Below are positions 1 through 64,000 of a DNA stretch of 64,000 nucleotides, one piece after another. The DNA comes from an uncultured bacterium (GTDB taxonomy: Bacteria > Bacillota_I > Bacilli_A > RFN20 > CAG-826). How positions within the stretch are numbered: the stretch's first letter is position 1; each line of letters opens with the position of its first letter. The stretch lies in the NCBI GenBank assembly GCA_949297805.1, contig CASFTG010000001.1:824999-888998 (forward strand), in the 5' to 3' direction. Both the position numbers and the translations under genes were made by a program. The notes under the pieces were generated by a model. It had not been told where the DNA came from, did no database searches, and was given only the letters and a program-made list of their open reading frames with translations.

Positions 1-207
1 CTTAGTGATGATAGAGGGAAGAGTAAGGCAAAAGTCTCGCTTCAGCTCCTCGCGGAAAGAAAGCGAGACATCGGTCATCTTGTCGAAATCGAGGACCCCT
101 TTGCCGTATATCCAGCCGAAAACCTGCTTGGCCCGGAATTTGCTTTGGCCCCGGGCGAGGAAGCAGTCGGTCATCCTTTCAAGGGAATAGCCGAGGAGGT
201 TTTCCAT
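1..207 (-). CDS. rlmN: RlmN N-terminus (23S rRNA/tRNA adenine-C2 methyltransferase), cut by left edge
   Basis: Translating the minus strand from the ATG at 207 gives about 69 residues that match the RlmN N-terminal HhH-like domain, including a KFRAKQVFGWIYGKGV stretch followed by FDKMTDVS. RlmN is a radical-SAM enzyme that methylates A2503 of 23S rRNA and A37 of some tRNAs. The CxxxCxxC cluster and catalytic cysteines would lie outside the window. A GTAGGAGGAA Shine-Dalgarno at 211-220 fixes the start. It sits directly downstream of the RsmB-like gene, the usual Firmicutes order. The family call rests on the N-terminal domain only. Confidence 0.85.
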   Translation of the reverse strand, partial: MENLLGYSLERMTDCFLARGQSKFRAKQVFGWIYGKGVLDFDKMTDVSLSFREELKRDFCLTLPSIITK

Positions 208-216
208 TTTTTCCTC

Positions 217-1542
217 CTACTTGGCGGATGCGCAGTGGACGGGCTCAGTGGTTAAGGCGTTCATCTCGCCGAAAGGAACGGCGATCGAGGCGACTTTGGG
301 CCCGAGCGAGAGTTTAGCGTAATAGGCGGCGCAGCCATATTCGTCATAGGGGAAGTGCTGCTTCTCCTCGACGAGGGTGAATTCTGGATGCTTAGAGAGG
401 AATTCGGCGACGGTGTTATGGCCTTCTTTCTTCGAAATGGTGAGGACGCAATAGATGAGGGTCCCGCCCTCTTCGACGTAGGCGGCGCAGCCTTCTAAGG
501 CTTTGGCTTGATTGGCGATAACCTCGTCCATCTTGTCTTTATCGTAATGGAGGAAGAAATCCGGGGTGGTCGGGACGGCATCGAAATCGGTCGATTCCGG
601 CAGGCAACACACCAGTTCGGCCTTCGAGGAGATATAAGCTTCCATCGAAGTCGGATCGGCGACCGAGAAGAGGTTGATATTGCGAAGCCCTAATTGCTTG
701 ATAAGCCGCTTGGCTTCCAATAGATCATCTTCATTCGGGGTGGCGATGTTAACCGGGACCTCGTTTAGGTAAGAGGAAATGACCTCCTTATCGGCCCCGC
801 CATTGGACTTCCCGCAATATAGGACGACCGAGGCCGGGGCGACGACTTTGTTGTCATCTAATAGTTTCTTGACGATCGGCCGGATCTCGAAGGCGTGGCG
901 GTCTTTGATTTGCTCATAGGTCCTTAGAGCCGCTTTGCCCGAATAGGCATAGACATCAGGAACCGAAGTGGCGGCGAAATCGGGATTGTTCCGAAGTTCG
1001 TCGGCCTCCGGGACCGAGCGGAGCCGCACATAAGGCTGATAGGGCCGGGCGAACCGCTTGATGGTCTTGTACGTATTCGAATACCCGAAATGGTGCATGA
1101 TCTTCAAAGCCCAAATGGGAACGTTATAACGGAGGGAAAGATATTCAAGCGAGGAATGGTCGATGCCTTCCGGGATATAGGACTCGGCATGGCCGGCTTT
1201 TTCCAATAAAGGGAGGCAGAGGGCGTATTTCTCTTCCCCGATGGCTTCCTTGAACTCGGCGTCGATTTCTTCTTGCGGGAAATGACGGAAATAAAAATCA
1301 TTGGCCAAAACCAAAGATAGGAGTTCCTTGTCGGCGTCCTCTAATCCTTCGATCGAGCCGAAGAGCTTGGTGAACAAGATGTCATGACGGAGTTCGCAGC
1401 CAACGAGCCCGGCCACTTCCTTCCGGAGGGGACGGAGTTCGACGTTTTTCTGGAACATCGCCTTCAAAGCCTCACCAAAATAGAGGCGGTCGGCTTTGAC
1501 GCTGTGCAGGATCTGCAGAGCCAATTCAAATTCTTTACGCAT
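217..1542 (-). CDS. RsmB-like protein with degenerate methyltransferase motifs
   Basis: A 441-residue protein in the position of RsmB (16S rRNA m5C967 methyltransferase) in a priA-rsmB-rlmN type cluster. Residues 1-130 look like the NusB-type RNA-binding domain, and the C-terminal half follows the Rossmann methyltransferase layout. The expected SAM motif I, DAPCSG motif IV and the TC dipeptide of motif VI are not seen. The equivalent stretches read VVLYCGKSNGG (239-249), VCCLPESTD (311-319) and LIYCVLTIS (362-370). The catalytic cysteine position appears to be leucine. It may be an RNA-binding or structural relic of RsmB, or a diverged enzyme using Cys365. The start at 1542 has an AGGAGG site ten bases upstream. 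The family call is an inference from layout and context. Confidence 0.6.
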   Translation of the reverse strand: MRKEFELALQILHSVKADRLYFGEALKAMFQKNVELRPLRKEVAGLVGCELRHDILFTKLFGSIEGLEDADKELLSLVLANDFYFRHFPQEEIDAEFKEAIGEEKYALCLPLLEKAGHAESYIPEGIDHSSLEYLSLRYNVPIWALKIMHHFGYSNTYKTIKRFARPYQPYVRLRSVPEADELRNNPDFAATSVPDVYAYSGKAALRTYEQIKDRHAFEIRPIVKKLLDDNKVVAPASVVLYCGKSNGGADKEVISSYLNEVPVNIATPNEDDLLEAKRLIKQLGLRNINLFSVADPTSMEAYISSKAELVCCLPESTDFDAVPTTPDFFLHYDKDKMDEVIANQAKALEGCAAYVEEGGTLIYCVLTISKKEGHNTVAEFLSKHPEFTLVEEKQHFPYDEYGCAAYYAKLSLGPKVASIAVPFGEMNALTTEPVHCASAK

Positions 1543-1556
1543 GGGGTGGAATCCTC

Positions 1557-2099
1557 CTATTTGCCTTTCTTGGCCAATTCCTCTTCGAAGCCGGCGAAGG
1601 CGTTGCCGAGGAATATCTGGTTGGGGTCATTGGGGTCGAGGTCGGCCCGATCGGCCGGGTTGGGGGCGTCGTGGTCATGGCCGCAACCGCAATCGTCCTC
1701 CTCTTCCTCCTCTTCGCCATAGGAGAAGGAGACATCGGCCTCCTTGATGTTGTCCTCGGCGAGGTAACGGGGATATTGGTCGTTGAGCTTCTCATAACGG
1801 GAGCTGGAATCGAAGTATTCGAATTCCAATTCGACGTTGATCGAGAAAAGCGACAACGTATCAAGCAGATAATGGGCGGCTTCGTGTTCCCGCTGTTTGA
1901 ACTCCTTGGGGGCCCGGACGATGACGAGGGTATTCCAGCTCGTCTGCTCGGCCCCGGCGTGGAAAATCATCGAATTGGGGGCGAAGAAATTAATCGCCGA
2001 TTCGGGGACGGCGTAAATATCGGCTAACTTGGCCGTATGGTCTTTGGAGTAATGGCCGACCACGAATTGGTCAAGGCCGAGGATGGAGATAGTGATCAT
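1557..2099 (-). CDS. Unknown acidic protein with Cys/His cluster
   Basis: I do not recognise this 180-residue protein. The N-terminal 110 residues look like a compact alpha/beta fold. Residues 127-145 carry a run of glutamates followed by DDCGCGHDHD, a likely metal-binding patch, then a proline/aspartate-rich linker and a short amphipathic C-terminus. No signal peptide or membrane segment is visible. It lies between priA and the RsmB-like gene, where other Firmicutes carry def and fmt, so it is probably co-transcribed with them. A TATACT box lies 19 bases upstream of the ATG and no strong Shine-Dalgarno is seen. Confidence 0.7.
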   Translation of the reverse strand: MITISILGLDQFVVGHYSKDHTAKLADIYAVPESAINFFAPNSMIFHAGAEQTSWNTLVIVRAPKEFKQREHEAAHYLLDTLSLFSINVELEFEYFDSSSRYEKLNDQYPRYLAEDNIKEADVSFSYGEEEEEEDDCGCGHDHDAPNPADRADLDPNDPNQIFLGNAFAGFEEELAKKGK

Positions 2100-2148
2100 A
2101 TATAGCTTCCGGAAAAGAAGTATAAACCATAAATGGTTTTACTTACAA

Positions 2149-4350
2149 TCAATAATCAAGCGGGTCGACGTCGATATAGAGGCGGACCCCGCCTTTGCCC
2201 GAGAGGGTTTCAATCAATTTCTTCAAATAAGGTTTGATCTCCTTCCCGTCCTTGAACTTGACTAAGAGTTCCCGCCGATAAAGGCCGCCTTCAAGTTCGA
2301 AATAAGGGATTAAGGGGCCGAGGACATCAACCCCAGGGAAGGCTTTGTTCATAATGGTGGCTTTAATGGCCCCGGCCGCCTCGATGGCCTTTTCTTGTTT
2401 GGCTGAGCCAATAATCAAATTCGCCAAATGGCAATAAGGCGGGTAATGGCCGGCTTTCCGATTTTGCATCTCGACTAGAAAGAAAGCGTCGTAATCCTGC
2501 TTCGCCCCTAAGGTAATGGCCGGATTAGTCGGATTGAAAGTCTGGATGATGGCCTCGCCGCTCGTCTGGCCGCGTCCCGCCCGCCCTACCGCCTGGGCAA
2601 TTAGGGAGAAAGAGGATTCGCTGGCCCGAAAAGAGGGGATCGATAAGCCGACGTCAGCGAGCAGCACCCCAACCAAGGTACATAACGGGAAATCATGCCC
2701 TTTCGCGATCATCTGGGTTCCAACCAAGATATCGTATTCCCCGCCTTTCATCTTAAAGGTGATGTCCTCGGCCTCGTCTTTGATCCGCGAGACGTCGCTA
2801 TCTAACCTAGCGATCCGAGCCGACGGGAATAATTCGGCGAGGTATTTGCAGACTCTTTCCGTCCCATAGCCGGCTCTTGCGATATTAGGTGAGCCGCATT
2901 CGGGGCAATGTCCGTCAAAGGGGGCGACGTAACCACAGTGATGGCATTTAAGCATCATGTCGGCTTTATGGAGGGTCAGATGGGAACCGCAGCTCGGGCA
3001 GACGAAAACATAGCCGCAGGAGCCGCAGGTGGAATAAAAGGCATAACCCCTTCGGTTTAAAAGCAATATCGTCTGCTCGCCTTTATTCAACCGGTCCTTG
3101 ATCTTCTCGATGAGTTTTTTGGAAAACATCCGGGCCGAGGGCAAAAGGTTAGCCGGGCGGGATAAATCGATGATCGAGGTCGTGGGCAAGGGCTTGGCGT
3201 TGACCCGGCTATCGAGCCGGCAGAAGCCATACTTCCCGGCCTCGGCTTTGGCCCGGGTTTCTAAAGTCGGGGTCGCCGAGCCTAAAACCACCTTAGCCCC
3301 GCTTTGCCGGCCCCGGAGGATCGCCACTTCTCGCGCATGGTAATAAGGGGCGCTATCTTGCTTATACGATTCGACATGCTCCTCGTCGAGGATGATGAGC
3401 CCGATGTTGTCTAAAGGGGCGAAGACAGCACTTCTAGCCCCGACGACGACTTTGGCCTCCCCTTTGGCGATCCGGCGGTATTCATCGTATTTCTCGGCTG
3501 GGGTAAGCGAAGAATGAAGGATCGCCACCTCCTTCCCAAAACGGGAGAGGAAATACCGAACCATCGCTGGGGTCAGCGAGATCTCCGGGACCAACATAAG
3601 GATGGTTTTGCCTTGCTCCAAATAGAATGAGGAGAGATGGAGATAGACCTCGGTCTTCCCTGACCCAGTGACCCCTTGAAGTAAATAGACTTCCTTGTCG
3701 CCAGAAGTGATCTTTTCAAAAACCGCTTGCTGGGCGCTAGTTAAGGGGAAGGGTTCGGTTCGGGGGACCTCGGTTAGCTGCAAACGGTTGATTTCTTCTT
3801 TAAAAACGCGCAAATACCCCTTATCTATGAGGGCTTTTACGATTGACGGGCTCCCGGCTTCCTTCTTTTTGCAGCGTTTTCTCTCTTTCAATAACCGAAC
3901 CGATTCGATTTGTTTCGGGGTCAAACCTTCCTCATCTTCTTTCAGCAATTCGACGTAGGTTTCATAGGCGACCTTTGGCCCCTTAAGCGAGCTTCTTGCC
4001 GGTTTTAAAGAAGAAGGCAGCATCGCCTGCAATAAGGAGACCCGGGGGCAAAGGTAATAGGTGGCCAAAGCATCGGAAAGAGCCAAAAGGTCGGGCTTTA
4101 AAAGACATTCGCTATCTAAGACCGAATCGATCCAGGCGATGGGATAGCCTTTCCTTTCCTCTAATTCAGCCTGACTTAATTTGGTCGGAGTGACCTTGGT
4201 CACGAAGCCGACTAAAGGCTTAGGGTTATTGCCAAAATGGATCAAGACCCGAAAACCGACCTCGACCTTAACTTCATCATCGCAAAGATAATCAAAGGGC
4301 CGGTCAAGGGAAGACGCGGGGAGTTCAAGCAAAACCTCGAGCAGCTGCAT
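2149..4350 (-). CDS. priA: Primosomal helicase PriA (replication restart)
   Basis: A 733-residue superfamily 2 helicase that reloads the replicative helicase at stalled forks. Visible are Walker A (VTGSGKTEVYL), a DEEH Walker B box, GSATPTLE, and eight cysteines as paired CxxC motifs typical of the PriA zinc-binding region. The N-terminal 3'-DNA-binding domain and the C-terminal domain are present, and the length is normal for Firmicutes. There is no Shine-Dalgarno. A TACAAT box ends six bases before the ATG, so translation is probably leaderless. gmk ends only 14 bases upstream, so priA can be read from gmk as well as from its own promoter. Confidence 0.96.
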   Translation of the reverse strand: MQLLEVLLELPASSLDRPFDYLCDDEVKVEVGFRVLIHFGNNPKPLVGFVTKVTPTKLSQAELEERKGYPIAWIDSVLDSECLLKPDLLALSDALATYYLCPRVSLLQAMLPSSLKPARSSLKGPKVAYETYVELLKEDEEGLTPKQIESVRLLKERKRCKKKEAGSPSIVKALIDKGYLRVFKEEINRLQLTEVPRTEPFPLTSAQQAVFEKITSGDKEVYLLQGVTGSGKTEVYLHLSSFYLEQGKTILMLVPEISLTPAMVRYFLSRFGKEVAILHSSLTPAEKYDEYRRIAKGEAKVVVGARSAVFAPLDNIGLIILDEEHVESYKQDSAPYYHAREVAILRGRQSGAKVVLGSATPTLETRAKAEAGKYGFCRLDSRVNAKPLPTTSIIDLSRPANLLPSARMFSKKLIEKIKDRLNKGEQTILLLNRRGYAFYSTCGSCGYVFVCPSCGSHLTLHKADMMLKCHHCGYVAPFDGHCPECGSPNIARAGYGTERVCKYLAELFPSARIARLDSDVSRIKDEAEDITFKMKGGEYDILVGTQMIAKGHDFPLCTLVGVLLADVGLSIPSFRASESSFSLIAQAVGRAGRGQTSGEAIIQTFNPTNPAITLGAKQDYDAFFLVEMQNRKAGHYPPYCHLANLIIGSAKQEKAIEAAGAIKATIMNKAFPGVDVLGPLIPYFELEGGLYRRELLVKFKDGKEIKPYLKKLIETLSGKGGVRLYIDVDPLDY

Positions 4351-4356
4351 GAGGGT

Positions 4357-4362
4357 ATTGTA
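4357..4362 (-). promoter_or_regulatory. -10 box for leaderless priA
   Basis: Minus-strand TACAAT with six bases (ACCCTC) before the priA ATG. Transcription would begin at or next to the start codon. No clear -35 hexamer is seen at 17 bases. Confidence 0.55.
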
Positions 4363-4364
4363 AA

Positions 4365-4931
4365 CTACTTAGCGGCGTTTTTGATGATAGAGGCGATCTC
4401 GGCGGCGGCTCTTTCGACTGAATCGTTTAAGACGACGTGGGCATAGAGATGGGACATGGTTAGTTCCGACCGGGCTTTCTCAAGCCTTTCGGCGATCGCT
4501 TCCTCACTTTCGGTCTTTCTCCCTCTGATCCGGTCCTCTAGTTCCTTAATCGAAGGGGGCATGAGGAAAATCGATAAGGCATCGGGGCATTGCTCTAAGA
4601 CCTTCATCGTCCCCGAAACCTCGATCTCGAGCAGGACGTTCTTGCCCTCTTCCCGCATCTTCTCGACTTTATCCTTCGGGGTCCCATAGCAATTGCCGAC
4701 GAATTCGGCGTGCTCTAAAAGGTTTCCTTCCTCAAGGTTCTTCTCAAATTCCTCGCGGGAGACGAAATAATACTCTCTCCCATTGACCTCGCCGGGCCGG
4801 ATGGGGCGGGTGGTCATGGAGACCGAATAAAAAAGGTTCAGACTCGGGTCCTTCATCAGTTCCTTCCGAACCGTCCCTTTCCCGACCCCGGAGGGACCGG
4901 AGAGAATGATTAGCAACCCTTTACGTACCAT
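4365..4931 (-). CDS. gmk: Guanylate kinase
   Basis: A 188-residue cytoplasmic kinase that phosphorylates GMP to GDP using ATP. The P-loop GPSGVGKGTV is at residues 11-20, followed by the GMP-binding TRPIRPGEVNGREYYF segment and the lid region. The length is normal for bacterial Gmk. It sits immediately upstream of priA on the same strand; Gmk-(RpoZ)-PriA order is common in Firmicutes. The sequence before the ATG is AT-rich (TATTAATATT) and lacks a strong Shine-Dalgarno. Confidence 0.97.
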   Translation of the reverse strand: MVRKGLLIILSGPSGVGKGTVRKELMKDPSLNLFYSVSMTTRPIRPGEVNGREYYFVSREEFEKNLEEGNLLEHAEFVGNCYGTPKDKVEKMREEGKNVLLEIEVSGTMKVLEQCPDALSIFLMPPSIKELEDRIRGRKTESEEAIAERLEKARSELTMSHLYAHVVLNDSVERAAAEIASIIKNAAK

Positions 4932-4995
4932 AATATAAGGGGAATATTAATACGGCTTAAAAGCGATAATCAAGGTTTTATCCCTAAAAATGGGT

Positions 4996-5018
4996 AAAAA
5001 GGGCAGGTTGCCCTGCCC
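4996..5018 (-). terminator. Rho-independent terminator of the OB-fold lipoprotein gene
   Basis: On the minus strand GGGCAGG, a GCAA tetraloop, CCTGCCC and then TTTTT. A perfect 7-bp stem 22 bases after the stop codon of the 5041-7173 gene. Confidence 0.9.
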
Positions 5019-5040
5019 TAGATTCGATTAGTTAGAAGAA

Positions 5041-7173
5041 TTACTTCGAAGGGAAGTTGTTGCGGTTGATGACGGTGGTCCCGTCAGCGGTCGTTAAGGA
5101 GAAGAGGCAGCCTTTGAGCCCGCTGTTATTCCAGTTGCAGGGGGCAAAGACGATGTCGACCGTCTGATCGAGATAATCCTCGAGCCAACTATATCCTCCG
5201 CCTCCAGAATAGAGTTGGGTACTGGACTCTCCTTGATTAATATAGAAGTTCGAATAATAAGCGGTTACCACTCCGGTTATGGTGACATCCTCAAGCACAT
5301 AGGCTTTGGCCGTTTCGGCTAAAGCGTCGCTGGAAGCGAGGATTTCGGCTAAGGTTTTGCCGGTGATGAAGGAGGAGGAAGGATAAGTGCCGTCGCCATA
5401 TTCCGAAACGGTAATTTCGGCATCATAAAGCTTAATTTGGGTATTCGTGCCGTTTTTGCCGTTGAAGCCACGGGTCGCTTTGACGATGACGGTATCGCCG
5501 ATGTCAAAGGTGCCGTCGAAAACATCGTGGCCACCGAGGACCTCCGTCGCGATAACCCCGGTTTCGTCGATCAAATAGAACCCGTTCTTATTGACTAAGC
5601 CCGGGCCGACCACGCCTTTGACGGTGAGTTCATCGCCATCTTTGGCCTCGATGGCCTGCTTGACGGTGATGGTCTCAACCGCCGCCGCTTCCCGAGCATC
5701 GACGGTTACGGTCGCCGAGTAATCAGTTTGCCCAGCGAGGGAGCCGGTGATGGTGACGGTAACCGATTTGTTCTTGCTCGGATCGACATGGAAGACGGTT
5801 TTGCCCTCCTCGTCGGCAAACCAAACGGCCGAAGTGTCATCGGAAGCATAGGCGAGGGTCGCATTGTTGATGCCTAAGATCTCAGAACTGACCGAAGTCA
5901 CCAATTCTTTGGCCGGATCGTCCCCATAGGTCCCGGTGAATTGGGGAATTCCATAATACTCAACGGCGAATTTCGGGGCGTCGGCCAAGTCGAAGGCGAA
6001 CGGCTCATCGCTCACCTTGACCGGCAGCAAGCGCCAGACTCCGCCAGTCGAGCTCATCTTGGCGTTCAGGGCAACAAAGTAGAGATTGACGATCTTCCCA
6101 TCATATTCGTCAAGCCAAGCGAAGTCTTTGCCGTTGGCTTGGGTGTAGGTGTAGGAGCCAGTATTCTGATCAAGATCGAGAAGGTAATAATTGGTATAGC
6201 CGGTGCCTTCCCGTTTATCGATGTAGGTCGGCGCTTTGTAAAGAATCGAGGTGATATCATCGCTTAAATCCGAGGTGACAACATCCCGGACGGTGGTTTC
6301 GACCGCAACGGAATCATAATCGAAGCCGCTTCCCGCCTTATGATCGACCAAAACGCAATCGGTGATCTGATGGCATCCAAGATAGCCGAATTTGTCGGCG
6401 CTGGTTTGCTCATCCTCGAGGATCCAGTGGTCTTTCTTCCCGACCAAAGTGACTTCCTCTCCCTCTTCGACTTGGGCCGAGAGGCGGGAATCATAGATAT
6501 AGATCGAAGCCGTCTTATCGGCCAACATAAAGCCGATTTCCGACAGGTTGATGTTATAGGTGAAGCGGAGAACCGTCCCTTTGACCTTGACATATTCCCC
6601 GTCGGCGACTTTCCGCGCCTCGGCGAGGCTGGTCAATTGGTAATCGTCGGGGTTGATTTCCTCCTCGCTTGATTGGGAGACGAAATCGAGAAGATAGCCC
6701 GGATCGAATTCATAGGTGCCCTTATAGTTCTTGACCTGGCCCTTGAACAGAACCAAATCGCCTTCTTCAGGGGCTTCAGGCAATTTGTCGAAGTAAGTGT
6801 CGTCTTCCCCGTGCACCCCATAGCATTCGAAGGTCCCGGTATCGTCGCTGATGACCATTTGGCCATAGGTCGGATTGGTGATCTCTTTGACCGTGGCCGC
6901 AACGTAATAGGTCTCGGCCGATTTTTCGCCATCGGCGACGGTCGCCCCGACGGCGTTAAGCTCAGCGCAGGTCGAAAGCTCGTATTTTTTCCATTCGGCG
7001 GGGATGCCGTCGTCTTCCTCGCTGCTGGTTGGGGACGAGGAAGTTGGGGTTGAGGTTTCCGATGGGGTCTCGGATTCAGACGGGCTAGCCGACTGACTTG
7101 AGGTGGTGGTAGGACCGCAGCCGGCTAGTAGCAAGGCCGCCGCGAACCCGTAGAAAAGGCTCTTGGTTTTCAT
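5041..7173 (-). CDS. Large surface lipoprotein with repeated OB-fold-like modules
   Basis: A 710-residue lipoprotein. The signal peptide ends in the lipobox LLAGC (Cys19), followed by a Ser/Thr/Pro linker to about residue 55. The rest looks modular. Stretches around 60-165, 170-275, 495-590 and 600-705 each contain a pattern like VKGTV...FYLIDETG...V..GD.V.VKA, resembling the OB-fold domains found in extracellular nucleases and surface proteins of gut bacteria. A bacterial Ig-like segment lies near 405-490. No nuclease catalytic motif is seen, so the role is unknown, perhaps ligand or nucleic-acid binding at the cell surface. A GGAGGG site five bases before the ATG supports the start. The gene is monocistronic between its own promoter and terminator. 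Confidence 0.8.
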   Translation of the reverse strand: MKTKSLFYGFAAALLLAGCGPTTTSSQSASPSESETPSETSTPTSSSPTSSEEDDGIPAEWKKYELSTCAELNAVGATVADGEKSAETYYVAATVKEITNPTYGQMVISDDTGTFECYGVHGEDDTYFDKLPEAPEEGDLVLFKGQVKNYKGTYEFDPGYLLDFVSQSSEEEINPDDYQLTSLAEARKVADGEYVKVKGTVLRFTYNINLSEIGFMLADKTASIYIYDSRLSAQVEEGEEVTLVGKKDHWILEDEQTSADKFGYLGCHQITDCVLVDHKAGSGFDYDSVAVETTVRDVVTSDLSDDITSILYKAPTYIDKREGTGYTNYYLLDLDQNTGSYTYTQANGKDFAWLDEYDGKIVNLYFVALNAKMSSTGGVWRLLPVKVSDEPFAFDLADAPKFAVEYYGIPQFTGTYGDDPAKELVTSVSSEILGINNATLAYASDDTSAVWFADEEGKTVFHVDPSKNKSVTVTITGSLAGQTDYSATVTVDAREAAAVETITVKQAIEAKDGDELTVKGVVGPGLVNKNGFYLIDETGVIATEVLGGHDVFDGTFDIGDTVIVKATRGFNGKNGTNTQIKLYDAEITVSEYGDGTYPSSSFITGKTLAEILASSDALAETAKAYVLEDVTITGVVTAYYSNFYINQGESSTQLYSGGGGYSWLEDYLDQTVDIVFAPCNWNNSGLKGCLFSLTTADGTTVINRNNFPSK

Positions 7174-7187
7174 AAACCCTCCATAAC

Positions 7188-7205
7188 GGCACCCCTCTTG
7201 GTGCC
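7188..7205 (-). other. Small hairpin in the lipoprotein 5' leader
   Basis: Minus-strand GGCACC, six-base loop, GGTGCC between the predicted promoter and the Shine-Dalgarno of the lipoprotein gene. It could stabilise the mRNA or modulate initiation; no riboswitch class is recognised. Confidence 0.45.
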
Positions 7206-7209
7206 ATTT

Positions 7210-7239
7210 ATCTTAACCCCCCCCTAACATTCTTTTCAA
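7210..7239 (-). promoter_or_regulatory. Promoter of the OB-fold lipoprotein gene
   Basis: Minus-strand -35 TTGAAA (7239-7234), an 18-base spacer containing a run of eight G, and -10 TAAGAT (7215-7210). The G-run in the spacer could vary in length by slippage. Confidence 0.55.
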
Positions 7240-7295
7240 CCCTCAATGCACGAAAAAACGCTTGGCCGAAAAGAGCGCAAAATCCGGATATCATG

Positions 7296-8144
7296 TTATT
7301 TATCTTCGACTTCGATTCGGCAATTGCAGGGATATTTACTGTCTTGGGTGAGTATTATCTTCGTCGGTTTGGCGAGTTTTATGAGGCCGCGGCAGGGATT
7401 CTTGATGGAGATTATCTCCCCGGAGATGGTTGCTTCGACATCGCTATATTCAAAAGCCAGGTCGGCCCCTTCGAAGACGCAGTCGATGAGCTTCAGGTTC
7501 TGACAATAGCAGAAAGGCTGGGTCCCTTTGATATGGCAATTGATGAGGGTGAGCCCATCAGAATACCAAGCGAGGTATTCACCATCGATATAAGAGTCTT
7601 TCACCACCACGTTATGGCTATGCCAGAAGCAGTCCTTGGTATGGAATTCGGAATCGGTTATCTCAACGTCCTTGGTGTATTGGAATGCGTACTTCCCAGT
7701 GAAATGGAGGTTGTTCGCTTTGACATTGGTCGCCTCAAGGAAAGCGTATTCCGATTCGATCTTGGAATCGTTTATCGCCAAGCCATGCGACTTCCAGCCG
7801 AATTCAGGGGAAAGGACTTCAAGCGTATCCAGATGAATATCCTGGCATTCGCGAATGGCCTTGATCCCGAACATATGGGTATGCTCAATGTCGATATGTT
7901 GGCTATACCAGATGGCCGCCCGGCAATTGGGGGTCAATTCGCTGTCTTTGATCTTTAATCCGTCGACATGCCAAAAAGGATAACGGAGATCCATATAGCA
8001 ATGGGCGAGAACAACATTGCTTGCTTCCTTTAAGGCCGACTCCCCGTCTTCTTTTCCTTCGAAACGGCAGCCGATGAGTTCGATATCCTTTTCCCCATAA
8101 AGGTCGCGTTCATGAGGGAAGGTTTGATTCTTGATGGTCTTCAT
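7296..8144 (-). CDS. DUF3737 right-handed beta-helix protein
   Basis: A 282-residue cytoplasmic-looking protein made of short degenerate repeats such as LKIKDSEL, VEITDSEF, VVVKDSYI and LKLIDCVF, the pattern of a parallel beta-helix. It matches the DUF3737 family (hydrogenase/pyruvate-ferredoxin-type misannotation is common; the actual function is unknown). Length and a characteristic N-terminus (MKTIKNQTFPHERDLYG) fit the family. The ATG lies one base after the stop codon of the exonuclease gene, so the two are translationally coupled. Confidence 0.82.
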   Translation of the reverse strand: MKTIKNQTFPHERDLYGEKDIELIGCRFEGKEDGESALKEASNVVLAHCYMDLRYPFWHVDGLKIKDSELTPNCRAAIWYSQHIDIEHTHMFGIKAIRECQDIHLDTLEVLSPEFGWKSHGLAINDSKIESEYAFLEATNVKANNLHFTGKYAFQYTKDVEITDSEFHTKDCFWHSHNVVVKDSYIDGEYLAWYSDGLTLINCHIKGTQPFCYCQNLKLIDCVFEGADLAFEYSDVEATISGEIISIKNPCRGLIKLAKPTKIILTQDSKYPCNCRIEVEDK

Positions 8145-8145
8145 A

Positions 8146-8766
8146 TTAACGGTATTTCCACCACGGATAGGGGCTTTTCTTCTTCACCTTGGGTTTGGCG
8201 GTTTTAACGATCGGCAATAAGCAGGCGAAGATCTTGCCGCAGGTCAAAGCATCGTCTAAGGCCCGATGGGCGTTCTCGTTGACTAAGCCGAAATGGGCGG
8301 CGACGTCATTTTGCTTATTCGATTCCAAGCTCAAATAAGAACGGGAGATGGCCATCGTGTCATAGGAACGGAGGTCGCAGTCATAGCCATGGCGTTTGAA
8401 CATGACGAGCAAGAAGCCTAAATCGAACTTGGCGTTATGGGCGACTAGAGGGATGTTTCCCATCATGGCCTCGCCTAAGAAGTCGGCGAACTGGGCGGCC
8501 GCTTGCTCATCGTTTGGCGCATCCTCAACCATGGCGTCGGTGATGCCGTTAACCGAAGAGGCGGCCGGGGAGATGAGCATGCCGGGGTTGACTAAGGTGC
8601 CAAAGGTCTTGACCGGTACCCCATTCTCGAAATAGACCGCCCCGATCTCGATGATCCGATCGTTGAAGTTCGAAAAACCAGTGGTCTCGAAATCAAAGGC
8701 GATATAACGGGAAAGGACTATGTCGGCTTTCTCGGGGGTGATGGTCAATAAGGTGGTGGTGTTCAT
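8146..8766 (-). CDS. DnaQ-like 3'-5' exonuclease (DEDDh)
   Basis: A 206-residue DEDD-family exonuclease. Motif I FDFETTG, motif II HNAKFDLGFL and motif III HRALDDALTC carry the four acidic residues and the catalytic histidine. It resembles the stand-alone Pol III epsilon-type exonucleases of Firmicutes that act in DNA or RNA end processing. A longer reading frame reaches 8811, but the ATG at 8766 is preferred because a TACAAT -10 box lies nine bases upstream and the extra 15 residues are unlike the family. The C-terminus is short and basic (KKKSPYPWWKYR). Confidence 0.88.
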   Translation of the reverse strand: MNTTTLLTITPEKADIVLSRYIAFDFETTGFSNFNDRIIEIGAVYFENGVPVKTFGTLVNPGMLISPAASSVNGITDAMVEDAPNDEQAAAQFADFLGEAMMGNIPLVAHNAKFDLGFLLVMFKRHGYDCDLRSYDTMAISRSYLSLESNKQNDVAAHFGLVNENAHRALDDALTCGKIFACLLPIVKTAKPKVKKKSPYPWWKYR

Positions 8767-8775
8767 AGCCCGTTT

Positions 8776-8781
8776 ATTGTA
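8776..8781 (-). promoter_or_regulatory. -10 box for the leaderless exonuclease gene
   Basis: Minus-strand TACAAT nine bases before the ATG at 8766, with no Shine-Dalgarno between them. It lies about 50 bp from the divergent rqcH promoter. Confidence 0.55.
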
Positions 8782-8827
8782 ACGGCGAGGGCCGGCCCTT
8801 TCCATATCCACGCTTAACGGATTAGGT

Positions 8828-8833
8828 TATAAT
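8828..8833 (+). promoter_or_regulatory. -10 box for leaderless rqcH
   Basis: A perfect TATAAT followed by CGCCCCGAT and then ATG. The same TATAATCGCCCCGAT context recurs at 13202 before another gene. Expected transcription start is within about 0-4 bases of the ATG. Confidence 0.65.
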
Positions 8834-8842
8834 CGCCCCGAT

Positions 8843-10219
8843 ATGATCCGTCTTCGCCATTTCCCTAGTTATGTCGCCGCCTTGAGGTCGGCCTTGCTCA
8901 ATAAGAAACTCCGCCTTTTCAAAGAATTCGCTCCCGGTCATCTATCGGCTTCGGTAAGCAAAGGAAGGAGCCTCGTCATCAACCTCAAAGGGGAGATGGG
9001 GTGCTACCTTTCCCCCACTTCCTTTAATCCAGCTTTATCCTCCCCTTTCCTAGAGGCCTTAAAGAAAAGGCTATCCGATGCTTTGGTCATCGATGTCTCG
9101 CCCTTTAATGATGACCGGATCATCGTTTTCCAGTTAGAAGGGGTCAATGAGGTATTCCACCCCACCGTCTATGACCTTTATATCGAATTGATGCCGGGTC
9201 GAGGCAACATGGTCCTTTGCGAGAATTCCCATCAAATCATCGCCAGTTATCACGGCGAGGCCGGGCGATTGTTATTAAAAGGGGCTCGTTATCTCCCGCC
9301 GGAACGAAAACTGACTGAGGACATCGATCCCTCGCCTTTCGATTTGGAAGCCTATAACCAAGAAATGATCGCAAAGGAAACGATCATCTTCCGGCAAAAA
9401 GCCGCAGCTTTGGCTTCGCCTTTATTAAGCCTATGCAAACGGAAGATCAAAGCCAGTGAAAAGAAAGTCAGCCAATTGACCCAGGATAAGCTAGAAGCCG
9501 AAAGCCATCTTTCTGACGGAGAGAAAGGCAACTTCATCTTCATGAACCTCGATTCGATCGATACTGAATCCGGCTATATGGATTTCTATGGGGAGAAGGT
9601 GGCCTTAAACAAAGCTAAGTCCTTAACCGAGAACGCCGAAGCCTTCTTCAAAAGAGCCAAGAAAGCCCGATCCACCATCGAGAACGCCGATAAATACATC
9701 GAATTAGCCAAACAAGAAGGGGAAGAAGCCGCCTCCTTATTGCCGATCATCCAAAACGCCAGCGAAGAAGCGATAAAAGAACTATTGGAACGTTATTCGA
9801 TCTTAGACCGGAAAGGCAAAGGGAAGAAAGAAAAGCTAAGCCCGGCCTTATATCCTTATAAAGCCGAGATTGAAGGAACGGTGTATCTATTCGGACACAA
9901 CGCGGCGATGAATGACTTCCTTTCTTTCGTTTACGATACCCGGAAGTCCCATTATTGGCTCCATGTCAAGGATACCCATGGGGCCCACTTATTGATCCAA
10001 GCCGATAACCCAAGCGATAAGCAAATCCAATATGGCTGCGAATTAACTTTGCTTGCCTCTAACCTCGAGGAAGGGGAAGTCATCTATTGCCCCAGAGGGA
10101 ATATAAGAAAAGGCAAGGAAAAGGGACAGGTCGTCTTAGGCGAATACCAATCGGCCATGATTCGGAAGATATCCCCGGAAGCCCGGAAGGCCTATGAATT
10201 ACGGGAGAAGGTCAAATGA
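8843..10219 (+). CDS. rqcH: RqcH, ribosome quality control Ala-tailing factor (NFACT family)
   Basis: A 458-residue Rqc2/NEMF homologue that binds stalled 50S subunits carrying peptidyl-tRNA and recruits tRNA-Ala for C-terminal alanine tailing. The NFACT-N domain occupies roughly 1-190 with the functionally important DR pair at residues 91-92. A coiled-coil middle (about 200-320) and the NFACT-R domain with DYxxHW-type sequence (SHYWLHVKDTHGAHLLI) follow. It is about 100 residues shorter than B. subtilis RqcH, mostly in the coiled coil. The start is set by TATAAT nine bases upstream. It overlaps the next gene by an ATGA. Confidence 0.93.
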   Translation: MIRLRHFPSYVAALRSALLNKKLRLFKEFAPGHLSASVSKGRSLVINLKGEMGCYLSPTSFNPALSSPFLEALKKRLSDALVIDVSPFNDDRIIVFQLEGVNEVFHPTVYDLYIELMPGRGNMVLCENSHQIIASYHGEAGRLLLKGARYLPPERKLTEDIDPSPFDLEAYNQEMIAKETIIFRQKAAALASPLLSLCKRKIKASEKKVSQLTQDKLEAESHLSDGEKGNFIFMNLDSIDTESGYMDFYGEKVALNKAKSLTENAEAFFKRAKKARSTIENADKYIELAKQEGEEAASLLPIIQNASEEAIKELLERYSILDRKGKGKKEKLSPALYPYKAEIEGTVYLFGHNAAMNDFLSFVYDTRKSHYWLHVKDTHGAHLLIQADNPSDKQIQYGCELTLLASNLEEGEVIYCPRGNIRKGKEKGQVVLGEYQSAMIRKISPEARKAYELREKVK

Positions 10220-11019
10220 ACGAACGGGAACTCTCCTTCCTTTTCGCCCAAGCCAAAGACGAGGAAAAGCCCGTTCTTTTAAAAGGCGGAACCTCCAATC
10301 AAATATACGGGACCAGTAAGCATATCTATCGTTATAAGACCCCTTACCCCATCGATTTCCTCGATACTACAGAGAAAGAAAGAATCGCCATCGCCAGAGG
10401 CCTGAATTGCCCCATCCTCCCTAAAGTCTTCTATTTTTCCAAAGAAGGAAACAAAGTCGAGCAACGGCTTATTGGCACGGTAAAGGAAAAGTTCGGCCCG
10501 GATGATATCCAAGCCGTCGCCATTTCGATCAAACAACTTCATCAATGCCCCCTCATCGGCATTGAGTTTGATTTGGCCAAACGGATCAGCTTTTACCATG
10601 CCCAGGCCGGGGATATCCCCGAGATCGAAGACGAGATCAGCCGGCAATACCAAATAAAGGCTATCCAGGAAATCGAATCCTATCCTAGGGTCTATTCCCA
10701 TAATGACCTCTGGGCTGGGAATATCCTCTTCAACGCGGGCAAGGCTTATTTCCTGGATTTGGAATTTGCCGCCGACGCGCCCGATATCCTCGATTACCTA
10801 TCCTTTGTCGAAGAAAACGACATCGACCTTCGTTTCGATTTCGGACCGGCCAGCAAGGAAAAGACCTTAGCTCTAAGTTATTGTCTTGATATCTTATGGG
10901 CCTATTGGGCCAAAGCCCGTTACCTTCAAGGCTGTAAAGCCGGGAAGGCGATAATGGAAAGCAAAATCGCTCGGTTCCAAAAAGGCCAAGCGATTATCGA
11001 TTCTTATCTGCGGGGCTAA
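10216..11019 (+). CDS. Choline/ethanolamine-kinase-like phosphotransferase (APH fold)
   Basis: A 267-residue protein of the aminoglycoside phosphotransferase/choline kinase superfamily. The Brenner motif is visible as HNDLWAGNIL (residues 161-170) and the metal-binding motif as FLDLEFAA. An N-terminal GGTSNQIY nucleotide-binding loop is present. The closest fit by pattern is the LicA/choline kinase or YtmP type, which phosphorylate small alcohols; the substrate cannot be decided from sequence. It is translationally coupled to rqcH through the ATGA overlap. Its 3' end overlaps the convergent ATPase gene by 26 bp. Confidence 0.8.
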   Translation: MNERELSFLFAQAKDEEKPVLLKGGTSNQIYGTSKHIYRYKTPYPIDFLDTTEKERIAIARGLNCPILPKVFYFSKEGNKVEQRLIGTVKEKFGPDDIQAVAISIKQLHQCPLIGIEFDLAKRISFYHAQAGDIPEIEDEISRQYQIKAIQEIESYPRVYSHNDLWAGNILFNAGKAYFLDLEFAADAPDILDYLSFVEENDIDLRFDFGPASKEKTLALSYCLDILWAYWAKARYLQGCKAGKAIMESKIARFQKGQAIIDSYLRG

Positions 11020-12439
11020 CCAAGTTCACCCAAAAAGGCAAGATCCGATATAGGAAAGGCAATAGATAAGCCGGCAGGCTGAAGAGATTATCAATATAGC
11101 CGACATTCCGGAAACCTGAGCGGATAGCCCAAGCTTTCGAATTCTGCGCCATCATTTCCGGCAGCGATTTGCTTTTCTTATTGACCGAGCTCTTGATCTC
11201 CAACAAGACAACCCGGTTTTCATAGGCGAAGACGAAATCAATCTCCAGCCCTTTGGGGTTGGAATAATAATGGAGGTTATCGAATAAGTGGTTTAAAACG
11301 GTGGCTGCCCCATTTTCATAAATCGGCCCTTTGCCCATATGGTTCTCCCCCGGGGCTAAGGCAAAAGCGGAGTCCAAGCCGGACAAGGCGAAGAAAAGGC
11401 CATTGTCGGCGACGTAAAGCTTCTCGGAATCAGTCCGTTCAAAGACTTTGAGGGGGATATCGCAACGAGTCAGGTTATCGGCATGGATGACCATCCCCGA
11501 ATCCTTCAGATAGTCGAGTGAGGATTCATAGTCCCGAGCTTTGGCGTTCTTATCAATGTCAGAATAGAAAAACCGGGTCCGTTCCTTGGCGATGGCGCGC
11601 GGCAATGACTCCAAAACCATCCGAGCCCTCCGCCCAACTAAGGATGAGGCGTATTTGCCTAAATCGTTCTCTAGCGAAGAAAGCAGGTTCCGGGCCACCG
11701 CGTAAATCGAGGCCGGATCGAATTTGGGCTGCCCTAAATAAAAGGAGACGACTTCCGGCATTCCCCCGACTAGGAGGAACTCCCGATAGAGGTTCGAAAG
11801 CTCCTCGTGGACCGAAGAGGGTAACGGGCGGAGAGAACAAGCGTTATTGATCAGGTTTTGGATGAAGGAATCCTCATATCCCCTAGCCCACATGAACTCC
11901 TCGAAATCCAGCGGATGCATCCGGCGGGAATCCAAATAACCAACTGGGAAACTACGGGCTTTCTTCAAGGCCACCCCAACCAAGGACCCAGAGGCGATGA
12001 CGGTAAGGTAAGGCTGATAAGTAAGATACTTCAAAGCATCGATCCCTTGCCCCTCCTGGCTATCTTGAATCTCATCGAGGGCGAGGATTATCCGATTGTC
12101 GACCCTCGGCTGAAGGTCAAGGGAACGGAATTCCGGCAGCAAAGAAAGCGATTGGAGGAACGAATCCGGTAGAAGGCTGGACCTAAAGATGTCCCTTATC
12201 TCCTTCCGCGAGTGAAAATCGAGATAAAGCGCGATGGCGGAGAACCCAGTTCCTTTGTAAGTAGCGAAGGGCTGGGAAAGATCATTTTCTTTGAAGCCCA
12301 AGGCTCGCCGGATAGAATAGGTTTTGCCGATTTGCCGCATACCGTCGATCAGCAGGCATTTATGGATGCCCTTAGCCTCCCGGGAGGGGGCTTCGTCGAT
12401 GAATCGGCGGATATTGTCTTCGATTTTCCGTTTGATCAT
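10994..12439 (-). CDS. AAA ATPase with C-terminal DUF4143
   Basis: A 481-residue protein with Walker A GMRQIGKT near residue 32 and Walker B LALDEIQD, followed by a DUF4143 domain that contains a PD-(D/E)XK-like LEIDFVFAYENRVVLLEIKSS segment. Members are common in gut Firmicutes and archaea; the function is unknown, with defence or DNA-linked roles proposed. The start is preceded by TATGAT with six bases before the ATG (extended TGC-TATGAT), so the mRNA is probably leaderless. It is convergent with and overlaps the kinase gene. A related but distinct DUF234-type ATPase is at 45736-47160. Confidence 0.88.
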   Translation of the reverse strand: MIKRKIEDNIRRFIDEAPSREAKGIHKCLLIDGMRQIGKTYSIRRALGFKENDLSQPFATYKGTGFSAIALYLDFHSRKEIRDIFRSSLLPDSFLQSLSLLPEFRSLDLQPRVDNRIILALDEIQDSQEGQGIDALKYLTYQPYLTVIASGSLVGVALKKARSFPVGYLDSRRMHPLDFEEFMWARGYEDSFIQNLINNACSLRPLPSSVHEELSNLYREFLLVGGMPEVVSFYLGQPKFDPASIYAVARNLLSSLENDLGKYASSLVGRRARMVLESLPRAIAKERTRFFYSDIDKNAKARDYESSLDYLKDSGMVIHADNLTRCDIPLKVFERTDSEKLYVADNGLFFALSGLDSAFALAPGENHMGKGPIYENGAATVLNHLFDNLHYYSNPKGLEIDFVFAYENRVVLLEIKSSVNKKSKSLPEMMAQNSKAWAIRSGFRNVGYIDNLFSLPAYLLPFLYRILPFWVNLVSPADKNR

Positions 12440-12445
12440 GGAGCT

Positions 12446-12451
12446 ATCATA
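12446..12451 (-). promoter_or_regulatory. -10 box for the leaderless DUF4143 ATPase gene
   Basis: Minus-strand TGCTATGAT, an extended -10, ending six bases before the ATG at 12439. Confidence 0.55.
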
Positions 12452-12558
12452 GCACAGAAAACTTCCTGTTTAGGATTTTTCGTGCAGGTTTTCCCGAAAA
12501 TTCCAGAATTTCCGTGCATCCAATCCCGAAAAGTCCGGTTCTATATAGATTTTGATAC

Positions 12559-12587
12559 AAAAAGTCCCCTCCATTCGCTTAGGGGAC
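12559..12587 (-). terminator. Terminator of ppa
   Basis: Minus-strand GTCCCCT, ten-base loop, AGGGGAC and TTTTT, 19 bases downstream of the ppa stop codon. Confidence 0.85.
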
Positions 12588-12605
12588 CAAAGATTTTATC
12601 GCCGA

Positions 12606-13145
12606 TTATTCCTTCGATGGGAACTTCTCTTGATAACGGAGCAGCCCTTTCCGAATCGCCTCTTCCGCTTCGGCGACCCCACCATAACCTTGGACGACGG
12701 TCTTCTTGCCGTGCTCTAACTCCTTATAGACAGTGAAGAAGTGCCGGATTTCCTCCTCGACATGGTCAGGCAAGGCATCAACCGAATGGAAGGCGTTGTA
12801 GAAGGGGTCTTTCTCGGGAATGGCGATGATCTTGACGTCCTCTTTCCCCGAATCGATCATGGTCAGCACCCCGATTGGATAGCATTTGACCATGGCTAAC
12901 GGGACGATCGGGCCCGAGGAAACGATTAAGACGTCGAGCGGATCCTCATCCCCACCCCAGGTCTTGGGGATGAACCCGTAGTTATGGGGATAATGGGTTG
13001 AGGTATAGAGGAAGCGGTCTAAGACCAAGGCCCCTGACTCGTGGTCGATCTCGTATTTGGCCGAGGAGCCGCTGGAGATCTCGACCACGGCATAGAAGGA
13101 AGAGGGGGTTTGGTAAGCGGAAGGGACCGAGTGGATTAAGTTCAT
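12606..13145 (-). CDS. ppa: Inorganic pyrophosphatase, family I
   Basis: A 179-residue soluble pyrophosphatase hydrolysing PPi to two phosphates. Recognisable elements are YEID near the N-terminus, the YPHNYGFIPKTWGGD segment, the DEDPLDVLI signature with metal-binding aspartates, and KDPFYN. The ATG at 13145 is chosen over upstream ATGs at 13151 and 13181 because TATACT ends seven bases before it and would leave the other two outside or at the very end of the transcript. In this genome PPi is also used by a PPi-dependent phosphofructokinase (24315-25505), so the two enzymes compete for PPi. Confidence 0.95.
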   Translation of the reverse strand: MNLIHSVPSAYQTPSSFYAVVEISSGSSAKYEIDHESGALVLDRFLYTSTHYPHNYGFIPKTWGGDEDPLDVLIVSSGPIVPLAMVKCYPIGVLTMIDSGKEDVKIIAIPEKDPFYNAFHSVDALPDHVEEEIRHFFTVYKELEHGKKTVVQGYGGVAEAEEAIRKGLLRYQEKFPSKE

Positions 13146-13152
13146 GTCCATA

Positions 13153-13158
13153 AGTATA
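13153..13158 (-). promoter_or_regulatory. -10 box for leaderless ppa
   Basis: Minus-strand TATACT seven bases before the ATG at 13145. This placement decides between the three possible start codons. Confidence 0.55.
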
Positions 13159-13201
13159 GAGGCAAAGACGGGGTTTTGCACTGTATAGCCGCAAGTTAGG
13201 G

Positions 13202-13207
13202 TATAAT
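13202..13207 (+). promoter_or_regulatory. -10 box for the leaderless thioredoxin-like lipoprotein gene
   Basis: TATAAT followed by CGCCCCG and the ATG at 13215; the nearly identical context occurs before rqcH. It is divergent from the ppa promoter, 44 bp away. Confidence 0.62.
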
Positions 13208-13214
13208 CGCCCCG

Positions 13215-13892
13215 ATGAAAAACTTAGCCCTCCTCGCCCTTCTTCCCCTCTGCTTAGCCTCCTGCGAGAGGAGTATCGCCTTCGATACCCATAAAGGGGA
13301 AAGCTATGCCTATGTCGAGAAAAGCTTTGATACGTCGACCGCCAAGGGGCTTAATTACGAAAGCGCCCTCGTCCCCTTTGATTTCGAGCAGTTTCAAATC
13401 AAGCTCGAATATGGCTCCGCCTCCTTGATCCTTTTAACCCAGGCCAGCTGTTCCCACTGCGCCACCCTCGAGCCGACTTTTGCTTCCGTCGCTAAGCAAT
13501 ACGGGGTCGAATGCTATGGCATCCATGACCAAGAAATCACCCTCTATGTCTCCTTTCTGCGGGCTTTATCCGATAGTTACGCCGAAATCCTAAGCGATCT
13601 CTACACCCCGATGCTGCTGCTATGTGCTTCTTTTGAAAAAGCCGAAGCCATTGATCTGAAGGGGTTATATCGAGATGAGGATGGCTTGGCCAAGAAACTC
13701 GGCGACGCAGCCAATTACGTCGAGATCTATAACGTCCGGACCAGCGAAGCCTATGAGTTCGCTAAACAGAGTCAACGCCAATACGTCTATTCCAATGACG
13801 AGGAATACGAAAAGTTCTATCAAGAGATCTATCCTGACGTCAAAGACGATAAAGAGCCCTACTTCTTAATCAGTCAGGAAGCGCTCAACTAA
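13215..13892 (+). CDS. Thioredoxin-fold lipoprotein with CxxC (CSHC)
   Basis: A 225-residue lipoprotein with a short signal peptide and lipobox LASC (Cys17). Residues 68-100 contain ASLILLTQASCSHC followed by TLEPTF, the thioredoxin active-site pattern with Cys79 and Cys82. The protein probably acts outside the membrane in thiol-disulfide exchange on exported proteins; partner unknown. It has no Shine-Dalgarno and a TATAAT box seven bases before the ATG. It is convergent with the ATP-grasp gene, and a terminator lies between them. Confidence 0.8.
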   Translation: MKNLALLALLPLCLASCERSIAFDTHKGESYAYVEKSFDTSTAKGLNYESALVPFDFEQFQIKLEYGSASLILLTQASCSHCATLEPTFASVAKQYGVECYGIHDQEITLYVSFLRALSDSYAEILSDLYTPMLLLCASFEKAEAIDLKGLYRDEDGLAKKLGDAANYVEIYNVRTSEAYEFAKQSQRQYVYSNDEEYEKFYQEIYPDVKDDKEPYFLISQEALN

Positions 13893-13912
13893 AAAAGAGG
13901 CCAGAGCCTCTT
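13890..13912 (-). terminator. Terminator between convergent genes
   Basis: Stem AAGAGGC/GCCTCTT with a four-base loop; on the minus strand it is followed by TTTTTT. It touches the stop codon of the ATP-grasp gene and probably also weakens readthrough from the lipoprotein gene on the plus strand. Confidence 0.8.
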
Positions 13913-15128
13913 ATTTCCTAGTCCGAACGAACCGATCGAACGCTTGCCCTTCCTCAAAGGAATCGAATTTGGCGTAGTAGAAGCTATCGCCCATCGCAAT
14001 GGCCATATGGGCGGGGTAACGGCCATGCAAGCAAAGGTGGTTTTGATAATGGGAGAGGATCTCATCCTCGCTATGGAGGTAATTGACCCCATCGCGCCTA
14101 GCCGAGGCAAAGGCGTAATATTTAGGATAATCCATCTTCTGCCGGTTCTCATCGAAGCAGATGACGTCGGCATAGATGTCATAGACCGAGACCGAGTTGG
14201 CGAAGTCGATTAAGTCCGGGGTATAGCCGCCAGCCGGCCGCATATTGCATTCAAGGGCGACGAACTCGCCCTTTTTAGCGAGGCCAGGCCGGTCTTTGGT
14301 CAAGACGAAGAATTCGATGTGGAAGAACCGCTTCTTGATGCCGAAGGCTTTGACCACCTTCCGCCCGACTTCCCGGAACTTCTTCTTGTCGATATCGAAG
14401 AAAGGCAATTCAAAGGGAGTGTTATAGTAATAGTAATCTTCCTTCTCGTTGACGATGTCAGCGATCGGGGTCAGGAAATGGTCGGCGGCATCGAAGACGA
14501 CGTTGGACTTCGAATCGCAGATCCCATCATAAGAGACGATGAACCCTTCGACGTATTCCTCCATGATGTAGGTCTCGGGGAGGCGCTGCTTGAAGAATTC
14601 GTCGAATTCCTTATCGTCATGGAGGGCATAAGAGGAGGCGGCCCCGACGCCGATGTTCGGCTTGACGAAGAGGGGGTAGCCGACCTCATCGCGGAAAGCT
14701 TGGGCTTTGGCTTTGTCCTGCTCCCCATCAACGAGGATATAACGCATGGTTTTGGCCCCGCCTTTATTGAAGTATTCCTTCATCGCCGACTTGGCTTTGA
14801 TCTTGTTCATGTCGGCCGGATGGAAACCGGTGTCGACGCCAAACTTCTCTCGAAGCAAAGCATCGGAATATAGCCACCACTCATTGTCGGATTCAATGTA
14901 ATCGATCTTGCCGTACTTATCTTGGTAATAACGGCAGGCGGCTTCGAGTTGCCCCATATCCGAAAGATCGGCGTAATAGTATTCGGCAAGAGTTTCCTTC
15001 AGCCGGGGATGAAGATCCCAATAAGGCGAATCGCCGATGCCTAAGACATTGACCCCGTGCCGTTTTAAAGCTTCGACCCAAAGATAATAATTGGTCGGGA
15101 AGTTGGGGGAGACGAAGATGAAATTCAT
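13911..15128 (-). CDS. ATP-grasp ligase-type enzyme, substrate unknown
   Basis: A 405-residue protein with a preATP-grasp domain (FVSPNFPTNYYLWVEALKRHG) and an ATP-grasp core: YPLFVKPNIGVGAASS, YIMEEYVEGFIVSYDGI, and FHIEFF...VALECNMRPAGGYTPDL near the end. It resembles carbamoyl-phosphate-synthase-large-subunit-like or carnosine-synthase-like ATP-grasp proteins, which form C-N bonds through acyl phosphates. The actual substrates are not predictable. A TATAAT box lies 23 bases upstream of the ATG and a GAGGAAAA site is present, so this gene is leadered. It is transcribed alone. Confidence 0.85.
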   Translation of the reverse strand: MNFIFVSPNFPTNYYLWVEALKRHGVNVLGIGDSPYWDLHPRLKETLAEYYYADLSDMGQLEAACRYYQDKYGKIDYIESDNEWWLYSDALLREKFGVDTGFHPADMNKIKAKSAMKEYFNKGGAKTMRYILVDGEQDKAKAQAFRDEVGYPLFVKPNIGVGAASSYALHDDKEFDEFFKQRLPETYIMEEYVEGFIVSYDGICDSKSNVVFDAADHFLTPIADIVNEKEDYYYYNTPFELPFFDIDKKKFREVGRKVVKAFGIKKRFFHIEFFVLTKDRPGLAKKGEFVALECNMRPAGGYTPDLIDFANSVSVYDIYADVICFDENRQKMDYPKYYAFASARRDGVNYLHSEDEILSHYQNHLCLHGRYPAHMAIAMGDSFYYAKFDSFEEGQAFDRFVRTRK

Positions 15129-15151
15129 GCGCTTTTCCTCTAAACGAGGAA

Positions 15152-15157
15152 ATTATA
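15152..15157 (-). promoter_or_regulatory. -10 box of the ATP-grasp gene, abutting the upstream terminator
   Basis: Minus-strand TATAAT lies two bases after the T-run of the aldo/keto reductase terminator, so the -35 region falls inside the terminator hairpin. Confidence 0.55.
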
Positions 15158-15159
15158 GT

Positions 15160-15188
15160 AAAAAGCGGCTAAAGTTCCACCGCTTTTT
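15160..15188 (-). terminator. Terminator of the aldo/keto reductase gene
   Basis: Minus-strand AAAAAGCGG, 11-base loop, CCGCTTTTT; the stem begins within the stop codon of the reductase gene. Confidence 0.82.
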
Positions 15189-16257
15189 ATTCGTGGGCCT
15201 TCGTCAATAGATCGCGGATTGGCAAATGCTGGGGGCACATTGATTCGCAGGCCCCGCAGGCGAGGCACTCAGCCGATTTATTCGATAAGGAAACATCGAT
15301 CTTTTTCCCGTTGACCTTTGCTTCGTTAAGGGCGGCGAAGATATCGGGGATCGGCATCTTGACCGGGCAGACGGCTTCGCAATACTCGCAATGGGTGCAT
15401 TCGATTAAGCCCTCGGTCCGTAGATAGGAACGGGCTTTGGCGATGACCGCTTGCTCCTTTTCTCTTAAAGGAAGGAAATCCCTCATGGTTGCGATGTTAT
15501 CTTCCATCTGGGAAGTGTCGCTCATGCCGGAAAGAACCATTTTGACGTCAGGGAAGGAGGCGGCATAGCGAATGGCGAAAGAGGCCGGGGAAGCCGAGGA
15601 TAACGATTTGAATAAAGAGACGACCGGGGCGCTGACTTTGGCGAGCCGTCCACCCTTAACCGGTTCCATGACGATGACCGGGAGACCATGCTTCTCCGCC
15701 ACTTTATAGCAGTCCAAACTCTGCACGTTCGGATCGTCCTCATCTAAGTAATTCAATTGAAGCTGGACAATTTCGATCTCCGGATGCTCAGTCAAGATCT
15801 TATCAAGGAACTCGGGGGTATCGTGGAAGGAAATGCCGATATGACGGATCTTGCCCTTCTCCTTCATCTTCTCCGCCACCTCATAGGCGTGACAATCCAG
15901 GTAATGCTGATAATTGTTTTGGCCTTGGGCATGCATAAGGTAGAAGTCGAAATAGGAAACTCCGCACCAAGCGAGCTGGGTGTCAAGCATCGGCTCTATG
16001 TCCTCTTCCTTATTGAAGTAATTGGACGAGAGCTTATCGGTTAAAACATAAGCCTCCCGGGGATAACGGGAGGTCAGAGCCTCTTTGACCGCCCTCTCGC
16101 TCTTCTCGTTGATGTATCCGTGGGCGGTGTCGAAATAATTGAATCCCGCCGCCATGAAAGCATCGACCATCTTTTTGGTCTGCTCGATATCGATGTCTTC
16201 GCCGTTCATCGGCAGGCGCATCATTCCAAAGCCTAATTTTTTCTTGATTCGGTCCAT
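15187..16257 (-). CDS. Aldo/keto reductase with C-terminal ferredoxin-like 4Fe-4S domain
   Basis: A 356-residue protein of the COG1453 type: a TIM-barrel aldo/keto reductase with FDTAHGY (catalytic Asp and Tyr region) and ISFHDTPE, followed by two cysteine motifs, CTHCEYCEAVCP and CLACGACESMCP. The cluster domain suggests electron delivery from ferredoxin instead of, or as well as, NAD(P)H; this is typical of anaerobes. A TTG-initiated frame reaches 16275, but the ATG at 16257 has AACAAT six bases upstream, matching the leaderless pattern. The gene is followed by its own terminator. Confidence 0.88.
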   Translation of the reverse strand: MDRIKKKLGFGMMRLPMNGEDIDIEQTKKMVDAFMAAGFNYFDTAHGYINEKSERAVKEALTSRYPREAYVLTDKLSSNYFNKEEDIEPMLDTQLAWCGVSYFDFYLMHAQGQNNYQHYLDCHAYEVAEKMKEKGKIRHIGISFHDTPEFLDKILTEHPEIEIVQLQLNYLDEDDPNVQSLDCYKVAEKHGLPVIVMEPVKGGRLAKVSAPVVSLFKSLSSASPASFAIRYAASFPDVKMVLSGMSDTSQMEDNIATMRDFLPLREKEQAVIAKARSYLRTEGLIECTHCEYCEAVCPVKMPIPDIFAALNEAKVNGKKIDVSLSNKSAECLACGACESMCPQHLPIRDLLTKAHE

Positions 16258-16305
16258 GGGCTTATTGTTCGCCAATTAGAACGGAAAAGAAAGGCTTAAT
16301 TCGCG

Positions 16306-16417
16306 TTAGGCATATTCGAGGAAAGCCGCGGCAAAAACGTCTTTAGGGGATATTAGCTTTGATCGAAAGATTTTTGATAACGGCTTTCAATTAAGCTAAA
16401 TTGTTCCACTTTTTCAT
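16306..16417 (-). pseudogene. Decayed AbiEii-type toxin N-terminus
   Basis: The ATG at 16417 overlaps the antitoxin stop (ATGA), the usual AbiEi-AbiEii arrangement. It reads MKKWNNLA, then a TAA, then LKAVIKNLSIKANI, then a one-base frame change into SPKDVFAAAFLEYA and a stop. This resembles the helical N-terminus of the AbiEii nucleotidyltransferase toxin. The remaining 200 or more residues, including the catalytic domain, are gone and replaced by the reductase promoter region. Assignment rests on position and a short stretch. Confidence 0.5.
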
Positions 16418-17001
16418 AGCAGCACCTCCAAATATGGCAAAAGGCGTTTCTCAACATGAAGTTTCTTGGCATAATCCAATAGTTTTGGAATATCGCGGGA
16501 AGAGTAACTGACATACTCCTTAATTGCTGGTATAACAGTATCGGGAGAAGTGTTGTTCCGTCGGAATAGATCGCAAATAGTCCTTTCCAAATCATGAATC
16601 CGAATTGGGTTCCCGAACGGTGAACGAACATAGATAACGCCTAACCGGTAAAACTCTGGGCGTTCCCTAATAACCCGAACGGTCGAATCGACGGAGAGCG
16701 AATCAGCATGATAACCAGCTGGAAAAGTCATAGTAAAACGGGACGGCACGCCTCGGCCAAAGCCCAGTAAAAACAACGAGGTTTCATGAGAGAAAATCCC
16801 TTTCGAATAACGCTTTTGAAGCAAAAAGAATTCATCGTCGAATTCATCGCTTTTGGTATAAATACCTCGGGCATATTTTTCGTAAAAACCAGACTTTTCC
16901 CAAACCGAAAGAATATAGGGGCTTAGCCCCGCGTCTTTCAAATCGATAGGCGACAAAGCCGCTTGCCAAGGTCGAACTTTAGCCAGTTCCCTTTTTGTCA
17001 T
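16414..17001 (-). CDS. AbiEi-family antitoxin (type IV), orphan
   Basis: A 195-residue protein with an N-terminal winged-helix-like region and the typical GIFSHETSLFLLGF block, followed by VRSPFGNPIRIHDLERTICDL. This is the layout of AbiEi antitoxins and transcriptional autoregulators. AbiE systems give phage abortive infection in which AbiEii transfers nucleotides and AbiEi represses and counteracts it. Here the downstream toxin is a remnant, so the antitoxin may persist as an anti-addiction gene. The ATG at 17001 is preferred over a TTG at 17037. The gene is somewhat AT-richer than its neighbours, consistent with acquisition. Confidence 0.8.
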   Translation of the reverse strand: MTKRELAKVRPWQAALSPIDLKDAGLSPYILSVWEKSGFYEKYARGIYTKSDEFDDEFFLLQKRYSKGIFSHETSLFLLGFGRGVPSRFTMTFPAGYHADSLSVDSTVRVIRERPEFYRLGVIYVRSPFGNPIRIHDLERTICDLFRRNNTSPDTVIPAIKEYVSYSSRDIPKLLDYAKKLHVEKRLLPYLEVLL

Positions 17002-17037
17002 GGGTTTTAAGCCTTTTTTAATATTTATACGCAGCAA

Positions 17038-17399
17038 AGCCCTCTTTTTTAGTTCAGCACACGCTTTTTAAGTTTTTGTAGTTCGTTTGTGAAATCCTTG
17101 TTTATTAATCGCATATTTCCGATTAACACTATCTTAATAAACCAAAATTCCATTTGCAATAGGTCCGGGTCTCGGCCTACGCAATAGGCATATTGAATCC
17201 GGTAATTTTGCTTAGCAATCTCGAGGCAATACGATTAACACTATCGTGGTATTCAACCGGACACTTGTGTGGCGTTTTGCTTAACACTTTCGTGGCAATT
17301 TAGTTAACACTTTCGCGGTACTCCACCGGACACTCTTGCGGTATTTCACCGGACACTTTTGCGGGGTCACAACCCGAGATATTACGTTACTTCCTAAAT
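17038..17399. repeat. Repeat array resembling an IS21-family end, in a gene-free stretch
   Basis: No gene is seen here. Six related 15-16-base units start at 17235, 17257, 17281, 17304, 17326 and 17349, spaced 22-24 bases. Two alternate forms occur, TTAACACTTTCGCGG and CCGGACACTTTTGCGG, sharing an ACACTnTnGnGG core. A diverged copy sits at 17123. Multiple subterminal repeats with this spacing are typical of IS21-family ends, where they bind the IstA transposase. No istA or istB remains, so this is probably a solo end left after loss of the element. Confidence 0.6.
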
Positions 17400-17435
17400 C
17401 AAAAAGCCCATCGCCTGCTTATAAGACAATGGGCT
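17400..17435 (-). terminator. Terminator of the atp operon
   Basis: Minus-strand AGCCCAT, loop, ATGGGCT followed by TTTT, just after the atpC stop codon. Confidence 0.85.
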
Positions 17436-17442
17436 GGAATTA

Positions 17443-20092
<2,650 letters not shown>

Positions 20093-20095
20093 CTT

Positions 20096-21598
20096 TTACC
20101 GTCCTTTGAGGAATTCGATCAAAGCGTCCTTGATTTGCGCGGAAACCTCGTCGCTTAAATCATGGCTTTCCTCAATCGAATCGATGAGGTTTTTATGCAA
20201 AGAGCTGAGTTTGGCATAGAAATCGTTAAGCAAGGGTCGGATATCCTCAATCTTCTTATCATCGAGGAGCTTGGTTTTAGCGGCGTATAGCTCAATGACT
20301 TGTCTAGCCAAAGGATAAGGATCGTAATTCTTCTGCTTTAAGATCTCCATCAAGATCCCGCCATGCCGGAGGATCTTCTTGGTCGATTCATCAAGGTCGC
20401 TGCCAAACTGGGAGAAGGAAAGCATCTCGCGGTAAGAAGCGAGTTCGATCTTCAAGGAGGCGCTGGCTTTCTTCATCGCCTTGAACTGGGCCGAGGAGCC
20501 GACCCGGGAGACAGAGAAGCCCGAATCGACCGCCGGGCGTTGGCCAGCGTTGAAATAGTCGGTCAATAAGAAGATCTGGCCATCGGTGATGGAGATGATG
20601 TTGGTCGGGATATAAGCCGAGATATCACCGGCCTGGGTCTCAACGATCGGAAGGGCGGTGATCGAACCCCCGCCGTTTTCTTCGTTTAACCGGCAAGCCC
20701 GTTCTAGAAGCCTCGAATGGAGGTAGAAGATATCGCCAGGATAAGCTTCCCGGCCCGGAGACCGCTTTAAGAGCAAAGACAAAGCCCGATAAGCGACTGC
20801 ATGTTTGGATAGGTCATCGAAGACGATCAGGACGTCTTGGCCTGCTTCCATCCATTCCTCAGCCATCGCCATGGCGGCAAAGGGCGCGATATATAGAAGC
20901 GGAGCCGCTTCGCTCGCGGAAGCCGAGACGACGGTGGTATAGGAAAGGCAATCGAGGGTCCGGAGTTTCTCAACCAAGGCGGCGACGCTCGAGTTTTTCT
21001 GCCCGATGGCGCAGTAGACGCATTTGACGCCGGTATGCTTCTGATTAATGATGGCGTCTAAGGCAATCGCGGTCTTGCCGGTTTGGCGGTCGCCGATGAT
21101 CAATTCCCGTTGGCCCCTTCCAATCGGGATCATGGCGTCGATCGCCTTGATGCCGGTCATTAAGGGGGTATCGACCGATTTCCGTTTCATGACCCCGGGG
21201 GCGATCCGTTCGATCGGCCGGGTGTTCTTATAGCTAATCGGCCCTTTCTCGTCGATCGGCTGGCCCAGGGCATTGACGATCCGGCCCGATAAGCCATCCC
21301 CAACCGGGACTTCGACGACTTTACCGGTCCGTTTGACCTCGTCGCCTTCTTTGATTTCCTCGTCATCGCCAAGCAAAACCGCCCCGACGTCATCGAGGTT
21401 CAGGTTCATCGCCATCCCGTAGACGTCGCCGGGGAAAAGGAGCAATTCGCCGAGCATCGCGTCTTTTAGCCCATAGATGCCGGCGATGCCGTCGCCAACC
21501 GAGACGACGGTTCCGACGTCATCCTGTTTGATATCCTTTTGGTAATTCTTGATTTCGGCTTTAAGCAACGCGCTTAAGCCTTCGGTATCGATTTTCAT
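20096..21598 (-). CDS. atpA: ATP synthase F1 subunit alpha
   Basis: A 500-residue regulatory nucleotide-binding subunit. P-loop GDRQTGKTA, the arginine-finger region (DSGFSVSRVGSSAQ) and the N-terminal beta-barrel with GDGIAGIYGL are clear. Length is standard. A GGAGG site lies upstream of the ATG, and atpH ends two bases before. Confidence 0.99.
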   Translation of the reverse strand: MKIDTEGLSALLKAEIKNYQKDIKQDDVGTVVSVGDGIAGIYGLKDAMLGELLLFPGDVYGMAMNLNLDDVGAVLLGDDEEIKEGDEVKRTGKVVEVPVGDGLSGRIVNALGQPIDEKGPISYKNTRPIERIAPGVMKRKSVDTPLMTGIKAIDAMIPIGRGQRELIIGDRQTGKTAIALDAIINQKHTGVKCVYCAIGQKNSSVAALVEKLRTLDCLSYTTVVSASASEAAPLLYIAPFAAMAMAEEWMEAGQDVLIVFDDLSKHAVAYRALSLLLKRSPGREAYPGDIFYLHSRLLERACRLNEENGGGSITALPIVETQAGDISAYIPTNIISITDGQIFLLTDYFNAGQRPAVDSGFSVSRVGSSAQFKAMKKASASLKIELASYREMLSFSQFGSDLDESTKKILRHGGILMEILKQKNYDPYPLARQVIELYAAKTKLLDDKKIEDIRPLLNDFYAKLSSLHKNLIDSIEESHDLSDEVSAQIKDALIEFLKGR

Positions 21599-21599
21599 G

Positions 21600-22136
21600 C
21601 TATTGGCCTCCTTTTAGTCGGGTCCGCAAAGCGTTGAGCTGGGATTTTAAGGTGTAGTCATAAGTCTTTTCCCCGAGGGCGACCTTATAGCCCCCGAGCA
21701 ACGAGGAATCGATCTTGTTATGAAGCCGGACCGCCGCCCCGAGTTTCTTCTCTAAGGCCTGCGACAATCTAGCGATATCATCTTCCTTCATCGCCCTAGA
21801 TGAATAGACGGTCCCTTGGCAAATGCCCAGGGCCTTGTAGGCCAAAGAAAGGAAGGAATCCAAGGAATCGATCAGTTCCTTTAAGTCGCTATGGTCGGCC
21901 ATGACGAAGAGGAAGTCGGTCAAGATGGGGAGGTTAACGGCTTTGGTTAGCTCGCCTAAAACCTTTTTCTTCTCCTCCTTATCGACCTTAGGGGAGGAAA
22001 GGAAATCCATAGCCTCCGGGGTCTTTTTCAATAAGCGCAGCAAGGCTTCGCTAAATTCAGCATACGAGGAAAGCTCCGATTCCTGAACACAGGAATAGAG
22101 GGCTTTTCCATAAGCGAGGCCGCGCTTATCCATCAC
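21600..22136 (-). CDS. atpH: ATP synthase F1 subunit delta
   Basis: A 178-residue peripheral stalk subunit linking alpha to the b dimer. It shows YGKALYS near the N-terminus and the family C-terminal block KIDSSLLGGYKVALGEKTYDYTLKSQL split here by its Ile-Asp-Ser start; the pattern D-x-S-L-L-G-G is characteristic. The ATG overlaps the atpF stop codon. Confidence 0.95.
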   Translation of the reverse strand: MMDKRGLAYGKALYSCVQESELSSYAEFSEALLRLLKKTPEAMDFLSSPKVDKEEKKKVLGELTKAVNLPILTDFLFVMADHSDLKELIDSLDSFLSLAYKALGICQGTVYSSRAMKEDDIARLSQALEKKLGAAVRLHNKIDSSLLGGYKVALGEKTYDYTLKSQLNALRTRLKGGQ

Positions 22137-22705
22137 TTCTCCTCCAGTTTAGCCAAGAAATCATTAAGCAGCTTCCGCTCGTCCTCGCCATCGACTTCCC
22201 GAGAGAGCAAAGCGCTCGAGGCCGAAAGGGCCATGTCGACCACTTCGCCTTTTAATTGCTTCTTGGCCTTCTCCATCTGCAAGGCGATGTCTTCATCGGC
22301 CGCCTGCTTCTTTTTGGCGATGGCTTCTTCGGCTTGGGCAATGCTGGCGGCGGTTTCGCTTTGGGCTTGCTTTCGCGCCTCCTCGACGATCTTGGCTGCC
22401 TCCGCTTGCCCTTCCTTGATCAATTCGTCTTTATGGAGGGCCGCTTCCTTGGCTTCGGCGAGTTTGCTCTCCGACTCCTTGATATTGCCTTCGATATACT
22501 CTTTCCGTTTGATCAAAAGCTTATGGACCGGCTTATAGGCGATGAAGTAGACCAAAACCAATAAGACCACGAAGCCCAAAAGCTGGACGACGAAATCAAT
22601 GATCCCGTTCGGGAAGATCTTGCTGGTGAAGTCATCCCCATCAAAGGGCCGATCATCGGGGCCGGAGTCGCTTAAAGTGATGAGGAATAGATAGAGCCTA
22701 TCCAT
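22133..22705 (-). CDS. atpF: ATP synthase F0 subunit b
   Basis: A 190-residue stator subunit: one N-terminal membrane helix (IIDFVVQLLGFVVLLVLVY) followed by a long Ala/Glu/Lys coiled coil. A longer frame extends to 22789 into atpE and is not family-like. Two adjacent ATGs occur at 22708 and 22705; the AAGGGGAA site is best spaced for 22705. Confidence 0.92.
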   Translation of the reverse strand: MDRLYLFLITLSDSGPDDRPFDGDDFTSKIFPNGIIDFVVQLLGFVVLLVLVYFIAYKPVHKLLIKRKEYIEGNIKESESKLAEAKEAALHKDELIKEGQAEAAKIVEEARKQAQSETAASIAQAEEAIAKKKQAADEDIALQMEKAKKQLKGEVVDMALSASSALLSREVDGEDERKLLNDFLAKLEEK

Positions 22706-22715
22706 CATTTCCCCT

Positions 22716-22997
22716 TTAGAACATGCTCGGCAAGGCGAAGATGATGAGGATGGCGACGATGAGGGCGTAAATGCCGGTCGATTCGTCAAGGGCGACGGCG
22801 AGGATCATCGTCGAGCGGAGCTTGCCATACATCTCCGGATTCCGGGCGATCCCGTCGATGGCATGCGAGCAGATCAGCGCTTCGCCGACGGCCGAGAAGG
22901 TGCCGGTGCAGGCGCAGAGGCCAGCGCCGATGGCGACAAGCCCCATCTGGTCGACGGCCTCGAGGGCCGGTAGGACCACATTAGTGAGAAAACCCAT
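22716..22997 (-). CDS. atpE: ATP synthase F0 subunit c, predicted Na+-type
   Basis: A 93-residue hairpin of two membrane helices joined by the polar ARNPE loop (51-55). Helix 2 carries DESTGIYALIVA with the ion-binding Glu72, Ser73, Thr74 and Tyr77. Helix 1 has Glu39 exactly 33 residues before Glu72, the place of Gln32 in the Ilyobacter tartaricus ring and of Glu32 in the Fusobacterium nucleatum two-carboxylate ring. This points to Na+ coupling with two carboxylates per site. The N-terminal part is a few residues longer than in those species. Confidence 0.96.
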   Translation of the reverse strand: MGFLTNVVLPALEAVDQMGLVAIGAGLCACTGTFSAVGEALICSHAIDGIARNPEMYGKLRSTMILAVALDESTGIYALIVAILIIFALPSMF

Positions 22998-23009
22998 GGT
23001 AATAACCTC

Positions 23010-23801
23010 CTATTGGGCAACTGCTTCCTTATCCCCGCGGGTGATTTGCCCCTCGATCCCCATCAAGTCGTCCTCCTCGGGCATCTCAGCCCCGATCCAG
23101 ACGGCGTTAAGGGAAGCGAAAACCAAGGTTTGGACAAACCCGGAGAATAAGCTGAAATAAAGATTGAGGACCCCGATGGCGAAGGGGGCGATAAATATCT
23201 GACCCCAGGGGCCCATGGCGCCAAACAAGGCATAGGATAAGCTCTTCAAGCACCAAGAGACGATGCCGATGATGACCGAGCCGGACAAACAATTGCCGAA
23301 CATACGGAGGCAAGTGGAGATGATCGGGGTCCACATGGTGACCAAATTGATCGGGAGCCAGATCTTAAGCGGCTCGATATAGCGATGGAAATAGCCCCAG
23401 TGGGAATAACGGATGGCCGTCGCCTGGATCAGGATGAACATGACTAACGACAGTGAGAACGGGACGACTAGGTAATCGACGATCGAGGGGAAGCCGGTCA
23501 AGGACCAGTTGAAGGCGAGGAAAAGATAAATCCAAAGGCCGCAGAAATAACCGGGCCATCTTCCGACGTTTTTATGGCCCATCATCGAGACGGTCCACTC
23601 ATCGACGTAGCCAACCCCCATTTCGGCTAAAAGCAATATCCCTCTCGGGGCTTGCTTATAGTCGGCTCTTCTCGCTTTGACCCCAACGATGATGGCGAGG
23701 ATCAAAACGATGGTCATGACGGCCAAAGAGGAAATGATCGCTCCGGAGATATCGAGGTCGAGGAAATGCTCGATCATGTTGTCAATCGGTGACTTATTCA
23801 T
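23010..23801 (-). CDS. atpB: ATP synthase F0 subunit a
   Basis: A 263-residue polytopic stator subunit with five to six hydrophobic segments. The essential arginine lies in STCLRMFGNCLSG, matching the family LRLFGN motif. The C-terminal QTLVFASLNAVWIG block corresponds to the conserved final helix. It overlaps the upstream gene by eight bases. Confidence 0.96.
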   Translation of the reverse strand: MNKSPIDNMIEHFLDLDISGAIISSLAVMTIVLILAIIVGVKARRADYKQAPRGILLLAEMGVGYVDEWTVSMMGHKNVGRWPGYFCGLWIYLFLAFNWSLTGFPSIVDYLVVPFSLSLVMFILIQATAIRYSHWGYFHRYIEPLKIWLPINLVTMWTPIISTCLRMFGNCLSGSVIIGIVSWCLKSLSYALFGAMGPWGQIFIAPFAIGVLNLYFSLFSGFVQTLVFASLNAVWIGAEMPEEDDLMGIEGQITRGDKEAVAQ

Positions 23802-24222
23802 GGCTTTCCTCTCTCGTTGACCCCTTCTTATTGATGAGCCCGGCGATAATGCAGACCACCGGCATCGGCAGATACCCCCCGACCGTGGTCCAGACGTTCA
23901 GCCAATTGGACTCGAAAGTATAGGTGACGAGGGCCGCCCCGACGACGGCGGCGACCAATAGAATAAAACGCAGCAGCATGAACAAGACAGTCAAAGCCAT
24001 CCGTCCCCCCTTAGCCCCATTGGGGTCGAGGACCGATTTCGAGGTAAAGGCGATCGACCAATAGGTGAAGGCCCCGACCGCCCCGCCGAGCAGCCAGCCG
24101 AGCGGATACCCCGGATTGCCGATAAAGAAGCCAAAAAGGAAAGCCAAAAAGCCCAGGAGGGCGCAAAGGGCAAGCACCAGCAGGATCTTGGTGGTTTCCG
24201 GCAAGGTGAGCAGCTTCTTCAT
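23794..24222 (-). CDS. atpI: AtpI-like membrane protein, first gene of the atp operon
   Basis: A 142-residue protein with four predicted membrane helices (about 12-35, 40-62, 72-98, 108-130) and no recognisable catalytic motif. Position at the head of the atp operon and the topology match AtpI/Atp2, which assists c-ring assembly or ion supply. Sequence similarity is weak, so the name is mainly positional. An AGGAATC site lies eight bases before the ATG. Confidence 0.7.
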   Translation of the reverse strand: MKKLLTLPETTKILLVLALCALLGFLAFLFGFFIGNPGYPLGWLLGGAVGAFTYWSIAFTSKSVLDPNGAKGGRMALTVLFMLLRFILLVAAVVGAALVTYTFESNWLNVWTTVGGYLPMPVVCIIAGLINKKGSTREESHE

Positions 24223-24246
24223 AACAAGATTCCTAACAACCGGGAA

Positions 24247-24275
24247 ATGATAAGCACGAATATCAGTATTTGCAA
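24247..24275 (-). promoter_or_regulatory. Promoter of the atp operon
   Basis: Minus-strand -35 TTGCAA (24275-24270), 17-base spacer, -10 TATCAT (24252-24247), 24 bases before the atpI ATG. This operon is leadered, unlike many single genes here. Confidence 0.7.
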
Positions 24276-24314
24276 TCCCCTAAAAGGGGAAAGATAGAGT
24301 AATGATACCAATGC

Positions 24315-25505
24315 TCAGCGGTTGTAGCGGAACTTCGCCACCGCGTAGATCCCGTCTTCAAATTTGATGTCAACCTCACCTTGGATCAGGGGATAAAGGT
24401 ATTCCCGGAAAGCCGGAGTCAGGTGATAGACCGAATCGAGGAAGTCACTCGGGATCTTCTTCTCGACGTTGGCAATCCCCTCGACAGGTTTGAGCTCGTA
24501 TTCGACCTTATAAGGAGAGGAGGACACCCGATGGAGGGCGACCATGCAGCCGGTCTGGCCGGATAATCCGGCCTTGACGGCTAGGCGCCCACATTCGATG
24601 GCCTCGTCCCGATCGACTTTGCTAATAAGGATCGGATCGGCCCGTTGGGGTAAAGAGAGTTCGATCGAACGGGTCGGGAGGCCGAGGTTCTTCTCGACTA
24701 AGCGGGTCAAGTCATCAGCCGCCCCACCGAGTTGGATATGGCCGAAAGCATCGACCCGGGCGGCGCTGGTGTCGCGGGGAAAGATGATGCCTTCACTGAT
24801 GGCGACGACGCAGTGACCCTTCTTCTCGTGGATCGCCTTGACCTCGGAATAGAAGGATTCAAGGTCGAAGGCATCCTCGGGGAGATAAATCAAATCGGGA
24901 CGATAAGGCGCGGGCAATAGATCAACCGAGGCGGTCAGCCAGCCGGCGTTCCGACCCATGATCTCGACCACGAATACCTTGCCCTTCTTATAGCAGGCGG
25001 CGTCGACACAGACCGATTTGACGGTGTTGATGACGTATTTGGCGGCCGAGCCGTAGCCAATGCAATGGTCGGTGGCCGAGAGGTCGTTATCGACGGTCTT
25101 GGGGACCCCTATGACCTTGACGTCAAGCCCTTTCTTAGCGAAGAGGCGCGAGAGCTTGGCGCAGGTATCCATCGAGTCGTTGCCCCCGTTGACCAGGACT
25201 AAGCCGATGTCGTTGGTTTCAATCGTCTCGACGATCTTGCTATACCGTTCATCGTCTGAGTCGCTCGGCAACTTATAACGAGTCGAGCCGAGGATGGCCC
25301 CCGGGGTCTGCAAAAGCAATTCGATCTGCTCTGGGTCTTCCTTATTGATATCGAAGAGGTCATCGTTCAATAACCCTTCCACCCCGTTCCGCGACCCATA
25401 GATATGGGGGATGCCCTGGGCCTTGGCTTCCTTGATGGCCCCATAGAGGGAGGAGTTGATGACGGCGGTTGGACCACCGGACTGCAGATAGACGAGGTTT
25501 TTCAT
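24315..25505 (-). CDS. pfp: PPi-dependent 6-phosphofructokinase
   Basis: A 396-residue phosphofructokinase that interconverts fructose-6-P and fructose-1,6-bisphosphate. The donor-specificity loop reads NGGNDSMDT with Asp110 where ATP-dependent enzymes have glycine, and the GVPKTVDND motif follows; both indicate pyrophosphate as donor. GGPTAVINSS near the N-terminus and MGRNAGWLTA are also typical. Asn109 in place of the usual Asp is a small deviation. The start overlaps the end of the isochorismatase gene (ATGA) and has an AAGGAGA site. Confidence 0.93.
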   Translation of the reverse strand: MKNLVYLQSGGPTAVINSSLYGAIKEAKAQGIPHIYGSRNGVEGLLNDDLFDINKEDPEQIELLLQTPGAILGSTRYKLPSDSDDERYSKIVETIETNDIGLVLVNGGNDSMDTCAKLSRLFAKKGLDVKVIGVPKTVDNDLSATDHCIGYGSAAKYVINTVKSVCVDAACYKKGKVFVVEIMGRNAGWLTASVDLLPAPYRPDLIYLPEDAFDLESFYSEVKAIHEKKGHCVVAISEGIIFPRDTSAARVDAFGHIQLGGAADDLTRLVEKNLGLPTRSIELSLPQRADPILISKVDRDEAIECGRLAVKAGLSGQTGCMVALHRVSSSPYKVEYELKPVEGIANVEKKIPSDFLDSVYHLTPAFREYLYPLIQGEVDIKFEDGIYAVAKFRYNR

Positions 25506-26032
25506 GCGGGTTCTCCTTCAATGACATCAATATGGGTGTATTGCAATGCTTTATAGGCATTTTGCTCGGCTTCCGAATTGGAAGAAGCGCAATATCGGCG
25601 CAAAACCTTGATCTTCGCATTAGGAAGGGCGGCTTTGGCTAAGACGGCGTTGGAAAAGACGCAGATGGCGGAGTCAATCCCGCAGAAGAGGACTTCTTGG
25701 TAGCCTTTTTCCTTTAATCTCAAAGCTAAGTCGAGGCTCCCAAATGTCTCTTTCTTAAAGGTGTTGCAAGGGCCCACGAAAGGAAGCAACGCCGGAATGA
25801 GTCTATAGCCCGGGGTCCCTTCTAGACAATGGGGAACCGGCAGGCGTTTCCCTTCCTCGGTCGTTAGGTAATCGGAATGATGGGTATCGAGGGTGAAGTA
25901 GATATCGTATCCAGAGAGGCGAGTCAAAAGACCGGCGATCTTCTCATCGAGCCCTACTGCCCCGGGGAAGCCTAAAGCCCCCTTGACGAAATCGACTTGC
26001 ATGTCGATGACCACGATGGCTTTCGTTTGCAT
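25502..26032 (-). CDS. Isochorismatase-family hydrolase, nicotinamidase-like
   Basis: A 176-residue cysteine hydrolase with VVIDMQVDFVKGALGF (catalytic Asp), DTHHSDY (metal-binding in PncA-type enzymes) and FCGIDSAICV (catalytic Cys). The pattern DTHH and the overall size suggest nicotinamidase (nicotinamide to nicotinate, NAD salvage), but the subfamily is not certain. A longer frame reaches 26110; the ATG at 26032 is chosen because CATAAT lies six bases before it with TTGCTT 17 bases further. It forms a two-gene operon with pfp. Confidence 0.85.
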   Translation of the reverse strand: MQTKAIVVIDMQVDFVKGALGFPGAVGLDEKIAGLLTRLSGYDIYFTLDTHHSDYLTTEEGKRLPVPHCLEGTPGYRLIPALLPFVGPCNTFKKETFGSLDLALRLKEKGYQEVLFCGIDSAICVFSNAVLAKAALPNAKIKVLRRYCASSNSEAEQNAYKALQYTHIDVIEGEPA

Positions 26033-26038
26033 GGCAAA

Positions 26039-26067
26039 ATTATGGGGTCGGATTAAAAAGAAAGCAA
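26039..26067 (-). promoter_or_regulatory. Promoter of the leaderless isochorismatase-pfp operon
   Basis: -35 TTGCTT (26067-26062), 17-base spacer, -10 CATAAT (26044-26039), then six bases to the ATG. This is one of the leaderless promoters here with a reasonable -35. Confidence 0.62.
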
Positions 26068-26110
26068 GGAGGGAACCAGGGTCCGAGCAAATGGCGAAGG
26101 CGTTCGTCAT

Positions 26111-26338
26111 TTAATCGGAGTCTCAAGATTGTTTAGGAGTCATGGCGATAATTTCTTCGAGCGTTTTCCCGATTTGGAGCGCTTTCGAAGTCAAACCCAT
26201 CGATAAAGGCCTCTAGTAAGGAAGGCAAACGATGTTGGCTTATCCCGTCTCTTATTCAATAACGATGTAAGACTATTAAGGGATACTACGCGCTTCCCGC
26301 CTGCCGATGGCCGGCAAATTCGGAAACCCCGATAAACC
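26111..26338. other. Intergenic stretch, no gene supported
   Basis: Between the isochorismatase promoter and the uridine kinase promoter. The minus strand has a 25-codon frame (MGLTSKALQIGK and onward) without a start signal or recognisable family; it may be a fragment of a lost gene. Nothing else is supported. Confidence 0.4.
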
Positions 26339-26367
26339 TTGATATGTAAGCCCTTACATTGTACCAT
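26339..26367 (+). promoter_or_regulatory. Promoter of the uridine kinase gene with a palindrome in the spacer
   Basis: -35 TTGATA (26339-26344), 17-base spacer, -10 TACCAT (26362-26367). The spacer contains the palindrome TGTAAGCCCTTACA (26345-26358), one base from the CcpA cre form TGTAAGCGCTTACA. A repressor bound here would block RNA polymerase. Confidence 0.55.
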
Positions 26368-26407
26368 TATAGGCTAGGGCCACCGAACAGGAGTCCCGTA
26401 TCGACCT

Positions 26408-28057
26408 ATGCAATTCACCGTTAAGACGAATAACGACACCCTCACCTTCAACAAAAAGACCAGCCTGTTGGAAATACTCGGCGAAGAGAACCCCGACCGG
26501 GACATCATCGCCGCTCGAGTCAACAACCGGGTTCGGGAATTGACCTACGAAGTCAATTATGACTGCGAGATCGAATGGCTGACCGTCAAGGATTCCGACG
26601 CGGTCAAAACCTATGAAGCCTCCCTCCGTTACGTGGTGGCGATGGCTTTCCATCGGGCTTATCCGGAACTAAAGATCCGCTTCGCCTACAACGTCTCCCG
26701 CTGCGTCTCGATCCATCTTTTGACCCCGGGGTACACCGCCAATACGGCGATGCTGCTCAAAGTCAGCCATGAGATCGAGGAGATCATCAAAGCCGACTAT
26801 CCCCTAAAACGGATGCTCGTCCCCCTCGACGAGGCCAAGCCGGTTTACGAGAAGCTCGGCTACGAAGATAAGATGGGGCTATTGCCCTACCGGCCGGAGA
26901 AGACCGTCCACCTTTATGAATGCGATGGCTTCTACGATTACATGTATAACCACATGGTCCCCTCGACCGGCTATATCAAGAAATACAAGCTCCGGCTTTA
27001 TGCCCCGGGCTTCCTCCTCCAATACCCCCGGGCCGAAACCGGGGGCGAGATCCCGCCCTTCCAAGACGCCCCGACTTTCGGCCGGACTTTGACCGAAAGC
27101 CACGATTGGTCGAAGATCGTCGGCAGCGACACCGTCGCCGGCATCAATGATTCGATCAAGAAAAACGGGACGGTCGAGTTCATCAACATCTGCGAAGCCC
27201 GCCACAACCGGATGCTTTGCGAGCTCGGCCAGCTCATCGAGGATTCGATCGACGACGTCTCCTTAATCTGCGTCGCCGGGCCCTCCTCCAGCGGCAAGAC
27301 CACCTTCGCCAACCGCCTGCGGATCGAATTGCTGGCCCGCGGCATCCGCCCGATCCGGATCTCGATCGACGACTATTACCTCGAGAAGCACCTGATCCCG
27401 AAGGATAAGGACGGGAACATCGACCTCGAATCGATCGAGGCCCTCAACATCCCCCTTTTCAACCAGAACATGGTCGATTTGATCGCCGGGGAGGAAGTGA
27501 CCTTGCCCCGCTTCGACTTCCAATCGGGGAAATCGGTCCCCGGTCGGACCTTGAAGGTCCAACACGGCCAGCCAATCATCATCGAGGGGATCCACGCCTT
27601 GAACGATCGGTTGACCCGCGATATCCCAAAGTCGGCCAAATTCAAGATCTTCATCGCCCCCCAGGCCCAGATGAACCTCGACGACCATAACCCGGTGTCG
27701 CTCACCGACCTCCGGCTCATCCGCCGGATCGTCCGCGACTACAAGTTCCGCAACGCCTCGGCCGAAGAGACCATCGAGATGTGGCCGAGCGTCCGGGCTG
27801 GCGAATTCAAATGGATCTACGATACCCAGGAAGGCTCGGACTACGTCTACAACTCGATGCTTAGCTACGAGCTCCCGGTCATGAAGAAATACGCCATGCC
27901 CTTGCTTAAGCAAATCGACGAGCAGTCCCCCTGCTTCCCGACCGCCCTCCGGCTGATGCGGATGCTGAAATTCTTCATCGACATGCCCGACGACTGGGTC
28001 CCGAGCAACTCGCTGATGCGCGAGTTCATCGGCGGTTCCTGCTACGCCGACGTATAA
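26408..28057 (+). CDS. TGS-domain uridine kinase family nucleoside kinase
   Basis: A 549-residue protein: an N-terminal TGS-like ubiquitin-fold domain (1-65), a middle segment resembling the threonyl-tRNA synthetase second additional domain, and a C-terminal phosphoribulokinase/uridine kinase domain with P-loop AGPSSSGKTTFANRL (about 285-300), IDDYYL and IIEGIHALND. The family is widespread in Firmicutes; it phosphorylates uridine/cytidine or related nucleosides, though the exact substrate of the TGS-fused type is unsettled. Codon choice is strongly C-ended compared with neighbours to the left. An AGGAG lies 14 bases before the ATG, longer than ideal. A terminator follows. Confidence 0.9.
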   Translation: MQFTVKTNNDTLTFNKKTSLLEILGEENPDRDIIAARVNNRVRELTYEVNYDCEIEWLTVKDSDAVKTYEASLRYVVAMAFHRAYPELKIRFAYNVSRCVSIHLLTPGYTANTAMLLKVSHEIEEIIKADYPLKRMLVPLDEAKPVYEKLGYEDKMGLLPYRPEKTVHLYECDGFYDYMYNHMVPSTGYIKKYKLRLYAPGFLLQYPRAETGGEIPPFQDAPTFGRTLTESHDWSKIVGSDTVAGINDSIKKNGTVEFINICEARHNRMLCELGQLIEDSIDDVSLICVAGPSSSGKTTFANRLRIELLARGIRPIRISIDDYYLEKHLIPKDKDGNIDLESIEALNIPLFNQNMVDLIAGEEVTLPRFDFQSGKSVPGRTLKVQHGQPIIIEGIHALNDRLTRDIPKSAKFKIFIAPQAQMNLDDHNPVSLTDLRLIRRIVRDYKFRNASAEETIEMWPSVRAGEFKWIYDTQEGSDYVYNSMLSYELPVMKKYAMPLLKQIDEQSPCFPTALRLMRMLKFFIDMPDDWVPSNSLMREFIGGSCYADV

Positions 28058-28093
28058 AACGTTCTATCGAGCGCTTAGGCTCCCTAGATAAAG

Positions 28094-28132
28094 AAAACGG
28101 AGACCAACTTAGGATCTCCGTTTTTCTTTTTT
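28094..28132. terminator. Bidirectional terminator
   Basis: Ten-base stem AAAACGGAGA/TCTCCGTTTT with T-rich sequence on the plus strand (TTTTTCTTTTTTT) and TTTTC on the minus strand. It serves the convergent uridine kinase gene and the lipoprotein operon. Confidence 0.9.
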
Positions 28133-28141
28133 TACCCTATA

Positions 28142-29716
28142 TCAGCCGTTATAGGCCAATAGCTCGTAGGTGTCGTCGGAGGACCAGTAATCCTGCTTTT
28201 CGACCGAGTCGAGGTCGTCGAGGGTGAAGCGGATGTAATAGGTGTCGCCTTGGATGGTGAAGCCGGTGTCGACGGTCGAGATGGCCTTCTTGTCGGCGGT
28301 CAAGGTGATCTTGCATTCGAAGGTCGAGGTCGCCAAGGCGTCGGAGTGGACCCCGAGCATCCCGTTGTCGAAGTAGCCGCCGATGGTGCTTAAGACCAGC
28401 TCCTCGGCCTCGTAAGTCAAATCGCCGGTCTTCTTGAACAGGGCCGGATCGAGCTCGGTGAAGCTCGGCCCGATCTCCTCGAAGGTGTCGATGGTATAGG
28501 GGGTGCTCCCCGAGAGCATGACGACCGCCCACATCCACGAGGTGGCGTAGGCCTCGCAGTCCTCGACCGAGTAGTGCCCATTTTCTGCGTCGTAGATGCA
28601 GCGGTAGTCGTAATCGTCCCCGCCCCGGTAGGGAGTGGTATCGGAATCGTCTTCGGCCGCCCGTTGACGGAAATAGACGATGTCGTCGCGGATGAAGTAA
28701 CCCTTCGTCCAAGTCGTCCGCTCGGTCCGTTCCGGATTGGTGAAGTACTCCTTCAGATAAGTGTAGGACTGGATGTCGTCAAGGCAATTGAGCGCGGTCG
28801 CAAGATCCGGGTTGTCGTTTTCCAGCGGGCTCAAATGGGGAATCGGGTTCGCCCCGATGTCGCGGTCGTAGGTGATGAGCACGGTGTTGGTCCGGACGTA
28901 ACGGGGGTCGTCGTCAAGCGAGGGGATATCGAACACCAAGCCGTCGATCCCCCCGTCGGCCCCAAGGGTCAGGGTGATGTCCTCGACGTAGTTGATCGAG
29001 GTCCCGCCGTAGCATTCGACGAGGAACTGCGACTTGTCGGCGGCCAGATGGAGTTCGCCATCTTCGTCCTCGGTCAAATCGGCGGCCGAGATGTAGTCCC
29101 AGGGGTTTTTGAACAGCCCGTCGAAAGAATACGGGGTGTAGGACGCGGTGACGTCGCTATAATCCGAGAGCCAGGAGGTCGTGACCTCGTTTTGGGCGGT
29201 GAGCCGCTCGACGGTCGCGAGCCCGGTTTCCTGGTCGCGGTAATAATAGGCGGTCGGGCTGGAATAGCTCCACTCGGTCGATTCGACCTTTTCCTGCACG
29301 CCGGTCTCGCCGTTAAGCTGGTAATCCCAATAGGAATAGGTCATCTTCTCCCGGTAGCTCCTCACCTCCCCATATTGGTGGGCCAAATCGATGATCCGGC
29401 CCTGATGGATGCCGACTTCGACCGTCGAGTTCCGGTAGACGTCGGTGTTTAGCTCGATGTGGGCCGAATGGTTTTTCCCCTTCAAGGAAGAGAGGGCGGC
29501 GATGGCTTTTTGGCTCGCCTCCGGTTTCTCGGGGATGGTGATCCCAGAATATTCCGGGTCCTCGGCAGTCGAGCTCCCCGGGGTCGAGGATTCGCCCGGG
29601 GTGGTCGTCGGACTGGTGGAGGCCGGGGTCGAGGAGGAAGAGGACGAGGTATCGTTCGGCCCGCAGGCGACGAGCGAGAAGGCCAGAAGAGGCAAAAGGA
29701 ATGCGGTTTTGTTCAT
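28142..29716 (-). CDS. Surface lipoprotein, member of the local paralogue family
   Basis: A 524-residue lipoprotein: signal peptide, lipobox VAC, Ser/Thr/Pro linker to about residue 50, then two similar halves rich in beta-strand patterns (YSYWDYQL...WSYSSPTAYYYRD and TTWTKGYFIRDDIVYFRQRA). The layout resembles LolA/LppX-type half-barrel proteins that hold hydrophobic ligands, but this is only a structural guess. The second ATG (29716) is best placed behind the AAGGAG site. It is the last of four consecutive exported-protein genes and shares features with the two upstream genes. Confidence 0.75.
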   Translation of the reverse strand: MNKTAFLLPLLAFSLVACGPNDTSSSSSSTPASTSPTTTPGESSTPGSSTAEDPEYSGITIPEKPEASQKAIAALSSLKGKNHSAHIELNTDVYRNSTVEVGIHQGRIIDLAHQYGEVRSYREKMTYSYWDYQLNGETGVQEKVESTEWSYSSPTAYYYRDQETGLATVERLTAQNEVTTSWLSDYSDVTASYTPYSFDGLFKNPWDYISAADLTEDEDGELHLAADKSQFLVECYGGTSINYVEDITLTLGADGGIDGLVFDIPSLDDDPRYVRTNTVLITYDRDIGANPIPHLSPLENDNPDLATALNCLDDIQSYTYLKEYFTNPERTERTTWTKGYFIRDDIVYFRQRAAEDDSDTTPYRGGDDYDYRCIYDAENGHYSVEDCEAYATSWMWAVVMLSGSTPYTIDTFEEIGPSFTELDPALFKKTGDLTYEAEELVLSTIGGYFDNGMLGVHSDALATSTFECKITLTADKKAISTVDTGFTIQGDTYYIRFTLDDLDSVEKQDYWSSDDTYELLAYNG

Positions 29717-29731
29717 GGTCATGCTCCTTTT

Positions 29732-30973
29732 TTAGGGCTCTACGAACCAAGTCGGGAACTCGGTCGTCCCGATGCCGGCGTAGGAAGCGGTGATGGCGTA
29801 AGGCCCGTACATGTAATCGTAGAAGCCGATGCTGAATTCGGAGAGGGCGTCCCCGTTAAGCCGAGCGTAGGCGTAATACGGCTCGGCCCCGGAAGCCCCG
29901 AACTCGCTCGGGACGAGGTCGCGGCTCAATAGGGAGAGGCCGTTGTCGAGGACCGAGTAGGTCCCGTTGCCCTCGTCGTGGAACAAGGCGGGGGACATCT
30001 TCGGGAATAACGGCAGCAAGGAAGCGACGGCGTCGCCGCTGCCGACCCTCTCCCACCCCCGGGAAAGGGAATACTCGTAAGTCCGGGTGCCGGTCCCGTA
30101 TGGGGTGACGAAGGTATCGCCTTCGACCGGATAGGGGAGGTAGGCATCATGATGGATGAGCAAGGAATCGCCGACGTAATAGTAGGCTTGCGAGATGGCG
30201 TAGTCGTTCTCGGTGACGTAGACGGTGTAGTTGGTGCCCAGGGAAGCGAAGGCCGCCTCCAGCGCCGGATTGTCCTCGTCGCCCGGGGCGAGCCGGTCGA
30301 ATGACTCCTCGTAGAAGGCGAAGGAAAGACTAACCTCGAGGGTCGATTCCCCGACCACGATCGTCCCGTTCCCGTCGGTTTCGAAGCCGTCGGGCCGGAC
30401 CCCGCAGGTGAACTCGACCGAATCGACCAGCCCCGGCATCGACTCGTTGGGGACGACGCTCGCCGAGACGACCGGGAACTCGAGCCCGAAATAGGCGGTA
30501 AGCAGCAGCTCGGCCTTATTCGAGGAGAGGGAGGTCCCGGAGAAATCGTCGACGTCGATGTAATCCCAGGGGTCGTAGTAGGTCTCGGCGTAGATGACGT
30601 CCATCGAAAGCGAGGATTCGCTGACCGACTCGAGCTCGTTGAGGTAGTTCAAGGTGTCGTGGTAGCTGGTGCCGTCGGGCCCTTCGTAATGGATGAGGGA
30701 AGAGGCCCCGCTATTGTCGCGGACGGCATCGCGGATCGTCCCGTCGACCTCGATCTGGCCGTAATCGCGGTCGACCGGGAAGACGGTGCTGTTATCCAAA
30801 TCGGGGGCGTCCTCGAAATGGGTGGCGAGGACCGCTTGCCCGGTGACGTTATAAGGCAAAAGGAACGCCCGGGAATAGTCGACCTGCTCCGAGGCGGAAG
30901 CCTGGGTCGCCGGGATGGCGGTCCCGATGGCCAAAGCCGCCAAAGGGGAAAGCAATATCAATGTCTTTTTCAT
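29732..30973 (-). CDS. Secreted protein, paralogue without lipobox
   Basis: A 413-residue protein with a Sec signal peptide and probable cleavage near ATQASA-SE; no lipobox cysteine. Like its neighbours it has a WDYIDVDDF segment, a PGLVDSVEF beta pattern and a second half beginning NPALEAAFASLGTNYT. It is probably released or wall-associated. The ATG directly follows the stop of the upstream gene, with an AGGG-type site inside that gene. Function unknown. Confidence 0.72.
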   Translation of the reverse strand: MKKTLILLSPLAALAIGTAIPATQASASEQVDYSRAFLLPYNVTGQAVLATHFEDAPDLDNSTVFPVDRDYGQIEVDGTIRDAVRDNSGASSLIHYEGPDGTSYHDTLNYLNELESVSESSLSMDVIYAETYYDPWDYIDVDDFSGTSLSSNKAELLLTAYFGLEFPVVSASVVPNESMPGLVDSVEFTCGVRPDGFETDGNGTIVVGESTLEVSLSFAFYEESFDRLAPGDEDNPALEAAFASLGTNYTVYVTENDYAISQAYYYVGDSLLIHHDAYLPYPVEGDTFVTPYGTGTRTYEYSLSRGWERVGSGDAVASLLPLFPKMSPALFHDEGNGTYSVLDNGLSLLSRDLVPSEFGASGAEPYYAYARLNGDALSEFSIGFYDYMYGPYAITASYAGIGTTEFPTWFVEP

Positions 30974-32446
30974 TTATTCGCCCTCCGTGTGCAAAGCGTT
31001 CTTGAAGGTTTCGATGACCCCGTTGTCGACGAATTCGGCGACCGATTCGAGATTGGTGGTCCCAAAATCAGAGAAGGAGATGGTCGAGGTGGCATCATAC
31101 CCGTAGGTGTCGGAGCTAAAGCCCAGAGTCAAAACCGGGTAGCCGGCATCGTCGATCTCGATGGCGATCGAATGGAAATCGAACTCGAAGGTCGAGGAAT
31201 CGCCTAGATAGCGGCCCGAGGACCGCGAGAGCCAGTCGCCGGCCCCGAAGAGGGCCTCCATGGCGTCGAAGCAGAAGCCATAGTCGTTATAGGCGAACGA
31301 ATCGAGGTCGAAGACGTAACGTCCGGCAACCGACTCGTCCTTGGCGAAGAGGTCGCTATTCAACATCCCGATGTTGGGGACGGCGCCGGTATCCAGGTCG
31401 AGGACGTCTTGATTGAGGTTGGCGGCGTAGTCAACGCTCGGCGAGACGCCGACGGCGACATATCCCCCGGCGAAAGGAAGGTAGGCCATCCCGGTGTAGG
31501 TCGCGCCGTAGGAAGCGTCAGTCTGCTCGTTATCGGAGAGCATGAGCTGGAGATCGGAATCGTAGGCGTAATAGGAATTGTAGGAGATCGGCTCTTCCAT
31601 CTGGGAGGAATCGATGGTGATGTGGGTGGTGAAGTTGAGTCCGGCAATGGCGGCGACGAGCTTGTCGAGGGCCGCGTCCAAGGGGGCGGCGTCCTCCTCG
31701 CTCATCTTCGGGGCGGCCGGGGAGAGGGTCGTGACCTTCTCCAAGGCGGTAAGCTCGACCGAGTAGGATTCGCTCATGGCCCCGTAGCGGTCGGCGTTCA
31801 CGAAGCGGAAGTCCATATGGGAGGGGATGCCGGCCTCGTCGGTCTTGATGACGACGTTGTCGACGTATTTGGTCGAGGAGAGGGCGTCGAAATTATAGGG
31901 GTTGATGGTGAAGAGGAATTGCCCCATCTTCTCGCTCAATAGCCCGGTGGCGGAGGGCTTGCCGGTCAAGGTATAGCCGTTTTCATCCTGGGCTAGGTCG
32001 AAATACTTCCCGAGCTCGGAGGCGCTATCCAACCTGGCAAGAGGGAGGTAGCCGGAATCGTATTGCCCGGCGAATGGGACGGGGTTATAGGAATCGTCGA
32101 TGACGGCGGTCTCGATGACCTCGTTGCTGATCGAAAGGCTCAAGAGGGTGACGTTGCCGTCCTTCGCGTCGATATCGTTGCTGATGAGCGTCTCGCCCGC
32201 GGCCGAGAGGCGCGAGGAACGAGCGACGTCGCTCACCTCCTCGATGGCGGTGAAGCTATCGATGGTGAAGGCGGAATAATTCGGGGTGATGGTCGAGACC
32301 GAGCGAAGCGGCGAATCGAAGAAGGAAGCGAAGGCTTCGGCCTGATCGTCGGTCCAAGTCGCGGTCCCGTCGGCCGCTTGGGCCGCCGTGGGATCGGCGC
32401 AAGCGGTGGCGAGCAAGGTGCCTAATAGCAATAATGGCTTTTTCAT
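30974..32446 (-). CDS. Exported lipoprotein, paralogue of its neighbours
   Basis: A 490-residue protein with a signal peptide and likely lipobox TAC near residue 15. Two halves are visible with patterns shared with the two downstream genes (SNEVIETAVIDDSYN, YVDNVVIKTDEAGIPSHMDF, AAPLDAALDKLVAAIAGLNF). A longer frame reaches 32683 but is low-complexity arginine-rich shadow of the upstream gene. The ATG at 32446 has GAGGAAA seven bases before it and lies two bases after the upstream stop. Function unknown. Confidence 0.75.
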   Translation of the reverse strand: MKKPLLLLGTLLATACADPTAAQAADGTATWTDDQAEAFASFFDSPLRSVSTITPNYSAFTIDSFTAIEEVSDVARSSRLSAAGETLISNDIDAKDGNVTLLSLSISNEVIETAVIDDSYNPVPFAGQYDSGYLPLARLDSASELGKYFDLAQDENGYTLTGKPSATGLLSEKMGQFLFTINPYNFDALSSTKYVDNVVIKTDEAGIPSHMDFRFVNADRYGAMSESYSVELTALEKVTTLSPAAPKMSEEDAAPLDAALDKLVAAIAGLNFTTHITIDSSQMEEPISYNSYYAYDSDLQLMLSDNEQTDASYGATYTGMAYLPFAGGYVAVGVSPSVDYAANLNQDVLDLDTGAVPNIGMLNSDLFAKDESVAGRYVFDLDSFAYNDYGFCFDAMEALFGAGDWLSRSSGRYLGDSSTFEFDFHSIAIEIDDAGYPVLTLGFSSDTYGYDATSTISFSDFGTTNLESVAEFVDNGVIETFKNALHTEGE

Positions 32447-32448
32447 CG

Positions 32449-33936
32449 TTATTTCCTCGTGATGATGAGGCTCGCCCCATCGGAAGAGAGGCTTCCGATC
32501 TCGACGGTGAGGCCAAGGGCAGCCCCGTCGAACCCATTGCCGTCGAAGCGGAAATCCTCGTAGAAACCGGCGAATTCGCTTTCGCCCCCGAAGACATCGC
32601 CTTCGTGGAACAGATTGGCGTCGGTCAGCTGGATTAGGTTGGCCATGTGGCGGTTGGCCCCGGTCGAATCGAGCAATTCGCAAAGCGGGAAGTTGCCGGG
32701 GACCCCGTAGGTCGAATAGACGTTGCGCCCGGAATTGGTGAAGGCGAAGTCATGGACCCGGCCATCGTCCAAATCGGGATCGGAGTTGAGGTAGAGCCCG
32801 TCTTCCCCGCCGGAGATCAGCCGGGAATCGATCTTGTAGAAACGGACCCCGGGGGATTGGAACACCCCGGAACGGTCGAGGCCGGTCGGGGCGACGAGGT
32901 CGACGAGGAGGTATTCCCCGAACAACCCGGTTTCCGAGGGGGCGAGCAAGAGGGTCGACCCTTCTCCGGACGCGGTCAGCTCGACCGTGGTCTCGCCTTC
33001 GAGCTCGTCGGCGTAGACGGCGGTCGGCTCAACCCAGCCGAGGAGGTATTTGGCGAAGGGATTGAAATCGGCCGACATCCCCTCGGAGACGTCGGTATAC
33101 CCCAAGGGGGCGCGGGCGTTCCCGTTGATGTCGCCGGTGGTATCCTGGAATTCCGGAACCCCGAGCATATCGGAGATGGTCCGGATGATCCGGTTTTGGT
33201 AAGTCGATTCCTGGGCGGCCGCCGTAAGGACCGAGCCGGAGACCCAGGCGCCGATCTCGGCGTTGTCCGAGGAGCCGATGGTATTGACGAACAAACTGGC
33301 GGCGTCCGAATCGCCTGCCTCGCTGCCAGTGGTCCAATACCCGTTCCATTCCGGATAGCCATGCAGGAGGATGAGGTTATCGATCTTCCCGTCCCCGTCG
33401 CCGTCATAATCGCTTTCCTCGAATTGCTTGGACTCGACCAAGAGCTCCGCCACCTCGTCTAGCAAAGCCGAGAGGCCGGAATCGAAATCCGCGGCTAGGG
33501 AAGCGAGGATGGTCCCGGATTCCTCGGGAAGGGTCAACGGCAAGGAAACGACGACGTCGAGGTCGAAAAGGCCGTTGGAAGCCTCGGCGAAATAGGATTC
33601 GACGCTATAAGGCTTGGCGCTTGTCCCCGACATCTGCCCTTCCATGGTCAATACATCGAGGGGGATGAAGGAAGTGAGGTTAGAGAAGTTAAGCGGCACG
33701 ATGACCGTTTTGACCGTCCCCGCCGACGGGAGGACAGGATTGCCCTTGCTTTCCTCTATCTTCATCAACGCGCTCGGCTCGACCGGCTCCGGGCGGCTGG
33801 GTTCGGTTTCCGAGGGGGTCGACTCGGGAGTGCTGACGCTGCTCGTGGAATCGCTCGGGCCGCAGCCGGCCAGGATCAAGGCCGAGACCGCTAACGGAAG
33901 ACAGAGGAAGCCATGGTTTTTGGATTTGTTCGACAT
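32449..33936 (-). CDS. M6-like lipoprotein lacking the HExxH zinc motif
   Basis: A 495-residue lipoprotein (lipobox LAGC, Cys25) with the layout of M6 (immune inhibitor A-like) metalloproteases: SVESYFAEASNGLFDLDV (111-128), a Ca-binding-like DYDGDGDGKIDNLILLHG (176-193), and AKYLLGWVEP (295-304). Where the family has HELGHxLGLPDxYD this protein reads RTISDMLGVPEFQD (252-265). Both zinc histidines and the catalytic glutamate are replaced, so it is predicted to be inactive, perhaps a binding protein. An AGGAG site nine bases before the ATG supports the start. First gene of the four-gene exported-protein operon. Confidence 0.78.
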   Translation of the reverse strand: MSNKSKNHGFLCLPLAVSALILAGCGPSDSTSSVSTPESTPSETEPSRPEPVEPSALMKIEESKGNPVLPSAGTVKTVIVPLNFSNLTSFIPLDVLTMEGQMSGTSAKPYSVESYFAEASNGLFDLDVVVSLPLTLPEESGTILASLAADFDSGLSALLDEVAELLVESKQFEESDYDGDGDGKIDNLILLHGYPEWNGYWTTGSEAGDSDAASLFVNTIGSSDNAEIGAWVSGSVLTAAAQESTYQNRIIRTISDMLGVPEFQDTTGDINGNARAPLGYTDVSEGMSADFNPFAKYLLGWVEPTAVYADELEGETTVELTASGEGSTLLLAPSETGLFGEYLLVDLVAPTGLDRSGVFQSPGVRFYKIDSRLISGGEDGLYLNSDPDLDDGRVHDFAFTNSGRNVYSTYGVPGNFPLCELLDSTGANRHMANLIQLTDANLFHEGDVFGGESEFAGFYEDFRFDGNGFDGAALGLTVEIGSLSSDGASLIITRK

Positions 33937-34022
33937 GGTGATCTGCTCCTATAAACAAAGGTCCTTATAAATAAGGCTATAAAAACATAACAAAGGGCGC
34001 AAAAAGATAAAGCGCGATTTTA

Positions 34023-34036
34023 TGAAAGCGCTTACA
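34023..34036. promoter_or_regulatory. cre-like operator between divergent lipoprotein genes
   Basis: TGAAAGCGCTTACA fits the CcpA catabolite-response consensus TGWAANCGNTNWCA. It lies 69 bp upstream of the plus-strand ATG and 87 bp upstream of the minus-strand ATG, where it could control both transcripts. No ccpA gene is in the window. Confidence 0.6.
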
Positions 34037-34104
34037 TCAAAAAATAGTTTTCCTTTTTTGATTTGCCCGTTTAATAACGTCATTCCAAATTGGAGGGAAA
34101 AGAC

Positions 34105-36705
34105 ATGAAAAAGCCACTTGCCCTGCTCGCCCTTGCCTTGGCTTTGAGCCTAGCGGGGTGCCAACCGGGAACCACCACCACCAGCTCGGGAACCGATCCT
34201 GATACGTCGGATACAGGCGGTTCCTCGACCGTCGATGTCACCGACACGACCGAGACCGACAGCACGCCGGAGCAAACCTTGACCGTCGAGATCACGAGCA
34301 CCGTCACCACCGTTGAGGCCGGCAAGACCATCACCCTGTCCGCGAACATCGTCAACGGCGAGGAAGGGGACAAGGTCACCTGGTCCAGCGGCAACACCGC
34401 CGTCGCGACCATCGACGCCAACACCGGCGTCTTGACCGGGGTCGCCGCCGGGACCGCCACCATCACCGCCGCCTGCGGGGAAGCGACCGACACGGTCGAG
34501 ATCACCGTCACCCCGGCCATCCCAGCCGAGCTTGCCAGCGGGACCTCTTTCTATACCTACCTCAAGGGGCAGGCCGAAGCGACCGTCAGCTCCATTTCCT
34601 ATATGAACCGGGAGCTCAGGCCGACTTCCGAGAAGCCCGAGACGACCCGTTACGTCTCGAAGATGACCAAGGACGAGATATTGCGGGAATACGACAACAC
34701 CGGCACCTGGGACGAGGGAAAGCACTCGAGCTACGCCGCCATCATCGGCTCGACCTATTACGAAATCGACACCTACGGTTCCGGAAGGGGCAACCGGACG
34801 GCCATCCTCCCAGGCGATTCCGAGGCCGAGTTCAGCGAAGCCGTCGCCCGGCAGAACCTGGAAATGACGCAAGAGGAAGGCGACCTCCACGGCATTTTGG
34901 CCGAAGACGAGGCCTTGGCCGCCTGGAAAGCCGACCGAAACGTGGAAGGGGCCTTGAAGGAGTTGGATTACCAGGTCGATGTCGATGGGGGCAACTACAT
35001 CGTGACCTACGAAGCGGCCTACGAGCACCAAGAAGAGGGTTATGAGTGGGAAAACTGCGTCCATTACCAGGTGACCGCGACCTTGAATTCCGAGAAGGAG
35101 ATCATCGACCTGACCGCCGAGGAAACCCGAGCCACCATCAATCAATGGGACTTCGAGACCCACTCGCCGAAAGCCGATGCCTCCTCGGTTTACGAATACA
35201 CCTACTCGGTTGAGGACATCGTCTACGTCGACGAGCTCCCCGACGCCGATCCAGACGGCCTCCTGCTCGACCCGACCGCCTATTTCGTCTCCGAAGTCAC
35301 CAAGGCGACCCTCGATATGGAGGGGGCGACCGGTGAAGACGATGACGGCAACCCCGTCTTCCAAGTTGGCGACCGGATTTGGCTCGACGAGAAGACGATC
35401 GAATACCTGCCCGCCACCGCCTTGGACGCCGATAGCCTTAAAATCACCGGCTACTACGACTCGACGACCGACGACCCGGTCGAAGGCGCGGCCATCACCG
35501 ACATGTACGGCGGCACCACCTGGGCCAAGCCCGGCACCTACGACATCGCCATCGGCAACGCCTATGACGCCGACATGGGCCGAATCGAAGGCGTCGTCGT
35601 CACTGGTGAGGCCGTCTCGACCTCCATCCCCAACATCACCGCCATCGACACCACCAGCGGCGTCTTCACCGACGTCTCGGCGGATCAAAACGGCGACGAA
35701 TACGCAGTCTCAGTCGCAAAATGGGCCTATGCCGAAGCAACTTTCATGACCGATCAGCCCAACGCTTCTCAATCGGCGTTTGACCAAATCGAAATCACCT
35801 ATTCAAAACAGGGGATAGCTCAAGCCTTCTTCTACGTTGGCGATGGCATGATGCTCTTCCAAATCAGGGGTATGGCCGACGGGGAAGTCGATATCACGAT
35901 CCATAACTCCGACCCGGCCGCCGCCTATGGCATCGAGAAAATCGTCATACACGTCACTGTCGGCACGGGCGGTTCAGGCGAAGCAACCGCCCCGACCATC
36001 ACCGGCCTTTGGAAATACGATGCCGAAACCTCGAACATGAGCGAATTGACCGGGTCAATGGGCGAGTACAACGTCACCGTCTCCGGTGCCGAGAACTACT
36101 TCATTCCTTTCTATGATAACGTCATGGAGACCACCCCTGATGAGGTTGCCTTAATCGATTACGAACTCTATCCAGCTGACGAGACCGCAATCACGGTCAG
36201 CCTCGAATACATAAGCGACATCGGCCTTCCGATCATGACCATCGATGCCTCGGCGGCTCAAGAAGGCGATACCTTGAGCATCAATATCATCAATCCCGAT
36301 GGATCGGCCATTATCATCAACGTCACCGTCGGCCAAGCCGGAACCGTCGACCCGACGCCTGGCGGAGAGGAAACCGAAGCTCCTATCGTCACCAACATCA
36401 CCGATGACGGCATCGGCTTAACCAAGGTATCCGATGGCGAATACAATCTCCCGATTAGCAAATATTATCCGACATCCATCTACCTTTATAAAGATGAAGA
36501 TGTGGCCTTAACAGTCGACGAACTTAACGCTGTCGACTACACCGTCTCCGACCAAACCAAAGTTGATGTCGCAGCCGCTAGCTGGAAAGACCTCACTTAT
36601 CTTAACATCACCGCGACCTATGCTGCGGCAAATGGCGATGTGGTAGACGTTACCATCAATAATCCAGACGGCTCTACCATCGTCATCCACTGCACCGTCG
36701 CTTAA
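34105..36705 (+). CDS. Large lipoprotein: Big2 domain, unknown region, three C-terminal repeats
   Basis: An 866-residue lipoprotein. Lipobox LAGC (Cys19 region), Ser/Thr linker, then a bacterial Ig-like Big2 domain at about 60-135 (VTWSSGNTAVATIDANTG, VAAGTATITA). The middle (about 140-470) resembles the half-barrel pattern of the neighbouring exported proteins. Residues about 500-866 form three repeats of roughly 115 residues, each ending in a motif like INIINPDGSAIIINVTV. It is probably a cell-surface binding protein. A GGAGGG site supports the start. Base composition falls noticeably from about 35,700 onward, within the repeat part. The gene ends with a strong terminator. Confidence 0.82.
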   Translation: MKKPLALLALALALSLAGCQPGTTTTSSGTDPDTSDTGGSSTVDVTDTTETDSTPEQTLTVEITSTVTTVEAGKTITLSANIVNGEEGDKVTWSSGNTAVATIDANTGVLTGVAAGTATITAACGEATDTVEITVTPAIPAELASGTSFYTYLKGQAEATVSSISYMNRELRPTSEKPETTRYVSKMTKDEILREYDNTGTWDEGKHSSYAAIIGSTYYEIDTYGSGRGNRTAILPGDSEAEFSEAVARQNLEMTQEEGDLHGILAEDEALAAWKADRNVEGALKELDYQVDVDGGNYIVTYEAAYEHQEEGYEWENCVHYQVTATLNSEKEIIDLTAEETRATINQWDFETHSPKADASSVYEYTYSVEDIVYVDELPDADPDGLLLDPTAYFVSEVTKATLDMEGATGEDDDGNPVFQVGDRIWLDEKTIEYLPATALDADSLKITGYYDSTTDDPVEGAAITDMYGGTTWAKPGTYDIAIGNAYDADMGRIEGVVVTGEAVSTSIPNITAIDTTSGVFTDVSADQNGDEYAVSVAKWAYAEATFMTDQPNASQSAFDQIEITYSKQGIAQAFFYVGDGMMLFQIRGMADGEVDITIHNSDPAAAYGIEKIVIHVTVGTGGSGEATAPTITGLWKYDAETSNMSELTGSMGEYNVTVSGAENYFIPFYDNVMETTPDEVALIDYELYPADETAITVSLEYISDIGLPIMTIDASAAQEGDTLSINIINPDGSAIIINVTVGQAGTVDPTPGGEETEAPIVTNITDDGIGLTKVSDGEYNLPISKYYPTSIYLYKDEDVALTVDELNAVDYTVSDQTKVDVAAASWKDLTYLNITATYAAANGDVVDVTINNPDGSTIVIHCTVA

Positions 36706-36719
36706 TAAAGCCCTAACGC

Positions 36720-36752
36720 AAAACCCCGATGGATCTTCTCCTTCGGGGTTTT
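36720..36752. terminator. Terminator between convergent genes
   Basis: Stem AAAACCCCG/CGGGGTTTT with a 15-base loop, T-rich on both strands; it serves the Big2 lipoprotein gene and the esterase gene. Confidence 0.88.
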
Positions 36753-36759
36753 CTTGTTT

Positions 36760-37641
36760 TTAATGGTTTTCAATGAATTGGATGGCCTTTTGCATCCAAT
36801 TCGCAGCCATCGTCCCTGTTCCAATGCCCCAGCCATGGCCATCGCCAGGATAGATGACGTATTGATGGGGAATATCGACTTTCTGCAACGATTCGACAAA
36901 GGAATCAGAGTTGACGATCGGCACGATGGGGTCGCTCTCGCAACGCCAGATGAAGGTTGGAGGATAGGTTCCGTCGATATGCTTTTCCGCGCTTAAAGCT
37001 TCGATTAGGGAAATGTCTTTCCCGGTTATGAATTCCTTTGATTCCTTATGGGTCGGTAGGACGAGGCTAGTAACCGGATAGCCAAGGATCAGATGGTTGG
37101 GGCGTGGGTAATGATAGGCTTCGGCCCACTGCCATTCGGCGAAGTTCGCCGCTAGATGGCCGCCGGCGGAAAAACCCATGACCGTCACTTGCCCCCTCGC
37201 TTCCGGGCAATGGGAAAGAAGAATTTTCTCCGCCTGAATGATATCTAGCAAAGGGGTCGGCCACTTGGCTGCCTTCTTGGTTGAATACATCGCTAAGCAA
37301 ACGATATAACCCGCTTGAAGCAATGGCTTGACAAACGGGGCGGCTTCCCCGATGGCCAATATCTCATATCCCCCGCCGGGGACGACGAGAAACGCCCCTT
37401 TGGGATGTTCGGGCCGATAGATAAGGCAGCCGAGGCCATCGCCGTAAGGATAGAATTCGCTTGGGTATTCGCAGATCATCCGCCTGCAGGAGAAAGCGAA
37501 ACCCGGATCGAGGTTAAACGTCTTCTTGCAGGCTCTTTCCAAGCTTGCCTCCTGATCGGCGTAAAAGCTTTCCTTTGCCCCGAAGAAGAGGTGGCGGCAG
37601 GCGTAAAGAAATGGGGTGTTGAGGAATTCAGTTACTCTCAT
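36760..37641 (-). CDS. Alpha/beta hydrolase, esterase/lipase type
   Basis: A 293-residue hydrolase. Oxyanion loop VPGGGYEIL, nucleophile elbow GFSAGGH (Ser), a CESDPIVP acid region and catalytic His in GDGHGWG are visible. It resembles COG0657/BD-FAE-like carbohydrate esterases of gut bacteria that remove acetyl groups from xylan and related sugars. No signal peptide, so the substrate would be intracellular oligosaccharides or small esters. The start overlaps the end of the upstream DUF5677-like gene by 14 bases and lacks a strong Shine-Dalgarno, consistent with coupling. Confidence 0.85.
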   Translation of the reverse strand: MRVTEFLNTPFLYACRHLFFGAKESFYADQEASLERACKKTFNLDPGFAFSCRRMICEYPSEFYPYGDGLGCLIYRPEHPKGAFLVVPGGGYEILAIGEAAPFVKPLLQAGYIVCLAMYSTKKAAKWPTPLLDIIQAEKILLSHCPEARGQVTVMGFSAGGHLAANFAEWQWAEAYHYPRPNHLILGYPVTSLVLPTHKESKEFITGKDISLIEALSAEKHIDGTYPPTFIWRCESDPIVPIVNSDSFVESLQKVDIPHQYVIYPGDGHGWGIGTGTMAANWMQKAIQFIENH

Positions 37642-38746
37642 CTTTGTCTTTGCTTAAGGAAGCGATCTTCTTTTTCTGGAACTCATAGGCTTCCTCAAGC
37701 TGGCGGTGATAAACCTTCCTCAGCTCGAGGTAGCGTTCCTTCTCCGAGGCGCTGACGCTCGACATATAAAGCGAGGCGAATATCTTCTCCAGCCGGAAGA
37801 AGGATTCGTAAAGGGAGAGCAAAGTAAGGGAGAAGAAATAGTCTTTCTTCGAATAGATCAATAACGGCGAGCTATGGGCGATCTCGCTGCTCATCTCATA
37901 CACCCGCGAATAAGCCGAGAGCCCGGCCATCCGCTGGACCCCGTCGCGGAAATTGAGCTTGAAGTTCTCAACCTCCTCGACCCGGTCGATGGCGAACAGC
38001 CACCCGTATTCGATGAAGCGCTTCATGTCCTTGCTTTTCAGCCCATGGGCTTTCATCTGCTCTTTGATCTCGATGAAGATGGCGTCGGTCTCCTCCTTCG
38101 ATTTGACCCCGCCGCGGAAGGCGAGGGCATAACGCATATGGCGAAGATACCCATCGATCACCTTAGCCCCGTATTTGATGAGGCATTGGAGGATGCATTC
38201 ATTCTCATGCAAGGTCCGCCAGGTCGAAAAGGCCTCGGTCTCGAAGCCGTTCTCCAATAAGGAGGCGACGCATTTAGCCATCTGGAACCCTTTGTTCATC
38301 ACGTCGACGATCAAAGTCTGCGACGGATCGTTCCGCTTATAACGGGAGAGCATCCCCAAAATGAAATTGAGGTAGAGGTCAAGGGTCGACATCAACGGCG
38401 AATACTTGGAAGTCAAACTTCCCATCCGGAACGCCAGCTTCTCATTGGTGAAGTATTTGTCTAAGGATACCGAAGCAAGGAACGAACGGTATTCCTCGTC
38501 ATCGTAAAGCTTTTCCCGGTCGATATCCGGGTGGGTCTGCAAATAGAAGGCATGCTCCGAAACGAGGTATAAGGACAAAGTGGCCACGTTCACCCCGAAT
38601 TGCCCCATGCCCCCCTGCCGCATCTCGCGGTAGGCTTGCATGGCCAAAAGGAACACCTTCTCCAGGAAAGGGTAATTCAGTTCCTCCGGGACCTTAAGGG
38701 CCTTCAGCAAAGAGGCATAGCCCCGGGTGGGTTCAGTGTCCGCCAT
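37628..38746 (-). CDS. DUF5677-like helical protein
   Basis: A 372-residue, mainly helical protein. The block NGFETEAFSTWRTLHENECI followed by HMRYALAFRGG and later SEIAHSSPL resembles DUF5677-type proteins, which are common near defence and stress genes and of unknown function. No signal peptide or membrane helix. The ATG has TATCAT seven bases upstream and a better-known AAGGAG 14 bases upstream, so both leaderless and leadered starts are possible. It lies between addA and the esterase on the same strand. Confidence 0.65.
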   Translation of the reverse strand: MADTEPTRGYASLLKALKVPEELNYPFLEKVFLLAMQAYREMRQGGMGQFGVNVATLSLYLVSEHAFYLQTHPDIDREKLYDDEEYRSFLASVSLDKYFTNEKLAFRMGSLTSKYSPLMSTLDLYLNFILGMLSRYKRNDPSQTLIVDVMNKGFQMAKCVASLLENGFETEAFSTWRTLHENECILQCLIKYGAKVIDGYLRHMRYALAFRGGVKSKEETDAIFIEIKEQMKAHGLKSKDMKRFIEYGWLFAIDRVEEVENFKLNFRDGVQRMAGLSAYSRVYEMSSEIAHSSPLLIYSKKDYFFSLTLLSLYESFFRLEKIFASLYMSSVSASEKERYLELRKVYHRQLEEAYEFQKKKIASLSKDKDESN

Positions 38747-38753
38747 CGAGGCA

Positions 38754-38759
38754 ATGATA
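38754..38759 (-). promoter_or_regulatory. Possible -10 box for the DUF5677-like gene
   Basis: Minus-strand TATCAT seven bases before the ATG and immediately after addA. Weaker than the other leaderless examples because an AAGGAG overlaps it. Confidence 0.35.
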
Positions 38760-38763
38760 CTCC

Positions 38764-41700
38764 TTAGATTCGGACTTGGCGAACCTCGACCTTGCTCAAG
38801 GATAGCAAATACCCGTTGACCGGCTGATGGAAAGTCTTTTTCAAATACTCGGCATAGCCTTTAACCTGCTCATCGTAAGAGGGATCATCGATCCGCGAGG
38901 CCTTGAAGTCAAACAGGTCGATATGGTCGTCATAGACCAAGAATAAGTCGATGGATCCTTCCTTTTCGTCTTCGATGAACCGGTATTCATGGTATTCCTG
39001 GGCTTTCTCGGCCTCCTTAAAGACCGGGAGATCGAGGATCTTCTCGATCATCTTCTTCTCCCGCGGGCCGATCCCCTCGGGAATAGCCTTATGGGCAAAA
39101 GAGGTGAATTGCATCAAGCGATGGAGATAGTTGCCGTATTCTAGGGCCTCGGCCGAGGATTCGATTTCCTCTTTCGAGTAGCCTAAGGAGACAACCGGTT
39201 GGGCCGGCTTGATATCCAGATGCCGGCGTTCCACGTTAATGGCTAAGGGCTTGTTCAAGGAGATTTGGCCTTTCCGGGCCGGGGCGGGCTTGGAGTATTT
39301 GATTCCTTTGAGGTTATCCAAGAGTTCAGCGTAATTGGAACACGCGCTGAAGGGGAGGGACGGCGATTCGATGACCTCCCCGTCCTCATTGAGCTTGGCG
39401 GGCTTTTCCTCGAGTAGGAAAGTGCATTTTTCCCTGGCTCTGGTGATGGCGACGTAGAAGAGACGCAAGGCCTCGCTCCGCTGCTCCAGTTTCTCCTTTT
39501 CGTCATAGAGGACGGCAAGCGGGCAGGTCTCCCCATCGCCGGGAATCGGGAGGAAGACCCCGAAGTCGCTACTGGCGACGACGCTTTTGCCGGCCCGCGG
39601 AGCCGAATCGAAATCCCGTTCCATCTCGACCATGTAGACGAAGGGGAACTCGAGCCCTTTGGAGTGGTGGATGGTCATGGCCTGGACCGCTTCCTCCGCC
39701 AGGGCGTTTTGGCTTTTGACCTTAATCTTTGAAATATCGCACTGGGCTAAGAATTCAGCGAACTGTTTGAGATCAGCCCCCATATCGTCATAGCTTTGGG
39801 CGAGATTAGACAAGTATAGGTAAGTATCGACGTTATGCTCCGGCTTCTCGATGTGGATGAGTTTGGGGAAGTAGCCGAAGGCCTCAGCCAGCAAGGAAAG
39901 GCTATCCTGGACCCCTAAGTCAACTAGCTGCGGCTTAATCGACTGAATGGTCTTATAACCATAGAAGGAAGAATAGTCTTGTTTCCGGAAAGCCTCGAGG
40001 ATCACCCCATCGTCGAAACCCGGATTAAGGAAACTCCGCTCGATGGCGATGAGCGATTTCTGGAATTCAGCCGAAGATTCGTCGCCATTAATAAGGCAAC
40101 CAGCGAGGGTCAACAAAGAGGTTAAGACCCCGAAGCCCTCTAAGTCGACCCCGGTTTCGTCATAGCTCGGGGCGAAGGGGAGCCCTTGGGCGTTAAAGAC
40201 CCGTAATAAGGCTGGGAAGGGCTTATGGGTCGCGACCAAGACGCAGAAATCGCCATAATGGCACGGCCGGAAGTCTTTCAATTCCTTGTCATAGACCGGG
40301 ACCTTCTTGGCGATGGTGTTCTTGATGTCTTCGGCGATGGCCTCGGCCTCGGCTTCAAACCGCCGTTTATTCCCTTTGCTGAATTTGATCTGGGCGAAGC
40401 CATAATCGCCGGAGAAGGAATTCTTATCATAGCCATGCTGCCCGAAATTCAGCCCTTCGCCGGAACGGTAATTCACCCCGCCGAACGACTCGGTCATCAT
40501 CTGATCGAAGGCGAGGTTCAGATTGTCGATGATCTCCTGACGGGAACGGAAGTTATCGTCGAGCCGGACTAAGGTCTTCTTCCCCTCGGCGCATTGTTTC
40601 AATAAGGAAGCGAAGAGGCTCGGATTGGCTTTCCGAAACCGATAGATCGATTGCTTGATGTCCCCGACGGCGAAGAAGTTATTGTCGATCAAGGTGTCGA
40701 GCATCGCCATCTGGAGGTTGGAGGTATCCTGGAACTCGTCGACCATGATGAACTTATACCGTTCTTTTAACCTCGCATTGATCGCCGGGATATTGGCGGC
40801 CTTCCTTGCCAAGGCCGCGATGTCGTCGAACTCGAATAAACCCTGCTCCTTCTTGAATTCATCGAGCTTGGTGTTGACCTCGGCGGCGATTTGGACGACT
40901 AGGTTACCGGCTTTTAAAGCCGACAAAGTCATCTCCGGGTCGGCCAAGGCCGCCTGAATCGCCCGATTGGCCGGGTTGATGTAGGTTTTCTTGATGATGT
41001 CCCTAAGTTTCTTATCGGCCTCGGTCTTCTCGATGGAGCGGCCAACGGTAGAGTTCAGCGAAGCGACCTGAATCCCCGAAACGGCCAATTCCTCATTCGA
41101 TTTGGCTAAAGCCTCCTCGATCCAGCGGGCATCGAAGTCGGTAAAATCGGTATTGGAATAGTTCTTAATCGCCTCTTGGGCTTGGGCGAGCTTGGCCCGG
41201 ACCCACTCGAAATAAAGAGGCTTATAGGATTCAATCTTCTCTAAGGAGAGGAAGTCTTTTTCGTAATTGGCGAAGTAGGCTTCCTTATCCCCGGAGAGGG
41301 CCGCGACCCCTAAAGCGTCCAGCACCCCTTTATAGAGGGAGTCGTAGCTGCTGCGGCAGTAATACTGGGCGAATTCGTTAAAGGGATCGCTCGGGTCTTT
41401 TAAAGCTTGGGCCGCTAACCTATTAACGATCGAATCGAATATCTCCTGCTGCTTTGAAGCGAAGATAGCGGCATCGGCGATCTTGGGGGCGGTCTTAAGC
41501 CCTAAGGCGTCTTGGAATTCCCTAACGATCGAATAAGCGAAGGAATCGAAGGTGCAGATGGCGGCGTTCTCGACTTCCGAGGCGTAGAGGCAAACCGAAT
41601 CATCCCCTTCGATCTTTTGTCTTATCCGTTCCTTCATCTCGGCCGCCGCCTTCTCGGTGAAGGTCAAGACCAGAAGGTTCTTCGGGGTGGCGAGCCCTTT

Positions 41701-41823
41701 CTTGCATAAGGCGAGGGCTCTCGAGGATAAGACCTCGGTCTTGCCCGAGCCGGCCCCGGCGGCGACTAAACAATCGCCCCGTTCGAACTCGACGGCCTTT
41801 AATTGCTTAGCACTCAGATTCAT
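38764..41823 (-). CDS. addA: AddA helicase-nuclease subunit
   Basis: A 1019-residue superfamily 1A helicase with a C-terminal RecB-type nuclease. Walker A AGAGSGKT at 22-29, FTEKAAAEMKERI, MVDEFQDTSNLQ, GDIKQSIYRFR, MTIHHSKGLEFPFV and YVAITRAREK are in order. The nuclease reads SIDLFLVYDDHIDLFDFKAS. With AddB it processes double-strand breaks to Chi-like sites for RecA loading. The upstream extension to 41934 is rejected because the ATG at 41823 has GAGGAGG nine bases before it. It overlaps addB by 17 bases. Shorter than B. subtilis AddA (about 1230). Confidence 0.96.
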   Translation of the reverse strand: MNLSAKQLKAVEFERGDCLVAAGAGSGKTEVLSSRALALCKKGLATPKNLLVLTFTEKAAAEMKERIRQKIEGDDSVCLYASEVENAAICTFDSFAYSIVREFQDALGLKTAPKIADAAIFASKQQEIFDSIVNRLAAQALKDPSDPFNEFAQYYCRSSYDSLYKGVLDALGVAALSGDKEAYFANYEKDFLSLEKIESYKPLYFEWVRAKLAQAQEAIKNYSNTDFTDFDARWIEEALAKSNEELAVSGIQVASLNSTVGRSIEKTEADKKLRDIIKKTYINPANRAIQAALADPEMTLSALKAGNLVVQIAAEVNTKLDEFKKEQGLFEFDDIAALARKAANIPAINARLKERYKFIMVDEFQDTSNLQMAMLDTLIDNNFFAVGDIKQSIYRFRKANPSLFASLLKQCAEGKKTLVRLDDNFRSRQEIIDNLNLAFDQMMTESFGGVNYRSGEGLNFGQHGYDKNSFSGDYGFAQIKFSKGNKRRFEAEAEAIAEDIKNTIAKKVPVYDKELKDFRPCHYGDFCVLVATHKPFPALLRVFNAQGLPFAPSYDETGVDLEGFGVLTSLLTLAGCLINGDESSAEFQKSLIAIERSFLNPGFDDGVILEAFRKQDYSSFYGYKTIQSIKPQLVDLGVQDSLSLLAEAFGYFPKLIHIEKPEHNVDTYLYLSNLAQSYDDMGADLKQFAEFLAQCDISKIKVKSQNALAEEAVQAMTIHHSKGLEFPFVYMVEMERDFDSAPRAGKSVVASSDFGVFLPIPGDGETCPLAVLYDEKEKLEQRSEALRLFYVAITRAREKCTFLLEEKPAKLNEDGEVIESPSLPFSACSNYAELLDNLKGIKYSKPAPARKGQISLNKPLAINVERRHLDIKPAQPVVSLGYSKEEIESSAEALEYGNYLHRLMQFTSFAHKAIPEGIGPREKKMIEKILDLPVFKEAEKAQEYHEYRFIEDEKEGSIDLFLVYDDHIDLFDFKASRIDDPSYDEQVKGYAEYLKKTFHQPVNGYLLSLSKVEVRQVRI

Positions 41824-44143
41824 CGTTATCGTCCTCCTCGGCTTCTTCTTTAGCGATAGCCGCGTCGACCAGGGTATAGGTCCGGGGCTCATTCTTTTTC
41901 TTATGCTCGATATAGACCACCTCGTCCTCATCATGATGATGGCAGATCGAGGCGAAGCTGCATTTCTCGCAAGGGTTGACCTGGGCGTTGAAGGATTCGT
42001 TCACGATCTTCCGCGGGAGAATTGGGAACCCGTGTCCGAGGATCCGGTTTAAGGCTTTATCAATATGTTGGCCGGCGATATGGGCGAGTTCGGCGAATTG
42101 CTCGGGACCATAGGCCCCCTGTTCGATGCCGACGTTCCCGCCCCGGTCCTTCCGGGTCAGAAGGCCATCCGGATCAAAGGCCGGCATTTCCCCTAGGCTC
42201 GGATAAACCCCCGAGAGGTAAGAATAGTCTTCGTCCGGATCGACCGCCGCTCCCGTCTTATTCTTATAGGCGAAGGGGGCGATGAAGAGACCAGCCAATT
42301 CATAGCCCTCCACTTGCCCGGCGGTCAAATAGGCATAGATCGGGAGCTGTAGATTGACGCCGAACTGGAGGCGTTCGTAAACGAAGTTCTGCTTCTGGCT
42401 CGATTTGAAGTCGAAGACGTAATAGAAGCCGTCTTTCTTTGCCAGTAAGTCGACTTTGCCGGTCAAATCGATCCCTGCGAAAAGGGGCCGGTTGAAGACC
42501 TTCTCATGCTCAACCTCGCCGATAGGCAATGAGAAGAAGAGGTCGGCGTAACGGGCGGCGTCTTCCTTCACGTGGGTGAGGATGAGCCGCTCGGAATCAT
42601 TGACCTTATAGGGGGAAGCGGCGACTTCCGCCTCAAAGGCGGAGTTGGCTTGGACGAGGTCGGGGTAATGTTCCAAATAAGCATGGGCCGCCGTCCCCCG
42701 GAGCATCCCGAAATTGGTATCGGATTTGAGCCCTAAGACATAGGAGCAATAATAGGAGAAGGGGCAATCGATCCAGGTCGAGATGGCGGAGTAGGAGGTA
42801 TGGTCGGGCCGATAATCGTAAGGGCTCGCTTGATACTTATGCGAGTAATGGATTTGAATGGGGAATCGCGACTTCAGCGAATCGCCACGTGGAGAGAAAA
42901 TCTTGTACTTTTGGGCGTTTTCCTCCGCAAAAGCGGCCTCATTCTGTCCAAATTGCTCAGAATATTCATAATCTAGAAGCGGTTCTTTGATCTCCTTGAT
43001 CCCCAGCTTTTTGATTAAGGGCGAGGGGTAACGGGAGGAGGGGCCGGTCTCGAAATAGAGGGCGAACTCGATACTCCCCGAACGGAGGGCGATGGTCAAG
43101 TCGGCCTCGTTTTGCCTTAGCCTTTGCTCGACCGGGGATAGCCCGGCTTCGCTAAGCAAGGAATCGGAGGGGAGCAAGGGGTCATCCCCGACCGTTTTGG
43201 GCGCATGATTAAGCGAGAAATCAAGGAAGTAGCCTTTCTTTCCAAAGCTCGGCATCACGGCTGAACTAGCCTCAATCGCCCCGGTCAATTTCGGAGTCGA
43301 GACGGTGGTAAGGCTCAATAATTCCCTAGCGGCGTAATAAGCTTGGGCCCCAGTAAGTTTCGGGTAGTTCAAGGGGGCTAAGGCCTTCGCGATCTCTTCA
43401 GGCGCCTCCTTTAGGATCTCCCCCACTTCGATATCGCTGTCTTTGAACTTGGATAGGATATCTTTTCCTTCTTTGGTTGACGATAGACGGGTAGAGGAAG
43501 GCAAAGCCAAAGGCAAGTGGTAATAAGCCGCCATCTGCTCTAAGTAGAACCGGAGCTCCTTGGAGTAATTGAGGATGACCAACTCCTCTGGCTTAGCCCC
43601 ATTGGCTAAGGCCTCGGAAAGCTTATTGCCTAGGAAATGGAAGGCCGAGATGGCCTTCGCAAAGCAATATAGGGGAGGCAAGGGTTCGTTAACTCCCGTA
43701 TCGAGGTCATAGGAGACCGAGATATTGGGGAGGTCTTTGAGCATGGTCGAGATCCGCTCCCCCGACCCATAGCCGGAGATAATGATGTCCCGGCCCTGGA
43801 AGTCATATTCCGGATGGAAGGTCCGTTTGACCAGTCCGGCTTCCTCGAGGCCTTTTAAGACGGCGGAGAGTTTTTGCACTTCCGGGGAATGATAGGTCTT
43901 ATTGCTTTTTAGGAACCGGATGTCACGAAGGATATTCGACGCCTCCTGATAGCTATGGCCTTGGAGCAAAAGATACCCTAAGGCGTTGGAGGCAAAGGTC
44001 GCTCCGAAATGGGCTTCGAGCGAAGGCAAATCGAAGAGGATGAAGTCGGCGGAGGGATATTGCTGCCGGTACTTCAGGAACTTCCCCCACTTACTCCGGG
44101 GGGCGAGGATGGCCGAGTGGCGATACAAAACGATTTCCTGCAT
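41807..44143 (-). CDS. addB: AddB-like nuclease subunit with iron-sulfur cysteines
   Basis: A 778-residue partner of AddA. The C-terminal RecB-type nuclease has LTGKVDLLAKKDGFYYVFDFKSS with the catalytic Asp and Lys. Cysteines in DCPFSYYC and in NPCEKCSFASIC match the four-cysteine 4Fe-4S cluster that staples the AddB nuclease domain. The N-terminal helicase-like part is much reduced compared with B. subtilis AddB (about 1166), and no P-loop is seen, as in RexB. The start is preceded by AGGAGG 14 bases upstream and TATCGT six bases upstream. Confidence 0.9.
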   Translation of the reverse strand: MQEIVLYRHSAILAPRSKWGKFLKYRQQYPSADFILFDLPSLEAHFGATFASNALGYLLLQGHSYQEASNILRDIRFLKSNKTYHSPEVQKLSAVLKGLEEAGLVKRTFHPEYDFQGRDIIISGYGSGERISTMLKDLPNISVSYDLDTGVNEPLPPLYCFAKAISAFHFLGNKLSEALANGAKPEELVILNYSKELRFYLEQMAAYYHLPLALPSSTRLSSTKEGKDILSKFKDSDIEVGEILKEAPEEIAKALAPLNYPKLTGAQAYYAARELLSLTTVSTPKLTGAIEASSAVMPSFGKKGYFLDFSLNHAPKTVGDDPLLPSDSLLSEAGLSPVEQRLRQNEADLTIALRSGSIEFALYFETGPSSRYPSPLIKKLGIKEIKEPLLDYEYSEQFGQNEAAFAEENAQKYKIFSPRGDSLKSRFPIQIHYSHKYQASPYDYRPDHTSYSAISTWIDCPFSYYCSYVLGLKSDTNFGMLRGTAAHAYLEHYPDLVQANSAFEAEVAASPYKVNDSERLILTHVKEDAARYADLFFSLPIGEVEHEKVFNRPLFAGIDLTGKVDLLAKKDGFYYVFDFKSSQKQNFVYERLQFGVNLQLPIYAYLTAGQVEGYELAGLFIAPFAYKNKTGAAVDPDEDYSYLSGVYPSLGEMPAFDPDGLLTRKDRGGNVGIEQGAYGPEQFAELAHIAGQHIDKALNRILGHGFPILPRKIVNESFNAQVNPCEKCSFASICHHHDEDEVVYIEHKKKNEPRTYTLVDAAIAKEEAEEDDNDESEC

Positions 44144-44210
44144 GGCTAAACGATAGACCTCCTGTTTGATTTACGGGGCGTTTTATTCCCCAAAGTGCGT
44201 TTTTTCGGAC

Positions 44211-45689
44211 CTAGCGTTTGAACGCCATGGTCGCTTTGACGGCCGATAGCCAGCCATCGTAAAGCTCATCGGCTTCTTTTTTCTCCATCTTTGGATGATA
44301 GATCTTATCAATCCCATGCCGCTTGACCAGTTCTTCCTTATCCTTATATATGCCGGCCCCGATCATGGCGAGGTAACCGGCCCCGATGGCGGTCGTCTCC
44401 ACCGAGGAGGGCAAGACGACATCGCATTGGAGAATATCGGCTTGGAATTGCATGAGCAATCCATTGGCCGAGGCCCCGCCATCGACGCGGAGATAAGGGA
44501 GGTCAAGATGGGCCTCCGCTTTCATCGCCTCGATGACGTCCTTGCTTTGATAGGCGATGGAGTAGAGGGCGGCCCTCGTGATGTTATGCCGGTCAGCCCC
44601 ACGGGTTAAGCCGAAGATCGCGCCCCGAGCGTCATCATCCCACCAGGGGGTTCCTAAGCCGACGAAAGCCGGGACGAAATAGACGCCGGCGGTGTCGGGC
44701 TTTCTTTTGGCGTATTCCTCCGATTCGCTCGAAGCAGAGATCCATCGGGTTTGATCGCGCAGCCACTGGACGATGGCCCCGCCGATGAAGACCGAGCCTT
44801 CTAAGGCATAGGTCAATTCTCCTTTCTCCCGCCAGGCGACGGTAGTAAGCAGTCCTCGTTGGCTAAGAATCGGCTTCTTCCCGATATTCATCAGCATGAA
44901 GCAGCCGGTTCCGTAAGTGTTCTTGCTGTCCCCTTCTTTGAAGCAGCATTGCCCGAATAAGGCGGCTTGTTGATCGCCGGCCACCCCAGTGATATGGACT
45001 CCGCCAGGGAAGAAAGAAGCTTCACCGAAATCGTCGGAGTTGTCCTTAACTTCCGGCAGCATCGCCATCGGGATATCCCAAAGGTCGCAGAGCTCTTTGG
45101 TGAACTGTCCCTTATGGATATCGAAAAGCAAAGTCCTCGAAGCATTGGAAGCATCGGTGACGAAAGATTGGCCTCGGGTCAATAAATAGATGACGTAAGT
45201 ATCGATGGTCCCGAAGAGAATCTCGCCTTTCTTTGCCCTCTCTTCCGCTCCCTCAACACGGTCGAGAATATAACGGATCTTCGAGGCCGAGAAATAAGGG
45301 TTCATCCTTAAGCCTGTCTTGGACTGGATGAAGTCACTATATTGTTCCCTTTCCTCGCAAAGGGATTGAGTCTGCTTCGATTGCCAGACGATGGCGTTAT
45401 AAACAGGCTTCCCGGCCTTCTTTTCGAAGAGGACCGTGGTCTCCCGTTGATTGGTCAAGCCGATGCAGGCAACTTCCTCCATGCTGGTCCCGGCTAAAAC
45501 CAAAAGCTCGTTGATGCAGTCGATGACCGAGATGAAGATTTTCTCGGCGTTAGCCTCAACCCAACCCGGTTTCGGAAAGAGGCATTCGACGTCGCGACTG
45601 CTCTGACAAAGCACCCGACCATTGAAATCCAATAAAAGGGCCCGGGTCGAGGTCGTGCCCTGATCGATGGCAATAACGTATTTTCTCAT
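44211..45689 (-). CDS. glpK: Glycerol kinase
   Basis: A 492-residue FGGY kinase converting glycerol to glycerol-3-phosphate. Visible are AIDQGTTSTRA at the N-terminus, TNQRETT, the ADP-binding GVYFVPAFVGLGTPWW block and DGGASANGLLMQFQAD. Length is typical. It is not next to glpF or glpO/glpD here, so it stands alone. The start has no Shine-Dalgarno; TATAAT lies nine bases before the ATG. Confidence 0.97.
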   Translation of the reverse strand: MRKYVIAIDQGTTSTRALLLDFNGRVLCQSSRDVECLFPKPGWVEANAEKIFISVIDCINELLVLAGTSMEEVACIGLTNQRETTVLFEKKAGKPVYNAIVWQSKQTQSLCEEREQYSDFIQSKTGLRMNPYFSASKIRYILDRVEGAEERAKKGEILFGTIDTYVIYLLTRGQSFVTDASNASRTLLFDIHKGQFTKELCDLWDIPMAMLPEVKDNSDDFGEASFFPGGVHITGVAGDQQAALFGQCCFKEGDSKNTYGTGCFMLMNIGKKPILSQRGLLTTVAWREKGELTYALEGSVFIGGAIVQWLRDQTRWISASSESEEYAKRKPDTAGVYFVPAFVGLGTPWWDDDARGAIFGLTRGADRHNITRAALYSIAYQSKDVIEAMKAEAHLDLPYLRVDGGASANGLLMQFQADILQCDVVLPSSVETTAIGAGYLAMIGAGIYKDKEELVKRHGIDKIYHPKMEKKEADELYDGWLSAVKATMAFKR

Positions 45690-45698
45690 ATCGCCACT

Positions 45699-45704
45699 AT
45701 TATA
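45699..45704 (-). promoter_or_regulatory. -10 box for near-leaderless glpK
   Basis: Minus-strand TATAAT followed by AGTGGCGAT and the ATG. No clear -35 at 17 bases. Confidence 0.6.
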
Positions 45705-45735
45705 CAGGCCTTCGCGGCCGACCGGTTAGAAAAGC

Positions 45736-47160
45736 CTAAGCGGAGGCCGGCATCTCCGCAAACATCGTCGGCAAGTCGACAAGATGGAGGCGGGGGTCGT
45801 CAAGCGAGCGCAAAGAATCCTCGAAGCCCGCCGCGCCGAATAGATAGAGCTCAACCTGCTTAAAGGGGCGGAAAGGCTCGGCCTTAAGATCCTCCAGCAT
45901 GTCGTAATAATCACGAAGTGTCCGTTTCTTGGTGGAAAACTTCGTCTCAGCCAATAGCAGATGGAATTTATCGGCGCTGATGACGTCAACCTCGACCGAC
46001 CGACCCAACGATTTGGAATCGAATTGGAAATTCCGGAAATCAAGGAAAAGTCCGCCAAGCCGCCCGTTTTTGCTCAGGTATTCCAAATAGGTAAGGCAGA
46101 GTTTCTCATAGGCGTGCCCAATGAAATTGGCGATGCCGGTTTCGTCGGCTTTCTTTAGGCTTGGGCCAAAACCTTCCGCGATAAGCCCCGCGTTTTCGCG
46201 GATAAAACGATAATAGAATGCCAGCATCGGATCGAGTATCTCATAACGGCATTTCCGTTCCTTTTGGAAGAACCCCCGTTTAATAAGAATATGGTCAGTT
46301 AAAAGAGGCTCGAGGTACTTGCTGATGTTGCCGCTTGAAAGATTAAGCCGTTCCGACAACGCCGCCACGGTATCATCGCCCTCGGCAATGGCTTTGATTA
46401 TTGAGGCGTAATAGCCACCTCGGACGATATCGCTGGTAATTAGCTGCCCTGGGTCTTGAACGAACAAGGAACTCGGTTCATAGAAAAGATGGGTCAGATT
46501 CGAGTCGAAACTCTTTGATTGGTCAATAAGCGAAAGATAAAAAGGGAAAGTATTGGTTAAAGACAATATCTTCGCTTTTTCGAAGTCGTCATGGACATCC
46601 TTAACCCCGATCAAAGCCTCATCGAACTCGAATTTCAGCAAACGAAGCGAGAAGGTATTGCGGCGATATAGAGGCGCGCCGTAATCCCCGATCTCCTTTT
46701 CCATAAAGGATACGTTGCTACCGGTCAGAATCAAAACGAAACGCCGTTTGAGGAAAAGGCTATCGATGGCGTTTTGCAAAGCGGAGGCGAAATCGGTCCG
46801 CTTCCTTTTGCCATCGCGCCCCACGACGATGTTCGGGTACTCGTCAACGCACATAATCCCCGGCTCATCGCCGAAATACTCATCGATGGCCGAAAAGAAA
46901 TCCGGCCACGATTCGTAGGTGCCGCCAGAAAAGCCTCGAGCTTCATTTAGGGTTTTAGAGAAGTATTTCCGAATATCGACATCGCTCGAATCGGTTGCGC
47001 GGAATATTAATGACTTCTTCCCCTGGCAAAACATAGAGAGCAACGTCGACTTGCCAATTCGACGTTGTCCATAAAGATAACCAAACTCAAAACGAGAGGA
47101 ATCGTAACGTTCATTTAGCAATGCCAGTTCGCGGACACGGCCATAAATTTGAATACCCAT
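45736..47160 (-). CDS. Archaeal-type AAA ATPase with C-terminal DUF234
   Basis: A 474-residue protein. Walker A GQRRIGKST near residue 37, Walker B CVDEYPN, sensor region ILTGSNVS, a winged-helix segment (VAALSERLNLSSGNISKYLEPL) and a DUF234/PD-(D/E)XK-like end with VEVDVISADKFHLLLAETKFS. These proteins are common in archaea and gut anaerobes with unknown function. A longer frame reaches 47226, but the ATG at 47160 has GGAGG eight bases before it. Its promoter is bracketed by two identical operator-like repeats, which suggests tight control. Somewhat AT-richer than the neighbourhood. Confidence 0.88.
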   Translation of the reverse strand: MGIQIYGRVRELALLNERYDSSRFEFGYLYGQRRIGKSTLLSMFCQGKKSLIFRATDSSDVDIRKYFSKTLNEARGFSGGTYESWPDFFSAIDEYFGDEPGIMCVDEYPNIVVGRDGKRKRTDFASALQNAIDSLFLKRRFVLILTGSNVSFMEKEIGDYGAPLYRRNTFSLRLLKFEFDEALIGVKDVHDDFEKAKILSLTNTFPFYLSLIDQSKSFDSNLTHLFYEPSSLFVQDPGQLITSDIVRGGYYASIIKAIAEGDDTVAALSERLNLSSGNISKYLEPLLTDHILIKRGFFQKERKCRYEILDPMLAFYYRFIRENAGLIAEGFGPSLKKADETGIANFIGHAYEKLCLTYLEYLSKNGRLGGLFLDFRNFQFDSKSLGRSVEVDVISADKFHLLLAETKFSTKKRTLRDYYDMLEDLKAEPFRPFKQVELYLFGAAGFEDSLRSLDDPRLHLVDLPTMFAEMPASA

Positions 47161-47175
47161 ATTTTGCCTCCGATA

Positions 47176-47212
47176 TTTAGCGAAAACGTTTTCGCCGAAA
47201 ACGTCTTCGTCA
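47176..47212. repeat. Operator-like 37-bp repeat, downstream copy (at the transcription start)
   Basis: Contains the perfect 16-bp palindrome GCGAAAACGTTTTCGC and an adjoining near-palindrome CGAAAACGTCTTCG. The copy covers the expected transcription start and leader of the DUF234 ATPase gene. Central CG with AT-rich arms is the LacI-family operator style. Confidence 0.7.
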
Positions 47213-47214
47213 GT

Positions 47215-47220
47215 ATTATA
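47215..47220 (-). promoter_or_regulatory. -10 box of the DUF234 ATPase gene
   Basis: Minus-strand TATAAT, with TTTTCA 16 bases upstream as a possible -35. It lies between the two 37-bp repeats. Confidence 0.6.
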
Positions 47221-47256
47221 CATCATTAAATATGAGTGAAAACAGGGAAAGTAAAT

Positions 47257-47293
47257 TTTAGCGAAAACGTTTTCGCCGAAAACGTCTTCGTCA
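47257..47293. repeat. Operator-like 37-bp repeat, upstream copy
   Basis: Identical over 37 bases to 47176-47212, same orientation, offset 81 bp (close to eight helical turns). Paired placement would allow repression by DNA looping around the promoter. Confidence 0.7.
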
Positions 47294-47368
47294 AATCAAA
47301 AAGCCTGCATTTCAAATAAAAATCCCAGCAAAACGCCGGAATATTAAGCTGATTCTCTTTGCCTAAAA

Positions 47369-48445
47369 TCAATTCAAATCATTGCTTAAGCTGAAATCGC
47401 CTTTCTCAATCAGATGGAAATGGCGGAACAGCCAATCGATGAAGAAGACAAGGATGATCGGAGCGACGACGCAGACGAAGATAACACAAAGGACCATTTG
47501 CCAGGAGTAATTGGAAGCCCCGAGGAAATTCAGTGGGCCGACTAAACCCGAGGTCCCCATGCCCGCCCCAACCGATAAGGAAGCGGCATCCATCCCTTCA
47601 CTAAGCGGGAAGAGCATCGCAAAGGGCCCAAGAATGGCGGAGGCGATGATGGTTGGAAGCCAGATGATGGGTTTCCGGACGATGTTCTTGAATTCAAGCA
47701 TCGAGGTTCCGATGCCGATGGCGACGACCGTGCCCCACTTGTTATCTCGAGCGGCATGGACCGCGAACCCAACCATTTGGGTGCAGCAGCCAATCAAGGC
47801 TGCCGCGGCCGCTAAAGGGACTTGGCCGATAGAGATGGCGACGCAAAGGGCGACCGAGGATATCGGCGCAGTCAAGGCCATCCCGACCAACACCGAGACC
47901 AAGATGCACATGAAGAAGCTGACGACGATGTTGGTGAAGCAGAGTTCGACCAATAAGCCCATCCCGATGGTGATGTAATGAACCCAATTGGCTAAAAGGA
48001 AGGAATACAAAACGGCGATGCAGATCCCAATAAGCGGAATCAAAATCAAATCGACCGGGGTCTTCTTCTTGCTTAGGAACTTAAGTCCTAATAAGCAAAG
48101 AATAACCGCTAGATAGCAAGACAAAGGATCGGAGATGCCGCTAATCTGACCAGTAGCAAAAGAGAAGGCGTAGTTCCCGATATAACCGGCGGCCATGCAG
48201 GCTACCACCGCCACCCCGCTTTTCTTCTTTGCCAGGGCCACGCCTAAGCCGATGCCGGCCCCCATGAGCCCTTTGATTAAAGCCGCCCAATCGCCGATCG
48301 CCTCGCAATAAGGGATCCCAGCGAATAAATCGAGAATCGTCCCGATGATCAATGTCCCGAACAAGCCGATGGCCATCCCGTTGGAAGTGACCATGATGTT
48401 GTTCTTGACATAGCGAAAAGCCGATCTTGCTTTTTCTTTGTCCAT
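47369..48445 (-). CDS. PTS EIIC-like permease (PfoR type)
   Basis: A 358-residue membrane protein with about nine to ten hydrophobic segments. The block HAARDNKWGTVVAIGIGTSM followed by IVRKPIIWLPTIIASA and the glycine-rich GMGTSGLVGP segment match the PTS_EIIC_2/PfoR family. Family members are EIIC-like but often lack partner EIIA/EIIB domains, and none are seen here, so the substrate and energy coupling are unclear. The ATG lies one base after the M24 gene stop, with AGAGG upstream, so the two are co-transcribed. Confidence 0.85.
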   Translation of the reverse strand: MDKEKARSAFRYVKNNIMVTSNGMAIGLFGTLIIGTILDLFAGIPYCEAIGDWAALIKGLMGAGIGLGVALAKKKSGVAVVACMAAGYIGNYAFSFATGQISGISDPLSCYLAVILCLLGLKFLSKKKTPVDLILIPLIGICIAVLYSFLLANWVHYITIGMGLLVELCFTNIVVSFFMCILVSVLVGMALTAPISSVALCVAISIGQVPLAAAAALIGCCTQMVGFAVHAARDNKWGTVVAIGIGTSMLEFKNIVRKPIIWLPTIIASAILGPFAMLFPLSEGMDAASLSVGAGMGTSGLVGPLNFLGASNYSWQMVLCVIFVCVVAPIILVFFIDWLFRHFHLIEKGDFSLSNDLN

Positions 48446-48446
48446 T

Positions 48447-49718
48447 TTAAATGCCTCTTTTCAGTTTGAAATGGTTCTCTAAATCGTCCTGCTCGATGGC
48501 GATGCCATCGCTTAGTAAACGGGATCCGGTCCCGGTGATCATATACATATCCTTTAGCCGGATAGCGATATCCTCCTTATCGAGGTAAAGGCCGATATCC
48601 AACGCCACCACATCCCCTTCTTGCAATGTCAGGCCCTCATAGTCTTCGTAAAGCTCTAAGCCCAGGAAGGAGAGGGCCCGGGGGAAGGTAATCTGACTGA
48701 TTTCTTCCTTTGAGGCGATGATTTGCTCAGAAAGGCAGCGTTCCGCTAGCCGTTCCCTAGCAAACTCATTGACCTTCTCGACGCTTAGCAAGGGACGGAG
48801 TAAAGCCCCCGTCTTCTTTAAGCAATCGAGGACGATGGAGTAGATAAGCGATTGACGGTCGCTGAACTTGCCATCAACTGGAACGGTCCGGGCGATGGAA
48901 GCGCAGTAATGCTCGTCGCGGGCGTTGACGTTGAAGACGACCGCTTGCCCTTTCCTTACTTTCTCTTTCGGCTTTTGAGCCAGCAGGCAATTGGCTCCGC
49001 TCCCCTCGGCGATGAATAAGGGCTCAGCGAAGCCGCCTAAGCCGGAAGAGGACTCGGTCGCGCTCATATAGGCGAGGCCAAGGTCATATTCATAAACCCC
49101 AGGGGAAAGAAGCGAATAGGCGTTAAGCAGCCCATCTTTCACATGGCCGATGGCTTTCTTGATCGAATCAATCTCTTCCTCGCTTTTGCATTTCCGCAAA
49201 GGGGCGACCAAGGGTTTGACTGGCTTAACTAGCAAAGACGGATAAACGGCTTGTAAGGCCGAAGCAAAGGACTTTGAATCAAGTTCCCGGTCGACTTTGA
49301 GTTCCGGGCTTAAATCGAAATAGCCAATATTGACGGGGCTTTCCTCGTCGATCCCTTGCCGGAGCAAGCGGTCGAGCCGGGAGGAAAGATAAGCCGAAAG
49401 CATGACGTTGTTTATGCCAGAGATCCGTCTCGCGTCCTCTTGAGTGAGCCGCTTCCCGTACCAGCGTTTCTTCGCTTCGTCATATTGATCGACGAAGAGG
49501 ATGGTTCGGGTCTCCCCGCCCCGCTTGATAAGCAATAAGGAGGAACCTTCTTGCTCGATACCGGTGAGATAGAAGAAATCGGCATTGACCTCGAAGGGAT
49601 AGAAAGTGGTCGAGGAGAAATATTTGGCCCTCCCGGCAAAGAAGAGGGCGAAGGATTCGTCATCCATTTTGGCGTAGACGGCGTTTCGGCGGTTTTCGAG
49701 TTCATTGAGGCTGCTCAT
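48447..49718 (-). CDS. M24 (aminopeptidase P fold) protein without metal ligands
   Basis: A 423-residue protein with the N-terminal creatinase-like domain and a C-terminal pita-bread domain of Xaa-Pro peptidases. The five metal ligands D, D, H, E, E appear replaced. Numbering from the ATG at 49724, these are Asn265 in VVFNVNA, Ser276 in ASIART, Ser352 in LSFLGL, Asp376 in LDIGLY and Lys391 in IRLKD. It is predicted to be non-catalytic, perhaps a peptide-binding or regulatory protein. The ATG at 49718 is preferred because the AGGAGG site is too close to the one at 49724. It is the first gene of a pair with the EIIC-like permease; TACAAT at 49751-49746 is a likely -10. Confidence 0.8.
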   Translation of the reverse strand: MSSLNELENRRNAVYAKMDDESFALFFAGRAKYFSSTTFYPFEVNADFFYLTGIEQEGSSLLLIKRGGETRTILFVDQYDEAKKRWYGKRLTQEDARRISGINNVMLSAYLSSRLDRLLRQGIDEESPVNIGYFDLSPELKVDRELDSKSFASALQAVYPSLLVKPVKPLVAPLRKCKSEEEIDSIKKAIGHVKDGLLNAYSLLSPGVYEYDLGLAYMSATESSSGLGGFAEPLFIAEGSGANCLLAQKPKEKVRKGQAVVFNVNARDEHYCASIARTVPVDGKFSDRQSLIYSIVLDCLKKTGALLRPLLSVEKVNEFARERLAERCLSEQIIASKEEISQITFPRALSFLGLELYEDYEGLTLQEGDVVALDIGLYLDKEDIAIRLKDMYMITGTGSRLLSDGIAIEQDDLENHFKLKRGI

Positions 49719-49745
49719 ATCCATTCCTCCTCTTAAGGCAGGTAA

Positions 49746-49751
49746 ATTGTA
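49746..49751 (-). promoter_or_regulatory. -10 box of the M24-permease operon
   Basis: Minus-strand TACAAT, 27 bases before the ATG at 49718; a leader with AGGAGG separates them. The upstream sequence contains an alternating CGCGCGCGC run. Confidence 0.5.
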
Positions 49752-49795
49752 GTCGGGTTAGCGCGCGCGTGTATATGAAAATCAATATATTTTTA

Positions 49796-50395
49796 CTACG
49801 GTTTGACCAGGTCAAGAAACGGCTCACCCGGATTTAGGCGAAACCACTTGGCTTCAAGCCGCTCATTAAGATGAGAATCGCTGATAAGCTTAACCTTAAC
49901 CATCTCACCGAATTCCGGGTTGGCGATAACGAAATCCAGCCGGCTCGATAGCCTGGTTAAGGAATCGTAGGCGGCGTAATCGACCTCAAGATCATAAGCG
50001 TATAGTTGCCTAACCACCGAAATCTCGGCTTGCCCATAAGCCTGCTTTCCGGCTTCTAAGACCATCCGGCGGAGGTTGCCGACACCGAGCTTTGTCCCGC
50101 CGAAATAACGGGCGACGGCTAATAGGCCATAAGCATCTTCGGCCCGAAGGAACTCCAATAACGGGCGGCCCGAAGACCCACTCGGCTCCCCGTCCTCACT
50201 GAAGCCATCCTGCCCATCGAGCCGGAATCCATAGGGGATATGGTTGGCTTTATGGTGCAAGGAACGGATCGAGGCCAATTGGGCGTCGAGCTCTTCTTTA
50301 TTGGCGCAAGGTAAGGCAAAGGCCAAAAAGGAAGAGCCAAGCATCTCGCTTTGGCCCTCCCCTTTCTTGGTTATGACCTTATCGCCTTCTTTCAT
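49796..50395 (-). CDS. yigZ: YigZ/IMPACT family protein
   Basis: A 199-residue protein with the UPF0029/IMPACT signature GEPSGSSGRPLLEFL and ARYFGGTKLGVGNL, followed by the small C-terminal ferredoxin-like domain. Eukaryotic IMPACT modulates GCN2; the bacterial role is unknown, with links to translation. The ATG overlaps the stop of the giant surface-protein gene (ATGA), so it depends on translation through that gene and could be affected by its frame disruption. Confidence 0.93.
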   Translation of the reverse strand: MKEGDKVITKKGEGQSEMLGSSFLAFALPCANKEELDAQLASIRSLHHKANHIPYGFRLDGQDGFSEDGEPSGSSGRPLLEFLRAEDAYGLLAVARYFGGTKLGVGNLRRMVLEAGKQAYGQAEISVVRQLYAYDLEVDYAAYDSLTRLSSRLDFVIANPEFGEMVKVKLISDSHLNERLEAKWFRLNPGEPFLDLVKP

Positions 50396-53300
50396 AGAAG
50401 GATGATCGAGGCGTTGGTGGCCAAACCTAGAGCCACTTCCGAGAAGTTGACTTGGTTATCGCCCACTTTGAACTCTTTGTACTTGCTCAAATCGGACAAG
50501 TTCGAATTCCCAACGATGCCGGAGTATGGCAAGGAGAGATATAGGTAGCTAGAAAGCATACCAAGCTTCTCTTTACCAGTGACGAAGACGGTGTCGGTCA
50601 GGCCATAATTGAAGTAAGAATCAAGTTTCTCCATCGCCAGAAGACCCTCAACGCACTCATCGGTGGCATAAGTGGCAATCTTTTCATCAGTGAAGGCATA
50701 GGCCATGAGGTTGGCGTAGAACACTTCCTGGGCCGAGCCGTCATTGATGAGGGCCATCCATTCATCGTCGTAGAACGAACCGAGGTTCTTATAGGAATCA
50801 ACGGTGATTTCGGTATTTGTGTAGAGCCCGCCGGGATTGGCGCCAATCGTTCCGTAACTTAGGTTATGGTTGATGTAATCAGCCTTAACCAAAGCACCGT
50901 AAATGGCGTCCATTTCCCCGGCGAGGATGTTGTTAAACAGCACCGGATCCTCAAGGTTTTCGCAGTTTTCATCGACTTTGGTGAACGAAGAGAAGGCATC
51001 GACCGCGTCCAGCATATCAATCCGGGCTCCTTGGTTAAGAGCAACCAAGGCGGCATAAACGCCAGCATTAGCCGTATCGTCATCGCCTAGACTATCGACC
51101 AACGCTTCGACCGCGGTGACATAACCTTCGACAAAGGCCAAATCGATAATGTGGTCATCGACATAGAGCGAGTCAACTTTCAGATCAGGGTAATTAAGAG
51201 CCGATCCGAGTTTTTCGTTCAACGCGTTTATGGCGGCCTGCTCGGAGTTATCACCCTTCACCAGCCGATTGAAGATCGAAGCTTTGAAGGTGCTTTGCTG
51301 CCCAAAGCTAATGTCGAGGGTAAAGATGTGGTATAGAGCGTAATCCCGGGTGGTGACGGAGTTCTCGCTAGCCACCTTGACCGGATGATAAGCATCAAAG
51401 TCAGTACCGGACTTGAATTCAATCGGGTTCTCAAAGATCGAGGTCTGCTGCATGAAGGTCAAAAGGTCATAGGTGTGATGGCCTTGCTCGGTAAAGGCGG
51501 TCATGACGTCATAACCATCGGGGATATTAGCAAAGTCGAAGTAGTGGCCATCTTGTCCATCAACGCCCGGGGTGTAGATGCTATTGAGGAGGTTGATGAT
51601 GAGGTTGATGTCCTTTTTCTCGAGTTCAGACTGGGTATACCGATAGTTCGAGAGGTCATAGCTAACTTGGACGTTCAAAGGTTCGGAAGAAGTGAGGACC
51701 AGATTGCCGGTTAAGGAAGCGACATCGATGGAAGAACCTTCGCTAGGTTTGGCGAAGTCGGTGTAGTCGATCTCGCCGGCCTTAAGCGAATATTCCGTTG
51801 GAATCTTATCAAGGGTGATGGTCAAAGGATGGCCGCCGGTTTCAAGGTTGCCAGCCACCGCGCCGATATCATAGACGTATTCGTTCCCGACTTGAGTCGC
51901 TTCAACGGTAATCGGCTCCGCCGGCCGGGTGAACTGGGTGAGGCCAACGTTGCCAAAGACGTCCTGGAGGGCGTTAGGCAAGATGTCGCTGCCGAGCTGA
52001 AGTTTGTTGAGGGCATAGAAGATGTCCTCTAAGTCATCCGGCGGGAGGTTCATGATCTCGTCGCCCGAGAAGGTCAAGGAGCCGTCGTCAGCGAGGAAGC
52101 CAGAATCGAGGAAAACCTGGAGGAGGCCCGCCCCCCGTCCATCGTCGGTCAGGTTGTTGATTTCCTCGGTCCAACCCGGGGTCCGCTGGGCCTTGATCTT
52201 CTTATAGAGTTTCTCTTGGTAACCGGCTTCCCCATGGGCAAGATAGAGTTCCGGATCCCCTTCTAAGCTATAGTTCAAAGAAGCTAAGGAGGAAGAGTCA
52301 TACACCGTATAGGCTAATTGCTCAAAGACGGTCAAATCATCGTAAGTGAAAGTGCCTTCGTTCCAAACGGCAGAATTACCGCCATAGACCAAGAACCCAT
52401 CGTTATGGAAGACCCGGGAATTGTACATATCGGTGAGGATCTCTCGGAAGGTGATCGGATCGATGGAGGAGAGGTTGGTCAGGTTCCCGAGGGCTTCGCT
52501 GTTGCGGGACAGATTCGAGAGAATCGAGGCCAATTGGTAAATCTCGGTCTCATCGAAACGGCGGGAATAATCCGGTTCCGAATGATATTGGTCATTCTCG
52601 TCATAATAATAGGAGAAGTAGACGTTAGCCTTAGTGAAGTCGATGCCCTCGATTTGAAAATCGGGCTGATTCAAGGTCGAATCGATGATGTTCGGGACGC
52701 AGTCATAGAACAAAGGCGAATCGTTAAGCGCGGTCAATAAGTCGACGAAGAGATCGGGCCGGATGGAAGAGAAATCGAAGACCCCATCATTGTTGAGCAG
52801 CGGCTTGACCTCGTCCGACTGGAAGAGGGTCAACATCGTCTTTAGCGACCCCTCATCTCCATCAATGGCCAGTTCTTGTTTGGCAAGATCGGAATCATTC
52901 CCGTCAAATTTGGTCGGGAAGACGGACTTAACCAAGTAAATAGCTTTGCCGTTAGCCAAGTCGGCGGAATCATATTGGGCGTAAAGCGACTTATTGGCGA
53001 GGTCTTTAGGCGAACCGGTCCCATCGTCTTTAACGTAATAGAAATATTGCTCTAAAGCGTCGAGGGAGACGATTTGCTTAATGAGCCCTTGGAAGGCGTT
53101 GAGGCCCGTCGTTTCGTTGAGCTTATCGCTATTGAAGAGGCCCGAACGCATCATCTGGTCGAGGGCGGTCGTCAAGGCGGAGGCATCAATCGAGCCTAAA
53201 TCGGTCAAATCGGTCGAAGATAAAGAGGATAAAGACCCCATCATGTTGACAAGGTAATCAATCTGCTCCTCCCCATAGGGCGCATAGTCCTTAGTCCCGT

Positions 53301-54099
53301 TATCTTCATAGGCAGTGAAGAAGGGGTTGACATCATTAAGGAATTCGCCCATCTCCCCTTCAATGAGTTCCTCGCCCGATTCGGGGAAGAAGACGTCATT
53401 GAGCAGCTGCGGCAACGCCCGGTAGAAAAGAGCGGATCCATCGAGGGCATTGAGCATAGTCGAGAGCTCGCGCTTCTTATCATCGGCGTTGGTGGCGAAA
53501 TAATCGGAGGGCGAGGACAAAGCATCGAAATCCAGTTCCCCGTTCTCATCGACGAAGGAGGAGGATTGGATGGTATCGATAAGATAGCAAAGGTCATCGA
53601 TCTCGGAATCCCAATCGCTGATCGACTCAACGATCTTGGCGATGGTCATATCGGTATGGTCAGGATCGAAGGCGACATGGGCTTTGTCTTCGGCGTTCTC
53701 ATCAATCCCGTAGATGCCGGATTCGACCAAAACCGTCTCAATCAATTGCTTAAAGACCGGGGTTTGTTCGGCGGTCGGGGCTTCGTTAAGCAGATGGCTT
53801 GCGCTGGCCCCATCGAGCAACGGACGGAGGAGGAAGTCGGTGGAAAGCGAAGATAAGGAAATCCGGCTGGCATCGAGTTGCCCATCCTCATTCATTAACC
53901 CATAGGAAGGATCGAGCAAAACCGAGAAGACGGAGAAGAGATTAGCGACCTCATCGACGTTATCTTGCCGTTGCTTCTCAGTTAAGGTGGAAAGATGGCC
54001 ATTGACGGGATCGGCATGGAGGAAATAAGAATAGTTGATGGCGGAGAAATCAATCGGCGAATCTTTCGCCCCCTCCATCCCGGCGAAGGCGTTCTTCAA
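50392..54099 (-). CDS. C-terminal part of a giant surface protein, separated by a frame disruption
   Basis: An open frame of up to 1235 residues starting at a TTG, with no signal peptide, no membrane helix at the start and no Shine-Dalgarno. It consists of acidic, Asn/Asp/Leu-rich sequence with repeated LLTALNDSPLFYDCVPNII-like and MLNALDGSALFYRALPQLL-like units, also seen in the 54199-57480 frame. It is in the same phase as that frame. I read it as the continuation of one protein of roughly 2,350 residues, interrupted between 54,105 and 54,298. No known domain is recognised. A TAA two codons before the TTG argues against a separate gene start. Confidence 0.7.
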   Translation of the reverse strand: MKNAFAGMEGAKDSPIDFSAINYSYFLHADPVNGHLSTLTEKQRQDNVDEVANLFSVFSVLLDPSYGLMNEDGQLDASRISLSSLSTDFLLRPLLDGASASHLLNEAPTAEQTPVFKQLIETVLVESGIYGIDENAEDKAHVAFDPDHTDMTIAKIVESISDWDSEIDDLCYLIDTIQSSSFVDENGELDFDALSSPSDYFATNADDKKRELSTMLNALDGSALFYRALPQLLNDVFFPESGEELIEGEMGEFLNDVNPFFTAYEDNGTKDYAPYGEEQIDYLVNMMGSLSSLSSTDLTDLGSIDASALTTALDQMMRSGLFNSDKLNETTGLNAFQGLIKQIVSLDALEQYFYYVKDDGTGSPKDLANKSLYAQYDSADLANGKAIYLVKSVFPTKFDGNDSDLAKQELAIDGDEGSLKTMLTLFQSDEVKPLLNNDGVFDFSSIRPDLFVDLLTALNDSPLFYDCVPNIIDSTLNQPDFQIEGIDFTKANVYFSYYYDENDQYHSEPDYSRRFDETEIYQLASILSNLSRNSEALGNLTNLSSIDPITFREILTDMYNSRVFHNDGFLVYGGNSAVWNEGTFTYDDLTVFEQLAYTVYDSSSLASLNYSLEGDPELYLAHGEAGYQEKLYKKIKAQRTPGWTEEINNLTDDGRGAGLLQVFLDSGFLADDGSLTFSGDEIMNLPPDDLEDIFYALNKLQLGSDILPNALQDVFGNVGLTQFTRPAEPITVEATQVGNEYVYDIGAVAGNLETGGHPLTITLDKIPTEYSLKAGEIDYTDFAKPSEGSSIDVASLTGNLVLTSSEPLNVQVSYDLSNYRYTQSELEKKDINLIINLLNSIYTPGVDGQDGHYFDFANIPDGYDVMTAFTEQGHHTYDLLTFMQQTSIFENPIEFKSGTDFDAYHPVKVASENSVTTRDYALYHIFTLDISFGQQSTFKASIFNRLVKGDNSEQAAINALNEKLGSALNYPDLKVDSLYVDDHIIDLAFVEGYVTAVEALVDSLGDDDTANAGVYAALVALNQGARIDMLDAVDAFSSFTKVDENCENLEDPVLFNNILAGEMDAIYGALVKADYINHNLSYGTIGANPGGLYTNTEITVDSYKNLGSFYDDEWMALINDGSAQEVFYANLMAYAFTDEKIATYATDECVEGLLAMEKLDSYFNYGLTDTVFVTGKEKLGMLSSYLYLSLPYSGIVGNSNLSDLSKYKEFKVGDNQVNFSEVALGLATNASIILL

Positions 54100-54277
54100 G
54101 CCGTTTTAAGGCCTGTTCCATCGAGGAAAGGTTGTCGAAGTCGAGGTTGGAGAGTTCCTCAACCCCGCCGAGTTGGTTAAGCGAATTCAAGACGTTGGTC
54201 AGCCGGTCGATCTCGCCCTGCTCCCCATTCCAGTCCTCTTCGGTCGAAAGCTGTTCGACCATATCGAGATAGAGCAA
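54050..54277 (-). other. Out-of-frame coding tract linking the two halves of the giant gene
   Basis: Between the 26-bp duplication and an AAAA run at about 54,105, the coding-like reading (LTNVLNSLNQLGG, LDFDNLSSMEQALK) lies in a different phase from the frames on both sides. Removing one 26-bp copy and one A restores a single continuous frame, with ALNGLKNAFAGMEG at the junction. Confidence 0.65.
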
Positions 54278-57200
54278 GGTCGTGGCCGCTTGTTTCTCAG
54301 CAAGGTCGTGGCCGCTTGTTTCTCCTCTAAAGTGGTTAAGGAGGCTACGTCCCCTTCGAAATCCGGATCGAGGAAGTACTTTAAAGTCTCCCCGTCAGTC
54401 GAGAGGAGCAATTTGTTGTAAAGGTATTCGGGGAAGACGTATTCGCTGACCCCGGACTCGGTATAGGTGAAGATGCCTGAACCCGATAAGGCTTTAAGCA
54501 GATCGCCAAGATCCGGCCCTAAGGCGAAGAAGTCGAGGTTCGATAAATCTAACCCTTTGGAGGCCAAGTCGATGACTTTCTGGAACGCCGCCCCTTCGGC
54601 TGCCCAGTCGGTAACGTTTTTAAAACTGATCGGAAGGTCGAGCCCATCCTCGCCTCCAACCCCAAGGATCGGGACAACGAGGTATCCATCTAGGGCCCCG
54701 CCGGCGAGTTTGGAAAGGATGACCGAGTCCCCGATGGCGGCGAACACGTCATCGATCTTCAATCCCGAAAGCTGGCTGAAGGCGTTCGCGGTGTCCCCAT
54801 TGCTTAAGGAATCAAGCTTATCGAGGAGGCCGCTGCGCAAGACCGAGCAAAGGGCATTGACCATTTGATAAGTCTCGCCTTTCGGCTTCGATTGATCGAT
54901 GTCCCCTTCAATCCAAGAGGAGGTGAGATTAGGAATGCCGTCGAGGTCTTCAGTGGTCAATTCAGTGAAGGTCCCGTTGCTATCGATTTGCGAGATCAAT
55001 TTGTTGATAAGCCCGCAGAAGTTGGCGTTCTTCACTTCTTTTCCGTTTTCATCGAGGGTAATGGGATTTAATACTTTGGAATTCAGGAAGGTGTCGAAGA
55101 TGTAGCAAAGTTCCTCCTGAGCCGAGAGCAAGAACGACCCCATCGCCGCCGTCCCCATCTTGGAGATAGAAGAGAAAGAAGAGACCAATAAGGGGCAATA
55201 CTTGGCCATTCTCAGGATATTGGCCGCCTCATGGCCTAAGTTCGGGGCGTGGAAGTCAAGTTTGGCGATGCCATATTGGCTTAGGTCGAAGTCCTCCATC
55301 GAGGATTCAAGGACGCCTGGTAAGGCTGAGGAAAGGATGATTGAGCGGTCAATGTCCTCGCAGGTATTGATTAAAGCATCCAATAAATCCGGTTCGATCG
55401 AATAGAGGTTCCCTTCGGGATCGTAATTAACACCCGGCTGAGTGTCGGGATTAAGGAGGAATTCTTTGCCGGCTTCGTTCGAAGCTAATTCAGCGGCGAT
55501 ATCCATGATTGCCCCAAATTCCTTTTTGAAGTTGACCCGGGTGACCCCGATGTTATCTTCATCGACCAGTTGCGCGTTGGCGGATTCCAAATCGATCTTG
55601 ATATTCCCTTGGTTATTGACCATCGGCTCAAGGACCGGGAGCAAGTCGTCTAAAGCGTTGCCGATCAAGACCGAATCGAAGAGGTTCTTCTTTCCGGTTG
55701 AGATGCCGGTATTGGGGTCGACGTTAGTCGGGTTGCCATCGGCATCGCGAGGGCCGACCAAAACCGAGATGACTTCCTCCGGATGGTCGATGACCATGGT
55801 GAGCAAGGTCCCGAGGATTCCCCCGCCGAGCAGTTTGTCCTCGTCGGCCGCTTCCGAAGAGGAGGAATCGTTTTGATTAAGCCGAGATAACGACTGGACG
55901 TCGGCGGTCGTTCCGAGCCCATCGAACATCTCCTTCATCGCCACTCGGTCGATATCGACGAGGCTGTAGAAGGAATCGTAGATGATGCCGAGTTCTTGGA
56001 ACCAGGAGATATTGGCGATCTGGTGGTAATCCAGCGGGGCGTCCTTATCGGGTTGGACGAACATCCGAAGGGAGAAGGAATCCTCGCTAGTTTCTTGGTT
56101 CTTAGCCATAGTATAGACGGCCCCGGCGATCAGGTGGTTGATGAGATCGGTGTCAGCCTTGTCGAGGGCGGCATGCATGGATTTATAGGCGTCTTCATCC
56201 TCGAACATCGCATAAAGCTGGGTGAGGTTAAAGATCGGGGTCTGGGAGACCTCATCGGCGATGACCTCGAAGAAGCCGGCGTTAAGCAAATCAACGTAGA
56301 AGGCGCTTAAGTTGTTGAGCTCATTGGTCCAATCGTAATTCTGATTGGTCAAATAGGCGACGGCGTCCTCTCCTAAGATGGTTTTGGCTTGATCGAGATT
56401 AAGGGCAATCGTCACCGCGACCGGCAAAGCGATCTTGACTAGGGAGACGCTGGTGAGCTTGCTGATGAGGTTCGGGATGATCATCGAGGCGAGGATCGAA
56501 TGCCAGGCGATCCCATCCTCCCCGATCATGGCCATGACCCCGGAATTGAGAATCGAGGAGCCGACGTCAGCGATAGACGCCAACTCGGTGATGAGGTCGA
56601 CCTTCATCCCGGCGGCATCGGTTTTGGTTAGGAAGGAGATGAGCTTCGAATCGAGGGTCTCGGTCCCGTCGTTCCGGGTCCAGTTGAAGAAGACCTTGGC
56701 GAAAGTCGAGTCGTCATAGGCCTCGAGGACATCGTAAACCATTCCGACCGTCTCATCGGTTTTGGACGAGGATTCATCGATCTCCAGATGGTTATTGACC
56801 GTGTTGACCAAGGCGGTGAACGGAGTCAGAAGCATGACCATGATCAGACCACCGCAGACGACGTGTTCTAAGCCTGAGACCCAGCGAAGTTTTCTTTTCC
56901 GCCGTTTCTTCTTAACGACCGCTTCCCCATCGGGTCCATTGAGATATTCGGTGACTTGGACTTTGCGGTTAAAGAGGAACTTGAAGCAAATATGCCATAA
57001 AAGCCAAGCCAATAACGACCCGACGATCATAATGAGCAAGCCTTCGACGAAGATGAGGAGGAGCTTGACGGTCGAGGCCGCGAGGGCGGTCGCGTAGACG
57101 ACGATGTCTTCCGCCGAAGCCGACACCCCATAATGGAGCAAGAGTTTAGTAAAGAAATCGGTCAAGGTCTCGGATAGGGTGGTGACATGAAGGCTCGCCG

Positions 57201-57480
57201 AAAAGTCGCCGATATTGACGACGACTTCGGGAATGCCGAAAGAGGAAAGATCGAGTTTGGCCAGCATATCGCCTAGGGGCGAGACCGTCAGCATCCCGAT
57301 GACGCAGAGCCCGCCGACGAAGATCAGATGGTAAGTCCCGTATCGCCAACCATGGAGCAAACCCCAGAGGAAGAGGAAGACCAGGACCCCGAGGATTCCA
57401 AAGAAGGCGACGTTTAAACCGATATCGAGGTAACGGAGGATGTCCTCCGAATTCACAGACAAAAATGTGGCCAAGTTCAT
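54199..57480 (-). CDS. N-terminal part of a giant membrane-anchored surface protein
   Basis: A 1093-residue frame. Residues 15-70 and 140-175 hold membrane helices, then a basic KKKRRKRKLR loop (about 190-200), another helix (about 207-232) and a long, probably extracellular, acidic region with repeated helical units. The last about 28 residues (from RNKRPRPCS) are frameshifted junk after a 26-bp tandem duplication. Known families are not recognised; the large membrane/ectodomain layout suggests a cell-surface or division-site protein. The ATG has CATAAT nine bases upstream and TTGAGG 17 bases further. Confidence 0.72.
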   Translation of the reverse strand: MNLATFLSVNSEDILRYLDIGLNVAFFGILGVLVFLFLWGLLHGWRYGTYHLIFVGGLCVIGMLTVSPLGDMLAKLDLSSFGIPEVVVNIGDFSASLHVTTLSETLTDFFTKLLLHYGVSASAEDIVVYATALAASTVKLLLIFVEGLLIMIVGSLLAWLLWHICFKFLFNRKVQVTEYLNGPDGEAVVKKKRRKRKLRWVSGLEHVVCGGLIMVMLLTPFTALVNTVNNHLEIDESSSKTDETVGMVYDVLEAYDDSTFAKVFFNWTRNDGTETLDSKLISFLTKTDAAGMKVDLITELASIADVGSSILNSGVMAMIGEDGIAWHSILASMIIPNLISKLTSVSLVKIALPVAVTIALNLDQAKTILGEDAVAYLTNQNYDWTNELNNLSAFYVDLLNAGFFEVIADEVSQTPIFNLTQLYAMFEDEDAYKSMHAALDKADTDLINHLIAGAVYTMAKNQETSEDSFSLRMFVQPDKDAPLDYHQIANISWFQELGIIYDSFYSLVDIDRVAMKEMFDGLGTTADVQSLSRLNQNDSSSSEAADEDKLLGGGILGTLLTMVIDHPEEVISVLVGPRDADGNPTNVDPNTGISTGKKNLFDSVLIGNALDDLLPVLEPMVNNQGNIKIDLESANAQLVDEDNIGVTRVNFKKEFGAIMDIAAELASNEAGKEFLLNPDTQPGVNYDPEGNLYSIEPDLLDALINTCEDIDRSIILSSALPGVLESSMEDFDLSQYGIAKLDFHAPNLGHEAANILRMAKYCPLLVSSFSSISKMGTAAMGSFLLSAQEELCYIFDTFLNSKVLNPITLDENGKEVKNANFCGLINKLISQIDSNGTFTELTTEDLDGIPNLTSSWIEGDIDQSKPKGETYQMVNALCSVLRSGLLDKLDSLSNGDTANAFSQLSGLKIDDVFAAIGDSVILSKLAGGALDGYLVVPILGVGGEDGLDLPISFKNVTDWAAEGAAFQKVIDLASKGLDLSNLDFFALGPDLGDLLKALSGSGIFTYTESGVSEYVFPEYLYNKLLLSTDGETLKYFLDPDFEGDVASLTTLEEKQAATTLLRNKRPRPCSISIWSNSFRPKRTGMGSRARSTG
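54273..54324. repeat. 26-bp perfect tandem duplication inside the giant gene
   Basis: Two adjacent identical copies, 54273-54298 and 54299-54324, each starting AGCAAGGTCGTGG. The unit is not a multiple of three, so it shifts the reading frame. Confidence 0.95.
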
Positions 57481-57489
57481 ATCGGGTTA

Positions 57490-57518
57490 ATTATGGTGGG
57501 CAAGGAAGGAAACCTCAA
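57490..57518 (-). promoter_or_regulatory. Promoter of the giant surface-protein gene
   Basis: -35 TTGAGG (57518-57513), 17-base spacer, -10 CATAAT (57495-57490), then nine bases to the ATG; no Shine-Dalgarno. Confidence 0.6.
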
Positions 57519-57544
57519 TACCCAAGTGCGCGCCTATACGCGTA

Positions 57545-58129
57545 TTAGCAATACGAAATTTCAACCAAATCCAGCGGATCGAAGGCGATGGCTAAGCCGG
57601 TTAAAGTTAGGAAACCGGCGCCCAAAATGCCAAAAAGGAGATAAACCAACTTCCGAGAATTGATGGCTCCAAGCAGCCGTAAACCGGAAAGGAGCAAAAT
57701 CAACAATCCGGCGGCGATAGCCCCATAGACATAGCCGACCGTTGGCCCAATGGCTAAGCTCCGGTAGCCATAAATCGAATAGCACATCGGATAGCAATAA
57801 CCATCCTCATCGCAATACCCGGGCCCTGAGGCATTATCGACGACGACCTTGAAAAGTGGGAGGAAGAACATCAGCAGGATTAAAATGGTCACGAGCATAA
57901 TGACCGATAAGAGGACTCGTTCTTTGACGCTCGGCGGTTCTTTGCTGCTAAGAATCCCCGGCCCGAGTTTCTCCACCAGCAGCTCCTCCGTCTCCTGGCC
58001 TGGATGCCGGGTCCCGTTTTCGTATTGGGCGATGGCGCTGCGTGAGACATAGACGGCGCTGGCGAGGCTTTCCTGGGTATAGCCTTGCTTCTGCCTTTCT
58101 TGAATCAATTTTTCTTTGTCGATTGCCAT
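57545..58129 (-). CDS. XRE-family membrane-anchored regulator
   Basis: A 194-residue protein. Residues 1-60 are an XRE helix-turn-helix (LIQERQKQGYTQESLASAVYVSRSAIAQYENG), followed by four hydrophobic segments from about residue 80 onward. Such membrane-linked Cro/CI-type proteins are frequent in Firmicutes; the signal sensed is unknown. A frame reaches 58168, but the ATG at 58129 has TATAAT exactly six bases upstream, giving a leaderless mRNA. It is divergent from the CPBP gene, about 200 bp away. Confidence 0.85.
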   Translation of the reverse strand: MAIDKEKLIQERQKQGYTQESLASAVYVSRSAIAQYENGTRHPGQETEELLVEKLGPGILSSKEPPSVKERVLLSVIMLVTILILLMFFLPLFKVVVDNASGPGYCDEDGYCYPMCYSIYGYRSLAIGPTVGYVYGAIAAGLLILLLSGLRLLGAINSRKLVYLLFGILGAGFLTLTGLAIAFDPLDLVEISYC

Positions 58130-58135
58130 GCCGGT

Positions 58136-58141
58136 ATTATA
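58136..58141 (-). promoter_or_regulatory. -10 box for the leaderless XRE gene
   Basis: Minus-strand TATAAT, then ACCGGC, then ATG at 58129. This rules out the upstream frame extension, which would lie inside the promoter. Confidence 0.65.
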
Positions 58142-58323
58142 GTCCGCCAAGCAAATTCCCTTCGTCACAAAACGTCACATCGGCTAATTCGAGTGGCAAA
58201 ACAAAAGGCAAAATCGGCGTTTGAAAGGACTTTTGATTCGAAAAGCCCGCAAAAACCGAATATGTCGAATAGATTTTGAATCGCAGTTCAAAGGCGGCTT
58301 TAGGCAAGGAGCAAAACTAATGA

Positions 58324-58329
58324 TATATT
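58324..58329 (+). promoter_or_regulatory. -10 box for the CPBP protease gene (GTG start)
   Basis: TATATT followed by AACGCGC and the GTG at 58337. A leaderless mRNA starting at GTG is predicted. Confidence 0.5.
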
Positions 58330-58336
58330 AACGCGC

Positions 58337-59215
58337 GTGAAAACCTATCTTCGACCGACCAGTTGCCCTCATTGCCATCATAAGCTCGATCCTCAAGCGG
58401 TTCGTTGCCCCGAATGCGGGACCCCGAATCCCGATACCCGGGCCCGGGTCATCTTCAAGGATTTTCTGCCGCTTAATGTCTATAAGCAGATCGGCTTATT
58501 GGCCTGCTCGCTAATTGGCTTATCGATCTTCTCCGAGATCGTCGCTCTAATATTAGTCGCGGTGGTCAAAGGGCAGAATCCCGGCTGGGACAGCGACCAA
58601 TTGAACGCCTATCTTTCTTCGGGCACGGTGAACTTCGTCTACATGCTCATCGCCTATTTATTGGTCCTCCTATCGATGGGGCTTATCCTCTTCAAGGACT
58701 GGAGGGCCTACTTCGAACGGTTCAAGCGTTATAAAAATGTCTTGATCGGCATCGCGTTCGCCATCGGCCTATTCATCGTCGGGATCGTTTATTCCTTGTT
58801 GGTCATAAGCCCGGTCTATGCGGCCTTAGGGATTGACGGTTCCACCAACAACGCCAACCAGTCGGTCCTCAATACGATGATCGAAACGGTGCCAGTCGGG
58901 GCTTTCTTCCTTCTCTCCATCATCGGGCCGGTGACCGAGGAACTTGGCTACCGAGCAGGGCTCTTCTCCTTCTTGGCTCGATTCGGCAAACCATTGGCCT
59001 ATATCCTCACCATCATCATCTTCGCCTTCATCCACTTCGACTTCGGCTGCTTTAACGAAGGCGGGACGGCGATGATCGTTGAATTGATCAATCTGCCCTC
59101 CTATCTCTTTGGCGGGATCGCCTTGTCCATCTGCTATGACAAGTTCGGGATTGAGGGGTCAACGACCGCCCACATCCTCTATAACGCCGCCTCCTTCTTC
59201 ACCCAACTCATCTGA
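58337..59215 (+). CDS. Zinc-ribbon CPBP intramembrane protease
   Basis: A 292-residue protein. An N-terminal zinc ribbon (CPHCHHKLDPQAVRCPEC) precedes six to seven membrane helices. The CPBP/Abi motifs are present: EELGYRAGLF (EExxxR), FIHFDFG (His) and AHILYN (HxxxN). The family includes Rce1-like proteases and bacteriocin self-immunity proteins. It begins with GTG and is followed after ten bases by the TraX-like gene, with which it forms an operon ending at the thioredoxin terminator. Confidence 0.88.
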   Translation: MKTYLRPTSCPHCHHKLDPQAVRCPECGTPNPDTRARVIFKDFLPLNVYKQIGLLACSLIGLSIFSEIVALILVAVVKGQNPGWDSDQLNAYLSSGTVNFVYMLIAYLLVLLSMGLILFKDWRAYFERFKRYKNVLIGIAFAIGLFIVGIVYSLLVISPVYAALGIDGSTNNANQSVLNTMIETVPVGAFFLLSIIGPVTEELGYRAGLFSFLARFGKPLAYILTIIIFAFIHFDFGCFNEGGTAMIVELINLPSYLFGGIALSICYDKFGIEGSTTAHILYNAASFFTQLI

Positions 59216-59225
59216 AAGGAACCCT

Positions 59226-60155
59226 ATGGACGACAATCGCAAGTTACCTTTATCCGGCTTTGTCCTCAAGCTCATCGCCATCGTCTTCATGACGCTTGAC
59301 CATATCGGCCTCTTCCTTTCGATGTATGCCGGCTCCTCGGCTAACCCGGAGGCGATGAACACCGCCGCCATGGTCCTCCGTTATGCTGGGCGGATCGCTT
59401 TCCCGATCTTCGCCTTCTTATTAGCGGAAGGCATGCGTTATTCCCATGCCCGGGGGAAATACATCCTGCGGATCCTTGGCGTTTATGCTTTGGTCGAGAT
59501 CGTGCAGATCATCTTGGTCTATGTCCCCTTAGGGATCATCTCCGGGGCCGAGGCAATCACCAATCCGCTGAGTGACCTCCTTTTCTGCGGCTTGGTCCTT
59601 TATTGCTTGCGGTTACCAAAATGGAAGAAGCTTCTAAGCCTCCTCCCGATCGGTTTTATCCTGCTTTGCTATTTCGTCGGGGTCTATGAGAACTATGCCG
59701 ATGTCTCGGTCAACTGGCTCCCCTATTACCTCCGGCCGGCTTATTCGGTGTTCGCTTTGCTCATTACCTTAGGCTTCTACTTTGCCTTCCCCTTAGCCTA
59801 CAAGATGGGCAAAGGGATGTGCGAACAACTTGGCATCAGCGAGGAGCTCTTCCCCGAGACCTATACCGGGCGGCGGCTCATCAATGTCTTAGGGCTCATA
59901 TTCTTCTTTATCGTCACCGTCGCTTTCTGGGGGCTATCCTATTTGGCTTCTAGGGCTTTCGACCCAGTCTATAACGTCAACGGGGCGACTTTATCGATGT
60001 CGGTCGAGTCTTATTGCCTACTCGCCATCATTGTCCTTTATTTCTATTCCGGGAAGCGAGGTTACGACTCGAAGGGATTCCGTTACTTCGAATATGCCTA
60101 CTTCCCAGTGCATCTGGCTTTGCTTTACGCGGTTTTCTATCTAATATTCATGTAG
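59226..60155 (+). CDS. TraX-like membrane acyltransferase
   Basis: A 309-residue polytopic membrane protein with about eight helices. KLIAIVFMTLDHIGLFL with the DH pair and RIAFPIFAFLLAEGMRYS match the TraX family; plasmid TraX acetylates pilin, and chromosomal homologues probably modify surface or secreted molecules. The ATG at 59226 has GAAAGGA eight bases before it; the longer frame to 59109 lies inside the CPBP gene. Second gene of the three-gene operon. Confidence 0.9.
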   Translation: MDDNRKLPLSGFVLKLIAIVFMTLDHIGLFLSMYAGSSANPEAMNTAAMVLRYAGRIAFPIFAFLLAEGMRYSHARGKYILRILGVYALVEIVQIILVYVPLGIISGAEAITNPLSDLLFCGLVLYCLRLPKWKKLLSLLPIGFILLCYFVGVYENYADVSVNWLPYYLRPAYSVFALLITLGFYFAFPLAYKMGKGMCEQLGISEELFPETYTGRRLINVLGLIFFFIVTVAFWGLSYLASRAFDPVYNVNGATLSMSVESYCLLAIIVLYFYSGKRGYDSKGFRYFEYAYFPVHLALLYAVFYLIFM

Positions 60156-60169
60156 GAGGAATTAATTAA

Positions 60170-60475
60170 ATGGAAATCGAAATCACCACCAACGAACAAT
60201 ACGAGCAGGAGACTAGTTCGGGCAAAGTCCTTGTCGACTTCTACGCCGTCTGGTGCGGGCCTTGCCAAATGCTATCCCCCATCGTCAAAGAGATCGCCGA
60301 GGAACATCCAGAGCTGAAGGTCTTGAAAGTCGACGTCGACAAAGTCGGGGCCCCAGCCGCCAAGCTCAACGTCTATTCAATCCCGACCTTGGTCCTCTAC
60401 CAAGACGGGAAGATCATCAACACCAGCACCGGTTATCGCCCGAAAGAATCCCTATTGGCTTTCTTGGGTTATTAA
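60170..60475 (+). CDS. trxA: Thioredoxin
   Basis: A 101-residue thioredoxin with active site WCGPC, the cis-proline motif SIPTLVLY and standard length. It is cytoplasmic and reduces disulfides in ribonucleotide reductase, peroxiredoxins and others. An AGGAGG site lies 11 bases upstream. A terminator follows, closing the CPBP-TraX-thioredoxin operon. Confidence 0.95.
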   Translation: MEIEITTNEQYEQETSSGKVLVDFYAVWCGPCQMLSPIVKEIAEEHPELKVLKVDVDKVGAPAAKLNVYSIPTLVLYQDGKIINTSTGYRPKESLLAFLGY

Positions 60476-60481
60476 GCAAGG

Positions 60482-60503
60482 GCTCCCACAAGGGAGCTTT
60501 TCT
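60482..60503 (+). terminator. Terminator after thioredoxin
   Basis: Stem GCTCCC/GGGAGC, ACAA loop, then TTTTCTT. Confidence 0.85.
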
Positions 60504-60723
60504 TATAGAGCGAGAACAAAAAACAACTGAGCGGTTCAGCGCCACACAAAATAAAACCGGTAACGCCAGGATAAACAAGTAAATTCCATGTAAATTTTGT
60601 TTCCGCAAACCTGGGATTTTTTCCGCAGATTAGAAAAAAGTGGAGAAAAGAGCGGTTTTTGTCCGCGACTCAATTTTGCCATTTTGACTAATGATGATAA
60701 AAAGCGCCGAAAGGAGCATTGCT

Positions 60724-61023
60724 ATGTCATTATTGAAATTCTTGTTAAAGCCAAAACGGAAACTGGCTAAGCCGAAAACTAAAAGGGTTACCTTATTCGG
60801 TTATGTGTTATCCAGCCACGTGCAAAACCGCATCGCCGATCCTAAACGTGGCATCAATAAATTTTCTGTCATCACACACTTCATCGCCCCGCCTGTAGTG
60901 ACCGGCCCAGAAACGATAAGCAAAAAGGATGGCACAAAAGAGTATCGGCGATATGGCTCAAAACTTACATCGGTGATACCATCGAAAAAACAAAGTTGTG
61001 AAAAGTATTTGGAAGAACAATAG
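60724..61023 (+). CDS. Small basic hypothetical protein
   Basis: A 99-residue, lysine-rich protein (MSLLKFLLKPKRKLAKPK at the start) that I do not recognise. The middle (YVLSSHVQNRIADPKRGINK) has a conserved-looking His-x-x-x-Arg character that recalls small nuclease or phage-type proteins, but there is no firm match. An AAAGGAG site lies eight bases before the chosen ATG. Lower GC than the main genome; it stands with the next gene in an accessory-looking pocket. Confidence 0.55.
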   Translation: MSLLKFLLKPKRKLAKPKTKRVTLFGYVLSSHVQNRIADPKRGINKFSVITHFIAPPVVTGPETISKKDGTKEYRRYGSKLTSVIPSKKQSCEKYLEEQ

Positions 61024-61121
61024 GCGGGAATGCAAGGAATTCGGTCTAGTAGTCGTTGATGAGCGCACTCGGCGATTCGGGAAAGCGCTTAAGGTCAAAA
61101 ACAAAAAGAAGGATTGAGCCA

Positions 61122-61577
61122 ATGTTTAGAAAATACAAACCAACAAACAACGAAATAATCATTATCCGGCGTGTGGGTTTCGCCTCCTTGCGGAGAGAAG
61201 ATACCGAGAATTTAATCCGCCGGCTAAACCGAATGAAAGAGGACTTTCCGAATCTTCAGACGGATATCGATAATCTCTTTTGCCATCTGCACCATTTAGA
61301 TTACAAGTTTGCCAGCCGATATTTAAAGCGTTTGCCCGACCACATCGAAACCGGTAAATATCGGCCAACCGAGGAAGGCATCAAAGCGCTAAAGGCCCTT
61401 GGATACGTTTATATCAACGAGTCAAACCACGACGAAATGCGTACTAGATTAAGAGAGGCCGAGATTTCTGACGGAGATTTTGCAATAGCCAGCGAAAAAC
61501 TCGCCGATGAAATCGACGACGCTGACAATGCCGAAATACCGCTGGATTACGATTATATTAACGCCAAATTGCGATAA
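61122..61577 (+). CDS. Hypothetical helical protein
   Basis: A 151-residue protein, mostly charged helices, with no signal peptide or membrane segment and no recognised family. It contains RREDTENLIRRLNRMKEDFP and an acidic C-terminus. The ATG at 61122 follows an AAGGA site; a longer frame from 61056 is less likely. Base composition is lower in GC than its surroundings, as for the gene before it. Confidence 0.6.
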   Translation: MFRKYKPTNNEIIIIRRVGFASLRREDTENLIRRLNRMKEDFPNLQTDIDNLFCHLHHLDYKFASRYLKRLPDHIETGKYRPTEEGIKALKALGYVYINESNHDEMRTRLREAEISDGDFAIASEKLADEIDDADNAEIPLDYDYINAKLR

Positions 61578-61595
61578 AGAACCGCCCGTTGCCTT

Positions 61596-62308
61596 CTAAG
61601 TTAAAAAGGGGTTCGCGGCATATTGGAAATCCGTCTCGTCGAAGTCGGCTAGTTTAATCCCGGAATAACGGAAACTGAACCGGCTTTCATAGGGCTTCAC
61701 CGTCACCTTTGAATCGCCAGGCATAATCGCCTCTTCCCCACCGTCTGGATCGAATATAGCCGGGCCTTCGAATCGAAGCTGATCTCGATATGGAAAGCAT
61801 CGGGAAGCCCGCTGACGTCGGACATGATGGATAGATAAGGGACGGCCGGGGCTTCGGCGACATACTTGCCGTCGACGAACTCATAGTCCAAAAGAGAATA
61901 GGTATGCAGCAGGACGAGATAGATGCCGGAGGACCCAGTTCCCGGATGGGCGAGATATTTGTTCGCCGCCTCCCCGTTTTCATAGGTATAGACCATCGTC
62001 CCTTCGCTGGTCGGACGGTCATAGATCCGCTTCTCGCTTTTAACCCCGTTGTTGGTCCCGCTTATGATGACGTCGGTCCCTTTCTCTTGATCGATGGCCA
62101 CCGTGAAAGCGAAATCGCCGGTTAGGGCCTCGCTATGGTCGCCGGAGGTCAGATCGTATTGGCCTTCGCAGGAAAAGGCGAAAGGCCCATCGAACTCGGT
62201 GAAGGCCGCTTGAAATTGTTCGAAGTCCACCGAATAGCCGCCTTTGACCCCGGTGCCGGTACAGGCATAGAGAGGAAGGAGAAAGCAAAGGTTAAAGGTT
62301 TTCCGCAT
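61596..62308 (-). pseudogene. Frameshifted small lipoprotein gene of the half-barrel type
   Basis: The frame starting at 62308 encodes a lipoprotein (lipobox YAC) with one domain like those in the 28-33 kb proteins, and ends after GKRRLCLAIQR at 61703. In another phase the sequence continues as EEAIMPGDSKVTV and KPYESRFSFRYSG to a TAG at 61596, with coding character. The change lies at a G-run (61739-61736, four G on the minus strand); one extra G restores the frame. This is a recent single-base loss or a sequencing error. Confidence 0.7.
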
Positions 62309-62364
62309 AGAGGTATTTTATCACGCCTAAAAGTAGGCCATAGAGATTAAACGCCGATTCCTTT

Positions 62365-62392
62365 TTGACTAGGGGGTGGCTTGTGATATAGT
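62365..62392 (+). promoter_or_regulatory. Promoter of the tRNA pair
   Basis: -35 TTGACT, 16-base spacer, -10 TATAGT, 12 bases before tRNA-Asp. Confidence 0.7.
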
Positions 62393-62404
62393 TATGCCCG
62401 CTAC

Positions 62405-62481
62405 GGACCATTGGTGTAGCGGCCTAACATGCTTCCCTGTCACGGAAGAGATCACGGGTTCGAATCCCGTATGGTCCGCCA
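62405..62481 (+). tRNA. tRNA-Asp (GTC)
   Basis: A 77-base cloverleaf with acceptor GGACCAT/ATGGTCC, anticodon stem CTTCC/GGAAG around a CTGTCAC loop (anticodon GTC), T-loop GGTTCGAATCC and encoded CCA. Confidence 0.97.
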
Positions 62482-62485
62482 GCTC

Positions 62486-62559
62486 GCAGGTGTAGTTCAG
62501 TGGCAGAACACCGCCCTTCCAAGGCGGTCATACGGGTTCGATTCCCGCCACCTGCTCCA
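62486..62559 (+). tRNA. tRNA-Gly (TCC)
   Basis: A 74-base cloverleaf: acceptor GCAGGTG/CACCTGC, anticodon stem CCGCC/GGCGG around CTTCCAA (anticodon TCC), T-loop GGTTCGATTCC and encoded CCA. Four bases separate it from tRNA-Asp. Confidence 0.97.
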
Positions 62560-62566
62560 TATGTTA

Positions 62567-62591
62567 AAAAGCCCCGTAAAATCGGGGTTTT
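62567..62591 (+). terminator. Terminator after the tRNA pair
   Basis: CCCCG/CGGGG stem with AAAA before and TTTT after, eight bases downstream of tRNA-Gly. Confidence 0.8.
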
Positions 62592-62600
62592 GATTTTATC

Positions 62601-62629
62601 TTGGGTAAATTTTGGGTAGTTTTTGGGTA
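62601..62629. repeat. Three TTGGGTA repeats with an 11-bp period beside tRNA-Gly
   Basis: TTGGGTA occurs at 62601, 62612 and 62623, exactly one helical turn apart. The place (just behind a tRNA gene) and form fit integrase arm-type sites of an integrative element, but no integrase is seen in the window. Confidence 0.45.
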
Positions 62630-62639
62630 AATGTCGGAA

Positions 62640-63344
62640 TAGCGTTTAATAGTTTGCAGGCGGATTATTCAAGGTTGTAGACGGTTGATCCAATCCCTCG
62701 CCTCCGTCAATCAAAGAAAACGGACAGCGCCAATAGGAGAAGGTTTTTGACCCAACCACTAATAACCGAATCGAGGACGTTTAAGTTTTGGGTATGCCTA
62801 CCACCAACTGCTGATTTTGATCTTTGACCTATCGGTCTCGATGATGAGCGATGGGCGTTATAGTAAACGTTTTTTGCCGTAGCGGTGACGGTGTCTAAAA
62901 GGCGCAGACATCGAGTGTTTGCCGGATTTGACATCCGCTTCAGATGTTGCGTTACTATCGTGGCCGGAAGCGGTTGATCCTCGGAATTGCATTTCGGACG
63001 TGGATGCAGATAGGGGTGCCTGATCAGCACGACGAACCAGCCGAGAAGTCCCGCTTCCTTTTCTTATCGTGTACGGAGTTTGGTTATACTCTGATGTGAT
63101 TGACTAGCTCAGATCCCAATGCGGTATAGAGACTGGTTCCTCAGCTGCATCATAATCCTAAAGACAGGCAAACGCAGGTTAAGACCACTCAAAGGTATCG
63201 TATTTCGAAAATACAAGTAAATCGTTTTTGTGTTCCCTAGCTTCGTTTGGACGCTGCTGCCGCTGCGTTTTCGGTAACGTATTTACTAAAGCGCTCTGAC
63301 CGTCCTCAGCCTTTTCTCGCCGTAAACTGAAACGCCAATAGCTG
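62640..63344. other. Gene-poor stretch
   Basis: About 700 bases with no supported gene. A minus-strand frame at 62707-63030 lacks a start signal and coding character. The stretch may be decayed mobile-element DNA downstream of the tRNA pair. Confidence 0.4.
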
Positions 63345-63533
63345 TCATTTCTTTTTACTTAGGTTGAAAACCACGATCAAATCACGGTCTTTGGTTATGG
63401 TGTAATCGCTTAAGCCAAGAGGACACAGGCAGTGGCGCGCATCGTCGTAATTATCGCGAATATAAGCTAACTTGACGATTTTGAGGTATTTGTAGACGAC
63501 CTCGAAAACGCCGTGGAAGGTTTGGGCGTCCAT
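63345..63533 (-). CDS. Small hypothetical protein (62 aa)
   Basis: A 62-residue frame from the ATG at 63533 (MDAQTFHGVFEVVYKYLKIV at the start) with mixed charged and aromatic residues and a lysine tail. GATAAT lies seven bases before the ATG, in line with the leaderless pattern. The frame stays open to 63830, but that extension overlaps the next gene and looks like shadow. No family recognised. Confidence 0.4.
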   Translation of the reverse strand: MDAQTFHGVFEVVYKYLKIVKLAYIRDNYDDARHCLCPLGLSDYTITKDRDLIVVFNLSKKK

Positions 63534-63571
63534 TTCATCAATTATCTTAATTCTTCGCTTGGTCTTGGGGT

Positions 63572-64000
63572 TTACAATAGACCGCTTAGAGTACCATAGG
63601 CGGCCGCATCCGCCGGCAAACTGCTGTCCAAAAGTTCTTGCCAGTAACTGTCGCTCCCCGCTAGACAATTTTCTATTTCCGTCGTGGAAGCCTTGTACGT
63701 TCGCGTCAGACAGTCTCTGACTTTCTGCTTGTACTCTTGCAAACTCTTGTCCGTTGAACTCGCACAGTATCCGCTTTGCGTTCCGGGTCCGGCCGTCTGT
63801 CCAGCGCCCGTCCGCGTCGAATTTCGACAACAGGCATTCGTGTGCTTGGAGGACTTCTTGGACTCGTTGCTCCAGATTATGTTCTCGGGGTTGCTGAAGA
63901 AGGTCTCCATCGCTCCCTCCCCGTTGCCCTCGACGAAGTTGTAACCAGCGGCTCTCAATCTCGCGTCGAGCTCGTCTATCCAGGAATTCGAGGAAGACTG
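63572..64000 (-). CDS. C-terminal part of an unknown protein, cut by right edge
   Basis: An open minus-strand frame entering from the right edge and ending with GTLSGLL at 63572, about 142 residues visible. It is polar, rich in Ser/Asn/Thr, with several cysteines (ACCR, GYCASS, DCLTR, NCLAG). No family is recognised. Its composition differs from the rest of the window. A competing minus-strand frame overlaps it (63345-63830), so the coding status is uncertain. Confidence 0.4.
   Translation of the reverse strand, partial: QSSSNSWIDELDARLRAAGYNFVEGNGEGAMETFFSNPENIIWSNESKKSSKHTNACCRNSTRTGAGQTAGPGTQSGYCASSTDKSLQEYKQKVRDCLTRTYKASTTEIENCLAGSDSYWQELLDSSLPADAAAYGTLSGLL

Follow-up and report, generated by a model that had tools for sequence, protein, structure and literature searches.

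In the genome of an uncultured member of the Bacilli (864 kb sampled of 1.65 Mb), a TATAAT-like box lies 6–10 bases 5′ of the start codon in 69 of 353 genes that are likely the first of their transcription unit, against a background of 9.3 (about 3% per gene). Given this position and the rarity of Shine-Dalgarno words at these genes, the predicted 5′ end of their mRNAs is the start codon itself or a point about 3 bases (G-N-U) before it. The best explanation, in which we have considerable confidence, is that the −10-like box would give rise to an mRNA that is leaderless or carries a 3-base G-N-U leader, with ribosomes loading independently of a Shine-Dalgarno sequence; textbook ribosome docking would be unnecessary for such mRNAs. 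Position, the avoidance of Shine-Dalgarno words and conservation all give good support to leaderless or nearly leaderless transcription, as predicted from the DNA sequence. Direct observations are the boxes, the positional peak with its two modes at spacers 6 and 9, the purine at the seventh base after the box at these two spacers, the rarity of Shine-Dalgarno words and the conservation.

The box near the start codon and the Shine-Dalgarno sequence

Genes and starts were called with a simple, error-prone caller that scores coding potential only (for example, it chose 47034 and not the in-frame ATG at 47160, which is preceded by a Shine-Dalgarno sequence), and unit-first status was judged solely by gene spacing. 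The box is found in 60 of 301 first genes (background 8.2), 9 of 52 mid-gap genes and 9 of 271 inner genes, so that, as in a leaderless class, the signal belongs to transcription-unit-first and not to operon-internal genes. The genome-wide count of box distances at first genes that the original prediction had proposed thus yields a peak. A scan of all 4096 hexamers likewise shows the −10-like signal peaking above background a few bases before the start of first genes: TATAAT leads all words not of Shine-Dalgarno type at spacers 6–10 in the first half-sample of 174 first genes (rank 9), compared with rank 4020 in G105, a class relative of similar GC (49%) in which the peak is absent (2/87 to 2/98 genes). 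A higher AT content upstream of genes than within them is expected, and the peak might in principle reflect this composition and not promoters. However, dinucleotide-preserving shuffles give 6.1 (sd 2.5) where 36 boxes are observed (first 174 genes), G105 has 2/87, and the peak has sharp edges and is bimodal; we therefore reject AT-richness, whose probability is close to nil. Over the whole genome, the exact TATAAT pattern has 64 matches 6–9 bases before ATG, 40 at 21–24 before ATG and 12 in the reversed control; the near/far ratio (64 vs 40) is significant for this genome alone (p=0.024), a significance lost after correction over 149 genomes. The start codons of box genes are mostly ATG (56/60; GTG 4/60), which is weak evidence of AUG preference because the caller itself favours ATG. 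A D. deserti plasmid, intended as positive control, gave 1/24 by the same box rule and was uninformative.

The box and the Shine-Dalgarno word largely exclude each other: the word precedes 3/69 box genes vs 147/284 other unit-first genes (3/60 vs 125/241 when counted in first genes), suggesting that the box takes the place of the ribosome site and does not supplement it. Of the inner genes, 166/271 have the word. Overall the Shine-Dalgarno word is the commoner signal, being found in 150/353 unit-first genes. In genes with this word, most boxes are farther out, at 16–35 bases (62 of the 106 box positions found within 1–70, vs 3 at 6–10), as would be expected of ordinary leadered promoters. Neither signal is present in 137/353 unit-first genes, and another route of translation may therefore exist. 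This would suit a scheme in which the boxes are secondary promoters, the main transcription coming from upstream and giving leadered mRNAs translated by that other route; priA, 14 nt behind another gene, fits it too. Such a scheme is improbable, since the box and the Shine-Dalgarno word exclude each other and the boxes cluster in first genes. Furthermore, in 9 of the 59 divergent pairs with a gap of at most 400, each partner has its own box, and eight of these nine pairs are spaced by fewer than 80 bases, which leaves little space for further promoters. Box genes could additionally own upstream promoters yielding leadered mRNAs.

Loss of the anti-Shine-Dalgarno sequence as the cause is unsupported: the string GGATCACCTCCTT, matched anywhere in the assembly, occurs in 4/21 genomes (G152, G156 and G157 of the genus, plus G165) and is absent from this genome's assembly. 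In a search for ribosomal protein S1, nothing exceeded the rpsA cut-off in 13/13 genomes, order relatives included, and the best match in this genome was one stretch (265–349 of 516 positions); the search is uninformative, since only 2/14 control genomes passed the cut-off.

Sites in the window and in relatives

The window is the whole stretch of 64,000 nucleotides analysed here, in which the automated rule finds a box in 9 of 27 unit-first genes (background 3.0% per gene; P ~5e-8). All 11 main sites of the original prediction are present, each with its hexamer 6–9 bases from the start codon. The priA box (TACAAT, 4357–4362, minus strand) has spacing 6 to the ATG at 4350, with box and spacing the same in the related loci L021 and L022; lying 14 nt behind guanylate kinase, priA is not unit-first by position. 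In the distant L023, priA has TAGAAT at spacing 6 ahead of GTG. The DnaQ-like gene (8767–8781, minus) has TACAAT at 8776–8781 and a 9-base spacer ending in GCT before the ATG at 8766; L022 shows TAGAAT at spacing 9 with a spacer ending in GTT, and L021 a different leader containing AAAGGA. At rqcH (8828–8842, plus), TATAAT (8828–8833) stands 9 bases from the ATG at 8843, the spacer ending in GAT; the spacer is 9 with GTT in L022 and 8 with GGT in L021. The DUF4143 ATPase has TATGAT (12446–12451, minus) at spacing 6 from the ATG at 12439, a spacing kept in L021, and the site has no match in L022. For ppa, TATACT (13153–13158, minus) lies 7 bases from the second ATG, at 13145, identically in L021; the caller picked the first ATG (13151), which would be 1 base from the box, and in L022, despite a 1-base deletion, the second ATG is still 6 bases from the box. 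The thioredoxin-like lipoprotein, which has no Pfam match and whose name was given with the initial prediction, has TATAAT (13202–13207, plus) at spacing 7 from the ATG at 13215, and in L022 the spacer letters have changed while box and spacing are retained.

The isochorismatase box (CATAAT, 26039–26044, minus; spacing 6; ATG 26032) is retained in G156. That of glpK (45690–45704, minus; TATAAT at 45699–45704; spacing 9, spacer end GAT; ATG 45689) is identical in G156 and absent in G118. The giant gene (1093 aa; 57481–57495, minus) has CATAAT at 57490–57495 and spacing 9 with spacer end GAT before the ATG at 57480; G156 has lost 2 bases, giving spacing 7. The XRE-type gene (TATAAT, 58136–58141, minus; spacing 6; ATG 58129, the caller having picked 58150) and the CPBP/CAAX protease (TATATT, 58324–58329, plus; spacing 7; GTG 58337) retain their sites in G156, with little power for XRE at 98% identity (97% for the protease). 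A 201-aa gene outside the original list has TAAAAT (62315–62320, minus) at spacing 6 from the ATG at 62308, a spacing retained in G156. The DUF5677-like gene (TATCAT, 38754–38759, minus; spacing 7; ATG 38746) is a weak case, as had been anticipated, with 17 nt separating it from its upstream neighbour and AAGGAG closely upstream; the box is absent in G118. A 62-aa ORF at 63533, near the window edge, also has a box and was left out of the count, having no known neighbour.

In close relatives, the box is thus retained at nearly all window sites, with spacing within 6–9. Among orthologues in G048, G138 and G118 (median protein identity 46–51%; three unclassifiable rows dropped), it is present in 18/35 for box genes vs 10/82 for others (p=2e-5), and in 13/27 vs 4/64 when G138 is omitted. 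The original prediction also suggested counting in related genomes, and the outcome is mixed: G048, G138 and G156 have boxes, whereas G105 and the sampled stretches of G197 lack the peak. The stretches of G138 and G156 were picked after pattern matches had been seen (17 vs 7.8 and 19 vs 9.7 expected), so that their gene-level shares are too high; with exact TATAAT excluded, 6 boxes (background 0.6) and 16 (3.8) are found. The pattern ratio is high in G197, of the same genus (70 vs 40), but its sampled stretches show neither a gene-level peak (6/132; background 5.2) nor the GNU class, and with 7 pattern matches vs 15 expected they may misrepresent the genome. G142, chosen for its pattern ratio, has 7/78 against a background of 3.0. 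Strong-signal genomes have GC of 47–61% in the stretches sampled. The trait is patchy in the family, strong in some genera and absent or reversed in others. Thus, what had been called widespread is genome-wide here, but it concerns roughly every fifth or sixth unit-first gene, is less common than the Shine-Dalgarno signal and is uneven within the family.

The starts used here are predicted, and the caller errs at ppa, XRE and the 47034 gene. If starts were misplaced more generally, with the true ones downstream behind Shine-Dalgarno sequences, the boxes would be ordinary promoters with normal leaders. However, in-frame starts farther downstream behind a Shine-Dalgarno sequence are no commoner in box genes (8/69) than in Shine-Dalgarno genes (28/147), and we reject misplacement as a general cause. 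Furthermore, an alternative start farther upstream is lacking in 39/69 box genes, 19/22 alignable pairs with G156 match from the first residue of both called proteins, and the substitutions in the opening codons of rqcH and priA in L021/L022 are synonymous (alignment as read). Nor would a random mixture give modes at 6 and 9 with so few boxes outside the peak. Together, these observations make misplaced starts very unlikely, slightly more so than secondary promoters.

The two spacing modes and the proposed route of initiation

The range of 6–9 bases first proposed does contain the peak, but boxes extend to 10 and have two modes, at 6 and 9: spacers 6/7/8/9/10 number 17/11/9/23/9, and just 3 boxes fall at spacers 3–5 and 11–13 combined. 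TAnnnT in genes lacking Shine-Dalgarno words behaves likewise (26/12/9/26/9). At spacer 9, G-N-T directly precedes ATG in 16/23 genes vs 27/330 other first genes (p=2e-11), and in G048 in 4/5 vs 8/170. In these two genomes, 26/28 spacer-9 genes have a purine as the seventh base past the box; in spacer-6 genes this position is taken by the first letter of the start codon, preceded by a pyrimidine in 24/26. Spacers 6–7 would fit leaderless mRNAs and spacers 8–10 are better read as predicting a 2–3 base leader, although 7 and 8 fit a single fixed start distance inexactly. The prediction of leaderless transcription therefore needs amending for the 9-base class, in which a 3-base GNU leader is more likely than none. 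This second mode, predicting such a leader, seems to be new.

Presumably, the housekeeping polymerase would set +1 about 7 bases past the box. Where the start codon occupies that position, its A would be +1 and the mRNA leaderless; where a G-N-T triplet does, G would be +1, leaving, with U adjoining AUG, a 3-base leader that would occupy no site but the E site. The ribosome would load on the bare 5′ end, Shine-Dalgarno pairing not being used. Ordinary Shine-Dalgarno words are present in most operon-internal genes and in roughly half of the unit-first genes that lack a box. Use of the box, the transcript start at the purine and initiation of the 70S/5′-AUG type are what we infer from these patterns.

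We further suggest, tentatively and with more doubt than belief, that TATAAT-N6-G-N-T-ATG is a second signal in this genome and its nearest relatives, producing a 5′-GNU-AUG mRNA with a leader of exactly one codon's length, in which G is the start, the triplet lies in the E site and U(−1) extends pairing with A37 of the initiator tRNA, taking over the role of the Shine-Dalgarno interaction. With G at +1, where a bare AUG would impose A, these genes might also respond to GTP levels, through stringent control of the Bacillota type; if so, leaderless genes would fall into two sets, one started with ATP and one with GTP. A translationally meaningless preference for G at +1, with T(−1) as by-product, is a serious competitor to which we give somewhat less than an even chance. 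Transcripts generally start with a purine, T at −1 is also seen in 49/125 Shine-Dalgarno first genes, the exact pattern exceeds its control in several genomes belonging to other families as well, and the GNT class is nearly absent in the g9 relatives (1/3 spacer-9 genes), where LepA, GNU in this genome and G048, moves to spacer 6 (G138). On the other hand, T(−1) is present in 20/24 spacer-9 first genes of this genome and G048, within the predicted mRNA and beside AUG, and alignment of relatives shows G and T retained together while the middle base varies (rqcH GAT/GTT/GGT; dnaQ GCT/GTT).

By reading of Pfam names, 6/23 GNU genes are translation-related (LepA, TruB, a doubtful PP-loop ATPase, RsmB/F-like, YbeY and RqcH) vs 0/27 scanned genes of spacers 6–7 (p=0.006; a set of 28, L020:19230 being unscanned; two of the 18 other box genes were scanned). 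With genes having any Pfam match the ratio is 6/21 vs 0/18 (p=0.022), and without rqcH 5/20 vs 0/18 (p=0.048). The change of LepA between relatives means that the GNU class is not conserved by function, and the idea of GTP-started genes as a growth-linked regulon is weakened.

Relation to known systems and significance

The original statement that leaderless mRNAs are not a recognised hallmark of Bacilli was too strong, judging by the parts consulted of reports on Mycoplasma and Lactobacillales (PMC3160421, PMC10568206). Leaderless genes were described in 56/209 Firmicutes genomes, mainly Lactobacillales and Mycoplasma, five Mycoplasma averaging a predicted 18.3% (Zheng 2011, PMC3160421), and in M. 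pneumoniae 16% of transcripts are leaderless-like and 8.1% of genes have Shine-Dalgarno sequences (PMC10568206). The present genome resembles these Bacillota in its −10-like signal just before the start and in a comparable share. It and the other genomes with a strong signal differ in GC (47–61% in the stretches sampled) and in ordinary Shine-Dalgarno use elsewhere, the word being far from rare genome-wide, as the inner genes show; the spacer-9 G-N-T mode is unmentioned in the consulted parts of both reports. In Deinococcus-Thermus, a −10-like hexamer about 6–7 bases before the ORF coexists with a Shine-Dalgarno class, as here, and in Deinococcus it concerns nearly one third of genes in the form TANNNT, mostly TACACT (PMC12340547, as far as consulted). 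Here, instead, about a fifth of unit-first genes have a near-consensus TATAAT with a bimodal 6/9 spacing and no single main peak at 6–7. In Mesoplasma florum, transcription mostly starts 6 or 7 bases past the −10 box, the distance inferred here; start sites exactly on start codons are few, with nine genes strictly so expressed (PMC7745072, in the parts consulted). Among titles and abstract openings on leaderless genes in uncultured Bacilli, Bacilli dRNA-seq and short U-containing leaders, only the Deinococcus paper was on point.

Together, these results place a predicted heavy reliance on leaderless mRNAs in Bacilli whose GC is moderate to high, which continue to use Shine-Dalgarno sequences and which have family members lacking the trait. 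In such genomes, start prediction that relies on the Shine-Dalgarno sequence may frequently err. The GNU class would offer a concrete, testable signal for ribosome acceptance of a one-codon leader, and relatives with and without the trait form a natural series on how genes switch between modes.

Placement of −10-like boxes ahead of start codons

The original prediction held that TATAAT-like hexamers lie 6–9 bases ahead of the start codons of eleven genes in the window, and the hexamer is indeed present at 11/11 main sites, among them priA, which lies 14 nt downstream of guanylate kinase, and ppa (13145) and the XRE gene (58129), which need a start later than the coding-score caller's choice. 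Under an automated rule, a box is found at 9/27 unit-first genes of the window (those judged by gene spacing to open a transcription unit), where the expectation is 3.0% per gene (P about 5e-8), and there is an extra box gene at 62308, absent from the original list. Two adjoining very long genes at 50395–57480 (1235 and 1093 aa) gave no Pfam match at 1e-5.

The assembly holding the window comprises 1,653,160 bases in 11 contigs. With the window itself and 40 regularly spaced 20-kb stretches, the sample came to 864 kb (52% of the genome); it contains 36 hits to the exact pattern, against 33.5 expected from the whole genome, so that no sampling bias is visible. Genes were called by a script that set starts by coding score plus an ATG bonus, ignoring upstream sequence, and were classed as first (divergent neighbour or gap >60), mid (same-strand gap 26–60) or inner (same-strand gap −30 to 25). 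A hexamer counted as a box when it differed from TATAAT at no more than one position other than A2 and T6 and lay 6–10 bases before the start; the background was the mean of windows 30–90 bases away. Such boxes recur genome-wide, the count of −10 distances to starts showing a first-gene peak at 6–10 bases: boxes precede 60/301 first genes (background 8.2), 9/52 mid genes (0.8) and 9/271 inner genes (2.1). In an earlier half-sample, 36/174 were observed against 6.1 (SD 2.5) in dinucleotide shuffles, and the top of all 4096 hexamers consisted of Shine-Dalgarno words and TATAAT, which at rank 9 was the best non-Shine-Dalgarno word. TATAAT ranked 4020 in G105, a class relative of similar GC, and the TATAAT family came first in a further compared genome, G138 (AGGAGG rank 112), where the stretches were chosen and hence enriched for TATAAT hits.

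The box appears to take the place of the Shine-Dalgarno word (GGAG, GAGG or AGGA at −18 to −5), which occurs in 3/60 box genes versus 125/241 other first genes. The 150 first and mid genes with a Shine-Dalgarno word have only 3 boxes at spacers (bases between box and start codon) of 6–10; their boxes lie mainly at spacers 16–35 (20, 14, 16 and 12 per five positions), as leadered promoters would. T-rich positions 21–23 bases upstream of the box, seen in 71 genes pooled from three genomes, hint at a −35 element. Start codons of the box-bearing first genes are 56 ATG and 4 GTG. Neither box nor Shine-Dalgarno word precedes 137 of the 353 first and mid genes; some of these are start errors, and others may conceal weaker boxes or a further route of initiation.

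Two further arrangements were noticed. A 32-base element rich in palindromic AAAACGTTTTC occurs twice (47261–47292 and 47180–47211, − strand), flanking a TATAAT upstream of the gene preceding glpK, and is mostly kept in G156, a close relative; the pair at 47180–47292 looks like a repressor operator pair, and the true start of the gene is probably the ATG at 47160 behind GGAGG. On another sampled stretch (L011:9791–9820), divergent PP-loop ATPase and TruB genes stand 28 bases apart with their −10 boxes overlapping in the palindrome ATTATATAAT, which may be a shared bidirectional promoter of two near-leaderless genes. Boxes are found on both sides in 9/59 divergent pairs of the sample (gap ≤400).

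Two spacing modes and a predicted three-base leader

Across the 353 first and mid genes, spacers of 6, 7, 8, 9 and 10 occur 17, 11, 9, 23 and 9 times, with zero boxes at 4, 5 and 11 and two at 12; a looser TAnnnT in genes lacking a Shine-Dalgarno word gives 26, 12, 9, 26 and 9 for spacers 6–10. The spacer-9 genes carry G-N-T directly before ATG in 16/23 cases versus 27/330 of the other first and mid genes (p=2e-11), and define a GNU class with a predicted 3-base leader. The same holds in the compared genome G048 (4/5 versus 8/170), and the count in G156 (6/7 versus 12/122) adds little because this genome is closely related (median protein identity 92.5%) and was sampled in stretches chosen close to hits. 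The exact pattern TATAAT-N6-GNT-ATG exceeds its reversed control in our genome (11 versus 0) and G048 (5 versus 0), and its count alone is not a genus marker, since several genomes of other families exceed the control too, for example G040 (21 versus 4), G043 (10 versus 1), G035 (8 versus 0) and G128 (8 versus 1).

In our genome and G048 combined, 26/28 spacer-9 genes have G or A as the seventh base past the box; the start codon begins at that position in spacer-6 genes, and a pyrimidine stands ahead of it in 24/26. A purine thus stands about 7 bases after the box in both classes, so that a single start distance would account for the leaderless AUG and the 3-base GNU leader alike. Spacers 7 and 8 require a one-base shift or a 2-base leader. 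In M. florum, start sites are reported mostly 6 or 7 bases past the box (PMC7745072).

Conservation and distribution of the boxes

In two close-relative stretches, L021 (taken as belonging to the same MAG as G156) and L022, boxes are kept at priA (spacing 6 and 6, respectively), rqcH (8 and 9), ppa (7 and 6) and the thioredoxin-like gene (7 and 7), and in L021 at the DUF4143 gene (6), where L022 is without a match. The spacer letters often vary between relatives: the thioredoxin-like spacer is new in L022, and the rqcH spacer ends in GAT, GTT and GGT in our genome, L022 and L021, respectively. The DnaQ-like box is kept in L022 (9). L021 has there a different leader with AAAGGA and no box; in this divergent region the box is absent on the DnaQ-like side only, the rqcH side retaining its own, which may mark a switch between box and Shine-Dalgarno leader. 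G156 keeps the boxes of isochorismatase, glpK, XRE, CPBP and DUF5677, of which the last four carry little weight because they are 97–100% identical there, and that of the giant gene at spacing 7 (9 in our genome). No box was found at glpK and DUF5677 in the compared genome G118.

At greater distance (G048, G138 and G118; 46–51% median identity, three rows without upstream sequence dropped), a box precedes 18/35 orthologues of box genes and 10/82 of other first and mid genes (p=2e-5), the pairs not being independent because genes recur across the three genomes. The G138 stretches are biased in this comparison; the counts are 13/27 versus 4/64 without them. Spacing class turns over at LepA: spacer 10 with GTT in our genome, 9 with GTT in G048 and 6 in G138.

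Whole genomes were compared by the ratio of TATAAT 6–9 bases (near) to 21–24 bases (far) before ATG. Near exceeds far in 29/149 genomes drawn from the class (median ratio 0.87), comprising 13/15 from the family versus 16/134 from the rest of the class. Our genome (64/40) stands fifth, below G138 (51/11), G048 (41/16), G118 (33/14) and G128 of another family (182/106), and only G138 and G128 pass the Bonferroni limit for 149 genomes. In a separate family draw, near exceeds far in 50/76 genomes, with genera g1, g9, g119 and g135 high and g116 and g118 reversed.

At the gene level, boxes in first and mid genes (background in brackets) number 69/353 (9.3) in our genome, 24/175 (4.2) in G048, 15/74 (1.0) in G118, 8/95 (3.5) in G142 and 2/98 (6.1) in G105. 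Values of 20/81 (1.0) in G138 and 27/129 (4.6) in G156 are inflated by stretch choice (17 pattern hits versus 7.8 expected and 19 versus 9.7); the peak stands in both, its size there being uncertain, because boxes other than exact TATAAT still exceed background (6 against 0.6 and 16 against 3.8). In G197, the leaderless peak was not found at the gene level in stretches L122–L141 (6/132, background 5.2), which hold 7 pattern hits versus 15.4 expected, a result at odds with its high whole-genome ratio (70/40). G197 bears the same genus label, yet its GC content is 39% and its proteins share a median identity of 44% with those of our genome.

Predicted initiation and known leaderless systems

To the observed sites, spacing, letters and conservation of the boxes a mechanism can be fitted in which the housekeeping polymerase would start about 7 bases past the box. 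mRNAs starting at AUG would then be taken up as bare 5′-AUG, and GNU-AUG mRNAs would carry a leader only long enough for the E site. U(−1) is able to pair with A37 of initiator tRNA, and Bacillota promoters starting with G are GTP-responsive in the stringent response.

Leaderless genes were reported in 207/953 bacterial genomes, including 56/209 of Firmicutes (mean 4.2%), where they centre on Lactobacillales and Mycoplasma (18.3%, five genomes) (Zheng 2011, PMC3160421). In M. pneumoniae, 16% of transcripts are described as leaderless-like and 8.1% of genes as having Shine-Dalgarno motifs (PMC10568206), and in Deinococcus a motif lies about 6–7 bases ahead of nearly one third of genes (PMC12340547). 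Since the leaderless kind is thus known from Firmicutes, M. pneumoniae and Deinococcus, the novelty here seems to lie in the lineage and in the variant.
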